The position numbers and the translations under genes are program-made. From NCBI GenBank assembly GCA_963669155.1, contig OZ022593.1, positions 11,278,796 through 11,342,795 of the forward strand: DNA of 64,000 nt. Direction: 5' to 3'. Below are positions 1 to 64,000 of the stretch, piece by piece. Numbering within the stretch: position 1 is the stretch's first letter; the number at the start of each line of letters is the position of its first letter. This stretch comes from Arbacia lixula. Its lineage: Eukaryota > Echinodermata > Echinoidea > Arbacioida > Arbaciidae. The notes beneath the pieces were generated by a model that ran no database searches, was not told the origin of the DNA, and was given only the letters and a program-made list of their open reading frames with translations.

Positions 1-304
1 TCGCCAATGGTCTTAAATTCATGTATTGCCCATTTTAGAAACTTGCTGAAAGTTATTTGCCCCCAAATGATCCACATTTGGAGTAATTAATGATTATCAG
101 TGAAATTCTCCAAATGTTCGGCCTGAACATTTGGGGGATTTGTGATTTAATCACTAATAACTACAAACGTGGATCATTTGAGGGCAAATAACTTTCAGCA
201 AGTTTCTAAAATGGGCAATACATGAATTTAAGACCATTGGCGAGAAGATTGCTCACGATCACCTTTTGAAGGATTTTTGTCTTCCCAGTACAGTATATGC
301 CCTT
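1..304. mobile_element. Family A palindromic MITE, copy A1 (left end cut by window)
   Basis: This is the right part of a ~367-bp near-palindrome; its outer left ~60 bp lie outside the window. The two arms pair across a centre near 122 (TGTTCGGCCTGAACA). The right end reads CAGTATATGCCCTT followed by TA. Full copies lie at 5275-5641 and 31666-32032 with the same order of blocks. There is no coding capacity, so it must be non-autonomous and mobilised by a transposase encoded elsewhere. Confidence 0.85.
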
Positions 305-509
305 TAAACATCACGTAGTGTAGCATCGTAACATTCAAACTACTAGTGAGTATTCCGACAAACAGCAACAACAATGATGATTGCCTTTCATGGATAGACA
401 AGAAGATGACAGCCCCGGAGTCTAGTGGAATAATGTCATGCTAAATGACCCAAAAGGCTTTTAATGTCCCAAAGCTTCAACAGTCTGGCAACAGCATACT
501 TATCCTTTG
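305..509. other. Unassigned spacer
   Basis: AT-rich sequence between the family A copy and the first CT tract. No gene signal or repeat seen. Confidence 0.5.
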
Positions 510-526
510 CTCCCTCTCTCTTCCCC

Positions 527-568
<42 letters not shown>
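510..568. repeat. (CT)n microsatellite
   Basis: Nearly pure CT dinucleotide tract ending in TTGCTCTC. Open frames across it in both directions are Ser/Leu or Arg/Glu repeats and not genes. Confidence 0.95.
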
Positions 569-569
<1 letters not shown>

Positions 570-579
570 CTCTCATATC

Positions 580-726
580 TGTTATCCAAACTACACACAA
601 TTCCTTTCTTTCTGTTCTATACTTCAAATGTTCTCTTGTTCTTCTCTCTCTCTTTCTTCCTCTTTTTCTCACCCTCTCCTTTCCTCTATGGCAGATATCC
701 AAACTACACACAATTCCTTTCTGTCT
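580..726. repeat. Direct duplication inside pyrimidine-rich DNA
   Basis: The block TATCCAAACTACACACAATT followed by CCTTTCT occurs at about 583 and again at about 698, separated by diverged CT-rich sequence. This is two copies of a ~115-bp unit. Confidence 0.7.
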
Positions 727-767
727 CCCTATTGCTGCTGTTAAAATTGAAGGCAGGAACATGGCTC

Positions 768-768
768 C

Positions 769-819
<51 letters not shown>

Positions 820-877
820 GGGGGTGAAGAGGAGGAAGATAGGGAGACAAAGAGAAAGAAAGAGAGAGAGAGAGAGA
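768..877. repeat. (GA)n tract with a 16-base G run
   Basis: GA dinucleotides from about 770 run into a G homopolymer at 809-824, then a second purine tract up to about 877. The purines are on the + strand, opposite to the CT tract at 510, so the two could pair as a large imperfect hairpin. Confidence 0.95.
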
Positions 878-913
878 TAGTGACGTACAGACAGGGTGGT
901 CACCAGAAAATCT

Positions 914-1108
914 TTTACGCGTGGCTCAAAAAAGCAGAATGTCACTTTTTGTCAGATATCTGTGCTGGACGCATGGTACACAACTATGGAACACGTGGCT
1001 CAAAGAAAACAAAAACAATAAGAATAATAAGACTGATACTGATTTTACGCATGGTGCAGTAAATTTACACGTGGCTCACAATCACTTTCTGGACCCGACG
1101 CGTGGTGT
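914..1108. repeat. Cluster of degenerate ACGCGTGGCTCA motifs
   Basis: Six related motifs of the form ACRYRTGGYnCA occur at about 917, 968, 991, 1046, 1067 and 1098. Two contain CACGTG, the palindromic E-box core. The spacing is irregular. This may be an old minisatellite or a cluster of binding sites; the sequence alone does not decide. Confidence 0.45.
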
Positions 1109-1147
1109 TTGCACCGCATGTTTTCTACACTGGGGACCACCCTGCGT

Positions 1148-1295
1148 ACAGAGACAAACAGAAAGGGAGAGAGATAGAGAGACAGAACAAAATAGATAAA
1201 AAGACAAAGATAGAAAAGGTGCAAGTGAGAGAGAGAGAGAACGAATGAGAGGGAAAGAGAGAGAGAGAGAGAGAGAGGAAAGAGAGAGAGGGAGA

Positions 1296-1326
<31 letters not shown>

Positions 1327-1345
1327 TGAGAGAGATTACGAGAAG
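1148..1345. repeat. (GA)n-rich tract
   Basis: Purine-rich GA microsatellite, purest at about 1257-1315, ending in ACACACAG. The long minus-strand Ser/Leu frames here are artefacts of the CT repeat. Confidence 0.95.
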
Positions 1346-2147
1346 GGGGCATTGTGAAAGTGTAAAAGGGCGCTCAGCCCAAATTTGTTTACCGAAACAT
1401 GGAATCTCTGCCACATAATGGGCCCTCCTTATACCCTCATTCATGCCATTTTCCCCTGGAAATGAGTTTGTGGGACAACCACTAAAGACCCAGAAATACT
1501 TTGAAAGGGAAGAGATAACATCTCTCTCCAGTAAGAGAGATGTAATTGAATTGAATTGGTGAATAACAGAGAAAGGAACGAGGGGGAGAAAAGGAACGAA
1601 AGGGAAGGGGATGAGAAGTGAAATGGATAAACAAGATTTGGGGTCTTTGGTTTCCTTAAAGGAATGCTGAAGACAAGTGCAGTGACCTAAAGATGGTATG
1701 CTGGGACAGGAAGAATCAGCTCAAGACATTCTCAAGACATTCTTAGAGCCTTTACCAAAGACTTGGAGCTACTCCTACTTGACGACTTCACACACACGCT
1801 CTAAGTAAAGAGTTATGAATAGCCATTTCCTTGCTTGTACCAACAATTGCAAGTAGGCTTTCCTCCCTTCTCTATCTCCTTAGAGGTTGTAAGACAGATT
1901 TCAAACGCAAGTTCTCAATGGCTCTATTGGTCATTTCCTCTTCTTTTTCTCTGTCAAAATGAAATCCAAAGACTTTAATCCTCTCATTACACTGGGCATA
2001 CAAGTGCGTACAATCTTAATGGCCTCGACACGGCTTGGTATTAACAGGATAAATGAGCTTTCCTTGGGCTTCACTTTTTTCTTCACCTTAATTGACTCTT
2101 GAGTTCCATATGACATGCTGCTGTCCAGCAAAACTAATTGATGGAGA
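1346..2147. other. Low-repeat spacer, no supported gene
   Basis: Mixed sequence. A 66-codon minus-strand frame (1931-2131) is rich in Lys and has no clear splice signals or recognisable motif. A purine-rich patch (GGAACGAGGGGGAGAAAAGG) lies near 1576. No gene is claimed. Confidence 0.5.
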
Positions 2148-2236
2148 CTAACCCTCTAAGTCCCAACCCATGAATAGCACACTAACTATTACACTTATTA
2201 TAATCTTATATGCTCCCATGGGACTGAAAGGCTTAA
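2148..2236. mobile_element. Family T short unit (T1)
   Basis: An 89-bp unit opens with CTAACCCTCTAAGTCCCA and closes with TGGGACTGAAAGGCTTAA. The ends are partly complementary and TTAA-like, as in the other T units of the window. Confidence 0.5.
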
Positions 2237-2335
2237 AAGCCTAACTCTGTTCATATAATGCTACTTCTTATCCAGGGTGTCTTTCGTTGCTACAAGGTAG
2301 TTGACATCATTAGATTAGCATCAAGTTAACCGCCT

Positions 2336-2485
2336 GTGTCCCACAGGCAATAAACTGAGTGTTGATGCATATGACGCTTGGTCCATGCTTGGTCCTCAGA
2401 GGTTAAAACCACACAGTTCCATAGGCAATAAACAAGAGTGCTGATTCAAATGGGGCTTGCTGTGCTTGGTATACAGAGGATAAAC
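2336..2485. mobile_element. Two chained family T units (T2)
   Basis: Two related units (about 67 and 77 bp) share the junction TTAA at 2403-2406. Both carry CCATAGGCAATAAAC or CCACAGGCAATAAACTG, and the subfamily recurs at 11232-11382. The first unit begins GTTAACCGCC; the last ends GAGGATAAAC, where TTAA is degraded. Confidence 0.65.
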
Positions 2486-2708
2486 AGCCCTTTGGCGTAC
2501 ACTGCACAGGGTGTGTTTAGATCCAGATCATTCATGTAGGTAAAATGCAGTCCATATCAGAGAAGCCTTAGATCTACAAATCATATAAATCATTTACACA
2601 CAAACTCAGTATTTTAAATATCAATGCAATTTGCGACATAACATTTCGTTGGTATAGTACTTGCAGCAGTAGTACGTCTAAATCTCTGGTTGGAAAATAA
2701 ATAGTACA

Positions 2709-2845
2709 GGGACCTGTCTCAGAGAATGGCGTTCAATCGCAACTTGACTTGCAATTGATATCAATCGTAACTCTGTCCAATACAGTAGAGATGGGGGGTT
2801 GGCCTTGTGATCGATTTAGATCAAGCGCAACTCTTTATATGTACA
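2709..2845. mobile_element. Family D foldback element, copy D1
   Basis: Begins GGGACCTGTCTCAGAGAA and contains TCAATCGCAACTTGACTTG. The 3' half carries the degenerate reverse complement (GATTTAGATCAAGCGCAACTC). The better-preserved copy at 10880-11033 has the same block order. Confidence 0.6.
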
Positions 2846-3117
2846 GAATACCCATCACTGGTAAATTGGTACAGTATCAATGTCATTCTTGCCCAGTTGA
2901 TAGTTCATGTAAATGGACTGTCCATGCGTACCTAATGGTTCTTTTGCAACAGGATTGGAGATAGAGGCAGGTGTGATGTAGAGGGTGTATGCTCCACAAC
3001 TAGAGTGATAGAACGATCCTTTGGATTTGAACAAAAGAGGGTTCTGAGTATTCATTGAGCTGCTCTAGGTATTTCAAGTACCAGGCGGTATCTTTTGACT
3101 TACAGGTGGACAATTTC

Positions 3118-3195
3118 CCCCTGCTCTCTCAATGTTTCTCTCTCTCCAGTGACCACTGGTCTTTCGACTCTCCATTGAACTCGCCCTTCTTTGCT

Positions 3196-3227
<32 letters not shown>

Positions 3228-3305
3228 GCAATCTCTTGCAATCTCTCTCTTGCAATCTCTCTCTCTCTCTCACTCACCCACTCACTCTCTCTCTCGCAAT
3301 CTCTC

Positions 3306-3360
<55 letters not shown>

Positions 3361-3420
3361 CACCCACTCTCTCACACCCTCACTCTCTCTCCCTCTCTCT
3401 CTCTCTCTCACTCTCTTCTG
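3118..3420. repeat. (CT)n microsatellite with CTTGCAAT / CTCGCAAT interruptions
   Basis: A long CT tract, purest at 3310-3357. TTGCAATCTC or CGCAATCTC interruptions recur at about 3227-3303, forming a small minisatellite inside it. Frames across it are not genes. Confidence 0.95.
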
Positions 3421-5274
3421 CCTCGTAAAATATCGCTCCATTGGTCTCTTCTCACTATCTTTCTATCTGTCTGTCTGTCCCTCTTGTGCCCCACCCAGAT
3501 CCCTCTCCCTCTCTATCCATCTTTTTTCCCCATCTGTATAAGGGTGGTCAGACTTAAAATATTACTGAAATGTTGTTTTCCGACATTCTACTCACAAAAA
3601 TTGTGCATTAGCACTACCGTTAAATACCTAAAGTTGAAATATCTTGAATAGTATTGCCACTAAGGTGTATGCTCTCTGATGGCAGAGACAATATATGTGT
3701 TGTATAGCTTCTTGGTGCTTTCAATACAGTACCAAAACAGCCAAGTTCACAGGTCTATCAATCCCTTCTTCTCATGATCACACACAGAGATCTCTGATAC
3801 ACACACCCGTACATATAAACTGACACACACCAACATACTCACAAACACATACATGTATACAAACATGCACCATATACTCATTTTTTCTCACTGCTCCCAC
3901 CCTCCCTACAAACAAACGTCATCATGCAGCCCCTAAATCCACTCACGGACATCACGACCACCTAACCAAAAAATAATACAACCATCATCACAGCTCACCC
4001 CCACAAATTCTGAGCCGCCAATTATTACAATCACCTGCCCCTATTGTTCCCCACTAGCTCCCTGACACACAGTCGATTATTCTGTTACCGATACCCCCCT
4101 TTATATCCCATCACATCCTCCTTTCTTCCCCCCTCGCCTTATTGGCTCTGGGTGGCTCATGGGCCTGTCTTGAGGCCTCTAGCTCTGGCTAAGAAAAGAC
4201 TCGGGGAAGCGGAAGTAATGTGGATTGATAAGGGGATCAATAAGTATATAGCCCCAATGATTGGGAGCTCACCATTCTGGCAAGAGTAGCGGAATTTGAA
4301 AGGCGTCTTATCGAGGCTATGGGGAAGACCTACATTACGTGTGCACGACAAAGCCTAACTGATTTTCTATGTAGTCCGCTCACACATAAGATTAAACATG
4401 AGTAATAAAGTGGTATTTTGTGAGATGCGAGGAGGTGGCCTGAAGAACTATATGTGCTTAAGCAAACTCTTAAATCTACTTATATAGCTGATCCATATGC
4501 TAGGATTAATACTAATGAGAAAGATGTAACATTTTTAATGAGTAAACTTCATAATACCTTCTAGTAAGCTTCTTTTCTCTCCTCCACTCTTGCTCTTCAT
4601 CTTAACTTAATCTCTTCTCTTCTTCCATACTGCTATCTTTCCTTCTTTCTCACATCCCACCCTCTTCATACATTTCTTTTAGACAATCTCTCCTTCACCA
4701 TTTTCACTACCTTCCCCATCCCCACTCCTCCAGCGGCTTGTCCAGGAATCAGAAAACATCTTTAAGATGATCCTCCTTTCTTACATTCCATTTCACCAAA
4801 AATCACCACACCCCCATTGCCTCCTTTAAAAACAGGGTGTCCCATTTGCAAAATTCTTGAAACTCGTCAGGAATCAGAAGTATAAAAAAGTATAAAATCC
4901 CAGTCTTGGCTTCACAAACATTTTCAGGAAAAGTAAAAAAATATCCTTGTTTAGGTATGAAACGTACCAACCATAGCATCCATTCATAATTGTCCCTGTC
5001 AGCGTGTAATGCTGGCATTGCTCCAATTGAATGCATGCACTGTGGAGCGGACCGGTGCGGACCATAGAGCACAGCGGTCTCCGGTCTCTAGGCTATAGAT
5101 TTTTGGATGACCCGCTCAAATCCTCCACAAAATCTACTGATCGCTTTGATTTCACTCAGAGTCAGTTTTCAGTTCTGTCATTGGGAGGGAAGTTCTGATA
5201 CAGTACCTTCTTCCATTTTCCATGGTTTTTACCAAATTTCCTTTTTGCCCTTCAAAAGGGACACCCTGTCTATA
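3421..5274. other. Low-repeat spacer with pyrimidine-rich stretches
   Basis: Pyrimidine- and CA-rich DNA at about 3770-4140 and 4560-4740. A more balanced block at 4141-4380 carries a short open frame with GATTGATAAGGGGATCAATA and CCCAATGATTGGG palindrome-like sites. Another at 5035-5110 contains TCCGGTCTCTAGG. No splice-supported exon was found. The balanced blocks are candidates for regulatory DNA only by composition. Confidence 0.4.
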
Positions 5275-5641
5275 AAGGGCATATACTGTACTGGGATGGC
5301 AAAAAAGCCTTCAAAAGGTGATCGTGAGCAATCTCCTTGCAAATGGTCTTAAATGAGTGCATTGTCCAATTTAGAAACTTGCTGAAAGTTATTTGCCCTC
5401 AAATGATCCACATGTGGAGAATGTAGTGATTATTCTCAAAATTATCAAAATGTTCCAGCCGAACATTTTCAGGATTTGTAATCTAATCACTAATTTCTCC
5501 ACATGTTGATCATTTGAGGGCAAATAACTTTCAGCAAGTTTCTAAGATGGACAATATGTGAATTTAAGACCATTTGCAAGAAGATTGCTCACGATTAGCT
5601 TTTGAAGGCTTTTTTGTCTTCCCAGTACAGTATATGCCCTT
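5275..5641. mobile_element. Family A palindromic MITE, copy A2
   Basis: Complete 367-bp element. It starts AAGGGCATATACTGTACTGG and ends with the complement ..CAGTATATGCCCTT. It is flanked by TA on both sides (5273-5274 and 5642-5643); the left outer flank is TATA and the right is TTAA. The arms share CTTGCTGAAAGTTATTTGCC and its complement GGCAAATAACTTTCAGCAAG. It has no transposase. Confidence 0.9.
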
Positions 5642-5835
5642 TAAAACCATCTTCCTTGCTCGCTTGTCATTTTCACCACCATCTTCATACCCCCATCACC
5701 TCCTCAAGACAACCAAAGCCGCCACCTTGAAACACTCTGCCCCCTATCAGGGGTTGCTATTGAGGCCCGCCCGCCAAATCAATGGTACTTAGTTTGCGGT
5801 GAAGCAAGCCACTTAACAAAGGTGTTCTCCGATGA

Positions 5836-6045
5836 GAAAGAACTCTGAAAGAGGGTGTAAGTGATGTATGGCAGGAACTTTGTAACTGTCTTGGAGGTTT
5901 TGTCTAGTACACAGTGGCTCAAAAGAAGAAAGGAAAGTCCTTCAATGTTTTTACTCTTAACAAAAAGAAGAACTCTGAAAGAAGAGTAAGTGATGTATTG
6001 GAGAAATTGCCTTGTATACAGTGGCTCAAAAGTACTTGGAAGAAA
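5836..6045. repeat. Tandem duplication, ~128-bp unit
   Basis: Two diverged direct copies carry GAACTCTGAAAG, then GTAAGTGATGTAT, then ACAGTGGCTCAAAAG. They begin near 5838 and 5967. The GTAAGT in each resembles a splice donor but no open exon precedes it. Confidence 0.75.
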
Positions 6046-6204
6046 AGAGGAACATCGTCCATGTTTCATCAAGTTTGTATATGTACATGTATTTTTACGA
6101 GAAATTGCTGAACAGAGAAAAGAGTGAGGAGATTCTTTAACCATCCCGGCAGCTGCATCAGAAACATATATACAAAGAGGAACACACATGTAACTAATGA
6201 TATA
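6046..6204. other. Unassigned spacer
   Basis: AT-rich, no repeat or gene signal recognised. Confidence 0.4.
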
Positions 6205-6330
6205 CAGTGAAACCTATGTTAATGGAATACCTGTTCATAAAGGCCACATGCTCCTGAATGGTGTTTCACATTGAAACCCATATCAAAGTCACCTGACATG
6301 AATCATCTGCTTATATAGACCACATTTTCT
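6205..6330. mobile_element. CAGTGAAACCT-type element end, degenerate
   Basis: Starts TA|CAGTGAAACCTATGTTAATG and continues with CCTGTTCATAAAGGCCACA. This matches the style of the better-preserved element at 18668-18844. The right terminus was not found, so the element is truncated or decayed. Ends of this form resemble those of pogo/Tigger-type Tc1/mariner elements. Confidence 0.45.
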
Positions 6331-6649
6331 TAACCACAACATGAAATGTTACTGTAATATTTCTTTCTTATGGCTTTGTACACTCAATGTACACACAATG
6401 TAAGCTCACACTCGTCTGCTGTGTGTAGGATTGGAGTTTACTTAATCAATAGCCGCAAGTGTCTAGGAAAAGATCGCTTTGATGAACTGTTTATTATCTT
6501 GTATTGATTGATCAAACCACAAACCAATACTCTACCATTTCCCTATTACCAGCTCGGTTTCACTTCCTGCCTGCCTCGCCCAATCATGCAATAAAAAATT
6601 GTCAGGATGTATGTCAATTTTACTCATGTCTTTTAAACAATACATTACC
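6331..6649. other. Unassigned spacer
   Basis: AT-rich with no recognised feature. Confidence 0.4.
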
Positions 6650-6850
6650 CATGGTAACCCCAAAGCTTGTCTGAGGTTTGTCTGACTAGCAACAATTGAT
6701 AGACTCTGAGCATATTTCACCTATAATTCATGGATACATGGATGTAGCTTTCATTAATTGCATTATGAAAATAATTCATGAGCATTTTCACTTTCCATAT
6801 CTATTGGTTTTTGCTGTTCAGACAAATCTCAGACAAATTTTTGGGTGACC
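6650..6850. mobile_element. Family H foldback element
   Basis: The left arm contains AAGCTTGTCTGAGGTTTGTC and GCAACAATTGATAG. The right arm (6796-6848) carries its degenerate complement, including CAGACAAATCTCAGACAAAT. Two direct copies of the same motif lie at 58700-58890. No TSD is evident. Confidence 0.6.
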
Positions 6851-7216
6851 ATGAGTAACAAATTGTCTCAAAGATAGACATGCAAAAAATTACAATACAG
6901 TATAATCGAAAATGGTCTATTCAACATTGGTTCATTTATTACAAAATGTCAATTAACAATGGATAAAGTCAAAATTGCTCCTTATCTCCCATTGTAAATG
7001 AAAATTAATTAATGAATAAGCTATTTTCATTTTTATTTCCCTGGTGAGAAATGCCAACAATTTTTCCCACTTTGGGCCAATTGAGCCAGTCCTTCACAGC
7101 CTAGTTGAGTCACAAGGAGAAAGATCTGATGCAGTCAGCAGATAGCGAATAGCTTGCTGTAATGAGATAGCTATGATTGACATTGGCTTTAGGGCAATAT
7201 AGAAAGAGGGTAGTGA
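6851..7216. other. Unassigned AT-rich spacer
   Basis: No gene, repeat or clear regulatory signal, apart from a mixed block near 7070-7170. Confidence 0.4.
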
Positions 7217-7228
7217 GGGGGGGGGGGG
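7217..7228. repeat. Poly-G run (12)
   Basis: Homopolymer of 12 G on the + strand, one of nine such G runs in the window. Confidence 0.95.
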
Positions 7229-7396
7229 CTGGGGATACATAGGGTGGTCAGTGATACCCCCCATAATACTATCTTTGAGTGAATCAATCTCTGGTCACTG
7301 TGGGCACACAAAAAATTCCAACATGACCCTACCCCCGTTTTTCCACATGTCAAAAAATGCTTGCTAACAATGAGGGGAATACGAAAGCGACAGCCG

Positions 7397-7437
7397 CCCC
7401 CCCCCCTCTCTCCGCCTCCCTCCCACCCCCCCCCCCC
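7397..7437. repeat. Two poly-C runs in a pyrimidine tract
   Basis: Ten C at 7397-7406 and twelve C at 7426-7437 joined by CT-rich sequence. The tract lies immediately 5' of CAATTCAG and could act as the polypyrimidine tract of the splice acceptor at 7443-7444. Confidence 0.9.
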
Positions 7438-7444
7438 AATTCAG

Positions 7445-7645
7445 TCAATGTCTCCAGAAATACCCCCAGTCACCCTGCTACAAATCCCATACATGATGAT
7501 GCAGAAGATGCACGGCACCAAACTGAAAGGCATCCCGTTCCCATGGGGACCGCATCATCCAGACGACATCATGAGGAGTCTCTGTCGTTCCTGTCATCGA
7601 CCAGAGGTCAATGAACTCCGTGATACTGAATACAGATTGAATTGA
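7445..7645 (+). CDS. Candidate 3'-terminal coding exon, unidentified protein
   Basis: A phase-0 open stretch of 66 codons plus TGA begins right after CAATTCAG at 7437-7444, preceded by a ~45-base pyrimidine tract. The encoded tail is balanced in composition, unlike the simple-repeat frames nearby. It is Met/His/Pro-rich, contains IPFPWGPHHPDDIMRSLCRS and a CxxC pair, and ends in a charged stretch. I do not recognise the family. The sequence upstream of the acceptor is not coding-like. No nearby AATAAA was seen. A chance open frame in a GC-richer island is the main alternative. Any partner exons would lie upstream, partly outside this window. Confidence 0.4.
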   Translation, partial: SMSPEIPPVTLLQIPYMMMQKMHGTKLKGIPFPWGPHHPDDIMRSLCRSCHRPEVNELRDTEYRLN

Positions 7646-8014
7646 TAGGGGCGTCTGCATTAGACTGGATTGTCTTTTAAATATATCGATGAGACATCTT
7701 AAATCTAATGCATCACTGTAACATAAATGGGTAGAATACCCTTTGTATGCCAGATTGTGATCAGTATAATGACTTGGGATATCTTCTGAATGTTTTTAAT
7801 GGGGGTAGGGGAGGGTTTGAGAGGGTGCCTTATGTGTAAATAGTAGTTAACATGGCACACTCTATATTTCAGATAAGTGGATAGACTATATAGTAACATG
7901 AAATTCCTTCATTGAACTTGCTCAGGTACAACATTTTAATGTTCAGTTATATTGGTTGGTTACATAATCTAAGGCCAGTGAACTCATTTGTTAAAGAGAA
8001 CTTGCCTGCACATA
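7646..8014. other. Unassigned spacer, possible 3' UTR
   Basis: If 7445-7645 is a terminal exon, this would start with its 3' UTR. No canonical AATAAA signal is seen. There is one G-rich patch (GGGGGTAGGGGAGGG at about 7801). Confidence 0.35.
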
Positions 8015-8121
8015 CTCTCTCTCTCTCTCTCTCCTTCATTCTTCCTTTCTTTCCTCTCTCTTCTTACCTTTCCTCTCTCTTTTCCCCTGTCTTCCATCCT
8101 TCCTCCCTTCTTTCTTTTTTT

Positions 8122-8161
<40 letters not shown>

Positions 8162-8175
8162 TCTCTTCCTCCCTA
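8015..8175. repeat. (CT)n pyrimidine tract
   Basis: CT dinucleotides with TTCC interruptions and a poly-T run at about 8115-8126. Confidence 0.95.
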
Positions 8176-8600
8176 CTTTCTTCCCCACTACCTCCTACCC
8201 TCCATAAAAAAGTTCATGCCAATAAAAAAAACCCCTGGAAAGCATGAGCAAAGACACACCATCCTCCTTCCGCCTCAATACATTCTTTCTCTCCTCTATA
8301 GAATCATTGATCAGACTCGCATTGACTCACATACATCCAAAGCATCCCTCTCCCATCTTTGATATATTCCCTCTCTCCTCTGGAATCCTTGCCTCACATA
8401 CCGCCATAGAAATTTCTCCCATCTCTCACACATGACTAGCATACCAAGAAGGTCTGCTTTCATGACCTGTCGCAGCGTCGAAAAACGAAGGGACTTGAAA
8501 TCGGTAACCCAATATTGAGACGCCTCCTCCTCACGAAGGGACCTACAAAGCATCTTACAGAAAGGAAGCAAGACGGAAGCACCATGTGGAATGATTCCCC
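8176..8600. other. Low-repeat block with an 86-codon minus frame
   Basis: Balanced sequence with an open minus-strand frame (8311-8571). A palindromic CGAAGGGAC motif appears twice (about 8485 and 8535). No splice signals frame it convincingly and no family is recognised. It could be regulatory or an undetected exon. Confidence 0.3.
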
Positions 8601-8678
8601 TTAACCCATTTCTTCTTTAATTCAGGACGAGTGCATACTTCAATGTGAAACTTAGCATCTTGGAGCTAAAAGGGGTTA
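8601..8678. mobile_element. Family T-like short unit
   Basis: Opens TTAACCCATTTCTTC and closes AAAAGGGGTTAG; the closing TTAA is degraded. Confidence 0.4.
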
Positions 8679-8924
8679 GGTAATAAGCATATAAGACAGC
8701 AGCATTAACATCTTAACTCTAGTATTGTGTTAACTTACATTGACTCTATTGACATCTTCCACATATAAGTGAACGTAACAGTGGCTTGTTGTGAAGTGTA
8801 CATAGTTGGTTTCGGGATCAGCCGTATGAACTTCAGTGTTGCTGAATGCTTAATTGAAGGAACACTCAGAGACTCAAAAAGGTGTAATGGTTTGGAGTAT
8901 GTTTATTTAGCGCTATGATCTTAC

Positions 8925-9215
8925 ATTCAGATCCGCTTCCAGTCTAGTTTACTAGTCTAGGAGACCTGGGTCCCGTTGCATAAAACTTACCATTGATGGT
9001 AACTTTCCTACCAACGGCAAATTATATGGAAATCTTGAATTTGATTGGCTGTTGAGCATTGTTACCCTGGTAGTTACCATCAATGGCAGAGTTACCATTA
9101 ATTGTAAGTTTTATGCAATGGGGCCCAGAAGTGGACATGACTGCAAACAAATCTTGATTTCGATGCGCGGTGCATTATGAGATGACTCCCTCCTATATAC
9201 AATATGGAGAATTCA
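8925..9215. mobile_element. Family L repeat, copy L1, interrupted by C1
   Basis: TTCCAGTCTAGTTTACTAG followed by GTCTAGGAGAC (8939-8965) and, past the insertion, GAAGTGGACATGACTGCAAAC and GCGCGGTGCATTATGAGAT (9127-9180) match in order the copy at 46405-46600. The family C element 8968-9126 sits between them. Confidence 0.7.
8968..9126. mobile_element. Family C foldback element, copy C1
   Basis: Starts GGGTCCCGTTGCATAAAACT and ends with the complement AGTTTTATGCAATGGGGCCC. Between them are paired ACCATTGATGGTAACTTTCC-like blocks. It has no coding capacity and is nested in L1, so it is younger than L1. Confidence 0.85.
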
Positions 9216-9264
9216 ACAAATAATGATAATCAGTCACCAAAACACCCAATGAAAAATAAAACTT

Positions 9265-9429
9265 GGGCCCCATTGCATAAAACTGCCCATTAATTGTAAC
9301 TTTGCCATCAGTGGTAACTACCGCTACCTTGGTAAAATCACTTGCCAGCCAATGAAATTTAAAGTTGCCACAGAAATTGCCATTGGTAGCAAAGTTACCA
9401 TCAATGGTAAGTTTTATGCAACAGGGCCT
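9265..9429. mobile_element. Family C foldback element, copy C2
   Basis: Starts GGGCCCCATTGCATAAAACT and ends AGTTTTATGCAACAGGGCC. It has the same internal order as C1. A minus-strand 89-codon frame across it follows from the element and is not a gene. Confidence 0.85.
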
Positions 9430-9691
9430 TGATGTTGATGATGAAATGAAGTAAAGTAACACATTTTAAGTGAGGCATAGAGAATTAGCCTCATTGCTAC
9501 AGAACATAAATAATGGCACATGTATACCTAGTCCATTGCATTGTATAGCACCGCTCTCAAGTGTGAGATAGGTTAATGGATTCTAGATACAGGTGTGCTA
9601 CATTCAAACCCCCCTTGTTCTGGGCCTCATGTTTTAAGATTCACCTGAGATCTCACCTGTCCTATTCTCCATCCCTCTTCACTCACTTGCT

Positions 9692-10140
9692 CCTTACTGG
9701 CCCAGTTTCCACAACACTGCACTGGATACTAGTTCTATCTGTCGGCTATGCTCTGCCTTAGAATTAGCCATGAACTTGACGTCTAATACATTTGATACTG
9801 TATTCCTTACTGACCAAATTTCCACAACATCACACCAGGTTTTAGTTTCATCTGTCATCTGTGCTCTGCCATAGAATTATCCATGGATTTGGCATCTAAT
9901 GCATTTAATACTGTATTCCTTACTGACCCAGTGTCCACAATGACATATCTAGTACTACTGTCTGTCATCTATGCTCTGCCACAGAATTAGCCATGATCTT
10001 GGCGTCTAGTAATGCTACATTCCTTACTGACCCAGTTCCCACAATGACACATATGATACTAGTTCTATCTGTTCTATGCTCTGCCATAGAATTAGCCATG
10101 AACTTGATGTCTAATGCATTATTTCAATATTGTATTCCAC
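9692..10140. repeat. Tandem array, ~113-bp unit, four copies
   Basis: CCTTACTG recurs at about 9692, 9805, 9918 and 10022, each followed by TCCACAA, a CTATCTGT or CATCTGT block, ATGCTCTGCC, TAGAATTAGCCATG and TCTAATGCATT. Spacings are about 113, 113 and 104 bp. Array-internal frames are not genes. Confidence 0.9.
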
Positions 10141-10879
10141 GAGATAGTAACTTGACTTTGATGAATCCAAATTAAACACTCGTTATATCCTATTTGAAAT
10201 GTTAAATATGAAAAATACCACAAAGGTTTTTTCACATTAAACACCCTCAGTCAGTCTTTTCTATGTGATACAGAGGTAATGTCTTTAAATGCAAATGTAC
10301 TTTTGAGTTGCATTTTATGAAAACAAATTAACAAATCTTTGCTTGCTCAATATGATGTGAGAAGACCGACAAAAGAAAGAATTACTCCTCTCAAATTTAC
10401 CATGTTTGGCTATTTTGTGGAAATGGGGCTGAAAGAGGGAATCCTTCTACCCAAATGCAGTATGGTTGGCTATAGGATGCTTTTGTGGAAACTAGGCTGG
10501 GCTCGATTGAGTCCCCTGACGGTCCCTCTCCACTCCTCAGGTGTGGCATTCATTCCGGGCGCTCCCCGCCCGGGACACGACTGACCCATCTCAAAACAAA
10601 AATCTTGACAGCTTCCCACAGGTAGGAGGTAAAAAAACCTCAAACAAGAACAGCTCATTTCACATTATTTCAGGTAATGACCTCCAATGTTCGGGGACTG
10701 CATTTCGCACTTCGCTCTGTTTTTACTGTTTTGCTTCAACTTTGTGATTCTCCTCTCGCCTCTTCCTGTATTCCCAGACATTGTCCCCATTTCAACTATC
10801 CCCTGCATTTTACATCCCCCCACACACTATTGCCATCGTCTTTATTTCCCATTTCATGTCATATCAATTTAACACATCT
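10141..10879. other. Low-repeat block with a GC-rich patch
   Basis: AT-rich at first, then balanced DNA at 10370-10640. TTTGGCTATTTTGTGGAAAT and TTGGCTATAGGATGCTTTTG are loosely repeated there. CCGGGCGCTCCCCGCCCGGG is a strong inverted repeat at about 10555-10575. Open frames on both strands overlap here; none has convincing splice signals. Confidence 0.4.
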
Positions 10880-11033
10880 GGGCCCTGTCTCATAAAGATT
10901 TACGACTGATCATAACTTGACTTGTTTGACTTGCCATTGACATCAAATGTAATTGTTCATTAGAGATAGTAGATTGGTCTTATGATTGATTCCGATCAAT
11001 CACAAATCTTAGACAGCACCCTGCTTTTAATTC
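10880..11033. mobile_element. Family D foldback element, copy D2
   Basis: Starts GGGCCCTGTCTCATAAAGAT; the right end reads CAAATCTTAGACAGCACCCTG, roughly the complement of the left end. The internal CATAACTTGACTTGTTTGAC matches D1 at 2709-2845. Confidence 0.7.
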
Positions 11034-11231
11034 TACAATGTAAATAAACCAAAGAACTTTAAGTTTAGGTTGAATGGCCACTGAACAAAGCTGTTAGTCT
11101 AAGTAAGGAAATTAGTACAAACAAGCGTAAACCTGTCTCTTTGCATTTCCTACATCTTTAAAACTTGTCTTCTCCATGTCTAAGTAGAAATTTAACATAA
11201 ATGTCCAAGTTGTTAAAACTTTTAAAGATGT

Positions 11232-11467
11232 GTAACTCCCTCAGTCCCATAGGCAAGAAACTGAGTTGCTATTGATATCAGGCTGTCAGTGCATGGTACT
11301 GAGAGGGTTAACCAGTCCCATAGGCAAGAAACTGAGTTGTAATTGAGATGGGGCAGTCAGTGCTTAGTATTGAGAGGTTTAACTCTTTGTGTGCAATGAG
11401 GGTTTTTTCACAACTAAGACACACAATTCTGATAGAGCAGTAGTTTATTTGGCATGTGAAGGGTTAA
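11232..11467. mobile_element. Chain of three family T units (T3)
   Basis: TTAA-type junctions lie at 11232 (GTAA), 11308, 11379 and 11464, giving units of about 76, 71 and 85 bp. The first two carry AGTCCCATAGGCAAGAAACT and are near-duplicates. The third is a different subfamily (AACTCTTTGTGTGCAATGAG) that recurs at 63754 and, more distantly, at 19679. Neighbouring units share a single TTAA. Confidence 0.75.
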
Positions 11468-11809
11468 TTGGATCAGCCACCATGCTGTTCTCCTACTGTC
11501 CCTCACTATCTGAAACTCACCTCTCCTATCCGTGTCTTAGATTACCACATTCATGTCAAGATTGTTCCAGTTAAAAGGGGTTTGATCAAGCCCCTAACCT
11601 CAAATAAGAGAAGTTGAAAAGACACCCGTTCTCCTACGTTCCCTCGCCATTAGAATATTCATGATTCCTACCTGTATGCAAAATATCCACTCCCATGTCC
11701 GGGATATTTGAGCTTATAGAGTTTTTAACAAGCACCTTGCGGTGGTTAAAAAGGCTTCTGTATAAAACATACCCTCTTACTGTTCCTTCCTGTTCAAACT
11801 TCACCTGTT
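11468..11809. other. Unassigned spacer
   Basis: Mixed sequence; no gene or clear repeat recognised. Confidence 0.4.
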
Positions 11810-12033
11810 TAGCTAGTCTGAGATCCAGAATGTGGGACATTTATAATCCAAGCTGAAAAATTGGGTCTAGTACTGTAAGACTAGTCACATTATCATTCCC
11901 CTTTTTTCTTTACCCGTCCCACAGTGTTTCAGGGAGCAGGAGAAAAAACTCAGAATGATTAGTCTAGTCTAGTCAGACCCCTTTATTGAACAGTTTGGTT
12001 TAGAAATACCCAACAGTCTGAAAGCCAGCCTAA
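11810..12033. mobile_element. Family F foldback element, copy F1
   Basis: The left arm (TTAGCTAGTCTGAG.., AAGACTAGTCACATTATCAT) pairs with the right arm (GAATGATTAGTCTAGTC.., AGTCTGAAAGCCAGCCTAA) around a CCCTTTTTTCTTTACC-type loop. Four more copies lie at 25725, 40200, 50089 and 62848. Confidence 0.8.
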
Positions 12034-12560
12034 TGTTGAATGGGAATGTGGGACAAGCTACCTGGATGAAAATCCCATGTCTTCACTTTGTCCATTCGAA
12101 ATGTGCTCAATCAATCGCCTGCCTGTATTTTACAGAAATAAAGTTCTACAAGGAACAACCCCTTGTCATCCCTCACCAAAATGCAAAATGACTATGTCCT
12201 CTCTGCATGTAAACTAACCACATTAAGATATCCTTGTTGTTTTTAAAAAAAGGTTATCCAAACCTCAAGGTTTTGACTTCGAACGGGGAGAGATGCGCCC
12301 CCAAACCCGCCGTTCCCTTTTTCGTCCCCCGTTGTTTAAAATTCACCTGTGCTAGAGTTTCAGGTAGTTTGCGGGTAGGTATCACGCTGAATAGCGACCC
12401 GTTACCAGGGTAGACATGAATAATCCAAAAGGGATGCTTGCCAGTCTTCAGCAGTCACGCGCTCACTGGTGAGGACTGTTTAAGTACTCTGAATACACTA
12501 TGGATTTCTTGATTTCAGCAGGGAGGTGTTTTATCGGTTGTATCCCTCTATCTCTTTGTT
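12034..12560. other. Low-repeat, GC-richer block
   Basis: From about 12280 to 12500 the sequence is CpG-containing and repeat-free (GAACGGGGAGAGATGCGCCC, GTCACGCGCTCACTGG). It resembles other balanced islands in the window that may be regulatory. No exon signal. Confidence 0.35.
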
Positions 12561-12760
12561 TGCACTCATCTTCTTTCCTATCTCTGTCTGCCTGTCTCTC
12601 TCTATCTCCCTCTCCCTCTCTTCCTTTTTCTCTTTCCCACAAACATACACTCTTTCTCTTTCCTATCTCTGTCTGCCTGTCTCTCTCTATCTCCCTCTCC
12701 CTCTCTCCCTATTTCTCTTTCCCACAAACCTACACTCTCTTTATTTCACACACAATCTCC
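12561..12760. repeat. Pyrimidine minisatellite, ~86-bp unit, two copies
   Basis: TTTCCTATCTCTGTCTGCCT recurs at about 12574 and 12659. Each copy runs through CTATCTCCCTCTCCCTCTC to TTTCCCACAAACMTACACTC. Confidence 0.85.
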
Positions 12761-12902
12761 CCCTATCTCTCCTTATCTCTATTTCTCTCATGTGCACATA
12801 CACACACACTCTATCCATCTCCATGTTTTCTCTCCTTTTCTTTCCTCCTCCATCCCCCTTTTCAAGATTTCATTTAACCTTTCATCTTCTCATCAATCCA
12901 TA

Positions 12903-12944
<42 letters not shown>

Positions 12945-13145
12945 CATATGCATCCAAACTTTCAAAGATACCTTTTACCCTTCCTCCTCCTCCTCCTCCT
13001 CCTCTTCCTCTTCCTCCTCCCTACCCTCCCCTTCCCTCCTCCCTACCCTCCCCTTCCCTCCACCCTACCCTCCCCTTCCCTCCTCCTTCCCTCCCCCACC
13101 CCTCCCCCATCCCTCCCCTTCTATCTTCCTGACCCCTTTCCACAC
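12761..13145. repeat. CT, CCT and CCCTACCCTCCCCTTCCCTC simple-sequence block
   Basis: Contains (CT)n at 12906-12940, (CCT)n at 12981-13012 and a ~23-bp minisatellite of CTCCCTACCCTCCCCTTCC type repeated about three times at 13014-13083. Strongly pyrimidine-biased on the + strand. Confidence 0.95.
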
Positions 13146-13594
13146 ACATATCCTTCACTCCCCTCTTCTACCTTAAAAGACCCCATCTAAACATACATAT
13201 TCTGACCTCGATCCCAAAGTGTCTTCGTAGAAAGCGGGCCACATCTGCGTTTCCAAACCATTTTGAGCCACTCTCCCTAATTCACTCTTGAATTGCATAA
13301 AGTGTCCCCTTGAAGTCTGAACTGTCACATTTCCATTCTAAAAACAATGCACGGAGCAGTCAGTATTTCCATTTGCCTTTCTAGGTCATGCATAGGAAAT
13401 TGCCTTTAATTCAGCTTATATGGATGCACTAAAATAAAAAGCAATACCCAAAATTGCCTTTTGTTGGCATGGCAATTTTTCTTGTGGGCGTATTTTCTGT
13501 GATACTAACAAATATTTTAGTTATCACTGTAGAAACTTAATTTGAGATTGTCATTGGCATATTTTTCTATGGATTTAAGTCTAATGTTTTAAGC
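13146..13594. other. Unassigned spacer
   Basis: Mixed, then AT-rich. No gene or repeat recognised. Confidence 0.4.
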
Positions 13595-13714
13595 GATAGC
13601 ATGCTCCATCCTGTAAATGAATGAAAATTAAATTACTTGTTTTTCATTCATTTACACGATGGAGCATGCTATCCTTACTTCTACTGGGTGCATGCCTAAA
13701 TTTTGTTTCAAATT
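13595..13714. mobile_element. Family G hairpin element, copy G1
   Basis: Arms of 33 bases at 13595-13627 and 13641-13673 pair with one mismatch around a 13-base loop (GATAGCATGCTCCATC and its complement). The right arm continues ATCCTTACTTCTACTGGGTG then CATGCCTAAATTT, which is shared with 18964-19040. Confidence 0.75.
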
Positions 13715-14573
13715 AAGCCTAACATGTTTGCAAATCTCTTCAGACACAATATCTAATTATTCAAGTCACATGACTGAACAATGAAGATGAATGGGAAAGA
13801 GAGGAAGGTGATAATGAAGAGCAAGAGGAAAATTAAGGTAGAAGAAAATAAATGAGAAAATGAAGGAATGGAAAAAGAGAAAGAAAGCATGAGAAGAGAG
13901 CTGGGGAAACAATGAAAAGGAGAGAGGAAAAAAAGTAGACACCAAATCATATGAAAATAAAAAAAAGAGAAATTAAATTATCAATTATTAAATTAATCAA
14001 CCAAGAGAAGATGGACAGTGAATAATATAATTAAAAATTGTAACATAATCATAAAAATGAAAAGAGAAGATTAGACTATTTTCTTCATGAACATTTTATA
14101 TTCCTAATCAATCTAATCCATTTGCCCTATTAACCAGGCAAGGAGATGCATGGCTCAATATAATGAATGAAGCTAGCAGACAAAACAGGCTCCCGGCTAT
14201 CCCACAAGCACAGTGGAGTGATCTAATAGAAGTGAACCTAGCAGACAAATCACACCTCCGGCTTCCCCATGTCACTGCCCTTCTCTTAATATGGGGGTTA
14301 TCGCACTCTTGTGAAATACTTCAAATGCCATGCACCAACCTTTTCCAACGTGAATGCATCTATTCTTATGCACCTTGAGAAACATTAAGTAGTAAAATAG
14401 AACATATCGATAAAAAAAAAAGATGACACCCCAATCCTTGTTTCTTCAAATCCTATTTTGTATTTTGTTATAAAGATTTTGAATACTGTTCCACAGTTTC
14501 ATGCAACATTCTGAAAAACCAAATCTAAGCATTTCAAATCTTGGTTACCTAATACGGCTATCCATAAGAATAT
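13715..14573. other. Purine-rich then AT-rich spacer
   Basis: About 13780-13940 is GA/AAG-rich without a pure repeat. The stretch at 14140-14380 has direct half-repeats (GAAGCTAGCAGACAAAAC and GTGAACCTAGCAGACAAATC, about 63 bp apart). No gene. Confidence 0.45.
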
Positions 14574-14653
14574 ATAACCCATTGACTCCTAGATGATCTC
14601 ATTCCCTTAGACTGAACACATGTTCCACTCGCTTCACATCAGCTATGGGTTAA
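14574..14653. mobile_element. Family T short unit (T4)
   Basis: Opens ATAACCCATTGACTCCTAGA and ends CAGCTATGGGTTAA, with complementary AACCCAT / ATGGGTT ends. Confidence 0.5.
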
Positions 14654-15950
14654 TGTCAAACATTTCACAGACCTTGTCCCTTGACAGTGCACAAGATGTC
14701 TTACAATCTATTTCATGTTCTTACTCAAAACTGGTGTGAAAGTACTTTGGAACAGCTATCACTCCTAGCACTTTCACCAATTCTGATGCAGCGGAGGCAA
14801 CCAGCTCACCCCTCGTCAATTCCCCCTTCCCCTCCCCCCTCTCTCATAGGATTCCTACTAGCTTCCATCATATCACGGCATCCCCAGTCGAGATATCCGA
14901 GATGTCGATTTCGCGATAGGACACGTCTTTTTAAGTGCCACTCTCTGGTATAAGTGGAACACCCCCTCCCCCACCCCCACTCACATCATTTAGAGTCAGC
15001 CCAAGAGGATATGCTCAAAGGGGATTCACACCACACTAATACATGTCATTAATTATAAAAGAACAAATAAAAAAACTCAAGGATGTTGGTGAAAGTTTCA
15101 GGTAAAGCGGACAAAGGTGCAGACAAATAGCTTACTATTTTGTCAGATAGGGCTAATGAAGATGCCCCTAAAGTGTGAAAAAGTTTTTTGAAAATTATAT
15201 CATCACCTATGACATAGCACAGTGCCAATGACACTCTGTGAGTTGTAACATACTGGACATTGCTATATGGGTCTGTCTACAGTAAAGAGATGTTTTTTGG
15301 TACACCTGAATCATTTGAAATCATGACCACCTTGCACCACCAAAATATGACAGTGTTGAATTAATTTCCTCCAAAATAACTTCAGCTAAAATCCTGCTCT
15401 TGAACATTCATTTATGATATTTTTCTAAACTAGGCCTGTACAAATTTGCCATATCACAGGACAGATGAGTGTGTTACAAACTTGTATGTCCAATTACCAA
15501 CGTGCTGTGGCAAATTTGTTCAGGGCAATTTTTCAGAAGCGTATAAAACCTTGTAAAGTGCAAATCAATACATTTCTTTGATATTTTATTATTACTGGTT
15601 GGTTTATTTAAGAGACCAAAACAAAAAATAATCAGAATTTAAGAGATTTATGCAAATGTTACAGTAAATGTAACAGAAATGTACCCATTACTGTAGACAG
15701 GACCACATACCATTTTACTCAAATTTTACGTGCAGAATATGAAGTAATCTAGTCTGAGTAATGATACTTGTGGATGGAAGGCTTCACATTTTTGGCGATA
15801 CATCAGTCACGGCTAGTTAATCAAAGCTACACTAATCAGTAAAGATATCCCATTAATCAGTCAAAAAGGCAATTAATGAGGAAGCACCAAGCCCATTATC
15901 CTGAGCTGGATCTCGGGGGATTAGTGAGGGTACGTTGCAGGATTTATTGA

Positions 15951-15952
<2 letters not shown>
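14654..15952. other. Unassigned spacer
   Basis: Balanced block at about 14760-15010 (CATATCACGGCATCCCCAGT, GATTTCGCGATAGG); the rest is AT-rich. Open frames are short and lack splice context. Confidence 0.4.
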
Positions 15953-16032
<80 letters not shown>

Positions 16033-16075
16033 TGTGTATAAATGTGTGTGCATGTATGTGTGTGTGTGTGTGTGT

Positions 16076-16125
<50 letters not shown>
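15953..16125. repeat. (TG)n microsatellite, ~170 bp
   Basis: TG dinucleotides, uninterrupted for about 70 bases, then broken by TATAAATG, CATGTATG and GGG. The Cys/Val and His/Thr frames across it are artefacts. Confidence 0.98.
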
Positions 16126-16126
<1 letters not shown>

Positions 16127-18022
16127 GCTAGCTCCGCTTTATCTACATCTCTCATCCCTGTCATCATCTTGTTCAATATCCCACTCTCTCCCCCTTCTCC
16201 CCCTCTGTCCCCATACTTCATTATGTTTCGAGATTAGCTGTATTACTAATTTTATGCACATTCAGTCATTTGTCTTCATTATCATGTTGATAACTGTAAT
16301 ATTCCTATTGCCATCAATATCGCATCTTTCCTGGAACATCTCTCGCTGCCTCTCTCTCTGCCTCTCTCTCTGCCTCTCTCAGTCTCTCTTTCTCCCTTTT
16401 TTCACCCCCCCACCCCACTTTCCCATTTACAAACAAAAAATGTCCATCTACAAATGGCAACATATACTTAAGCATCGATTTAAGAAACCACTAGGGATGC
16501 ACTCACTTAAAAAAATTACCCCTTGCCTAAATAGAAAATGACTTTCTCTCACTTTTGATACCACTCAGTATTTTTCGTACACCATAGGGAGCAGAATCAT
16601 CTTGAACAATCAGAGCTTCATGGAGTTCCCATGGTAACCAGAGGAGGAGACAACGTGACTTTAACTTCCTTAAAAGGTAATAAGGAGGGCAGAGCTAAGT
16701 GGGAACGGGAAGGAAATGGTGGAGGGGTGCAAACTTGCCCATCTTTCCCTTTCATTCTACAAAATCATCAGCTTTCAACATCCAAGAGAAATGTAATTCA
16801 ATTCCAATTCTTCTTTCTCCTTGTCTCTCTATCTTTCCATCTCTTTCTTTTCCTCCCTCCCTCCCTCTTTCACATATCTTGCCCCTAATTTTTCTACAAC
16901 AGACCATACATACGAACCTCTTCATTCTTGATGACTAACCTTTAAAACATATGAAACAAACACATGCCAGTATATACACACAGAGGAAAAAAACCCAACC
17001 TACACTAAAAGAGTTTTTCATGTTTCATACACACTTTGTGTGCCATACGAACTGCTACGCTATGGGGTTGGTGTGGACACAAATGCCAGAGTTACACAGA
17101 AGGAATTAATATTACTTGTATGATGATCCAAAGTTCAGTACAGGCAACATTAAGGTGAAGAGGAGCCTTATTTCCGATGGTGTAACTATAAAAAATGCAT
17201 TTCTGTCTACATTCCCCAACACAAACATAGAAAGCTAATCTTTAATTGATATACTATGTGAAGTGGCAAACACTCGTGTACCATATTGCCACCTGTTTCA
17301 ATAGACGAGGATTCATTACCTAATCAAAGGAGAAGGAAGAGATGCTGCGTCTTCAGATACCAGGCGATCAACTTTCCCAGGAGTACCTACTCCATCACAC
17401 CACGCCGGTACGATAGCGGTTACTTGATTTAATAGCGAATGTGGAGCTGTGTTCACATTGTCAATGAGAGCAATGTAAGAGAGTATTTTACCAAGAGCAG
17501 CAATGTTTGCAAAATGTTTTGTCAGAACACATAGCTTTAATGTAAAGTGCATCTCACACCATGTGGTGATAAAATTGTAGACATGTTGTCTCATAAATCT
17601 TTAAAAAGTTTAGCTAAAAAACAGCACAATGACCTGACCAACCCCTTCAATATAATCTAAATACTTTAACAAGACAGGTGGCTCCCAAAATGACTCAGGG
17701 TTATAAATCAGTGGCTACATCTCTATTAAAATTATGTATTTTATTGCCATGGTAATATATACAACTACATCTAAAACCTGCATAAGCAAGACCTGTACGG
17801 AAATTACCCTTGCAACACAAATCTCAGCAGCTTTCTCTAATTTGATATTTAAAACAAAATATAAATGTCTTTGTACCTGCATAGAGACAAAATATTTAAA
17901 CTCATGGCTATTTTTGAATTATCTCCATTCCATAGATCTACAGCTTTCATCATCCTAATGCACCAGAAGATATTTTGAATCCAGTTCTTCCAAAGATTAT
18001 TCTGAGAGATTACTAGCATATA
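16126..18022. other. Spacer with minor CT tracts
   Basis: CTGCCTCTCTCT repeats at 16350-16380 and pyrimidine-rich DNA at 16800-16870. A 92-codon minus frame (17316-17594) has protein-like composition near its end (GVGTPGKVDRLVSEDAA) but no clear acceptor, so it is not called. The rest is AT-rich. Confidence 0.4.
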
Positions 18023-18346
18023 ATGGTGCACACTAACAGGCCATCTATCGCCTTCTTAAGGGCCAGTGATGACACAATCCAGTCAGTCGTACAAATCTGC
18101 GAATGGCCGAATCACAGGACCCCAGTCATTGGATTTGTGCAAGAAAGTGATGTCATACATCCAGCCGTGGGACCTTACAACTGCAGAATCGTGGCAAGAT
18201 CGGGTCGTCTGCAGTGGCTTGTAGTATTCTGCCTGGAGCAGGTTTCCCACAGAGTTCCTTTTCAGAGATCCTGATCTTCCACTTGCTATTCTATGCTTAA
18301 CCCTCTGAACACCAAGCCATGGAGACCCTACTGAGTTACTACACAT
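18023..18346 (-). CDS. Possible coding exon or conserved block, unidentified
   Basis: A GC-richer island is open on both strands. The minus-strand frame (18083-18346, 87 codons) contains HDSAVVRSHGWMYDITFL and ends DLYD-stop; the plus-strand frame (18023-18274, 83 codons) is equally unbroken. No strong splice sites bound either. The 5' end of the minus frame overlaps a family T unit (18297-18376), so at most 18083-18296 could be coding. I do not recognise a family. A non-coding conserved element would look the same. Confidence 0.25.
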
Positions 18347-18376
18347 TAAATGGAGTCATGATACTGAGAGGGTTGA
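18297..18376. mobile_element. Family T short unit (T5)
   Basis: Opens TTAACCCTCTGAACACCAAG and closes ATACTGAGAGGGTTGA. The complementary AACCCTCT / AGAGGGTT ends are clear. Confidence 0.6.
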
Positions 18377-18667
18377 CTTGGATCTGCAATCTTTGGTGTC
18401 ATCCAGTGCCATCCTTCTCTGTCTTCCTCCCATCCTATTCGCCTCTTTCCTTTTACTGTATAAGGTTTAGATACTCTACTTCATCTCCAGCCTGACTTCC
18501 AAGCTATTAGACATTTACATTCCAAACCCTACAAACAGGTTGAGCTGCAAGTACCCTAATCACTCAAGTTCTTCTTAAGATAGCCTTGATAGTATAGACC
18601 CAGATGTATACTTAATACATGGATACTTAATCATAATTAAACAGTTTTGTAAAGTGCATAACACATA

Positions 18668-18844
18668 CAGTCAAACCTGTCTTAGTGGCCACCTGTCTAT
18701 AGTAGCCAATCTGTCTATAGTGGCCACTAAAATAATTCCCCCGGAGAGAGATCATGTGTTAAAGAACCTGTCTATGACAGTCACCTGTCTATAAAGGCCA
18801 CAATTTTGTTTCCCTTGGGTGGCCACTATAGACAGGTTTCACTC
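18668..18844. mobile_element. CAGTCAAACCTGTC-type inverted-repeat element
   Basis: A 177-bp foldback flanked by TA on both sides (18666-18667 and 18845-18846). Left end CAGTCAAACCTGTCTTAGTG; right end CACTATAGACAGGTTTCACT. Inside, CCTGTCTATAGTGGCCAC is repeated in both orientations. The terminal CAGT..AACCT and the TA target fit a pogo/Tigger-like Tc1/mariner MITE; this class is inferred. Confidence 0.75.
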
Positions 18845-18963
18845 TATGCATAATTGCATGACTCTGTGCACTTCAAGGAATAGAATACATACAGATTGGA
18901 GGTGGTGCACTAGGTTCATCATTGTGATATTTGCAAAGAAAGAAACACAATTTTTCTGTCTCT

Positions 18964-19040
18964 TTTTTCATTCATTTACAGGGTGGGGCATGTTATCCTT
19001 ACTACTACTGGGTGTATGCCTCAAATTTCCTTTGAAATAG
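18964..19040. mobile_element. Family G element, copy G2 (right arm only)
   Basis: TTTTCATTCATTTACAGGGT then GGGGCATGTTATCC and TACTACTACTGGGTGTATGC match the right arm and flank of the hairpin at 13641-13714. The left arm is absent. Confidence 0.65.
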
Positions 19041-19439
19041 AAACATATGTATTTTAAAACTACTTCTGAACTTTGCCTGTGTTTCATACATGTGTCTGGG
19101 ACAATTTGGAAGTTATCGCACAGAACAGTGGCTACTTGCAAAAATTATCTTTCCCCTTAAAGATAATTTGGAATAAAAATGTCAAAAAGCCTAAAAACCA
19201 GGCTACTCAATCTCTCGGGGAGCTCTTACTGAGAAGTACCGGTAGGTGTCTTATCTATCGCCTCTTCCTCTCTCCAATAGCCTCTATCCATCGTCTTATC
19301 TTGTCAAGATTACCCATCCTTACATGTACGTACATCTCATTGGTAAGTTGATATCTACCGTAGATCGACATTGACCAGAGACCACAGGAAAAGTCATGGA
19401 TATTCTGCGCTTGTTTTGTCATAGGGAGGGCTACATGTA
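19041..19439. other. Unassigned spacer
   Basis: AT-rich, then a pyrimidine-containing stretch (TTCCTCTCTCCAATAGCC at 19263). No gene recognised. Confidence 0.4.
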
Positions 19440-19670
19440 CACTACAGCTCAAAGGAATTGGCATAGGGAAAGGGAAAGGGAAGAAAGGGAAGGAGCCGCA
19501 GTTTTGTACAGTGGTATATTTTGTCCAGTTCAGCATGAAACACAATGCTTTTTAGGCTGAAGCATCGGGTTTCATGCTGAACTGGACAAATTATACAGCA
19601 GTTTAAAACTGCGGCTCCTTCCCTTTCTTCCCTTTCCCTTTCCCTATGCCAATTCCTTTGAGCTGTAGTG
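19440..19670. mobile_element. Family B palindromic MITE, copy B1
   Basis: Complete 231-bp palindrome. It starts CACTACAGCTCAAAGGAATT and ends with the complement; TA flanks it at 19438-19439 and 19671-19672. Arms contain GGGAAAGGGAAAGGGAAGAA and its pyrimidine complement; the centre contains TTCAGCATGAAACA and its complement. There is no transposase. The terminal sequence plus TA target suggests Tc1/mariner mobilisation, by inference. Confidence 0.92.
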
Positions 19671-19678
19671 TACATGCT

Positions 19679-19768
19679 GTAACTCTTTATTTGCCATGTC
19701 TTTTTTTCTGCCTTTTATGCATGAAAATCCCAATGAGAATAAGCGTGTCGGGCACACAAATGGTTAAC
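19679..19768. mobile_element. Family T short unit (T6)
   Basis: Opens GTAACTCTTTATTTGCCATG and closes GGGCACACAAATGGTTAAC. It starts eight bases after family B copy B1. Confidence 0.6.
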
Positions 19769-19863
19769 TGGCAACCAAGGACTGGATGGCGCTCTGCGGA
19801 TAAAATAAGGAGTGAAGACTTTTGTAGCAACAATCAACAAACCAATTTGAGATGATTTGGACT

Positions 19864-20018
19864 GTTGGTTGCATAAAACTTGCCATTGATGATAACTTTA
19901 CTTTCAATGGGAATTTCTATGGAAACCTTTTATTTCATCGGCTGTCAAGAGATATTAAACATAGTTGTTACCATTGATGGGAGAGTTATTATCAATGGTA
20001 AGTTTTATGCAACAGGAC
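19864..20018. mobile_element. Family C foldback element, copy C3
   Basis: Left end GTTGGTTGCATAAAACTTGC lacks the GGGCCC cap; right end GGTAAGTTTTATGCAACAGG. Internal CCATTGATGATAACTTTAC and GGAAACCTTTTATTTCATC blocks match the other C copies. Confidence 0.8.
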
Positions 20019-20189
20019 TCTGGAAATGTTGAGATTAATTCTTCCCATATATGAACGTAGGTGATAGGTGGAAAATACAGATCACTTCAAAGATTTTGTG
20101 CTTGTATAATAGTGATGTCAAGTTCATGTTAGATGATTAGATCCATAACAAATGACATAAATTCTCAAGGCACCCATTCAGCATCTATA

Positions 20190-20750
20190 GGTTTCCTAAA
20201 TATTTGTTTGTGGTTAAAGTTCACTCACTATACAGGCGAGTAGTAAACCCACTAAAATTGAGTCATGGCATTTACATGCAAACATAACAGACTTGTAATT
20301 TCAGACTCTTTCTAAATATATGTTTGTGGTTAAAGTCCACTCACTACACAGTAAACCTACAAAAATAAAATCATGATGTTTACATACAAACATAATACAT
20401 ATCTAGGTTTTCTAAATATTTGTTTGTAGTTAACACTGACGCAGTATACCAAACAAAATGTACATACCAGCATAAAAAGATACGGGCCTTCTAAATATTT
20501 GTTTGTAGTTAATGTTCACTTACTATTCAGTTTATCCATCAAAATGAACATAAAAACATAAAAGATATGGGTTTTCTAAATATTTGTTTGTAGTTAAAGT
20601 TCATGCATTATTCAGTAAACCAATCAAAACATACATAAAAATGAAAAAGATATAGGTTTTCTAAATATTTGTTTGTAGTTAATGCTCACTTACTATTCAG
20701 TGCACTCATCAAAAGTTAGATACAATATACGTTTTCTATATATTTTCTGA
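20190..20750. repeat. Tandem array, 75-116-bp unit, six copies plus a partial
   Basis: TTTCTAAATATTTGTTTGTR, GTTAA and TTCACTTACTAT-type blocks recur with CTAAAT starts at about 20196, 20312, 20412, 20491, 20576 and 20661, and a degenerate start at 20736. Spacing shortens from about 116 to 85 and then 75 bp. AT-rich; no coding frame. Confidence 0.9.
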
Positions 20751-22167
20751 TTGTTACAGCCCCCTGCCCCCACCCCGCACTATACAGTACACTTGAAAGA
20801 GTTCATGGCATTTACATAAAAAACTGAACGTTGATTAACTACAGGTATGTCTGGAAGTTCAAGACTACCTCTGCACATCCATTAATGTGACAGGTGAACA
20901 CGATAGGCCCCCCTTGAAGAAAGACTATGTTTGTCTGAGAGCCAAAACAAACTCATTTGTCCAGCCCACTTGAACCTCAATAGGAGATCTCCAAAATGAT
21001 TTATTAGGACTGCTAGCTAACTCACACACTGCAAGGGGCTAGGTAGTGGCCTAGTCTCAAGATGTTTTCTTAAGACATTATTTCAAGAAACAATCTGTAA
21101 TGAATTTAGTCTAAGTTGCTCATGCATCATATATGTAAATTACCATACAGAATGATAAATAGGGGTAACAGTATAGTGACGAATAAGAAACATATCATTT
21201 TCAGATCTATGTTGGTTTTTACACATAATTCTACAATTAAATATTCTCATTTTAGCCTTGTCAAGAGGCTACCGAACAAACCAATTAAGAACTTTGTCCT
21301 AATATAATTTTGACATGAGGAAAGACGATGGAGTGTAATTCAATTAGGAAATGTGTATCAAGATGGTGGTCAGCATTCATACTCAAAGGACCAATATTAT
21401 TTGATATGATATACTGTAACAGCAGACAATGTTTTAAAAATTATACTAAAATGAAAAAAAAATGGCGACAGGTTGAATTCTTTGATTCACGTCAACAGTA
21501 GTGGCATTTGTTTCTTTTCTTTCCTCTTTTTCCCTCTAAGTTTTTACATTCTCTTTCCAAAATATACATGTTTCTCATCTGCGCTATATAAATTACCTCG
21601 CCAGTACCTTAATGGAAATGCACACAAACCTATATCCATAACACAGCACGCACTTGCTATATCAATGTAACGGGCTATGACTCAATACGCATATGAAGCA
21701 TAACTCAGATGAAAATATGAACAAATGCAACAGGCCGCACGATCGCATTTGTAATATGATTTATTGATTTTCCTTTCCGTCACAGGTCCGAGTTTTATTG
21801 ATATGCAGTTGTTTGCTGACTGCACTCGAGGTTAATCCCATGTGAGGCAAATGTCTACATCTCGTCCTGGATGGATTTCCACGACCACAAACCCAGGAAA
21901 TCGTCCGGATTATTTATAATCCGAGAAATTTTTAAGTACCATCAATCAGGAAAAGAATTATTCCATTGTGGATTAAAATACTGCATGTTTGAATCACTGA
22001 AATGTGAATTGAAATGTGGCATTTATGTAAACAATTAAATAATAATGAATTGTTTTATTTCATTAGAGTATTGCTTGCATAGTTGAGTTGCTGCTAGGTT
22101 AGGCAAACGGGCCATTTGATTCGACAGTGCAGTTTGTGATGTAAAAGAATGAATACGATGTGTTTAA
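20751..22167. other. Low-repeat spacer
   Basis: Mostly AT-rich. A block at 21760-21930 is more balanced (GTCCGAGTTTTATTGATATG, GTCCTGGATGGATTTCC). No splice-supported exon. Confidence 0.4.
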
Positions 22168-22352
22168 ATGATTTTGACTTTAGCATCATTAATTTCACAT
22201 TAATATTACATGACTATAATTCTATTTTTGTGTACTGAAAATGCATTCATTGTTTAAGAAAAAAATCCACATATTTTCTCAATAATTTTGACAAAGACAT
22301 CATTACTTAGACATTCACATTACATCTCTATAATTGAGCCTATTTTCTCTGA
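22168..22352. repeat. Direct duplication, ~115-bp unit
   Basis: TTTTGACTTTAGCATCATTA..ACATTACATGACTATAATTC at about 22170 recurs diverged as TTTTGACAAAGACATCATTA..ACATTACATCTCTATAATTG at about 22286. Confidence 0.65.
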
Positions 22353-22547
22353 CAATATCTGTGCAATAGCACCATGCATCAAAGCTTTCTCAATTCTGGG
22401 AGTCATGCCAACCCGCCTCCCTTGCATCTCAATTCTCAATCATCTGCCTCTGGGAAATATAAACCAAGTATGACTAATATCACGGAGACAGACTTCTCAT
22501 CTTGAAATAGAGATAAGCTCTTAAAATTAACCCACTCTTCATTCAAA

Positions 22548-22692
22548 GAAAATCTCTTCAAATGACAAATTTTTACAAAATAATACAGATATTGAAAGCA
22601 ATTAATTTTGTCTACATCCTGTAATGTTAATCTCTTCAAATACATCATTTTAAGAAATAATACATTAATCGAATGTAATTAATTCTGTTTCT
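22548..22692. repeat. Direct duplication, ~80-bp unit
   Basis: AATCTCTTCAAATGACAAAT and AATCTCTTCAAATACATCAT start two copies (about 22550 and 22629) that each run through AATAATAC..GAAAGCAATTAATT or GAATGTAATTAATT to TTTCTATC or TGTCTACATC. Confidence 0.7.
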
Positions 22693-23279
22693 ATCACAAA
22701 TGCAATATATGACTTTTTAATTCATCCTTTTCATTATTTTTATTCATGTTAAATAGTAAGGGGTTAGAAAGGGGAGACCCTGGGGTGAGTTAATGCAGAG
22801 TTATTTCATGACTTTTATGCTACTTAACAAATGAAATCAAAATTCACCACAGTAACCTAGATACATGTACATATCTTTTTGTTGAAATAAGTTCCATGTT
22901 TTCTTTTGTTTGGTGTCCTAATTCGAAGTCAGCTTCATGTTTTCTCCTGAGTATTCTTACCCCTAATCACCTAGAGCTGTTCTCTGGTTTGGAAATGTCA
23001 TGACTCCTGAGCGAGCTCTTTCTTTACATGCTTGGCACACCTTTGCCATGTCATCCCTTTTATCTATTGATATTCATCTCTGTGTTCAATTTGTCTTAGT
23101 CCTTTCATATGAATAATCTGCTTACCATCTCACGGCTGACTCTGCCAATGTGTCTACCTATCTCATGTTCTCTCACTGTTTCTCCAATTTGCTTGCATTC
23201 GTTACCTATGTTGTATTCCCTTTCTCTGTCCGAATATCTTCATTTCACCTCTCCATCACTCCTCTCATCTTCTCTTCCC
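22693..23279. other. Unassigned spacer
   Basis: AT-rich and then pyrimidine-rich. No gene or repeat beyond short CT patches. Confidence 0.4.
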
Positions 23280-23305
23280 TCTTTCCTTCAGCTATTCCTC
23301 TCATT

Positions 23306-23354
<49 letters not shown>

Positions 23355-23387
23355 TCCTCCCTCTCCTCCCTATTACACTTTCTGTCT

Positions 23388-23421
<34 letters not shown>

Positions 23422-23508
23422 TCCTCCTCTCCTCCCTATCGCACTTTCTGTCTTACTCTCTCTCTCTCTCTCTATTCCTCCTTTGCTCCCTATCGCACTT
23501 TCTGTCTT

Positions 23509-23555
<47 letters not shown>

Positions 23556-23660
23556 CATCTCCCCTCTCCCTCCTTTCTCTCCCTATCTCACCATGCCCAT
23601 CCAAAATCCTCTCTTCACACTATCTCACATATCTCTCTCTTTTCCCCCTCTGAACACCAA
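23280..23660. repeat. (CT)n block with TATTCCTCC..TTTCTGTCTTACTC minisatellite
   Basis: Four pure CT tracts (about 23310-23352, 23393-23419, 23457-23471 and 23518-23551) are separated by repeats of ATTCCTCCTCTCCTCCCTAT and CGCACTTTCTGTCTTACTC, giving a composite minisatellite. Confidence 0.95.
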
Positions 23661-23948
23661 GCACCCCTCATAATGTATTCCATCCTTAAACTTGTTGCTT
23701 ATACAAAGCCTCTTTTCTTGATACTCAGTATCTCCTTCCCTTCCATCTCCCAATCCATGATATCCTCTTAGAGCCTGTCTGCCCAATCCAACTCTCTCTC
23801 CCTCTTTCTCCCTGAATCTGATCTTGTTTGCAGCATTTCCCATACTCCATTGCTTTCCTTAATCCTTTCCACCTCTTTCTCAGTTCTTCTGCCTCTCTCT
23901 ATCATCTGAATTGTTTTTTATTGCTCTCTTTCCCTCTCTCCCTCTCCC

Positions 23949-24012
<64 letters not shown>

Positions 24013-24268
24013 CTTTTGTTCTTACCCACCCGATCTCTCTTCTCTCTACCTCTATCCTTCTCTCTCACTAACAACACGTATTTCTCATTTCTGTCTCCAG
24101 TTATTATGCCCATTCCACATCTTACTCTCTCTGAATCTGAATTTTGATCTCTCAACCCTTTCTCTCTCTCTCTGTGAATTTGTTCCTTTCTCGTTGGCAT
24201 AATTTCCTTTATTCTTATAAACGCATCTTTGTCCTTCTTCTCACTCCTTCAGTTCTACTGCCCTCCTC

Positions 24269-24317
<49 letters not shown>

Positions 24318-24430
24318 TTATTGTGTTTTCCCTCTCTCTCTTTTAATTTCTCTTGCTCTCTCTTTTAATTTTCTCTTGCTCCCTCTCTTTGTAAATTTTC
24401 TCTTGCTCTCTCACTCTCCTAAAATCTTTT
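23661..24430. repeat. Pyrimidine-rich block with two (CT)n tracts
   Basis: Pure CT at about 23952-24007 and 24271-24313, and TCTCTTTTAATTTTCTCTTG repeats at 24338-24410. Open frames are Ser/Leu-rich artefacts. Confidence 0.9.
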
Positions 24431-24739
24431 TTTTTCTCTCTCTCTCTTGCTCTCACTTTCTTCTTTCATCTCTCCCTTCCTATCCCACATGTATCTCTCC
24501 TTCCGATAATCCTCTCTTCCCTCACCTCGTCCCTACACCCATCCCATACATAAGGCCCTACTCCTCGTTACCAACGTATCTCTTTCCATCGCCCCATCCA
24601 TCCGTCCCCAGCCTGTCTGCCCAGTCCAACAAAGTCAAACATTCGCCCTGCATCCCTGTCTCCCCCTATGCAAATTCCCTCCTTTCATGTCTCATATTTG
24701 CTGATAAAGACACAAACTTCAATTACGTTATTTGCTCAG

Positions 24740-24898
24740 GACCCTCTTTACAAGCGACTATCACCCGTCGCTGACAGCGACAAGACAGGCTTGCACATGT
24801 TCCGCATCAATCCATTCCCGTCCCGAATCAAAATTCCCTTTCCGTCATTGAGGGCGCATGATCAATATTCCGCAGATTGCTCCTCATATTGTGGGTGA
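24740..24898 (+). CDS. Candidate coding exon, unidentified
   Basis: After TTATTTGCTCAG (acceptor AG at 24738-24739) a frame of 52 codons runs to TGA at 24896-24898. It begins DPLYKRLSPVADSDKTG and is rich in Pro, Ser and charged residues, with balanced codons unlike the CT-rich DNA upstream. The tract before the acceptor is only modestly pyrimidine-rich. A donor-like GGGTGACG overlaps the stop, so this could be terminal or an internal exon ending near 24894. I recognise no family. The alternative is a conserved non-coding block, since the GC-richer character continues to about 24960. Confidence 0.3.
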   Translation, partial: DPLYKRLSPVADSDKTGLHMFRINPFPSRIKIPFPSLRAHDQYSADCSSYCG

Positions 24899-25489
24899 CG
24901 TGCTGAACTTGGCTTGATATGTGGAGTCAATTATGGAGTGGAGGAGCCGTGCGTAAATTATTCCTGAGGCTATATTATTCCTGTTAGCTCTCATGTTATA
25001 CTAATTCCTTTCCTTTCTTCTTGTTAGTTAGAATTCTTTTCCTCTTTTCCTAGTACTGATTCTCCTCTTCATTACTTTCTTCTTGACCCCCTCCTATTTC
25101 TTTGCCACATCTTTCCTCCTTTTCTTTCTTACTTTATTCCTTTTTTCCACTCCTGTTTTTTTCAATACCTCACCCCTTCTCCTTTCATTTTCCACTTCTT
25201 CAATTGGTCCTTATTTATCCCATTTCAACCCCTTCTTCTTCTCCTCCTCTTTTCATATCCTCTTTCTCTTCTTCTCCTACCACTCACTTCCCCCTTTCTT
25301 CCACTTCTTGAGAATTTAATTAATTAATTTCCTGTAGAAAAATGTGTTTTATCATTTAATTGGATTGTTTACACAGAAGCAATTAGCCACTTCGTGGCAG
25401 AATAAACCATCTTAAAGTAGATACTCCACAAAACTGATACCGATATGTATGTACTAGACTTATGCAATAACAAGTCATTAGTACTCCAG
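24899..25489. other. Spacer, pyrimidine-rich
   Basis: TTCTTCTCCTCC-type DNA without a pure repeat at 25000-25320, then AT-rich (TTTAATTAATTAATTTCC at 25315). Ser/Phe-rich frames here are artefacts. Confidence 0.45.
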
Positions 25490-25650
25490 AGACAACTATT
25501 AGAAGTCTTACCTGAATAAACCTCATTAAATGACTGCATATGATTATATCCTTCAAAGACAGTACTGACAACCATTACAAGTCTTACCTTGATAAAAAGC
25601 TGATTAAATGACCGCATATGATTATATTCTTCCAAGGTGGTACAAGTTAT
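25490..25650. repeat. Direct duplication, ~78-bp unit
   Basis: CAACTATTAGAAGTCTTACC and CAACCATTACAAGTCTTACC begin two copies (about 25492 and 25570) that end GCATATGATTATATCCTTC and GCATATGATTATATTCTTC. Confidence 0.8.
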
Positions 25651-25724
25651 TGGCATGGGATGTTAATCCCCTCAAGTTTGGTATCATCGCAAAACAGAGG
25701 AGTTAGACATCTCATTATAAGAAT

Positions 25725-25952
25725 AGTCTTGGAACAGGCTGTTGGACATTTTCAAATCTTTACAATTAGAAGCATATTTGGGTCTGATGTTTCACAAGAC
25801 TATCCTCCTCTTTTCTCCTACACAAACCAGCACTCAGAGAAGAAAAAGTGATTAGTCTACTTCAGCCAGACCCATTTCTAGTGTGAACCAGACGTCTGAT
25901 TGTAGAGTTGGGTTTAGAAATGCCCAAATGCCTTGAAGCCAGGCTAGGCAAA
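25725..25952. mobile_element. Family F foldback element, copy F4
   Basis: The left part is decayed (AGGCTGTTGGACATTTTCAAA, then CACAAGACTATC). The loop CTCCTCTTTTCTCC and the right arm GTGATTAGTCTACTTCAGCC..TTGAAGCCAGGCTAGGC are well preserved and match the other F copies. Confidence 0.7.
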
Positions 25953-26179
25953 TGTCTCAAGGCAGAGATGGTGATTAAGGAGAAGTATTGAAGGATTGCT
26001 TTCACATCTGTTGCCTGTTTAAGTCCATATTCCTGCTCCTTATGATCCTCGTTACGCAGTGTCATTTCTATTTGTCTCTGAGATCTTTAAGAGACGGTTG
26101 GAGGGTGATAAAAATGTTTCATTTATTTGCTGGGACTTTCTCTCAAGCTTGATATTAAGAATCAAACATCCTGGAACAC

Positions 26180-26485
26180 AAGAATAATTATTGGCATTTA
26201 TATAGCCCTTTCCTAGTATGCAGTGCTGTCCGTAGCGCTTGATTATTTACCCCGGCTTTAGCCAAGTAGCCAGGTATGTAATGCTAGAAGCTAGGTGATC
26301 TAATGAGAATGAGATGAGAAATATTATATTCCTGTCAGGTACCCATTTACTACACCTAGGCTGAGAGGGACAAAACTTAAGCAAAGCACCTTGTCCAAGG
26401 GTGTACACACCAGGCTGGGCTTCAACCCAGGATCTCTCTGCAAGAGTCAAGAGATCTCACCACTACACCACAGTGCCCTTGTTGT
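26180..26485. mobile_element. Dispersed repeat of the CTTGTCCAAGGG / TTATATAGC class
   Basis: ATTATTGGCATTTATATAGC, then GTACCCATTTACTACACC, then GCACCTTGTCCAAGGGTG, GGGCTTCAACCCAGGATC and CACCACTACACCACAGTGCCC. This order is typical of a repeat class spread widely in animal genomes, known to me from fish, lancelet and echinoderm sequence. The TTCAACCC block resembles a tRNA T-loop, but no tRNA folds here. Frames on both strands are incidental. Confidence 0.6.
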
Positions 26486-28304
26486 GGATTTTACTCCACA
26501 AGAAAACAAATCACGATCTCACAAGGGCTCTTTGGAATTTCAGGGGGCTCTTTTTTTGTATTTCAGGGGCTACAACACACTCAGCCCCGGTGCATCTTTC
26601 TCACTGTGACCTAGAGTAAACCTTCCCTAAATGGATGCATTTTCACACCTTTAGTCCCACTAATAGGGTAGGTGGTCAATGACCGCCAAATACACAGTAG
26701 CACTAATTAGGATTTCATTGATTGCAAAAACTAATTATGGTAAGCGGGTATAGATCGTTATGCAATCCCAGTGTCAGTCATCTTAACAGCAGACAACAAA
26801 TCTATATTAATACTGGACATTGAGTAAGTGATCAACCCATAAGTCAGGAATCCTAATCCGCCCTTATACAACTGGGCCTTGATAACCCCATTGGCTTACT
26901 ACACATCTTCGTGCCTGGTATTTCGGCATGATGTTTTGTAGCTGTATTTTCATTTATGCTCACGATGAACATGTTTTATGTATTTCTTCAAAGCTTAAAT
27001 TTATGGAGAAAAACCACTGAAATGATAATACCTTCCACCCACACCTGCACAGTTATCTCGCATTCCTTAAGTTTGTTTGCACAAATTGTCGTTTTTGGTT
27101 CACAAAGTCAAAACCTGACTTGACATTTTGAAGCTGTTGCTATTCACACCAACACTTGGGCAAGTCCTTTAGTAGCTCTTTGGTGAAGCATGGCATAATC
27201 TTAGAATAGAACACTAGTATACTGACTACTAAGGCTGCACTAGCAATCAAGGCATTTCTTTCATGACCAATGTTATTTAATTCTCCATCTCAGCGTAAAT
27301 GTATATTTATTAATTATTAATTTCCAGTAAACTGCTCTTTTCAGTATTTGACGTAATACGATTTTGTACTCCACTTCAATTGCACAAAAAGCAACCAGAC
27401 TAACCTAGTATGATTCCAGTTGGATAACTCGTTCATCAGATTATGAACCAGGTCAACATTGGCGATATTGACAGATGCATGATTCACCTTTGTCGCAACG
27501 ATTGTATGAGGAACAAATGTGTGTTGAATCGTTACAAAGCTTTGTATTCAGAGAACATACATGACACACTTTCATACATAAAAACTGTTAATGATGGCAG
27601 GGTGAATGTGTGATAACTTTTGTGTACACCTGTAGCAAATATAAATAGGTTTTTCATTGGGGGAGAGTGTAGGAATGGGGGAGGGGGGGGGGGGGGACAT
27701 GCCCACCTCTCCCCAATTCAGAGTACATGGTACAATGCATTGTACGTGCAATAAATGTGACAAATTTTGATGAAAGCCCTTTTAGTTTTAGGTGTCATGG
27801 GCAGGTGTTTTTAATGAAATATGTAATACACCTGCAACAAGTTCATATACATGCATATCCAGGCATTTCTAAGAGGGGGGGGGGGGGGGATACATTCTGC
27901 CTCTCCCTCCACCCTTTTCTAACCAATAATCCATTCTCCAATTTGTTTGTTTTTTCTCAGTGAAAATATAAACAAACCTTTTTTCATAAAGTATTTTTCA
28001 TTTTTATGAGAGACAACTTTACACATAGCTAAGTCATTCCCCATCCCCTACCCAATAACCTTTTATCCTAAAACCCCCTCCCCCTTCAGTCTCTGGAGTT
28101 GCCCCTAGTGTGACCACAATGGTGTGAGTCGTTGATGATATTGGCAAACTAAAGTACGTTGAGATGGCCCCGTTCTCCACGCTGAAATTTACAAGGGAAG
28201 CACGGGCTCGCCTTACACCCCGGAGACTTCATATCAGCCGCACTTTTGCAAAATAAATCTATTTCTCAAATAAGCTTGTTTTCTAAACGCTCACTGGGGG
28301 ACTG
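26486..28304. other. Spacer with two long poly-G runs and a T-like fragment
   Basis: Poly-G runs at 27683-27696 (14) and 27875-27889 (15). ATTGGCTTACTACACATCTT at about 26890 matches the last unit of the T chain at 35436-35516. A balanced block at 28090-28250 (GATGGCCCCGTTCTCCACGC) has no exon signal. The rest is AT-rich. Confidence 0.45.
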
Positions 28305-28327
28305 TGAGAGAGAGGGAGAGAGAGAGG

Positions 28328-28379
<52 letters not shown>

Positions 28380-28540
28380 GAGAAAGAAAGAGAGAGAGAG
28401 AGTGAAAGTAAGAGACAGAGAGACAGATACAGAGAGAGAGAGACAGACAGAGACAGAGACAGAAACAGAGGCAGAGATACAGGGAGAGAGAGACATAGAG
28501 AGAGAGAAAGAAGAAAGGAAGGAAAGAGTGAGAGAGATAA
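28305..28540. repeat. (GA)n block
   Basis: Pure GA at about 28330-28367 and variants GAGACAGA and GAAAGAAAG to 28530. Frames on both strands are artefacts. Confidence 0.97.
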
Positions 28541-29477
28541 CATTTTCACAAGTTAACTGCACTTCCATTTCTTGAGAAACCTCCCCCATACAAACATGAA
28601 CAAAACGACTCAAGCAAACTTAAACTCCACATCCAATAATAATCCACAGATTGACATCCTCCCAAAGTGTATTCAAACACATAGATATCCAAAGAGTGAA
28701 CACAGAATTATCTGGAAACCTAGATTCTGAGACCGAAGTCTGTGCTTTTGGAATTAGGACATCTCTTAATGTTTAAAACCACAATGGAGCATTGACAAGA
28801 TTTTGGGGTGTGTGCCTGAATCAATCCTGTATCCAGATACAGATTAATCCCTCCTCTGCTAGAAAAAAGTATAGCACTAGAAATGTGTGTATTAATGGTG
28901 CCAAAAGCGTCTACATTCATGATGCTAAAGACGGCCCGTATGGCGCCAGATGAAGGTAGCTAACTGCCGACATTTTACTAGCTAGAAAATAGTAACACTT
29001 CTGGTAACACCATGTGGTTGTATTCTTTCAGGATATTTGACCCGCCTATGGGGTGAAAAAAGGAAAGGAAGGAGTGAAAAGAGGAGAGAATATTTTTCAA
29101 TATATTTCTAAAATACTTGCACAAGACTGTTTTTAGCTTTACTTTTTGGTGTTTATACCCAAAATACATGAGAAATTGAAGTAGAAGGAGAGGGTGGTAA
29201 TAATGATAATTGTGAGTTAGTCACAAAGTAGTTATACCGAAAAAGAAAGACAGAAAGGAGAAATGCAAAGTGTGGTGAAAAAATAGTAAGAATAGCAACT
29301 AACTGTAAGTTTCTTTCAATATCAGTGAGATAGCATCAATACATTTTGCGTAAAAGTTTTGTGAAACTATATTAAGGGGCAGGAATGGTAATAATCATGG
29401 GCTATAATCATGGTAGAACCATTATGCCATCATCACCGGGTCTAGATTTTGTTTTATTTCATTATTTTGTTTTTCAG
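28541..29477. other. Low-repeat spacer
   Basis: Contains CAGATTAATCCCTCCTCTGC (28841), with a GGATTAATC-type homeodomain core on the minus strand. No exon. The 3' end (29452-29477) is the strong T-rich acceptor of the candidate exon that follows. Confidence 0.4.
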
Positions 29478-29543
29478 ATGATTCCTTCTGGGATCCCGAA
29501 GTGGAACCCAAGGTCCTGGCACACAGAATTCCATTGATTACCA
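29478..29543 (+). CDS. Candidate internal coding exon (66 bp), unidentified
   Basis: A T-rich tract ending TTTTGTTTTTCAG (AG at 29476-29477) precedes it, and GTAAGGT starts at 29544. Of the three frames only one is open; it reads DSFWDPEVEPKVLAHRIPLI then T. The exon enters after the first base of a codon and leaves after the first base of a codon, so it is symmetric (66 = 22 x 3) and could be skipped without a frame shift. Composition is clearly richer than its flanks. No family is recognised from 21 residues. No partner exon is securely placed, so its gene would span a very long intron here. Confidence 0.45.
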
Positions 29544-30228
29544 GTAAGGTAGTCTTTACCACTACCAAATATAAATTGTTATTACCAATCTCATTGCCAG
29601 TGTCGCGCAATAACCTTTTAATCCATCTAAGAAATATGAAAATCAACTCCCTGCATCGCTTGATGAAATATTCATTCAAATGTTCGCGATATTAAAGCTC
29701 GCAAACTTAAATGGCCGGTGTGAACACCCCTAACTCCAATTATTGGGCCCTTTTCATGCCGGGCTCGTGAATGAAGAGGTGTGAGGCGGGGAGACGTCAG
29801 TTCATATTTGTATTCTTCCTCCCCTTTTGTCTGCTATGGGGGGCTCCGGACTTCTGAAATGTGATCACCGTTTTTTCCCTGCTCGACAAACACAGAGCGT
29901 GCTTGCCTACATTGTACGCGCGCTTCAGCTTCGGCGGGGACAAAATATGAAATTGGTGATATACTTTTATTATGCCTTTACATTCGTCCTTCTCGCCCCT
30001 CGAGTCAGTGTGTAATGTGGTTGTGAAGTTTGCTCGAGTGTTCTGAGCACATACCCGGGTTGCCAATGTCTGTCTGCCTGGTCACAGTATTCTTGACTGC
30101 AGTATCAAGATTTCAGTTCTTTGCAGCCTGTAACATAGATACATTTTCTCAGAGGAAAGTGGTGGTAAAAGATATCTAGAAGTGGTATTGGTAGAAGTGG
30201 TATAGTAGTTGCAGCACAGATGAGGTTA
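29544..30228. other. Spacer with a CpG-containing island
   Basis: About 29750-30010 is GC-richer and repeat-free (GACGTCAGTTCATATTTG, GTACGCGCGCTTCAGC). It contains TGACGTCA-like GAGACGTCAG. It may be regulatory. No splice-supported exon. Confidence 0.4.
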
Positions 30229-30274
30229 TAGTAGTAGTAGTGTTTGTTTTTTTAGTAGGTCATAGAAGTAGGAA

Positions 30275-30345
<71 letters not shown>

Positions 30346-30412
30346 CTAGTAGTAGTAGTAGTAGTAGTAGTAGTTGTAGTAGTAGTAGAAGAAGTAGTAG
30401 TAGTCGCAGTAG

Positions 30413-30472
<60 letters not shown>

Positions 30473-30557
30473 AGGTAGTAGTAGAAGTCATAGTAGAAGT
30501 GGTAGTAGAAGAAGAAGTAGAAGTAGAACTTGAAGAAGTATATGTAGTAGTAATAGT
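30229..30557. repeat. (TAG)n trinucleotide block, ~330 bp
   Basis: TAG/AGT repeats, nearly pure over about 30276-30345 and 30417-30470, with GAA and GTC variants. Poly-Ser and poly-Thr frames across it are artefacts. Confidence 0.98.
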
Positions 30558-31229
30558 ACTGGTAATTTGGTATTAAATGAAAACGATTAAAAGCAAGGAA
30601 GAAGAAGATTGATAACTATGAAGACAACAAATAGCCAATCAATATGATGAGATCCAAAATCCATAAGCCGAACAAGCATGAAGTAAAAAAAATGCTGTAA
30701 TAATATGCTCTACCCCTCAAATTAAAGATTAATTCCCCCCTCACACCTCCATCATCACTTCTCATCATCAGTCCACACTTCCATCCCCAATGTTTGTCTG
30801 GACCAAATCCCCATCCTCCATCTCTCAGACTTTCATCCCCCTCCACTCTCTCTCCTCGATCCGTCACCATCAAATCCACCAATCGCCACCCTCCATCTGG
30901 TCCGCGGCGCTCGGCTTTTGTTATCGCGATCTTGTGAATCCTGCACTTGCTCTATCCCCTCATCTGTCTGGTCTTAATCTCACGCAGGCGTACCTTGTAC
31001 AGGTACCTGTAGTATTGTCCCCACCCCTCCCCCTTCCACCTTTTCCCATCTCTTTTTCTTCAATGTTCAGTCAGCATGTCTTGTTCATTCATTCACTCCA
31101 CCTACTTTATATTAACCATTTCAGTTTCAAAGGTGCAGAAAATATGTGATTATTCAATGGGCTTTACCTGCATCTCTCCTCGCATCTACCTCTGCTCTAT
31201 CCTCTCTCATCAACTCTTAGTCACCCACC
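30558..31229. other. Unassigned spacer
   Basis: AT-rich to 30720, then pyrimidine-rich. CAGGCGTACCTTGTACAGGT then ACCTGT at 30985-31010 is an imperfect palindrome. Confidence 0.4.
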
Positions 31230-31396
31230 CCTTCTCTCGCTCTCTATCTCTCTTTCTCTCTCTCCCTCTTTCTCTTTCTCTCACTCTCTCTCTCACCCTC
31301 TCCCTCCCTCTCCCCCCTCTCCCCCTCTCTCTCTTTCTCTCTCTCGCTCTCTCTCTATATATATATCTCTCTTACTCTTTCTCTCTCTCCCTCTTC

Positions 31397-31445
<49 letters not shown>

Positions 31446-31665
31446 CCCTTCATTCCCTTCCCTCTCTTCTCTTCCCTCTCTTCACTCTCTGTCTCTCCTC
31501 ACATCTACCTCTCCTCTATCCTCAACCATCCACTCTTACTCAAAAATCCTCATCTCTCTTTTTCTTTTATCACGTTTCTCCTCATATCTCCTCAACTTCT
31601 TCCTCATCTCAAAACCATCTTCCTCTGCTCACCTTGCTCTCCCTCCTCTCTCTCTTCTCACATTA
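31230..31665. repeat. (CT)n block and degenerate minisatellite, left part
   Basis: Pure CT at about 31400-31441, TATATATAT at 31356, and units with CATCTACCTCTCCTCTATCC and ATCCACTCTTACTC. The same units resume at 32033 after a family A insertion. Confidence 0.9.
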
Positions 31666-32032
31666 AAGGGCATATACTGTACTGGGAAGGCGAAAAAGCC
31701 TTCAAAATGTAATTGTTAGCAATCTTCTTGCCAATGGTCTTAAATTCATGTATTGTCTATTTTAGAAGCTTGCTGAAAGTTATTTGCCCTCAAATGATCT
31801 ACATTTGGAGTAATGAGTGATTAAATCACAAATCCTCAAAATGTTCGGGCCGAACATTTTGAGGATTTAATCATTAATCATTAATTACTCCATATGTGGA
31901 TCATTTGAGGGCAAATAACTTTCAGCAAGCTTCTAAAATAGACAATACATGAATTTAAGACCATTGGCAAGAAGATTGCTAACAATTACATTTTGAAGGC
32001 TTGTGTGCCTTCCCAGTACAGTATATGCCCTT
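31666..32032. mobile_element. Family A palindromic MITE, copy A3
   Basis: Complete 367-bp element, the same length as A2, with starts and ends AAGGGCATATACTGTACTGG and ..GCCCTT. TA flanks both sides (31664-31665 and 32033-32034), and both flanks can also be read as TTAA. The centre AAATGTTCGGGCCGAACATT is an almost loopless palindrome. It sits inside the pyrimidine minisatellite. Confidence 0.92.
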
Positions 32033-32233
32033 TAACCTCTCCTTCATATTTTCCTACTCACTCTTACTCATCCATCCTCATCTTTCTCTCGCTATCTCTC
32101 CCTTCTCTCTTCTCCTCTTTCTCTCCTTGCATCTACCTTTCCTTGATCCTGTTATTCACTCTTACTCACCCATCTTCATCTCTCTCTCCCTCTCTCTCTG
32201 TCTCTGTTTGTCTGTTTGTCTCTGCCCCCCCCC

Positions 32234-32270
<37 letters not shown>

Positions 32271-32285
32271 CTATCCCCTTTCTCC
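32033..32285. repeat. (CT)n block and degenerate minisatellite, right part
   Basis: CACTCTTACTCATCCATCCT and GCATCTACCTTTCC units repeat those left of copy A3. A poly-C run of 11 lies at 32225-32235, followed by a pure CT tract (32239-32268). Confidence 0.9.
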
Positions 32286-33438
32286 TCGCATCGATCAACA
32301 AGCGTGTACATCTCAATGCCCCACAAATTAATAGACGAGCATCGAAGCTCAAATCTGGCTGATTGCATCTCCTGTTCGGATGTAAGTCAAACACGAGACA
32401 CGGCAGCCAAGACAGAAGAAGACGGATATCTCGCTGCCACATTACATGGTGCTGTAACAAATGAGACACACAGCTTCAGCCATCTTCATAGAACTACATT
32501 TAGGGTACTATGAAAAGACTTGACAGTCTTATATAAGCAGTAGGAAAATATTGTGTAACATAAGACTACAGTTCGTCTTTATCGTTAGAATTGCTGCATG
32601 ATATGTAAGAAAATAAGCTGCTGAAATGTCATGGTGACTGCAGGCCTTCTGCCAAATATTTCATAGCAGACATAATTATACTATCCATGTAATTGCAAAG
32701 TAATTATTGTAGGTATTTGTGTCATGAAAACATTAGCTCTGCTTCATTATGATTATATGGTCATTAATGCACTATCATGATTAAATACCTCCTTATATTA
32801 TTGTAACATAATATATATTTTTGAACAAATATTGGGTGGATGATTCTTCTATTGAAATCTAATCTGGCAAATGGCATTGAATGCTACAACAAACAGGTTA
32901 AAAGGAAACTTCTGCAAAATATTACTTTAAATATAGAGAGAAATAAAAATACTTGTAAATTCAAATATACATTTGAGATATACACTTCAGCACAATATCA
33001 TGTAGCACCAACAAGTATATCATGAGATAAAAAAGTTGTCATCTTTATTTTTTAACAGCTAAATTCTAGGTGCCCCATAACCTACTTCTCAAGATGTATT
33101 GGGGGCCACCCTAGACAAATTCCACCGATTGTGAACCCCAAGGGTCAGTGACAGTCATTCTATTCACACTGGCTACAGAGATGGACAACAGGACAAAGAC
33201 CAACTTACCATAACAACCTCAGACCCATTCACTGGACATTGGGCAGTAATTGGGCAGTAATTAGGGTCGAAGTTTCTCTCTCCATTGTAAGGAAATGATG
33301 AGCACTTTTGTCACCTTCACAGAGTACAGTGTGTGGTCTTTTTACACTTTGGAGACAGCTGCGAAAATAGGTTGGTTTTCTTCCCTGTACACTCAGCTTA
33401 TGTGGGTATTGTGGGTAACGCAATAACTGTCTAATTCT
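32286..33438. other. Low-repeat spacer
   Basis: Balanced DNA at 32290-32480, then AT-rich. TTGGGCAGTAATTGGGCAGT at 33239 is a local duplication. No exon. Confidence 0.4.
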
Positions 33439-33557
33439 GGGCCCTGTTGCATAAAACTGACCACTGATGGTAACTTTGCTATCAATGGCAACTTCTATGG
33501 AAACCTTGACTTTGATTGAAAAGTTACCATTAATGGTGAGTTTTATGCAACGGGCCC
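33439..33557. mobile_element. Family C foldback element, copy C4 (short)
   Basis: Starts GGGCCCTGTTGCATAAAACT and ends GAGTTTTATGCAACGGGCCC. It is 119 bp against ~160 in C1 and C2, with the middle after GACTTTGATTG missing. Confidence 0.85.
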
Positions 33558-35129
33558 TGGTCTCTGCTATGTGAGGTTAGCTTTCATGGAGTTGACGGAG
33601 AATTTAGATGTTGTGCATCATTCTTCCTTACGCCATCTGCAGGGTTTGTGATAGCTCTTACAGTGCGCAGAGGCAGTCTTGCACAATTGTGTCATGTTCT
33701 CTCAAGACATGTATCTACACACAATCCATGTCTCAAGAATAAGGAAGCTATTCTGCAGTTTTAAATTCACTGAATGAAGCCACCACAGATGGCACATAGC
33801 ATCTACTTCCATTTTCATCCCTACATATGCCCAAGCGTTTACTGCTATTTTCACCGCTTCAACTCCAACCGTTTTTTAAGAGCGAGCAAAAACAACAAAA
33901 CATCTCCCCAACGATATTTCCTTACCGCACTGAGCGACAGCGACGACGACCGTGTAGCATGATCACTATGGAAACGTGCCGTCATCCCCCAATCCTACGG
34001 ACCGAACCCGAGCCGACTGGCGCAAACTTCACACCTCCGACAAAGACCTTTCTCAATCATCCCCAACTACCAAAACACATTTACTTCCCTCCTCTCGCCA
34101 CCCCCATTGTACCTCTAACCACCGGTATTGTCCCCCCTCCACACACCCCTTCTCTCTTCACCTTGGCCCTTCTGCGATATTATTGTGACAATATTTGACA
34201 TATTATTTCATTTTATCACTGCTCCGGCCTTCTCTTCTCTCTCTATCTCCATCTTTCTTTTCATGTAATAGATCGGAGGCAGCTGGTTAATTATTTCTAC
34301 CGCTGGACCCAAATATTTATGCTGATAATGTTTGCTAACTGCTAATAGAGGCAGGTAATGATTCTCACCGGTGCAAGCGATTCTAACGAGAGATGCATAT
34401 GGCTGCAAAGGGAAGGGAAGAGAAGGGAACAGAATGGCTCTTTACCTGGGAGAAAGGTGAAATGGAAGCGGCGATATACTTGATGGATAACGCTTAGCTC
34501 ACCAATCCCATGGGGTTACACCTCTGCCAAACAAAATGCTGATGTATACGATATTACTGGTGTGAAAATGCAGCAGGGGCGCACATAACAAGCTAGGCTT
34601 GAAAAAGTGTATGGTATCTTTTGTTCTTAAATGTTTGCATCTCGTAGCTAATTTGTAACTCAGCTGGTTTTCAGTCCAAACTTTGTAGATAATGTAACTG
34701 TGAAGATAACATATAATTTGCTATTTACTTGTGTCATTTTTCAACACTTTGTGTGTGGTATTACAGTAGTAACTTTAGGTATCATACAGATCCAAGTGCT
34801 ACTTTTATCAAGGTTGGGTAATATGAAGAAGGCTTGAATACTCAAGCAGTGCATGTTCCATGAATGATGCAGAACACAAAAATGGAAAGTAATGATCATT
34901 CAAATCATGTAATAAAAATGAATTTTTCTGATGAACTAACAGTTCTGAAAATGTACTCATTAACAGGGGTTCTTTGTACTTCCGAAGATGTCCACCATTA
35001 GTGATTTTCACATACTTCATAGTGATGCAAGCAATATGACTAAGACCGTTAAGTCTGTATCACCGATGTGTTCATCCCTATACTAAATCTATGACAAATA
35101 TTCAATGAGAATTTATACACTTCCCAGTG
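33558..35129. other. Spacer with balanced block and T-like fragment
   Basis: A balanced block at 33820-34060 (CACTGAGCGACAGCGACGAC) is open in two frames without splice support. CTGCCAAACAAAATGCTGATG at about 34533 is a fragment of the T subfamily also present in the first unit at 35130. A GGGAAGGGAAG purine patch lies at 34411. Confidence 0.4.
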
Positions 35130-35516
35130 TTAACTCTTCTCCTGCCCAACAAAATGCTGCTCTATGGGATTTGTGTGCATTACTGGTGCAATATATCATG
35201 TAAGGAGTATCCAGAGAGTTAACCCTTACATTCCCAAACTTTGAAAACCACACTTACAACATACGCCATGCCAATGGTAATGAGAGTTAACCCTTACATT
35301 CCCAAGCTTTGAAAAACCACATTGGTTTACAACATATGCCATGCTCATGGTAATGAGAGAGTTAACCCTTACACTCCCAAGCTTTGAAAACCACATTGGC
35401 TTACAACCTACGCCATGCCAATGGTAATGAGAGAGTTAACCATTACATTACCAGGCCTTGAAAACCACTTTGGCTTACTACACATCTTCATGCCTATATG
35501 GCAATGAGCGAGTTAA
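35130..35516. mobile_element. Chain of five family T units (T7)
   Basis: TTAA junctions occur at 35130, 35219, 35287, 35362, 35436 and 35513, giving units of about 89, 68, 75, 74 and 77 bp. Unit 1 is one subfamily (CCCAACAAAATGCTGCTCTA). Units 2-5 are a second one (CCCTTACATTCCCAAGCTTT, GCCATGCCAATGGTAATGAG). Adjacent units share a single GAGTTAAC junction. Confidence 0.85.
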
Positions 35517-35918
35517 CACAATCGGGGGCGGGGCTGAGGGGTGCAGAGTGGCGTAAAACTAGACGTCGTCATCGGATGTAAATTCCAGCAGTGATTCATC
35601 CTTCCACTTAATTACCCAGAATTCATTAGCATCCATCCCGAAGCACATAAGAAAACGCAAGCTGGGGCAATAATGAGAAGGACTAGTGAAACTCTGCGGG
35701 AGGCAATTTACCCTCTCTTAAAAGAAAAACAAACAATCGCACCGAATACGCTGGCAGCTATTGCTTGCTTTATGTACCCAGTTTTGTTATAAGCTGAATG
35801 GGACTGGATGCGCTGTATTATGATCCATACCCAGGCTATGTATGTGTAACAGATGTATGCTACACATGGTTTTGCCTACCTGTTGCATGTATGTCCGATG
35901 TTACAAAAATCCACATTG
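35517..35918. other. Low-repeat, balanced block
   Basis: GC-richer at 35521-35760 (ACTAGACGTCGTCATCGGATG, TAATTACCCAGAATTCATTA, ACGCTGGCAGCTATTGC). It has homeodomain-like TAATTA and ATTA cores and no exon signal. A regulatory role is inferred from composition only. Confidence 0.4.
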
Positions 35919-35920
35919 TA

Positions 35921-36156
35921 CACTACAGCTCAAAGGAATTGGCATTGGGTAAAGGGAAAGGGAAGAAAGGGAAGAAGCCGCAGTTTTAAACCGCGGTATA
36001 TTTTTTTGTCCAGTTCAGCATGATACATGATGCAATAGCCTAAAAAGCATCATGTTTCATGCTGAACTGGACAAAATATACCGCGGTTTAAAACTGCGGA
36101 TCCTTCCCTTTCTTCCCTTTCCCTTTACCCAATGCCAATTCCTTTGAGCTGTAGTG
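35921..36156. mobile_element. Family B palindromic MITE, copy B2
   Basis: Complete 236-bp palindrome, CACTACAGCTCAAAGGAATT to its complement, with TA at 35919-35920 and 36157-36158. The arms carry CGCAGTTTTAAACCGCGGTA and its complement. Confidence 0.92.
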
Positions 36157-36181
36157 TACATGAGTTGCAGGCGCAGAATGC

Positions 36182-36259
36182 AACCCTCTCTGTCCCATGG
36201 GAGCATAAAGTGTGTAATAACTCAATGTGATTTTCATGGCTTGGTAGTGAGCTGGTTAA
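36182..36259. mobile_element. Family T short unit (T8)
   Basis: Opens AACCCTCTCTGTCCCATGGG and closes GGTAGTGAGCTGGTTAA, starting about 25 bp after B2. A related unit ends at 42251. Confidence 0.55.
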
Positions 36260-36699
36260 TTATTGGTCTATGTTAAAAGACTTCAGTAATTTTCAACTTT
36301 GTGTGGATGCTTTGCCTAGTTAAGTAATATGAAAAGCACATATTATTCTTAAATTTGTGCAATTTGAATGCTGTAAATTATATGTGGTGATTATTTAGAT
36401 AATTAATTAAAATTTTAATGTATTGAATGTTAGCCGTCTAGATGACCATGTCATGCTGATATATATCATCTTTGAAATGTTAACCAGTGGACAACTGGTA
36501 TGGATTATTGAAACTAGAACCTATTCCTCGACGCAGGAGTAGAGAGAGAAGGGGGGGGGGGGGGTAAGAAAGAAAAAGAGGAGGAGAGGTAGCATGCCTC
36601 GCGATTCAAGTCACGATGTAAATTAGTCCAGCAAACATGCACTGGCAGACTGCTACAATCCAACACCGAGCTCATGTTCACACTTACACACTCTCCCTC
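36260..36699. other. Unassigned spacer with a poly-G run
   Basis: AT-rich. Poly-G (14) lies at 36551-36564 inside a purine-rich stretch. Confidence 0.45.
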
Positions 36700-36792
36700 T
36701 TAAATCCTTTATGCGCCAAGCAAAATGCTGTTCTATGGGGTGTGTGCATATTATTCAAGTTTGAATATATCTATGGCGCATAAAGGGTTTAA
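36700..36792. mobile_element. Family T short unit (T10)
   Basis: Starts TTAAATCCTTTATGCGCC and ends GGCGCATAAAGGGTTTAA. This is the clearest case of inverted ends (about 17 bases with few mismatches), with TTAA at both edges. Confidence 0.8.
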
Positions 36793-37527
36793 GTACAAAT
36801 ATTTTAAAATCTTAAAGATGTTTTCATAGATTTTGTTGAAGCACACAAATACTTGAGAGTCACATAGATATTGCTCTATACATGCTACTCTTACATTCGG
36901 CACCAGCGATGCAGGCGAAGTCAATGGAATGCCACGTTATATTCCACACGAAAGGAGTTAATCATTTCTTACATAATACTTGCCAGACTCAAATGGCAAA
37001 GCCCAGCTGAGCCTCTTCTGCCCAATCTTATTTCTGATTAATTCTCGGGGCCGGTAGCTAAATATTCATGATTAGTGTGTAGGCTCAGGAACAATATATT
37101 TCTCAACAAAATTGATTAATCCTAAGATGATGAGTTCAAAGGGGCTTGCGGAAAAGGATGACAGGCAATCAAAGCTATTATTGTATCCCCAATCTCTAAT
37201 CTTCATTCTCTAGACATCCTGTCATCAAACTTCAACACTCGATCTGTTTTGACAGTTACAATCTAGATTTGAATAGCAAATAGTTCCACTTTGCAGCCAC
37301 ACCAGTTTCATTACAATACACCTTAGAGTGTGGCAACCTCTTGCAATCTATTCTGATCAAGATCATTTATTGTATCAGATAACTCGCATAATTTCAATTA
37401 CAATTATACATTTCTGTTTGATTAATGCTGTAGTCACGTTTGTGATCTCAAAAGTTTAATGGTCCCAGGACTTGACACTGATAAGTATTTTATAGCTTCT
37501 TTGAACCATTGTGCTGTAAACACGCAC
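36793..37527. other. Low-repeat spacer with homeodomain-like sites
   Basis: A block at 36990-37160 contains TCTGATTAATTCTCGGGGCC, AAATATTCATGATTAG and TTGATTAATCCTAAG. The TAATCC core is that of bicoid-type factors such as Otx. No exon. Confidence 0.4.
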
Positions 37528-37641
37528 CTTTTCAATACAGTTGGCTACCACATTTAATAAAGAGAGTTTGAACTTTGTTTGCAAGCGTTTGATAGAGTGA
37601 TTATCTCTTCTGAGTTGAGCCCATTTTAACCTCCAAAATGT
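37528..37641 (-). CDS. Candidate internal exon (114 bp, minus strand), unidentified
   Basis: On the minus strand the frame is preceded by CTATTTTATTGCAG and followed by GTGCGTG after GAAAAG. It is 114 bp, phase 0 at both ends, and encodes 38 residues starting TFWRLKWAQLRRDNHSIK: basic and amphipathic, vaguely like a calmodulin-binding segment. The frame continues open on both sides, so the splice sites do not trim stops; this weakens the case. AT-rich codons match the background. Probably chance, but it has both splice signals. Confidence 0.2.
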
Positions 37642-38264
37642 CTGCAATAAAATAGCATCCTGCATCAGATCTAGCAAACTATGTTCTCATTTATGTTCAA
37701 AATCAATAAATGAATACCTTGATTGTCATTGTCAAAGCCTCTTGGAGAAAGTAATATTGAACTTGATTAGAAGTCAAATCCTGCCTTAAATACCACTATG
37801 ACTCTTCTGGTATTGACAATAAATGATCAATTCTTACCATTCATAATACCATTTTGGGTTTAGCAGTAACATAGATGTGACCTGTGCTTGTGTAAGTTTG
37901 TATTTCTTGTTTATATGTGTATGACTAATAATTTATAATCATATGCTATCCATAAAAGCAGTAGAATTCATACTTGAAAATCACCTAAAAAGAAACAATT
38001 TCTTACATTGTGATAAGAAACATCTTTTCAAATCGTAAATATTGCCATGTCTGAACGAGCCCAGTGTCATATGAGATGCACAATCTCTCCACTGAGAGTG
38101 GGGGTAAAAGCACACAATGGACGCAGAATATCTGATGGCAAAGTGGGCTGCCAAAATGTTGGTTGATAAATGGTACTTTCGCTGAATTACTTTCTGTCCG
38201 TGTATGCATGCATGTCTTCCCCCTTCCCCATCACACTGCATCTTTCCATCTATCTTAGGATGCT
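37642..38264. other. Unassigned spacer
   Basis: AT-rich to 38170, then pyrimidine-rich. No gene supported. Confidence 0.4.
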
Positions 38265-38640
38265 GTTTACCTCAGCCCCCTTTCTATCAGTCTGTTATTC
38301 GTTTCTTCTTTCCTCCTCTTCTCTTCTCCCTCTTCTATCCATCTGTCTTTTTGACATTAGCTGTTTACCGCAGCCCCCTTTCTATCAGTCTGTTATTTGT
38401 TTCATCCTTCCTCTTCTTCTCTTCTCCCTCTTCTATCCATCTGTCTTTTTGACATAGGTAGCTGTTTACCTCGCCCCTTTTCTATCAGTCTGTTATTCAT
38501 TTCTCCCTTCCTCCTCTTCTCCTCTCCCTCTTCTATCCATCTGTCTTTTTTTACATAGGTAGCTGTTTATCTCGCCCCTTTTCTATCAGTCTGTCTTTCG
38601 CTCATTCCTTTCCTCCCCTCCTCTCCTCTCCTCTCCTCTC
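38265..38640. repeat. Pyrimidine minisatellite, ~100-bp unit, four copies
   Basis: CTATCAGTCTGTTATTCG-type blocks recur at about 38284, 38382, 38482 and 38583. Each is followed by CTTCCTCCTCTTCTCTTCTC, CTATCCATCTGTCTTTTTG and AGCTGTTTACC. Spacing is about 98-101 bp. Ends in a (CTCTC)n stretch. Confidence 0.92.
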
Positions 38641-38696
38641 ATTCTATTCCATGGTCTGACAAGGTATTTTCCTCTGTCACTTCTGCGCACCTTGTA

Positions 38697-38818
38697 AGTT
38701 TGTCTGTCTGTCTGTCTGTCTTTATATCATTTGTCCGTCTTTGGTAATCTCTCCTTTTTGTCTTCTTTTTCACTTTTTTTTCCACAGTCTGACCAGTCAT
38801 CTGTCACTTTGGCTTCCA

Positions 38819-38867
<49 letters not shown>

Positions 38868-38870
38868 TTT
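38697..38870. repeat. (TCTG)n tetranucleotide tracts
   Basis: TCTG repeats at 38699-38721 and a longer pure tract at 38820-38867, in a pyrimidine-rich context. Confidence 0.95.
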
Positions 38871-40199
38871 CTGTCTGTTTTCCTATATTTTGTGTATACC
38901 TCCTTTCTCTTCACTCTTATTCTCTCATACCTGTCTGACTAGGTATTACTACATCTGTGTCTCCCTGTTTTCCCCATTTGTTTGTTGTTTGTGTGTCTGT
39001 CTGTCTCTCTGTATGAGTGTATGTGCGTCTCTCTTTTTCTCAATCTCTCTGCCCTCTCAATAAAGATGCACATATGCGCACTACAGGTAGAATCTGCAAT
39101 AAAGATACTTTTCAAATCTCTCTCAACCTTCAGGTTTACAACAGGTCCCAACCTCCCCTTCAATCAATCAGCACAGCCCAAGTTGTGGCAGCTGGCCCCA
39201 AACCATACCATGAATCCTTCCAATACCCAACATACTCCATGAAACTGTCTTCAAATATCAAGTTCTAGTTTCCTCCTTCTTCAACTCTGCTGGCAACTGA
39301 TAGAAATACTGCAGAAGGGCTTAGTGCCCCAATTCCACCAGTCAAACGATGAATATTTACTACTTCTATATCAACACGTACCGCTTGGGAACGTGATAGG
39401 CAGCCCGTCCCTTGAAAGCAAAACTGCATACAAATACTCGGCTTCTCACTGACACCTGTATGTTAGAAGATGTTGTCAAAGATGTTATTATTCTTGCACA
39501 TCAACATGTATGGCTAGGAAGACATCACCCCCCGCCCCCACACCTGAAAGTGAAACTGCTCTCTAATATTTCAATCCTCCCTGACACCTGTACCTGATAA
39601 CATTAGTACTAATGTGCTTTTGAACACTATACATGTAAATGTTGCATGAAATATAACCTGAAACATAATTCTAAACCTAACCCTGTCCCTAACCATAATC
39701 CTCTCCTGATAATCTAATTATAAATATAACCCTCAACACAATTCTAAAATCTATCCCTGACCCTACCCCTAAGCCTATTTTGTAGTATAATTCATCTAAC
39801 TACATGCTTTCTGGATCACTTTCATCATGCTTTGCCACAGAAATATATTTATATCGATAACAACATTGCAGTGTTCATATAAATCATGTCATATGCGTAT
39901 ATACGATGATTGTGTCACGTTTTTAAGGATTAAGTATCAGTATAAAGGGCTGCAGCTAATGATACAATCACAGCATCAGAATAATTCCAGATCACCCAAT
40001 AAACCATTTCAGTACCACACATATCAATTACAGAATAGTTTATCACCTATGTGACTGAACGAGTTAAATAAATGGAGGGGTACAGTATACATATATTCTT
40101 ATCCTTTATCCTCCCCTTCCATAGTATAATGCTCAGTTCCAAGCAACCCAAAGCAACTCCCCATGTGTGTTCAGTTGCCCAGAGGCTACCAATGTAGAT
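38871..40199. other. Spacer with CCCTAA-like patch
   Basis: At 39660-39780 short runs such as CTAAACCTAACCCTGTCCCT, AACCATAATCC, ATAACCCTC and CCTGACCCTACCCCTAAGCC resemble a degraded CCCTAA-type array. The rest is mixed and has no exon. Confidence 0.45.
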
Positions 40200-40412
40200 T
40201 TAACCTGGCTTCCAGGCTTTTGAAACATTTTAATTTCAAAACTAAAAAGGTAGAGTCAAGTATTCACGAGACTAGTCACTCTTCCATTCTCCTTTTTTCT
40301 CCAAGCCAAACAAGGAAAAGACTAGAGCATGATTAGTCTACTGCAGCCAGACCCGTACATTGAATATTGCAGTTTGGATTGAAAATGCCAAACAGCCTGG
40401 AACACAGGCTAA
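40200..40412. mobile_element. Family F foldback element, copy F2
   Basis: The left arm TTAACCTGGCTTCCAGGCTT pairs with the right arm ..CAGCCTGGAACACAGGCTAA. Inner arms ACGAGACTAGTCACTCTTCC and GCATGATTAGTCTACTGCAG, with loop CTCCTTTTTTCTCC. Best-preserved of the F copies. Confidence 0.85.
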
Positions 40413-40544
40413 ATGTTGATTTATGAATACACCTGTGCCTCTATCAACTTGAACAAGGAGGAAGATTGCCATTAAAAACACGTCTCCATCGCCACTGTCT
40501 ATATATACTATCAGACCCTATGACCTCAAGTTAACCATTTTATT

Positions 40545-41420
40545 TGCTCCTCAGAAGGTAATGTGCGTTAAAGTTGCTATCATCAACATTCAACATACCT
40601 TAGTAGAAGAACAACAAGAACACTCATACACATTGTTCTATGGAAGCATGTTTGCATTCTGTAGCTAGGTACACTAGTTACCAACTGTACTAGAAATAAA
40701 CAAAATGCTGGAATGGGTTATGTAATGGATTCTCAAACTTATAAGATTGAGTGAAAAAATGCACTATACTCTATTTGCTCATAATTGGAAGTTAATTTGC
40801 TGTTGAAGTTGCTATCATCAACATTCAACATACCTTAGTAGAAGATCAACAAGAACACACTCGTATAGATTGTTCTATCAAAGCATGTTTGTATTCTGTA
40901 GCTAAGTACACTAGTTACCAACTGTGCTAGAAATAAACAAAATGATGGAATGCATGGGTTATGTGATGGATTCTCAAAATGGAAAGAATGATTGAAAAAA
41001 GTACGATATTCTATTTGCTCATAATTGGAAGCTAATTTGCTGTTGAAGTTGCTATCATCAACATTCAAAATACCTTAGTAGAAGAACAACAAGAACACAC
41101 TCATACACATTGTTCTATCAAAGCATGTTTGCATTCTGTACCTAGGTACACTACCAACTGTGCTAGAAATAGACAAAATGTTTGAATGGGTCAAGTAATG
41201 GATTCTCAAACTTGTAAGAATGATTGAAAAAAAATCTACATTCTATTTGCTCCTAGTGTATTGAAGCTAATGTGTATTTATTTTGTTATCATCAACATTC
41301 AACATACCTTAGTAGAAGAACAACAACACATTCATTCATGATGCTCAACAAAACATATTTGCAGTTTAAAGCATTGTACACTACCAACTAAATCAGGTGA
41401 ATGGGTCATAAAATTTGCTT
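40545..41420. repeat. Tandem array, ~238-bp unit, about 3.6 copies
   Basis: GTTGCTATCATCAACATTCA recurs at about 40573, 40808 and 41048, and as GTTATCATCAACATTC at about 41284, each followed by ACATACCTTAGTAGAAGA. Units end in CTCAAACTTRTAAGA..TCTATTTGCTC. The first three copies are close; the fourth is diverged. No coding frame. Confidence 0.95.
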
Positions 41421-43434
41421 CTCAAAATTGCACTTGATTGCAAACAATTTACTCAACAGCAACCTAACCATGGGTAAAAATAAAATGTATACCCAGGAGC
41501 TATTTACCTGTTGTCATGAAATGAACATTTTGAACTAGATTTTCTACATTACACTTTATTAGGATAAATCATTTTTTTTTTACAATGGTTCTTTTGTTAT
41601 TTGCAGGGTCTCCATATTACATTATTACATTGCGGTGCTAAATTACCCTGGGCTCCTGTTTAAGTTTGTCAGTGAGCCTAAAACATTTCTTTACTTATGA
41701 CTGTAAACAATCTATTTTTAGAGAATATATATATACATCTTTAATTGTTATCATGTGAATCCATGTTATGAACTAACAACACAATTCCCCATATGAATGG
41801 ATACATCGCATAAAACAAAACGTCACACCTGTACTATGCGCTGCAATATGGTTGGGTGACACCTGATATAAAAACAGACACCGCTCGTGTTTGTTCTCTG
41901 CTCTCGCTGCCCTTGTCAATATTGACTTCCAACCCCGTAGAAACAAAAGGAAAACACAGATTTTCCCATCCCCCATCTCCCACGCACATTACACTTTACA
42001 GTATGGTGGTATCTATAGGAGTATAAGAAACATTACATGCCTGCACCTGTACATTGTACAAGACCCTGAGGTTTGCAATGTGTTGTAAAGAGTGGTTCAT
42101 GGATTTAAAAAAAAATCAAAATGGAAACTTTTGTCATATTTTACATTGCATGTGACCATGATATCCAAGTAATAAGAAGCAATATAATCCAAAACTTATG
42201 AAATATGTGATTAGCCAATGGGTTTTCCAGGCTTGGTAGTGAGAGTGTTAACAAACACTTGATACATATAGATATGCAAAACTAGTAACAACTACCATGC
42301 TTGGTTATGGTTCATTTGCCATATTTGGAATGATAACAAAGGATAACCCCTATATTTGAATTAACCCATTATCCCATAAGCCCTTGCCCTGGGGACTGAG
42401 AGCGCGTTCCCTTTTGAAGAGGGAAATCCTACAAATCTCATCATATTCACTTGTGGAAGACATCGGTACATGCATGCTAATTGTGCAATTGGTCCCGCAT
42501 TACAAATGAGTCTGATCGGGTCTTCAGGGATTCTGCTCACAAAGAAAAGCGATCTTTCAGCCACCCGCCCGCCCGCCCGCCAGGACGCCCGGCTGTCTCA
42601 CACCGCAATCGAGAGGGCACGAGGTTCAAAGCGGTAATGATCATCAAATCTGCATCGATATCTTTCACCGATTTGATTAAACCTTTTTCTTTTTCAAGGA
42701 TGGAGAGATTTAGCGTGGTGCCAGATGGTTATAAAACCTCAATTTGATCTCAGAAACTACCAATGGGGGGATCTTTTGTCAGAAAAAGATTTCTTGTTCA
42801 CCAAAGCACCTAACTCCAATAGGATAACTTTGTTAGACAGATGCTTTGTATTGAATGTTCGCACTGAAATGCACTTTTAAAATCCCCAGTGGGGGAATAG
42901 CCCGCAGGTAATAGCTATTAGTAGGTAATCATGAGGGAATGATTGTTTTGTTGGTGTAACAAGTTCCCAATCACTGACACACTCAAGCTAAAGAGAGATA
43001 GATGAAAACGATTGAACTGAACTTGACTTCTAAATAGTTGCAGACCTCCCACACACACACACCTTCTCAAATTTATGGTAACTCGTACAAACCGCTCCTC
43101 TAAATGCAAATCTTGATCATGATAATATAAATAATCTCTTGATCAGAAATTTGTACTTTAGTCCAGCATTTACAGAGGCTTTCTTTAGAACATGAGGTGA
43201 TTAGGGAAGAGAATTGGTTGCTTTCAACTGATCGATGATGAATTTCAAACCTATTTTGCACACATGAATATGTTTTAAATTCATGTTCTTATACCTTCTA
43301 TTACAGACAATATTACTAAGGAAATGAAAACGAAAAAGAAAGGATGGTATTATTGTCTTGACTTAAGTCATATGTTGCGGAAAGGGGATAAAATACAAGT
43401 TACTTTTGTCATATGGCTACCAATTACATGTACC
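41421..43434. other. Mostly low-repeat spacer
   Basis: A T-like end (GGCTTGGTAGTGAGAGTGTTAA) closes at 42251. The balanced block at 42480-42740 contains a (CCCG)n run at 42563-42581 and TTCACCGATTTGATTAAACC. No splice-supported exon; open frames are short. Confidence 0.4.
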
Positions 43435-43438
43435 TTAA

Positions 43439-43953
43439 AGATTGTCCGTCCCTTTTGCAAGCTTAAAATTTGAAATCGTTTATCACGATCGTAAATTAAA
43501 GTGTGATTCAAGACCATTTCTAAGAATATAGCATGTTGAAGCTTTTTGCATATGTAAAAATTTCAGCCGTTAAATTTCAAACCAACTTTTTTCGTACTAC
43601 AAAAAAAGTATTAGTCTTGGTTACAGTATCTATGTGGTTATTATGCATGTGTGAAATCCTAATTTTATGAGTAATTACCAAACTTTGGAGATGATTCCTT
43701 CTATAGAACAATTTTTTTCATAATGCGTTTTATAATTTGATAAACAGATTGATCAATAAAGCAGATATTTCAACACAAATTGCTAAGAGCCTGTGGTAAA
43801 GACTATCAATCAGATGTTGTTTATGTGCATTATTTGAATTTTACACTACGTATCAGTTTCAAGTTATGAATATACAGCTTGCTTACACTTCTCTATATGT
43901 TTTGGCAATGTTTCAATGGTTTTGTGGTGATCTGAAAAAGGGACGGACAATCT
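43439..43953. mobile_element. Family K: 515-bp element with perfect 18-bp inverted ends and TTAA flanks
   Basis: The left end AGATTGTCCGTCCCTTTT is the exact complement of the right end AAAAGGGACGGACAATCT. TTAA abuts both sides (43435-43438 and 43954-43957), so the target duplication is TTAA. The interior is AT-rich and non-coding. TTAA targets are characteristic of piggyBac-type transposases; assignment to that superfamily is inferred. Only one copy is in the window and its ends are undamaged, so it is probably young. Confidence 0.9.
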
Positions 43954-43957
43954 TTAA

Positions 43958-45171
43958 GAGAAAGACCACAACAAATCAGTTCTGATGCAATTCACTCCAT
44001 ACACAAAGACTATCTGTCCATGGATAACACACATTTTTGGCCTATGACACATTTATTATGCAGTTCTTGTTTACCACTGTATTTCTCCCATATAATGTCT
44101 TGTTTGTGAGCCTTAGCACTGTATCGCCAATTGGATTTAACCCTTATGGCAGGGTTACAAAGCATTCATTGTATGTTGGGCAATTCTTTTTAGGAACAAA
44201 AAGGTTTTCCCCCCCAAAATATACAAAATACAACACACCGGAAGCGAGGGGAGGCTCTCAACAGGGGCATTAAAAAGCCCCCCTGGTATTGGAAGAAAGG
44301 TAGAGGGGTCACACCACAGCGCACCTCATTTCACACCCCACTGACTCCGCGAGACTGTAAGGAGGATAAATGACATTGTTTACTGGGATTCGTGCAGGTA
44401 ACACGCTTAAATCTGGCCTATGAAAGACGGGCCTTATCCAGAAATAAAGGGGGAAAGTGTTTGTGGGATTCAACAATAATATGGTTACATATATATGTAG
44501 TGATTGCCAATATTATTTTTAGCATGGTATAAGGGATTTCAGCTTATATTGACCAAAACACAAGGGAGCAGAGGGAAATATTTTCAGGATTCAATGATAT
44601 ATGATACAGGTACTGCTTGAGAATATATTTTTGAAGAATGGTTTGAGGACTTTGAGCTAATATCGATGGATCCACAAGAAGGTGATCTGCAAGGAGTTAA
44701 ATCTGCTCCTTGGGATATTTTGAGAAATAGAGATATTGTTAAGAGCACTGCTCAAACTGTGAAGTGGTCTGCAAATAAATAATGTGGGTGACTAAAAGCA
44801 TCCCATATGGTCAAGTAATGTTTAATATTGTATATTGTATATCATAGACTGACTGGGGAATACTAAATAGAAGTATTACCATGAACATAGTATCACATGT
44901 GTGTGTCAAAAAGGACTGATGGGCCTATGCGATGAATGAATTGAGAATAACAAGAAATGGAAAAGAAGAAGAACAAGATGGAGGAGAAGGAAAAAAATTG
45001 AGGTAGGAGAAGAAGTAAATGAGAGATAGGAGGAAAACTGAAAAAGAAAACAGGCAGTTAGCCTTTAACTTTACTATAGGGAATTATGTTAATCACATCT
45101 GATGAAGAAAATTGACAATATACAGAAGATATAAAAGCGTTTACTGAAAAATCTATTTCTATATGTGCATC
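43958..45171. other. Low-repeat spacer
   Basis: AT-rich with a balanced block at 44220-44420. CATTGTTTACTGGGATTCG at 44376 has a forkhead-like TGTTTAC, followed by a donor-like GTAAC without a supported exon. Confidence 0.4.
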
Positions 45172-45385
45172 ATGGATGTAATCAGCCCAGAATCCAAACT
45201 GGCAATATTGATAAAAGAAAAGATGGAATTGGATATGAAAATACAGACTTTGGATTAATCATTCTTGTGCACCGTCCAGCTCCCTGCATTAGGGATGTAA
45301 TCGCCCCAAAATCCAAACCAGCAATATTGAGAAAAGAAAGATGAAAATACAGACTTTGGATTCATGCATTACCATGCCCCCACTG
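45172..45385. repeat. Direct duplication, ~120-bp unit
   Basis: GGATGTAATCAGCCCAGAAT and GGATGTAATCGCCCCAAAAT begin two copies (about 45174 and 45293) that share AAATCCAAAC..AGCAATATTGA and GAAAATACAGACTTTGGATT. Confidence 0.8.
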
Positions 45386-46404
45386 TCCAACCGCCCCCCC
45401 CCCCCTTTCCTAAAGGATTCAGATTGGCTGGAGACCCTGCCGTCTGCGGTGGAGTGTGAATCTTGGCGACTAGCAGCCAGGATTTCTTAATGACTCATCA
45501 TCCTATACGAATCCATCCATACTTCGTATCTCAAGGCTAACCCCTGGCCGGGCCGTGTCAGGGCAGGCCGGAGCAGCGGGGGTTTTAATCAAAGTGGAGA
45601 GCGAATTACAATCTCCATCCCAAAACTACCAAGACAACCAGTTGCGTCTCCCACCGTTAAAGGAAGGGCAGCTCTTTTGGTGGTCAAAAAAAAAACAATT
45701 GTGTAAAAACTGCAGAAAGTCAAAGAAAATTCCACAGAAGAACTTCCCTAATTATATAAAAACTGAGAGTTATGTCTGCATCGTCGATTGATTTGTTGGG
45801 GTGAATGGGGCCCGGCTGACCAGCTCACTGACTGGTGCAATATGAAAGTAGACTATGGTCCGTACGAAACAGGGTGTTTCAAATGTAATCAGGAATAGTT
45901 TTTCACTATTCTGGAAGAGGTTTGTGAAGCTATGACTATGAGATTTCGTACATTTTATAGTCAGGGTATACTTCTGATCCACCCTGAACTGCATGAATTT
46001 TTATAAAAGGGGTACCACGCCTTTAAGATGCCTTTAAGATGGAGGGAGCTTTTGTCTCACGAGGGATGAAGGGTCGGGTAGGGTAGGACATACGGGGGCA
46101 ATCTAACACCCTCTCTGCTCGGGGCACGTACGATTCCTTGAAGTAAGATAAGCGTAAAGCGGACCCCGATCCCACTCCTGGCATTGAGGTCACTTATAGC
46201 ACGGTTGTACTGTAATAGAATACTGGCTGGTCACCATCCTGTCACTCTACACAAAAACACTGCAATGGGACTACACGATGAGCAATCAATTCTTGCTGGC
46301 CTCGGATTTGAATGACAATTTCTATTACGCACTTAACATGATATTCCTTTTTTCTTACATAGCAAGCATGATGCTTTTTTAAAATAATTTTTCATATCAC
46401 ATGT
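45386..46404. other. GC-richer low-repeat block, then spacer
   Basis: Poly-C (12) at 45394-45405. From 45420 to 45680 the DNA is GC-richer (GTCTGCGGTGGAGTGTGAAT, CCGGGCCGTGTCAGGGCAGG, GTTTTAATCAAAGTGGAGAG). A 78-codon plus frame (45555-45791) lacks splice support. The block may be regulatory. Confidence 0.4.
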
Positions 46405-46600
46405 TAGGAAAAATTGTCTCACAATGCACTGCGCAGCGCATGTTTTCAGTCATACTTAATTCCAGCCTAGTGTACTAATGTAGGAGACAGGAAGTGCGTA
46501 CGACTTCAAACATGTGCTGCGCAGTGCATTATGGGATAGTTTTTCACTGACTGGCAGTATGGAGAATTACAAAGAAATAATAACAAATCAATGGAGTTGC
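46405..46600. mobile_element. Family L repeat, copy L2 (foldback)
   Basis: AATGCACTGCGCAGCGCATG (46429) pairs with CATGTGCTGCGCAGTGCATT (46512) as inverted arms. Between them lies TTCCAGCCTAGTGTACTAAT, shared with L1 at 8939; TATGGAGAATTACAAAGAAA is also shared downstream. Confidence 0.75.
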
Positions 46601-46846
46601 AATATGGATTGACCTACCAGACAGATCAATTATACAATGAGTTCAAACCAGGCTTCGCTTCTTCATGAATATTGATCAACCTAAATACATACAAATCCTG
46701 CAACAAATCATTCATGATTGTCATTGGGGCTCAATTTTTCCTCTTTCACTTGTCTACAATCCCGTTTTTCTTATCTTTATTCCTTCAGTACCAGCAACCA
46801 TGCAGCTCCACAGAGGTTCTGTGCATTCATGCTCAGTACAAATATA

Positions 46847-47077
46847 CACTACAGCTCAAAGGAATTGGCAAAGGGAAAGGAAAAGGGAAGAAAGGGGAGG
46901 ACCCGCAGTTTTAAACCGCGGTATATTTTGTCCGGTTCAGCATGAAACATGATGCTTGTTAGGCTAGAGCATCGTGTTTCATGCTGAACTGGACAAAATA
47001 TACTGCAGTTCAAAACTGTGGTTCCTTCCCTTTCTTCCCTTTCCCTTTCCCTATGCCAATTACTTTGAGCTGTAGTG
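46847..47077. mobile_element. Family B palindromic MITE, copy B3
   Basis: Complete 231-bp palindrome with TA at 46845-46846 and 47078-47079. Same ends and purine/pyrimidine arms as B1. Frames across it are element-derived. Confidence 0.92.
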
Positions 47078-48012
47078 TACATCTGTAGCAAAGGGATGAA
47101 AATTTAACAACAATACTGTTGCAGGTATGTACAAACAGCGGTATATAAAGAGTGAAAAAAAAGCCAATGAGATTACGGTCAATTTTGATGGGGGTAGGCG
47201 AATGAATGCAACGGAATGCTTCCCCAATCGTTCATCTTCTCCCCCTCCCCTAGCAACGGAGACGGGCTAATGATGATTGGATGGAATGAGGTCGGATGAA
47301 GACGAAGGAGATGAGGGATTAAGCATGACAGCCGAGCAGCACATTAACGAACGACGGGGGAAAAAAGGAACGAGAACGGGAAACGAGTGAACGATTGAAC
47401 AAACAGCCGCGTATAACCATAGACTAACAAACCTCACTTTTGATTGAAAATGATTCGCAATTAGGCTGAGGATACTCGCCATGTTTTATGACATTTTATT
47501 GCTTTCATTTCCCTCTATCATATCTGATTCAATTCACATACCAGTGCAACAAATGATATTTCAAGCATCTCATTTAATTTAATCAAATACCTCCACTAAA
47601 AGCCAGATTAAATGAATATGGGCTTTCACCCATAACTTTTCTTAATCATGTGATTTTGATTGGAATATTCATACAGAACATTTGATGGATAAACATTAAA
47701 TATCAATAAATATTCATCAAATATAATACAGAAATGAAGATTAGGTATTATAAGGTACAATCATTAATAAAATAGAAAGTAAATGAAATAATTTATTAGG
47801 AATACAATGAGACATCCTTGCTTTTCATGTATTGTACACATTATGGTTTCTTACAGACAAAATGAACATGAACGACTATGTATTCACCCTCCATATATGT
47901 AAGGCATCTTTTCAGCAATACATGATGATAATTTCAAACAGAAAAACGTCTAAATAGGATCAATATCAGTTTGTGAATATAATGCTACATGCTGCGCGTG
48001 ACATGCATCCGC
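47078..48012. other. Low-repeat spacer
   Basis: Balanced block at 47180-47480 (CTAGCAACGGAGACGGGCTAATGA region, CATTAACGAACGACGG), then AT-rich. No exon supported. Confidence 0.4.
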
Positions 48013-48103
48013 TCAACTCCTTCTCTGCCAGACTCCATACCGCCCTATGGGAATGGTGTACATTACCGGTGCAATAATGCCTTAATGGTGCATAAAGAGT
48101 TAA
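48013..48103. mobile_element. Family T short unit (T12)
   Basis: CAACTCCTTCTCTGCCAGAC at the left and GGTGCATAAAGAGTTAA at the right; nearly the same unit as 56673-56763. Confidence 0.75.
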
Positions 48104-48589
48104 AATGTCAGCCACCGTGAACTAAAAGCCAAGAGGCTGGAGGGTATAGACACTAGACCCTAAATTGATAGGCGAAGACGGCTTCGTTTTATTAGATTAC
48201 TGGATGGAAAATGGATTTTCTCATATTATACCAATCACAGAAATGCACTGCCGAGGCCCAAACTGCCACACAGACACACGACAGTGATATTAAAGGAATT
48301 AAACAGGTTTCCAGCAAAATTTGAATTTGACTCTTTTTTCTGAATTGTGTGAATTAAATTTGACCTAGTTAGGAATCTCTCAAATGATATAAATAGTTAC
48401 TTGGAAAAATCTTAAAGGAATACTCCTTTAATCTTTAGTTGTTATTGTTTATTATATTTCTTTTTGATTTGCAGGTGTTTTGCAGAACCACTATATGAAG
48501 GGTTTCTGAATTACACTTCCTACATGTATGTCATGCCTTTATCATGTTGCATGATAGCACTTTTGCTCCAAATATAGCTTTAAAAAATA
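48104..48589. other. Unassigned AT-rich spacer
   Basis: No gene or repeat recognised. Confidence 0.4.
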
Positions 48590-48972
48590 TGTAACTACAA
48601 ACTGACCTTTCTGCCTTTAAACATACATCATTGGTCTTCCAGTCTTATCTACCAGTCTCATCATATTAAATAAGAGACACTTTCCCCAGTACCAGATTTT
48701 AAATTTGCTCTGTGTACCTTTTAAATATAGCTAAAAACTGTACTCTTTGCCTGTAAACATCACATATCTACTAGTCGTGTCTACCAGTCTCATCATAGTA
48801 AATAAGAAAAATGTTCCCCATTTCCAAATCTAACATTGCTCTGTGTACTGTTAAAATGAAACAACAAAATGAACTCACTTACTGCCTTTAAACATCATGT
48901 GTCTACCAGTCGTATCTACCAATCTACCTACCAATCTACCGGTCTCATCGCATTAAATCAACAAACTTTCCC
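48590..48972. repeat. Tandem array, ~135-bp unit, about 2.8 copies
   Basis: TGCCTTTAAACAT (or TGCCTGTAAACAT) recurs at about 48612, 48748 and 48883, followed by TCTACCAGTC, TCATCATATTAAATAAG and TTGCTCTGTGTAC blocks. The third copy has an extra CTACCAATCTAC repeat. Confidence 0.88.
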
Positions 48973-50088
48973 CCCTGCCTGTGTTTCACATCTCCAGGCT
49001 GGCACACTCCTTATGTTAATCAACCTCGCAGTATTGAACGAACTTGGAAAAATTGATTAACGCTTGGATGGAAGGTTTTCGTGTGTCATGCCGGCTTGCT
49101 GTATAAAGGCCGCCTTGGAAGTAGTTTTAACACAAATACATCATCTCTTATTGCAACCCAAACGAACCATCCCTTCGACTGTCTAGTATATACACTATAT
49201 GGCTTTATGGAAAGATGTATTATTCATCATAAAGTTTGACTATCAATAATTAAATGATTCTCCATCATTTTGCTAGGAAATTATGAGAACGTAAATCAGA
49301 TATTGGCTTACACTGGTCAGAACTCATATCATTTTATGATGATGAATTTGCTGTATGTGATTACGATATCACAGATTCTTCTTCATGCTGTATAACTTCT
49401 GACAGTGTAATCCTAACTGGAATAAATGGTACAGAAGTCTTACTTTAATGTTCTAGGCAATAACCATAATTAGAAAATAAACAATTGTAATGTGATAAAT
49501 CAGGAGTGAAATGTATGTGGGTAGAGTTGAGCGTATATCTTCTTGCGCCATTACAATGGTTTATTTAAAAAAGGGGGCGATCTTTCTTATGGTCTGTCTG
49601 ATCGAGATAACTATCCAACATCAATCATTGCTGCTGATGAGGACCCCTTTCATACGTGCATCTTAATAACACATGGGGATCAATAGACCCATTCACACAT
49701 GGTTATCTTTTCAATAGATCTAGATATGAATCTCCTCAAGAATCTGCATCATTGCTCACATTTATTTAGATTTTGAAGTTGATTACAACAAATAGTATTC
49801 AACGTTTAACAAACAATGTGTATATTCAACTTAAGCTAAATCAAAAGACAAATTCAAAGCAGAACAAGAACTCCTTTTTCAATTTAGGTATCAAATAATT
49901 AACAACAAATTCAAAATGACTGGCATCAACATTATGTCACAAATACACATGGAAGATTATGTCCCATCACCATGCGCTCTTTCCAGATTCATCCAATTAT
50001 CAAAATAAGGAAAAGAAAAGAAAAAGACAAAGAAGATGTGGCTAAATTTCTAACAAACAGAATTTTAACAATTTGGACAATCAATCCT
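48973..50088. other. Unassigned AT-rich spacer
   Basis: No gene or repeat recognised. Confidence 0.4.
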
Positions 50089-50240
50089 AGCCTAGCTTCC
50101 AGGCTTTTGGGCATTTTTAATCCAAACTACAATATTCAAGAAACAGGTCTGGCTGCAGTAGACTAATCATTCTCTGTTCTTTCTCTGGCTCGCAAAGAAG
50201 AGAATGATACAGCGACTAGTCTTAGGGAACAAGACTCTAG
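50089..50240. mobile_element. Family F foldback element, copy F3 (reverse orientation, truncated)
   Basis: AGCCTAGCTTCCAGGCTTTT, GGGCATTTTTAATCCAAACT and GTCTGGCTGCAGTAGACTAA are the complement of the right arm of F2. The other arm survives only as GAGAATGATACAGCGACTAG. Confidence 0.75.
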
Positions 50241-50709
50241 TTATCAGTTCGGATCAAAACTGACTAACATTCTAGAAATGGGGCTAAATCAACACCAGAA
50301 AATGATCTGAATGAAGGTGGGAAAGCAAAATATACTGGTTTTAAAAAAATGGATATGAGTATTGATAATTCTAAGGAATAAAGAAAGATAGAATTATTGA
50401 TATTGAGTGGGGATGTGAAAGGGGGGAAGGTGATATATCTCCCGTGTTTATGCAGAGGGTGGGTAATTGCCATCAGTCCGATTAGAATCGAAGAGAAATG
50501 ACATCTTGTTTATATGGCCAGGATACAAACACAGACCTTCTAACGAGTCGTATTGACGTTTGGACCATGAGGAGAGGTATCTCTGTTTCAACTTCCATTT
50601 CCGGGATCGGGAGAGGGGGAAATGATGGGAATAGAAATGGATGTATTTCTGTCATTTTATGTTCTGTTTTGTCAGCAGAATTTCAGGAAAGTAATGTATG
50701 CTATTTGAC
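50241..50709. other. Unassigned spacer
   Basis: AT-rich and purine-leaning (GTGAAAGGGGGGAAGGTG). No gene. Confidence 0.4.
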
Positions 50710-50935
50710 AAAGAGAGAGAAAGGGAAAGGGGCAGAGAGAGAGGGAGAAGGAGAAATAAATCTAGAAAGACAAAGAAAGAAAGAAAGAAAGAAAGATACA
50801 AGATTAAGAGCAAAAGGGTGGGAGAGGAAGATGACAAAAAATGAGCATGAGAGAGAGAGAGAGACACACACACACACACAAACAAGCAGACATACTTACA
50901 GACAAACAAAGTGAGAGAAAGAGAGATTCCTGTTA
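50710..50935. repeat. GA, GAAA and CA simple-repeat block
   Basis: GAGAGAGAAAGGG at 50712, (AAAG)n at 50771-50795, (GA)n at 50849-50863 and (CA)n at 50863-50882. Confidence 0.92.
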
Positions 50936-51566
50936 TAAAAGCTATAATTCAAGGAAGAAATTATGCTGTCACGCTAAAAAGTGCAAAGAGGTTAAATCAA
51001 TTGATACAAACATAATGTTTGATCAATTCTCTAGATACACAAAACACGGTCATAAATTTTCTACCAAATTTGAATAGCGCACAATGTACACATCACAGCA
51101 ACCATACACACCGATATAGGCCAAATGCTTTATCAAAAAGCTTTGAATCTAATGTCTTGCTTTTGATGCCCGATTTGATAAAATGCCCATTGGAGGCCCC
51201 ATAAAAGCCATCCAATTTTCTATTCGCAGGGGCCCTTTTAGGGGGCAATTAGTTACAAAATGACCTCTTCACAAGAAAAACATTCTTCAGCCTGATATGG
51301 AGTATAAACTATACTACTTTGCAATTTCAAATGATCTTCAATGGTTTAGATTCTTTGAATTCTTCAAGTATTTTTTTGCTGTCACACAAACATTCCCATT
51401 TCATACCTCATAGGAACAATGAAGATGGAAAGAAACTTCTCCAAATTCATCTTTCAAAATTAAATCTCTAAATTCTATGGAGTTTTACTCCTTTCATATG
51501 CATTTGACAATCCTATATTGCATTCTTGGATTCCAATCATAGTTCCTCATGACAATCGATTTGTAC
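50936..51566. other. Unassigned AT-rich spacer
   Basis: Contains a short GC-richer block at 51180-51245 (GCAGGGGCCCTTTTAGGGGG). No exon. Confidence 0.4.
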
Positions 51567-51868
51567 TTAACCTTTAGCACTTGTGGACTATTTCATCACT
51601 AACATACACTGCAGCTCAAAGGAATTGGCATAGGGAAAGGGAAAGGGAAGAAGCCACAGTTTTAAACCGTGGTATATTTTGTCCAGTTCAGCATAAAACA
51701 TGATGCTTTTTAGGCTGAAGCATCGTGTTTCATTTCTGAACAGGAAAAAATATACGGCGGTTTAAAACTGCAGCTCCTTCCCTTTCTTCCCTTTCCCTTT
51801 CCCTATGCCAATTCCTTTGAGCTGTAGTCCCATAGAGTAGCATTTTGTCTGCCACATAAAGGGTTGAA
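51567..51868. mobile_element. Family T unit (T9) split by a family B insertion
   Basis: The left half TTAACCTTTAGCACTTGTGG (51567) and the right half CTGCCACATAAAGGGTTGAA (51850-51868) make one T unit of about 80 bp when B4 (51607-51828) is taken out. The right half matches the CAAAATGCT..CTATGGG subfamily at 35130. Confidence 0.6.
51607..51828. mobile_element. Family B palindromic MITE, copy B4
   Basis: Starts CACTGCAGCTCAAAGGAATT after TA (51605-51606). The right end stops at GAGCTGTAGT without the last G and TA, joining CCCATAGAG directly. The left arm has lost one GAAAGGGAAGG repeat. Nested in T9. Confidence 0.88.
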
Positions 51869-52679
51869 GGAAAAGTTACTTTGATAAGTTCTAGGGCCTT
51901 GGATGTCTAGCTAGTGCAGACATGTGACTGCACTACATGTATAGTACATGAACTAAATATCATCGTAATGAGTCATTTGAATGTCTGGTCATCTGTGATG
52001 TGTCCAGTCAGTGGACATGAGTCAGATTTACAGAAATGCTGAGAAAGGTTCAATTTCATGAATATTTATGAATGATCTGATATGTGTAACAATTAATGCT
52101 AGTGTACGTTCAAATTTGGTTCAAGATGTTTTCTCCTGACTTGTTTTTCATAAATTTATCGGATGTGGAACATGCTTTCCCTTTTAGTAAGGCTATGTCC
52201 TACAATTTCTTTTCAAATATAATGATTTGTTATGATAAATGGCATGTCCCATATCACACAATATACTCCGGCTCTAAAATATGTTTCTTTTACTACTAAC
52301 TACTTCCATTTTATTTTATTCATATGCAGTATACAAAGCTGGACGTCTGAAGAAGTAAGTTGGATTTGTAGCGACCAAAAGCGTGAACATTATATTTTGG
52401 TTTGTTTTCTTAAGGACACTGTAGTTTTCTTTTGGCTCCGTTTTAGCCACGTCACAATGTATAGAAAACGTGTCACTTGTTTATTTCCTCGCCGACTAAG
52501 TAGTCCTGTCATTCATTTATCATATCATTTAATTTAATTACTATATAACATTTTATATGAACATTACGAGTCGTTTTGGATTGTTTTAACCTGTGTGTGA
52601 TATACTTTTCTATTCAAAAGTTTTCACCTACTCAATTAATGTTAGTAAAATTGTTTCGCCGATATATGCAAAGTAGCTA
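51869..52679. other. AT-rich spacer
   Basis: Contains TATGCAG at 52323-52329 and GAAGAAGTAAGTTGG at 52349. These would bound a ~25-base microexon, but with no supporting context it is not called. Confidence 0.4.
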
Positions 52680-53560
52680 TGTCTGGCAAGGCCCGTTCGG
52701 GTAGGCGCGTTAGTGTCACTTGCATCTTACTAGCCAGCGAGAGTGGTTGTCCTTGTTTTTGTCCGTACCAAGGCCGTCCCATCAGTACGTGGCAAGGCCT
52801 TCCAGTACGTGGCATACTTGTACAGTATTGCCCAAGCCACTACAAACTCCAACCCAGTGCTCGACCTCATGTCCTAGGTCGCAAGCAGGTCCGCCCCATA
52901 ACTAGGGGGTTTTTCTCCTACATAATAAAGTACCATCAACCATACACCAGATGGCCTCGTGTCCTCATTTTGTCGGGCGGTAATCGAGGGACCTATCAAC
53001 GGTTTCTTCAGATTCATGACTGGAGTAAGAAATACTAAAGGTGGAGTAAAGCTCTATATGTGCTAACTAAACTGTTTGGAGTGTGTCTGAAAAGAGAGAA
53101 CTCCACTGCATGTATTGACAAGCTACCTGATGACCTCCATCTCTCCCAGGAACTTCTATGGCTGGGTCTTCATCAGCCAAAACTTCATCAAGTCGTCTGG
53201 TTTAAGTTGAGAAACACCTATCTTCATCAGCGTGATACAAACACAGAGCATGACATTTCCCCTTACCATCAGCATTGAAGATACATGTACTAATTACTGA
53301 TGTTGGGGCTTTTTTTAGTTAACTATATAATGATATTCTAAGTTTTTTCGGAGCAAGTAGCGTTCTTTTCTCCAACTTTGCGCTGATGAGAACCCAGCCC
53401 CTCCGAGCCTGACTGACAAGAGTACAAAGTTGATTGTGAATGCAAACAGCCATTTTGAATCATCACTGGTTATCTCACAGCATTTTGTTCTCCGGACTGC
53501 ACTGTTTGCCCAAGCATTTACACAGAGTAAAACGGCAAACAGACGCAAAGATCGCAAACA
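52680..53560. other. GC-richer unclassified block with broken frames
   Basis: From 52680 to about 53280 the composition rises and one plus-strand frame is open for 119 codons (52679-53038) and, after one stop, for another 72 (53060-53278). No recognisable domain, start context or splice signal. CAGTACGTGGCAAGGCCTTC then CAGTACGTGGCAT is a local duplication at 52781-52815. This may be a decayed retroelement or gene fragment, or conserved non-coding DNA. Confidence 0.3.
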
Positions 53561-55267
53561 CAAATAAAACGGAAACCAGTATCTCCGTTAGTAGGGATTT
53601 CCACAATTGTGCGATAAACAGAGACAGGGACTCAGCATCTCTGGCGAGGTGTCATTCCCATAAAATGTGTGAATATGTCTGCAAGAGTTTGCATTTCTAT
53701 GGAAACACCAGCGTATATTTATTTTGGGTATGGTACAGATAATAACTATTCTCAAAAACAAGTGCCTGCATTTAAAATCACTCCAGCCCTTAGACAGCAA
53801 TATCATATGATGAGTCATGCTTACACTAAAATACAAATGATTTTGAAATACAGTGTGTTCAATGTTCAAATTGACACATATCACACCTTCTACGATGTTT
53901 TTCTTAAGTCTCGCACTTAAAAGAAACCACAGGCAGCTGAGTGAAATAATTATATCAACTCACTGTTGAACGTTTCACTTTCCAGCAAAATATGAAACTA
54001 GTGATAGGAAAGAGTTACAGATTAAATAAAACGACTTCTACACTTCCCATTCATAACTTTAAGTTTGGTGTCTGGAATTGCCATGATGCCCATCATTTAA
54101 ATATACCAAAAAATGCAGATTGGTTCATGTAAATTACCCCTGCCGAACATACCGAACATGAGTCATCATAGCCTAAAGGTGTAGCCAACTTTAATGAAAT
54201 GAGAAAGCAGGTTTTTGCTCTCACAGGACACTGTATGAATTATTTTCCAAGTAAGAAAATATGTTCTCGAACAGTCTTCATCCTTTTAAATTCCAGACAG
54301 CAGTAACTTGTCTCACAGATAAAAAGCAAAGTCTCAAGATTGGAAAGAGTCTCGGCATTCTTTCCCTAGCCAACTGCAAAGGAAGATGTGAATGTTTCTC
54401 GACATTATAATGTTTTATTTTGTATATTAAATGAAGATAAAATATACAGCATCTGGAGGATATGCAGAAAGAGAAAGTACATGAGTTAAATTCCATATTA
54501 TTTTGATAATCTTAAAATATTTTCCTTGTATAATTCATTACTTTCATGAAGTGAGTACACGTTGAAATAACATTGATGCAAGAGCTTCAAAATTCATATG
54601 ATTTCAATGGTACTATTCATTTCATATCAATTGATGATGTAAAATGTAGAAAGCTGAGTAGAATAAGAAATAAGAAAGAATGAAATTGATTTACAAAAAT
54701 AATTACACAAGTACACATCTGATGAAAAGATAATTGTACCTTATATCCAACCTCCTCCTGCCTATGGATATTTTGAAAGACAAGGCATTTACATAAATAG
54801 CCACAGGTATTTAGATTTACCACCCTATATACTACAAGAAAAAAAACAGTTCTTTCTTTTATTCTTCTTCCCTTGAGGGGAATGAAAAGATCGGTTGTAA
54901 AGGAATGTGAAATGGAGGGGAAAGCTACAGCGAAACACTGACGAGCAATAAATTAGTCATTTCATCAATATTTCTGCGAACTAATTGAAGATTAAAAGCT
55001 CGGGAAGAGGAGCTCCGCATCAGCACAATGCGGAGATCGCGCCCATAAATTTCCCATAATCCTCCCCCTAGGCCCCACCCGGGGTGGTGGTTTGTGGATA
55101 GAAGGACGGACGGACGGACAGACAGACGTTTGGACGGGGGAAGGACTAATCATCGGGCAGGTAATGAAGCACGCTTCTCACCCCGTATGATAGGTTTGGA
55201 AGAGAACTAATGAATTATGGTGTCGTCATCAGAAAGATGTGGGCTTCAAAGCCCCAGAGCCCAATAA
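53561..55267. other. Low-repeat spacer
   Basis: AT-rich, with a balanced block at 54880-55070 (GAGGAGCTCCGCATCAGCAC, CAATGCGGAGATCGCGCCC) and a (GGAC)n/(AGAC)n patch at 55103-55128. No exon supported. Confidence 0.4.
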
Positions 55268-55453
55268 GGCTTCAAATGAAGATGGGGTGATGTGTGTATA
55301 TGGGGGGGGGGGGAACAACAAGATTTTGCAGGGTGGGAATAACTCCTACAGCATCGAACATCATGAAATAAGCGTTCATTGAGGGTTCCTAACCTTCCAA
55401 AAAGTGAATGGACATTTCAATAGACGACTCGGCTTCAAATAAAGGTTGAGGTG

Positions 55454-55488
<35 letters not shown>

Positions 55489-55831
55489 GGGGGGGGGGGT
55501 AGAGAAACAACAAGATTTCTCAGGGTAGGAATAACTCCTACAGCATCAAACATCACAAGAGTATTTCCTGAGGGTTCCAAACCTTCAAAAGAGTGAATGG
55601 ACATTTCCAAACAACAATAAGGCTTCAAATGAAGATGGGGAGGTCCGGTGTTTGTGTGTGTGGAGGGGAGTGGAGGGAGGGACGAGTACAGAAACAACAG
55701 CAAAAATAAACAGCATCAAACATTACCTCATGAGCATTTTCTTGAGGGTTCCTAACCCTCAACAGAGCGAATGGACATTTCCAAAGAACAATTAGGCTTC
55801 AAATGAGAATGGGGGTGGTGGTATATACGCG
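55268..55831. repeat. Tandem array, 163-190-bp unit, about three copies, with embedded GT and poly-G
   Basis: GGCTTCAAATGAAGATGGGG-type blocks recur at about 55268, 55431, 55621 and 55795. Each is followed by a GT/G-rich stretch, AACAACAAGATTT, ACAGCATCRAACAT, GAGGGTTCCTAACC and GTGAATGGACATTTC. Poly-G runs of 12 sit at 55302-55313 and 55488-55499, and (GT)n at 55457-55483. Confidence 0.92.
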
Positions 55832-56672
55832 GGTATGCTTGTAGAACACATAAGGCTACGAAAACAGCAGAAGAAGGGTGTGGGGGTGAAGGGGGGGGGG
55901 GGGGCTTCATCAGTTGCATCAAGCATGAATTTCTCTATGATATTTTAATATTATTTTTTTTGTTCTAAGGGGCAAAAGAGATTAAGAAAAATCTCTTCAG
56001 AACAGATTACAGATTTCTACATACAGCAATCATAGTGAAGTATGTATGTGGCTAGGTGAGAGGGGGGTGGGTAGGAAAGAAGGGCGGTACATTATATCAC
56101 CTTCACAACTAGTCGCATAAATAATTGGTGGGAAAGGGTGTGAATGGAATAAAAAAAGAAACATATCCATCTGATTTACACCGAAGTGTGATGATCATGA
56201 AATGCATACATGTGCACACAGCATACTGAATATTTCATAAAGCGTCCATCTACTGTCATGCCCCCAAACCCAAGTCTCATTCCCCATTTCACACATTCAA
56301 ATGTTGGCCTCAATCTGCTCTGTCATAGACGTCATATGTGACTAAGAATCAGTAATTTCTGTGAAAATGTGTACCCGTCCTTTGCTCATTTCTTATGAGT
56401 CATGCTGTACCATAATGAAGGAAAGTAACTTAGTAGTTTAATTTAAAGTAAATGCAAAGATAAAAGGCTGATTAATGGTAGGGCAACATTCAAGTGTATG
56501 ATGTGCTTCTTTGGATTTATATTATGGAAAAAATGTGAAGGGGGTTACTTTGGCATTGGTATTTCAAAAAATATATATTTCTTGATGTATTCATATTTGT
56601 ATTTGATGTTTCTTCTAATCAATGTTATATTCATGACCAAAGTTGTGGAAATAAATGAAATTAAATGAAATA
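55832..56672. other. Spacer with poly-G run
   Basis: Poly-G (14) at 55891-55904. The rest is AT-rich with no feature. Confidence 0.45.
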
Positions 56673-56763
56673 TTAACTCCTTCTCTGCCAGACTCCAAAC
56701 TTCCCTATGTGAATGCTGTGCATCACCAGTGTAAAAATGGCTCAATGGTGCATAAAGAGTTAA
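56673..56763. mobile_element. Family T short unit (T13)
   Basis: TTAA at both ends; TTAACTCCTTCTCTGCCAGA to GGTGCATAAAGAGTTAA. It matches T12 closely. Confidence 0.8.
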
Positions 56764-57965
56764 AGAAGGGAAATATGCTGAACTTGCATTCATAAGAGCA
56801 AAACATGAGTATAATAGTACACATCAAACAACAGAACACCTTTTTTTACAAAGCTGCGACACTAGCATTTTCACTGACAGATGGTTGACTACATTTATTT
56901 ACAATCTCATATTGCACTTGTAACATTGCGACCTAAAAATCGGCTGCCATGTGCAGCGTTTTCTGTACGCTACATTGATCAAAACACCCAAACGTGACAG
57001 AATTATGGGTCAGCCCATTCCTCAACCTACACTAAACCTAAAAAACATGCGTCTTTCTTTGTTCCTTTTCGGCACAAGACCTGGGCTTCTCATACGGGGC
57101 CCCTGCAATTTGATATGAATACTAGTCACGTAGCTACCACACACAGCTCAACAATGGAGATAAATGAGCGATCGAGTTATTGTGCCGCAGGTATTGGCCC
57201 TGGGGGCATTGAGGGGAGAGACGGATAATAAGGGATATGGAAGGGCAAACATGATACAAAAGATGATACTGGGATGCCCAGGTGCCGAGTTCAATCTAGT
57301 GGGACGAGCAAAAAAGGTGTATTATGCATAGGCTAAACTTGGTATCAAACGCTTTAAGGACCTTATCATGGATTATGTTTGAGCTTAGAGGAAGAAGTGT
57401 ATCTTTTCAGTGGCATAAAGAGAGTCATAATTGCTTATTGATGTATTTGAGCTGTCTTCAAAGCAGTGTATTCATATCTTTTTCTCTGATTTGCTCTTCT
57501 TTGATAGCCAGGGGGTAGTATTTTGAAAGAAACTTGTGTAAAAACTGTCTTGTTCCTGTGGAGGGGGAAAACTGTATTAGCTGTGTCAAGTTGTATCCTG
57601 AAAACTCACTCAAGTCATAACTGTGCCAATTAGAGTAAAGACCAATCACAGTTAGATCATATGGGACTTGTATCCAAACTAGTCCTGATTGCCACACAGA
57701 AAAAATATTCCATAGAATATCAATATGAGAAACATTAGTGTACATGCATACATTCAAAGAGTTTGGGGTATGCAAGTACACATGTAATGCAGATATGGGT
57801 ATCTTCAGTATTGCATTTTGTACATGAAGAAAAAAATTTGGCCAACTGAATGCCAAGTTGAGAATCAAACAAGTTTTGCATTAGTAATGCACATTTTCAC
57901 AAAATTGTAATGAAATTAAACAATACAATATTCACTTTTTCCTTCTCCTATATACTTTTTTTTTT
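56764..57965. other. Low-repeat spacer with one 136-codon minus frame
   Basis: A balanced block at 56990-57310 (GAGCGATCGAGTTATTGTGC). The minus frame 57458-57868 is AT-rich, hydrophobic and without splice or start context, and is judged a chance open frame. Confidence 0.4.
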
Positions 57966-58088
57966 TAAATTTGAACAGGAGTAGCACCAATCATTTCAAA
58001 GTTTGTTTGTCTAAAATTGTAATATCTATGCTCTCTTTAATTTGAACAGCTACAGCAGAGAATATTTCAAAGTTTGTTTGTCAGCAAT
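57966..58088. repeat. Direct duplication, ~72-bp unit
   Basis: AATTTGAACAG at about 57968 and 58040 starts two copies ending TTTCAAAGTTTGTTTGTC. Confidence 0.7.
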
Positions 58089-58632
58089 AATAATTTTGCC
58101 ATGGCAACATATTTGTAGAAAATTCAGAAGATGTATCATTGTACTGTGTGTTTTCATTGTAAACTTATGGCGACAGGAAGGCGAAGTTCATCCGTCTACA
58201 ACTTAGTGATCTCTATAGCAACCCCGTCTCACGGCAGCTTATACAGCAAACACAGATCGTCTGAAGGAGCTACACGTATGAAGCTTAGAGTTACAATGTA
58301 AACTTTTGGTAGTTCAGGGGTTAAATCAAATTCCTTGAATGTCAGCCCTGTCACTATTAGCTATAACAGTTTTCAATTTGATGTAGCGGGACTACCGGTA
58401 GTCTACGATCCAGACTCATCTGTTCCTGTTCCACACCAGTTGGTAGACACTGTAGTACTGTACATACGTATACGAATATGATGTACTAGCACAGAGGGTG
58501 TACTTGTATACATCTTTACTCCAAAGTACAAACTTTCATATGATCAATGACGTAGGAGGTCTTACTTCATACATTGCTGTCACAACATGGACTATCGCAA
58601 AGTGATACATAAAAGTAATTTTTGTGTGAGTA
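58089..58632. other. Unassigned spacer
   Basis: Mixed sequence, slightly GC-richer at 58160-58280. No gene. Confidence 0.4.
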
Positions 58633-58646
58633 GGGGGGGGGGGGGG
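58633..58646. repeat. Poly-G run (14)
   Basis: Homopolymer following GTGTGAGTA. Confidence 0.95.
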
Positions 58647-58699
58647 ATGATGACAAAAGATTTGTTCACTAAACTTAAATTTGATGCATCAATGTAAAC

Positions 58700-58890
58700 A
58701 ATTCAAAGAGCTTGCCCAAGGTTTGCCTGACGATGCAACAACCAATAAATGCAAACTGCTAGTCTTTCTCAACAAAAGAGCATATTTTTTACATTTTTTA
58801 ATAAATATACCAACAATAATATCAACGCTTGCCTGATGTTTGCCTGACAAAGCAACAATCAATGTATTCAAGCTGCATGATTGTCTTCCT
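58700..58890. mobile_element. Family H repeat, two direct copies
   Basis: AGCTTGCCCAAGGTTTGCCTGAC..GCAACAACCAAT at about 58709 and CGCTTGCCTGATGTTTGCC..GCAACAATCAAT at about 58827, about 118 bp apart. The same motif forms the foldback at 6650-6850. Confidence 0.6.
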
Positions 58891-59200
58891 GAAATCGAAC
58901 GAACACGATTTGTGCAAATCAGGTAAAGAAGTGGCCCGCAACATAACCTACTGGGGAGTTGTGCGCATATTAGAACATTTCTGTCTGTTTTTGCATTTAT
59001 AAGGATTGAACACATCATCTTTAATAGTCGATGTCTGCTTTAATTTTTTTTCTCCAAAATGAGAGTTACGCTGATAGTTAACCAGTTTATTCTGCGCTTC
59101 ATCCTGGTATTGAGACTACAGCCATCTCGTTGAAGTTTGAGGTCAAAGGCAAAGGGGCTGGGTAAACACGCAAACAATGCGAACTACCCTTCACTCACAG

Positions 59201-59274
59201 ATGTGACCCATCAACTGAGGCTGTCCTCAGACCTACAAGGTACAAGTCGATCTAGACAGGCATCAGGTTTAAAG
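59201..59274 (+). CDS. Weak candidate internal exon (74 bp)
   Basis: The acceptor CCCTTCACTCACAG ends at 59200 and the donor AAAG|GTAAGAT follows 59274. One frame is open throughout (VTHQLRLSSDLQG..). The upstream pyrimidine tract is short. A second donor-like GTACAAG sits at 59240. No family is recognised; chance is likely. Confidence 0.2.
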
Positions 59275-59311
59275 GTAAGATAGGGAATTATTTTGGATTC
59301 AAAACTTTATT

Positions 59312-59365
59312 CATATATTTATTTTTATTTACTTATTTATTTATTTATTTATTTATTTATTCATT
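59312..59365. repeat. (TTTA)n tetranucleotide tract
   Basis: TTTA/TTAT repeats, nearly pure over 59328-59361. Confidence 0.95.
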
Positions 59366-60435
59366 TATGCAAGTTTTATTTATGTGCAGGGTAAATTCAT
59401 TCAAAGCCAAAGGGCCTGATATACAAGAGAGCCCTCTAGTTATAAAAACATATTATGCCATATTCATTCTTTATAGGAGCTCTTTTTTGCATTACATGGT
59501 CTGATCGCATTCAGCTGCTTTGCATTTTTTTTTGGTGGACCAAACCATGCAGCTTGTGTTCAGTGCCAATAGTTGCCTACGTACAAGTCTACAGGCGCCA
59601 ATGTCTGCTGCGGACATTGAAACTAGAGTATTCAAACCCAGCCAGCCAGACCCAGGATCATGTACATGACTACGTGTATGCACATGAATTGTGATATGAT
59701 ATCAACGCTTGCTTTTATATTTTAATGTAATTTGAACCTTTGAACAATTGCTTTATTTGCACACATAAAGATCAAACTCTATAAAACAACAAGCAAAGTA
59801 AGCATGTTGAATGTTATATTTAAAACTTAATCTTTGTATCTGGGCCAATGTACTAAGTGGTACTAGGGAGCTAGTCTCAAGACAGAGATTGAATTTTCAA
59901 ACTATACCCCTTACATATGGAATGATCAGATCAGAATGCATAAATTGTCTACAGTGGCAAAATATGTATACATGCATACCTAGTCTGTGCTTTCAGACCC
60001 TATATCTCAATGACAATGTTATTGTCTCATTTGCAGGCAAGTGGCTCAGTGGAGACACTGTATCAAGAAACTAGATGTCTGGAACATCAGACTACAGCAT
60101 GACTTGCTAGTTGTATTCTCCTGTACTTGCATGAATCTTTGTACACAAATATATTTGAACACAAAGTGTCTGTAGTCTCCTGTCATTCAGACCCATTCAC
60201 TAACTAACATGGGTTCTATGTGTGCAAACTAAGAATATAAAGCAGGTCTATCCTGTTGTGTTGCATGGTTGTGATTTGATTCGGTTGAACAGCTTTAGCC
60301 TCCCCATACAAACTGTTACTACATCAGGCTTGGTTCCACAAACATTGTCTCTTTCTTTTAACGGTTTTATGGTCTGAATCCTCTGCTCTTTTGATCAAGG
60401 GGTTTCTAGCTTTCATCCACACTATTGTCCTCTCA
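59366..60435. other. Unassigned spacer
   Basis: AT-rich; short frames without splice support. Confidence 0.4.
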
Positions 60436-60566
60436 ACCCTTGCTGGTAAACAATAGAAGTATTCCCTCAAGTAGGGGGTCAATACTCTCCATGGGCATGG
60501 CCTCATTCCAGGCTTTGTTTTGAAAATTAAAATGTGCAATGTAACCAGGGTCCGCTGATCCAGGGC
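60436..60566 (-). CDS. Candidate minus-strand exon, unidentified
   Basis: On the minus strand a good acceptor (CTTCTTTCAG) lies just before 60566. The frame entered after two bases encodes 43 residues including AHFNFQNKAWNEAMPMES, balanced and protein-like, then meets TGA at 60433-60435. A weak donor (AGG|GTTGAG) lies next to that stop. Another frame stays open for 109 codons (60324-60653) across the same DNA, so the reading is ambiguous. No family is recognised. It may be a real exon, a pseudogene fragment or chance. Confidence 0.25.
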
Positions 60567-61032
60567 CTGAAAGAAGGCTACTGGAATCAACATGATAATT
60601 TGCACTCTTAGGTTTACATCCTGCAAGATGCTATGATAGTTGCTTGATTTCAATCACATTTTTAGTACAAATTTGAAAACAATCAAATCCATACCAACTA
60701 CATAAAGCCTGAATTGAGGCTATGTATCATTTAAATCACGCCACAGGTTTTGAATGCATGAAGGAGGATGGGAATACGTTTGTATTGTAGTGGTATGGGT
60801 CCACTGACCAAGAGGATAGTTGTTCGAAGCTCTCCAAAAATACATGAACAGACAGCAAACTGTTGAGAGGGCAATGACATGAGCCCTGTACAAAGCATGA
60901 AATTAAAGATTATAAAGGATCAGGCTACCAAACATATTCTTGTAATCTGTGTCATGGTTGATGTATTGACAATTGGTGACATTTCCACATGATTACCTGT
61001 ACTTTCATGTGCAACTGTACACAAATCTTACC
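60567..61032. other. Unassigned spacer
   Basis: AT-rich; no feature recognised. Confidence 0.4.
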
Positions 61033-61034
61033 TA

Positions 61035-61245
61035 CACTACAGCTCAAAGGAGTTGGCATAGAGAAAGGAAAAGTCAAAAGGGAAAAAAGGGAAGGAGCTG
61101 CAGTTTTAAATCGCTGTATATTTTGTCCAGTTCAGCATGAAACATGATGCATTAGCCTAAAAAGCATCATGTTTCATACTGAACTGCGGCTCCTTCCCTT
61201 TCTTCCCTTTCCCTTTCCCTATACCAATTTCTTTGAGCTGTACTG
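61035..61245. mobile_element. Family B palindromic MITE, copy B5 (shortened right arm)
   Basis: Starts CACTACAGCTCAAAGGAGTT with TA at 61033-61034; ends GAGCTGTACTG with TA at 61246-61247. The right arm lacks the ACAAAATATACCGC..TTTAAA part, so it is 211 bp rather than about 231. Confidence 0.9.
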
Positions 61246-61339
61246 TACATTATGGTGGATTATTTCTACAGTATGCAACTGATGTAGTATTCTACTCTAC
61301 ATGCATCATGTTATGCCATGATATCAACATTTAGAAGGG

Positions 61340-61409
61340 TTTTTTCACAAAACAATGAATCCACAAAATGTTTACAAACATTTTGTGGATTCATTGTTTT
61401 GTGAAAAAA
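61340..61409. repeat. Perfect 34-base palindrome with a 2-base loop
   Basis: The left arm 61340-61373 and right arm 61376-61409 are exactly complementary, with AC between. The arms read from TTTTTTCACAAAACAATGAA inward to CCACAAAATGTTT. It is not similar to families A-L in the window. Confidence 0.92.
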
Positions 61410-62847
61410 TAAAAATCATGAGGTATCATGATCACAGTACAAACTTAAAACACATTCTTCCACACTTTAACAATGTACATAATATATGATATCAACATCA
61501 GTAAATTACTGTTTTGTTCTAATACTGGACTCCATTTGTATCACTGTCACATTTTTAATGATAAGTAATACAAACAGATCACATTTAAAGCACATTTTTT
61601 AAAATGTTTATGGATCATTATGATAATCATGCATTTTACCTGAATGGTTGACAGGCTTATCATAGCACCTACAGTATATTGCCTGTAGTACCTACAGTTT
61701 TCACAATTTACATTAGAACCGTTTATATTTGTCTAAAATAGCTTTGAACAAGAAATGCCACCAAGTAGAATTCTACATGTATTGAGTGCAATGTGCTGTA
61801 TTACTCTTAGTATGTCTAAATAAATATAGCTCCAGGCACAGCCATAGTGAATAGGTTCATCAAACTAGGATGAACAATGACCTCATTAAGCACTGAGTTG
61901 TATACAGGAATCACAGCCTAATTGCTCCATCAATTAAGTGTTCCTAATAGCCTCCAGTCATCCATAACACTAATATGACAACTGACTTAAAGCATACATA
62001 CATGTGTAGCTTCTAGCCTACCGGTATATCCAAAATTCAATCAATTCATCTATAAAATTTGTGCATGTGACTATTTGTACATCTGGAAGTTATAAATAAA
62101 TATATATTGTAGAAAACAAGTGACTTGTATACATATGCATGCAGTGAAATAATATGGGAGATTTTATAAATGAAATATGTAAAATAGCTGTAAATTGTGT
62201 AACAACATAAAATTGCTAAACTGAAGGACATTTTTTCATCACTTCCCTATCCAGTGTCTCTGGTATGCTTTTGTCCACTAGACTTTGCACAGAACACCTC
62301 AACTTCTTTTCATAATCTAGTGTATTACCTACTGCCCTTGTACAATACTATCCCAATCACCTAAAAGTCTATTCCTATCCTTTGCAATCAGTGTCACAAG
62401 CATTTGTTGCATATCACAAGATTTCAAAATCCCACAAAAACAAAAATCACATGTCCTTGATACATAGTACACACACACACACAGTCATGCACACACCTAT
62501 AACAGGACACTGCACTTGTACGACGCATACAATCGTCTACCACCACCACAAAAGAAAAATACTAGGATAAACATTTTGCTTGGCTGCCACACAACCGAAA
62601 GAGGAACTATTTCCTGTAGATGACTGGGAATGATTCCTAATGACCGCTTCCATTTATTACCGGACCCCCGTTGTTCCGCAGTTGTCCTGTGGCCGCTCAA
62701 AGGGTGCCGAAAAAAACACCTCGATGGTGACATCAGGTGCCCACGCACCCAGCTACCCCCTTTTTTTTTATTTCTTCTGGTGCCACCAAATCGATGACAA
62801 AGGCTAGTAAGGTTTGAGCACCGGTAAGGAATGGTACGTTCATAGTC
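61410..62847. other. AT-rich spacer with one GC-richer block
   Basis: (CA)n of modest length at 62469-62480. A GC-richer block at 62640-62760 (TACCGGACCCCCGTTGTTCC, GCCCACGCACCCAGC) has no exon signal. Confidence 0.4.
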
Positions 62848-63090
62848 TGTTTTCCAGGCACTTCAACATTTCAAATCTAAACTAAATAAATACAGTCTAG
62901 AATTCATAAGATTACCATATATGGTCACTTCATCATTTGTAATCTATTGTTTCCACAGCTCGTATTATCACCCTCCTCTTTTCTCAGTCCATCCGAAGAA
63001 GAAATTGTGAATGATTAGTCTACTGCAGCCAAACCCCATTTATATAACTCTTTTGTTTAGAAATTCTCAACAGCCTGGATGATAGGCAAG
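62848..63090. mobile_element. Family F foldback element, copy F5
   Basis: TTTTCCAGGCACTTCAACAT at the left; CACCCTCCTCTTTTCTC loop and GAATGATTAGTCTACTGCAG, CTCAACAGCCTGGATGATAG at the right. The left arm is decayed. Confidence 0.7.
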
Positions 63091-63753
63091 GCATGCTCAT
63101 TATCAGACATCTGTGTGCCTTTGTACTGTACGACTATCGAGCAGGATATTAAATCAATCGTGCTGGCAACAAAGGATGATATGTACATTCATTGTTCACT
63201 GGTTTGATTAGATTTTAAAAGCTTTCTAATGAGACTTTGTTGTATAAATGTATAAACTGTGCGGTTTAATTTAGCTTAAATATTTATGCTTCTGGTGGTT
63301 GTGGTTATGTTTAGGCTTTCTCACATAGTGAGAAGGAATCCATGTGGATAAATTAGGTAACAAAGGATATTGCAATTTATCTACCATTGCCATCTATCAG
63401 TAAAATAGTCTTATTTCAATAAGATTCTGTAAAGCAGGAAGGACAATGCTAAAAGTGTATACACTGCGCTCTTATTTCGAATAAATAATTATATCACTAG
63501 TACCCACAATCCCACATTCATTATCTTCTGATATTTTTCAAGACACAGTTGGCGCCTCATTAACTGTACAACGGTGAGCCTTTTTCTCTAACGAGCAAGA
63601 AAGCCACGTGGCTACTGCAGGCAACAAAGAATGGTAACATCTTATATTATCATCAGTGGGTTTAAAGTTGTGATGGTGTCTCAGGTTTCTCATTTGTAAT
63701 AATTGTCATATCAAACTTTATCTGTTTATTGTTCTGCCAGGAAAAACAATGAC
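63091..63753. other. Unassigned spacer
   Basis: AT-rich; no feature recognised. Confidence 0.4.
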
Positions 63754-63827
63754 CTAACTCTTTGTGTGACTTTTTCACAATTAATATTCCCATTGAGGAC
63801 TAGTTCAACTGGCAAACAAATGGTTAA
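63754..63827. mobile_element. Family T short unit (T14)
   Basis: Opens CTAACTCTTTGTGTGACTTT, like the third unit at 11379, and closes CAAACAAATGGTTAA, like 19679-19768. Confidence 0.65.
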
Positions 63828-64000
63828 CTTATCAAACTTTGTTGTACAAATGATAAGTATTTTTCTAATTTCAGAGTAAGCCATTGTATCTGTGTAAACA
63901 TTCATTATTTTGTTCATATTATTTCACTAGCTTACTGGTGATATCAATGCGATTGCAGGAACTTAAATCAGCTGCAAGTGCAAGGCACCACTACTCTAGC
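63828..64000. other. Unassigned spacer to window end
   Basis: AT-rich; nothing recognised. Confidence 0.4.

What the first reader, a model, noticed from the sequence alone, without database searches (positions are those of the whole stretch)
2148..63827. Family T: a swarm of 65-90-bp units bounded by TTAA-like ends
At least 15 short units open with TTAACYC or TTAACTC and close with GRGTTAA or GGGTTAA, but their middles fall into several unrelated subfamilies (CATAGGCAAGAAACT; CCCAAGCTTTGAAAACC; CTGCCAGACTCC; AACAAAATGCTGC; CTCTTTGTGTG). Conserved ends with variable middles is what very small transposons or end-captured fragments look like. At under 95 bp they would be among the smallest MITE-like units.
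Basis: partly seen in the sequence, partly recalled or inferred. Interest (0 to 1): 0.7.

Follow-up and report, generated by a model that had tools for sequence, protein, structure and literature searches.

The report
Tiny piggyBac-type MITEs in TTAA-linked arrays
The window holds many copies of two very short non-coding jumping-DNA families of the piggyBac type that sit exactly between TTAA sites and often form head-to-tail chains sharing single TTAAs; it is a variant of something already described in corals, with unusually clear anatomy.

Summary
In the window 18 inward-facing pairs of an 18-bp end (TTAACYCTYTNNNTRCCA) lie 60-100 bp apart; randomised sequence gives 0.25 (one pair is spurious). 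Only 6 units have the literal ends. The five "unrelated" middles fall into two old, dispersed families: A (~91 bp) and B (~78 bp). The genome encodes many piggyBac transposases (120 matches), and 3 of 11 loci read show TTAA-flanked ends around one, the best matching the unit end at 14 and 13 of 15 sites. Best reading: piggyBac-type MITEs. Of 20 arrays classified, 17 are same-family head-to-tail, none clearly same-family head-to-head, 3 mixed or ambiguous, so same-family chains look like tandem duplication and mixed ones like insertion at a neighbour's edge TTAA. Closest precedent: coral CMITEs (PMC2872659). No empty site and no specific mobilising transposase were shown. Not the smallest: human MADE1 is 80 bp (PMC9062482).

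The parts
1975..2053 (-). degenerate unit, B-like
   Evidence: end pair 12+12 of 15; HMM B E=1.5e-5, but it was a seed of that HMM
2148..2236 (-). degenerate unit, B-like, matches both strands
   Evidence: end pair 13+13; HMM B E=2e-5 on both strands, seed
2326..2407 (-). B unit (CACAGG/CATAGG branch), first of a 2-unit array
2404..2484 (-). B unit, second of the array, shares 4 bases with its neighbour; outer edge decayed (TAAA)
11232..11311 (-). B unit (CATAGGCAAGAAACT branch), first of an array; outer edge decayed (GTAA)
11308..11382 (-). B unit (same branch), second of the array; about five bases lost at one end
11379..11467 (-). A unit sharing one TTAA with the B array (heterotypic junction)
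18297..18376 (+). single B unit
19679..19767 (-). single A unit beside a 245-bp palindrome
35130..35222 (+). A unit (AACAAAATGCTGC), first of a five-unit chain
35219..35290 (+). B unit 1 of 4 (CCCAAACTTTGAAAACC)
35287..35365 (+). B unit 2 of 4
35362..35439 (+). B unit 3 of 4
35436..35516 (+). B unit 4 of 4; array ends at TTAA
36180..36259 (-). single B unit
36701..36791 (+). single A unit
40000..40067 (+). short B-like unit, 68 bp
   Evidence: E=3e-6, seed
48013..48103 (+). single A unit (CTGCCAGACTCC)
   Evidence: 86.7% identical over 90 bp to 56675-56764, alignment ending within a few bases of the TTAA edges
51567..51867 (-). A unit split by a 245-bp palindrome at 51605-51828
   Evidence: right part alone HMM A E=2e-7; joined flanks E=9.9e-12; left flank alone only E=0.11
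56673..56763 (+). single A unit (CTGCCAGACTCC)
63754..63827 (-). shortened A unit, 74 bp
17032..17107 (+). degenerate A unit
   Evidence: HMM A E=3e-7
26862..26916 (+). B fragment
   Evidence: HMM B E=8e-7
28844..28907 (+). weak A fragment
   Evidence: HMM A E=7e-4
31112..31168 (-). weak B fragment
   Evidence: HMM B E=6e-4
34522..34585 (+). weak A fragment
   Evidence: HMM A E=1e-4
42199..42251 (-). B fragment with one intact TTAA end
   Evidence: HMM B E=3e-6

Best explanation
Family T is two old families (A ~91 bp, B ~78 bp) of non-autonomous piggyBac-type miniature transposons. Shown: copies are dispersed, have an 18-bp inverted end TTAACYCTYTNNNTRCCA on both sides, and lose similarity at the TTAA; the genome encodes many piggyBac transposases, and some full elements have TTAA-flanked ends of the same general kind. 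Inferred: a piggyBac transposase recognised the ends, cut the units out and pasted them into TTAA sites, the TTAA being the target duplicate. Shown: units form chains in which neighbours share one TTAA. Inferred: same-family chains arise by local tandem duplication, most simply by slippage or unequal exchange between the two flanking TTAAs of one unit, which adds exactly one unit plus one TTAA, then grows by ordinary unequal exchange; mixed A/B chains arise when a unit inserts into the TTAA at the edge of another.
For: Paired ends 18 vs 0.25 expected. Pairwise identity among 32 near-full copies is 0.51-0.79 in the outer 20 bases inside the ends and 0.23-0.37 in the five bases just outside; the highest outside value (0.37) is upstream of B, where array neighbours raise it. 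HMM hits in 264 kb with none in reversed sequence. PF13843 piggyBac transposase: 120 matches, many with open frames and no stops; 0 of 14 control genomes. L025 protein matches piggyBat 9c0f at 3e-48 and transposase 6x67 at 1e-28; PF13843 in three of three proteins scanned. Paired TTAA ends around the transposase: L025 389-3979, L029 580-3869, L034/L036 748-5976, scoring 13+12, 11+11 and 14+13 of 15 against the unit end; a TTAA in randomised sequence reaches 13 in 7e-4 and 11 in 2.6e-2 of cases. Chains: 1377 vs 0. Of 20 arrays (the first 50 listed matches), 40 of 40 units match HMM A (6) or B (34) at E<=0.01, none used to build the HMMs; 17 are same-family head-to-tail, none same-family head-to-head by the shuffle threshold; four further arrays in my loci are head-to-tail. 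Mean identity within the 17 arrays 0.91 vs 0.79 between arrays. A published coral end CCCTTTCACTGCCA (CMITE family VI, PMC2872659) fits the unit consensus.
Against: No empty TTAA site was found: joined flanks of 39 unit blocks against the ~320 kb in hand gave no clean empty copy. No transposase-bearing element was found whose sequence resembles A or B beyond the ends. Eight of the 11 transposase loci examined gave no convincing pair of ends in the stretches read, and L029's ends match the unit consensus weakly (11+11). Several unit and array edges are not intact TTAA, which decay explains but does not prove. In 90 kb not chosen for hits, inward pairs (7) barely exceed outward (4). Whole units (68-93 bp in the window) are shorter than the 98 bp (35 + 63) reported as sufficient ends for the T. 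ni piggyBac (PMC7351741, passages), so a standard synaptic complex on one unit is not obvious.
Confidence: 0.85

Rival explanations
1. The units are monomers of dispersed satellite or minisatellite DNA that merely contain TTAA in the monomer; single copies are remnants.
For: Many units do lie in head-to-tail arrays with period about 70-87; a transposon feeding an emerging satellite is reported elsewhere (PMC4079207, search listing and abstract start only).
Against: Single copies with unrelated flanks end at TTAA on both sides; the four arrays in my loci consist of whole units in the TTAA register, though some edges are decayed (TCAA, GTAA, TTTA), whereas satellite remnants should start at random phase; paired inverted ends would be unexplained.
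Confidence: 0.07
2. The units belong to another TTAA-targeting superfamily (Kolobok or Sola3-like) rather than piggyBac.
For: TTAA is also the target of Kolobok (PMC6004289, passages), and Kolobok-like palindromes are present in the same window. TTAA use by Sola3 is recalled, not looked up.
Against: Kolobok ends start AG/RR (PMC6004289); the unit ends start CCC/CTC, and CCCTT and CCCTC are among the listed piggyBac end motifs (PMC10813416, passages). A transposase-bearing piggyBac element in this genome has nearly the same ends. Kolobok and Sola transposases were not searched for.
Confidence: 0.07
3. The chains come from repeated independent insertions at edge TTAAs (insertion hot spots), not from tandem duplication.
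For: Three A/B junctions in the sample, against about 1.3 expected from edges being 46 of 1571 TTAAs (arithmetic mine); among mixed A/B junctions orientation varies: three same-strand, two opposite. A B unit in L008, and a weak B-like fragment in L006 (E=0.013), share a TTAA with Kolobok-like palindromes.
Against: The same-family arrays classified, 17 and 4, are all head-to-tail, which random orientation would give with chance about 5e-7 (arithmetic mine); identity within arrays is higher than between on average. C2:17279634 is ambiguous and could be an opposite-strand B pair. Only the first 50 of 1377 matches could be seen.
Confidence: 0.08

Closest known systems
CMITE families I-VI of Acropora corals (PMC2872659; parts 1-3 of 4 of the text read)
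   Same: piggyBac-type, TTAA target duplicate, ends mostly CCCTTT..., short (96-108 bp), several families, tandem arrays attributed by the authors to replication slippage rather than independent transposition
   Different: No sequence comparison with A or B was made; CMITE interiors are conserved across families while ends vary, here the ends are shared by A and B and the interiors differ; units here are shorter (68-93 bp in the window). Whether CMITE arrays share one TTAA per junction could not be seen (figures not held).
Full piggyBac elements of the same genome (L025, L029, L034+L036)
   Same: TTAA flanks; ends TTAACCCTTTCCTGCCCA, TTAACCACTTGACTGC, TTAACTCTTAGTGTGCCA
   Different: 3.3-5.2 kb with PF13843 transposase sequence; no A or B unit body found in them, similarity seen only in the outermost bases
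MADE1 (human Hsmar1-derived MITE, 80 bp; PMC9062482, passage)
   Same: complete paired-end miniature element of about 80 bp
   Different: mariner ends; TA target (recalled)
T2-MITE / Kolobok of Xenopus (PMC6004289, passages)
   Same: TTAA target, MITE
   Different: AG/RR termini, not CCC/CTC

Membership tests
piggyBac superfamily MITE | TTAA at both edges, similarity ending there | tested here: met
   identity falls to background just outside the TTAA on both sides, 32 copies; some edges decayed
piggyBac superfamily MITE | inverted ends beginning CC[C/T]T or CCCTT/CCCTC | tested here: met
   consensus TTAACYCTYT; left ends read CCCTTT (A) and CCCTTA or CCCTCT (B), right ends often CTCT, so met for one end and approximate for the other; motifs from PMC2872659 and PMC10813416
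piggyBac superfamily MITE | no coding capacity | tested here: met
   units are 68-93 bp in the window
piggyBac superfamily MITE | transposase source with matching ends in the same genome | tested here: inconclusive
   transposases abundant; one element matches at 14 and 13 of 15 sites, but similarity was not seen to extend inward
piggyBac superfamily MITE | empty single-TTAA site in an allele or paralogue | tested here: inconclusive
   39 joined flanks against ~320 kb, none clean; no alleles or related species available
Kolobok MITE | AG/RR terminus next to TTAA | tested here: not met
   unit ends start C
CMITE | the conserved ~75-bp internal region of CMITEs | not tested
   the published consensus was read but not aligned to A or B
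ordinary satellite DNA | arrays start and end at any phase of the monomer (expectation recalled) | tested here: not met
   four arrays in my loci begin and end in the TTAA register, whole units, some edges decayed; four arrays only

The most novel reading that the evidence does not exclude
A short transposon's own target duplicate works as the hinge that turns it into a satellite: the two flanking TTAAs of a single unit drive exact tandem duplication, so each array is a chain in which every unit remains a complete, potentially mobile piggyBac-type element, and several hundred such arrays arose in one genome (about 550 if 20 arrays per 50 listed matches holds for all 1377, my extrapolation). 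A second bold point: units of 68-93 bp moved although they are shorter than the ends reported to suffice for the T. ni piggyBac.
Probability: 0.3. Interest if true: 0.6.

Novelty: new variant of a known kind. Interest (0 to 1): 0.42.

Why it matters
It gives a clean case for how dispersed transposons become tandem repeats: the repeat junction is a single TTAA, identical to the target duplicate, at over a thousand exact junctions. It also bears on the lower size limit for a movable piggyBac-type element. Both are testable in one genome plus a relative.

Tried and rejected
Rejected: (1) five unrelated middles, since A and B absorb the 17 paired units of the window (three weakly). (2) End-captured host fragments, since interiors are conserved between copies. 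(3) The 48-bp tandem at L005 as a member: its monomer contains TTAACTC and GGGTTAA and its left edge lies at a TTAA, but its right edge does not, so it was left out as doubtful. (4) The pair 51793-51867 as drawn; the unit there is split by a palindrome. (5) The apparent spanning matches: L013/L014 are duplicates of one another holding the same unit, and L008 vs window is an alignment running a few bases across the joint beside a palindrome. (6) The N20-45 genome search (425 vs 366 control) is nearly uninformative because that spacing misses the units.

Units that do not fit: some inward pairs in the loci are not A or B at E<1e-3: L007 2899-2964 (no match listed), L008 6704-6759 (E=0.52), and the 47-bp pairs in L010, L011 and L012 (E=0.044).

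Led nowhere: paper search for a recalled Xenopus end motif (0 papers; a related search, listed general piggyBac papers and PMC2872659 again); a search for CCCTTTG with piggyBac listed no paper that looked relevant; transposase loci L026, L027, L028, L031, L032, L033, L035 gave no convincing end pairs, and L030 only a left end. Searches for print on such arrays; by listing, only PMC2872659 was close. The single-unit genome count (N51-79) was asked for many times and never answered, so the share of units that lie in arrays is unknown. The organism was not identified.

Selection and in-sample points: L005-L015 were chosen because one search had hits there; L016-L023 were chosen without looking; L024 adjoins the window; L001-L004 (about 3 kb each) were left out of the counts. 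HMMs A and B were built from window and locus units, so their hits on those units are in-sample; the 40 units were not. For counts, L011, L012 and L014 were dropped as duplicates of L010 and L013. In one search one chain per array was used, 20 arrays grouped by eye from the 50 listed matches of 1377.
Full report
WHAT WAS CHECKED. The literal motif of the finding occurs 6 times against 0.08 expected. Single end motifs are not or barely enriched (12 vs 12.4; 16 vs 7.6). Pairing is what stands out: with the 18-bp consensus TTAACYCTYTNNNTRCCA, 18 inward pairs at 60-100 bp, 2 outward, 9 same-direction, 0.25 inward expected. With 45-130 bp the counts inward/outward are 20/6 in the window, 12/1 in 110 kb chosen for hits, and 7/4 in 90 kb not chosen for hits, so the signal is thinner elsewhere. 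I wrote the consensus after seeing some units, so I rely more on the tests below.

TWO FAMILIES. Aligning the units gives A (12 copies aligned, about 91 bp, starting TTAACCCTTTGTGTGCCAGAC and ending GGCACATAAAGAGTTAA) and B (18 copies aligned, about 78 bp, starting TTAACCCTTACATTACC or TTAACCCTCTCAGTACC and ending GAGAGTTAA or similar). Mean difference from the consensus is 23% and 26%, so the copies are old, or the families are mixtures of subfamilies, or both. Profile searches of the window plus 20 loci (264 kb) gave 50 hits at E<1e-3 (count), none in the reversed sequence; after removing overlaps and duplicated loci 46 units remain, 23 A and 23 B. Density is 27 in the 64-kb window, 5 in 80 kb chosen without looking (L016-L023), and 5 in the 10 kb next to the window. 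The window is therefore rich; five hits in 80 kb would scale to some 40,000 copies in the genome, a very rough figure (my arithmetic). A few inward pairs in the loci match neither family (see Tried and rejected).

BOUNDARIES. For 32 near-full, non-redundant copies, pairwise identity is 0.51-0.79 in the outer 20 bases inside the ends, partly lower further in because of indels, and 0.23-0.37 in the five bases immediately outside both edges; the upstream side of B is highest because array members have B neighbours.

TRANSPOSASE. The genome has 120 piggyBac transposase matches (PF13843; lower bound), many with long open frames. Of 11 loci read, three show paired TTAA ends around the transposase: L025 (3591 bp, TTAACCCTTTCCTGCCCA), L029 (3290 bp, TTAACCACTTGACTGC) and L034 with its continuation L036 (5229 bp, TTAACTCTTAGTGTGCCA and TTAACTCTTAGCCTGCCC). 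Against the unit end they score 13+12, 11+11 and 14+13 of 15; a TTAA in randomised sequence reaches 13 in 7e-4 and 11 in 2.6e-2 of cases. In L034 the coding sequence appears as two separate ORFs of 290 and 382 aa; I did not examine why. The other eight loci gave no convincing pair (one, L030, has a left end TTAACCCTTGTCATGCCT). So the enzyme family and end type are present; the particular mobiliser of A and B is not identified.

CHAINS. In my loci, 10 junctions join neighbouring units through one shared TTAA or its decayed form: 7 same-family, all same-strand, in four arrays, and 3 A/B, also same-strand (two of the ten have a few end bases missing, read). Genome-wide, the pattern of two units sharing one TTAA matches 1377 times, the reversed pattern 0 times. 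The tool lists the first 50, on contigs 1 and 2, which I grouped by eye into 20 arrays; one (contig 2, 1080224-1081519) spans about 17 lengths of 76 bp, with some steps missing from the exact list. From one chain per array, all 40 units match HMM A (6) or B (34) out of sample; 17 arrays are same-family head-to-tail, none same-family head-to-head, 3 do not pass the shuffle threshold. Of these 3, two are A/B on opposite strands and one (C2:17279634) is ambiguous, with weak B matches on opposite strands. Mean identity is 0.91 within the 17 arrays and 0.79 between arrays, with overlap (lowest within 0.76, highest between 0.95); the between value takes the better strand.

MECHANISM. Insertion at TTAA by a piggyBac-type transposase is the best-supported route for single copies. 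T. ni piggyBac integrates at TTAA and excises without footprint (PMC7351741, abstract and passages). For same-family arrays, 21 of 21 classified arrays being head-to-tail (17, 4) speaks for tandem duplication. The junction being one TTAA suggests that the two flanking TTAAs acted as the short homology; that step is inferred. For mixed chains, edges make up 46 of 1571 TTAAs in the sample, so about 1.3 junctions among 46 units would arise by insertion at random TTAAs against 3 seen; no special targeting is needed. One B unit (L008) and one weak B-like fragment (L006, E=0.013) also share a TTAA with a 370-bp Kolobok-like palindrome, another hint that edge TTAAs are reused.

COMPARISON. Coral CMITEs (PMC2872659, parts 1-3 of 4 read) are the nearest known thing: ~100 bp, TTAA, mostly CCCTTT ends, tandem arrays. 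This finding is best called a new variant of that kind. It differs in shorter units, ends shared between families, and a defined one-TTAA junction at genome scale; whether CMITE arrays have the same junction I could not see. It is not a size record, as 80-bp MADE1 elements exist (PMC9062482, passage). The unit length below the 98 bp of reported sufficient T. ni ends (PMC7351741) is the most puzzling point and is unresolved.

LIMITS. No empty site was shown. No second haplotype or relative was available. The single-unit genome count did not complete.

Noticed in passing
window 1-308, 5273-5644, 31663-32035: About 370-bp palindrome (arms 87% and 94% complementary in the two whole copies) with ends TTAA|AGGGCATATACTGTAC in most copies seen, Kolobok-like by its TTAA flank and AG start (PMC6004289); further copies in L006, L008, L016, L019, L023, L024, L031. 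One shares a TTAA with a B unit (L008), one with a weak B-like fragment (L006).
   Followed up: partly
window 19435-19675, 35917-36162, 46842-47082, 51605-51828, 61033-61250: About 245-bp palindrome with ends TACACTACAGCTCAAAGGAATTGGC and no TTAA at its edges; one copy splits a family A unit.
   Followed up: partly
window 40554-41326 and 9691-10120: Tandem repeats with periods 240 (3.3 copies) and 113 (3.9 copies).
   Followed up: no
window 510-567, 771-877, 3199-3416, 23306-23589, 28306-28537, 31233-31497: Many long CT/GA microsatellite tracts; not compared with other genomes.
   Followed up: no
L005 5409-5555: 48-bp tandem repeat (3.0 copies) with TTAACTC and GGGTTAA in the monomer; left edge at a TTAA, right edge not. 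It mimics the family T motif or is a decayed relative.
   Followed up: partly
L027, L033: piggyBac-like transposases with 557 and 566 aa open frames, 86% identical to each other; further matches with 557-aa open frames at several other places.
   Followed up: no
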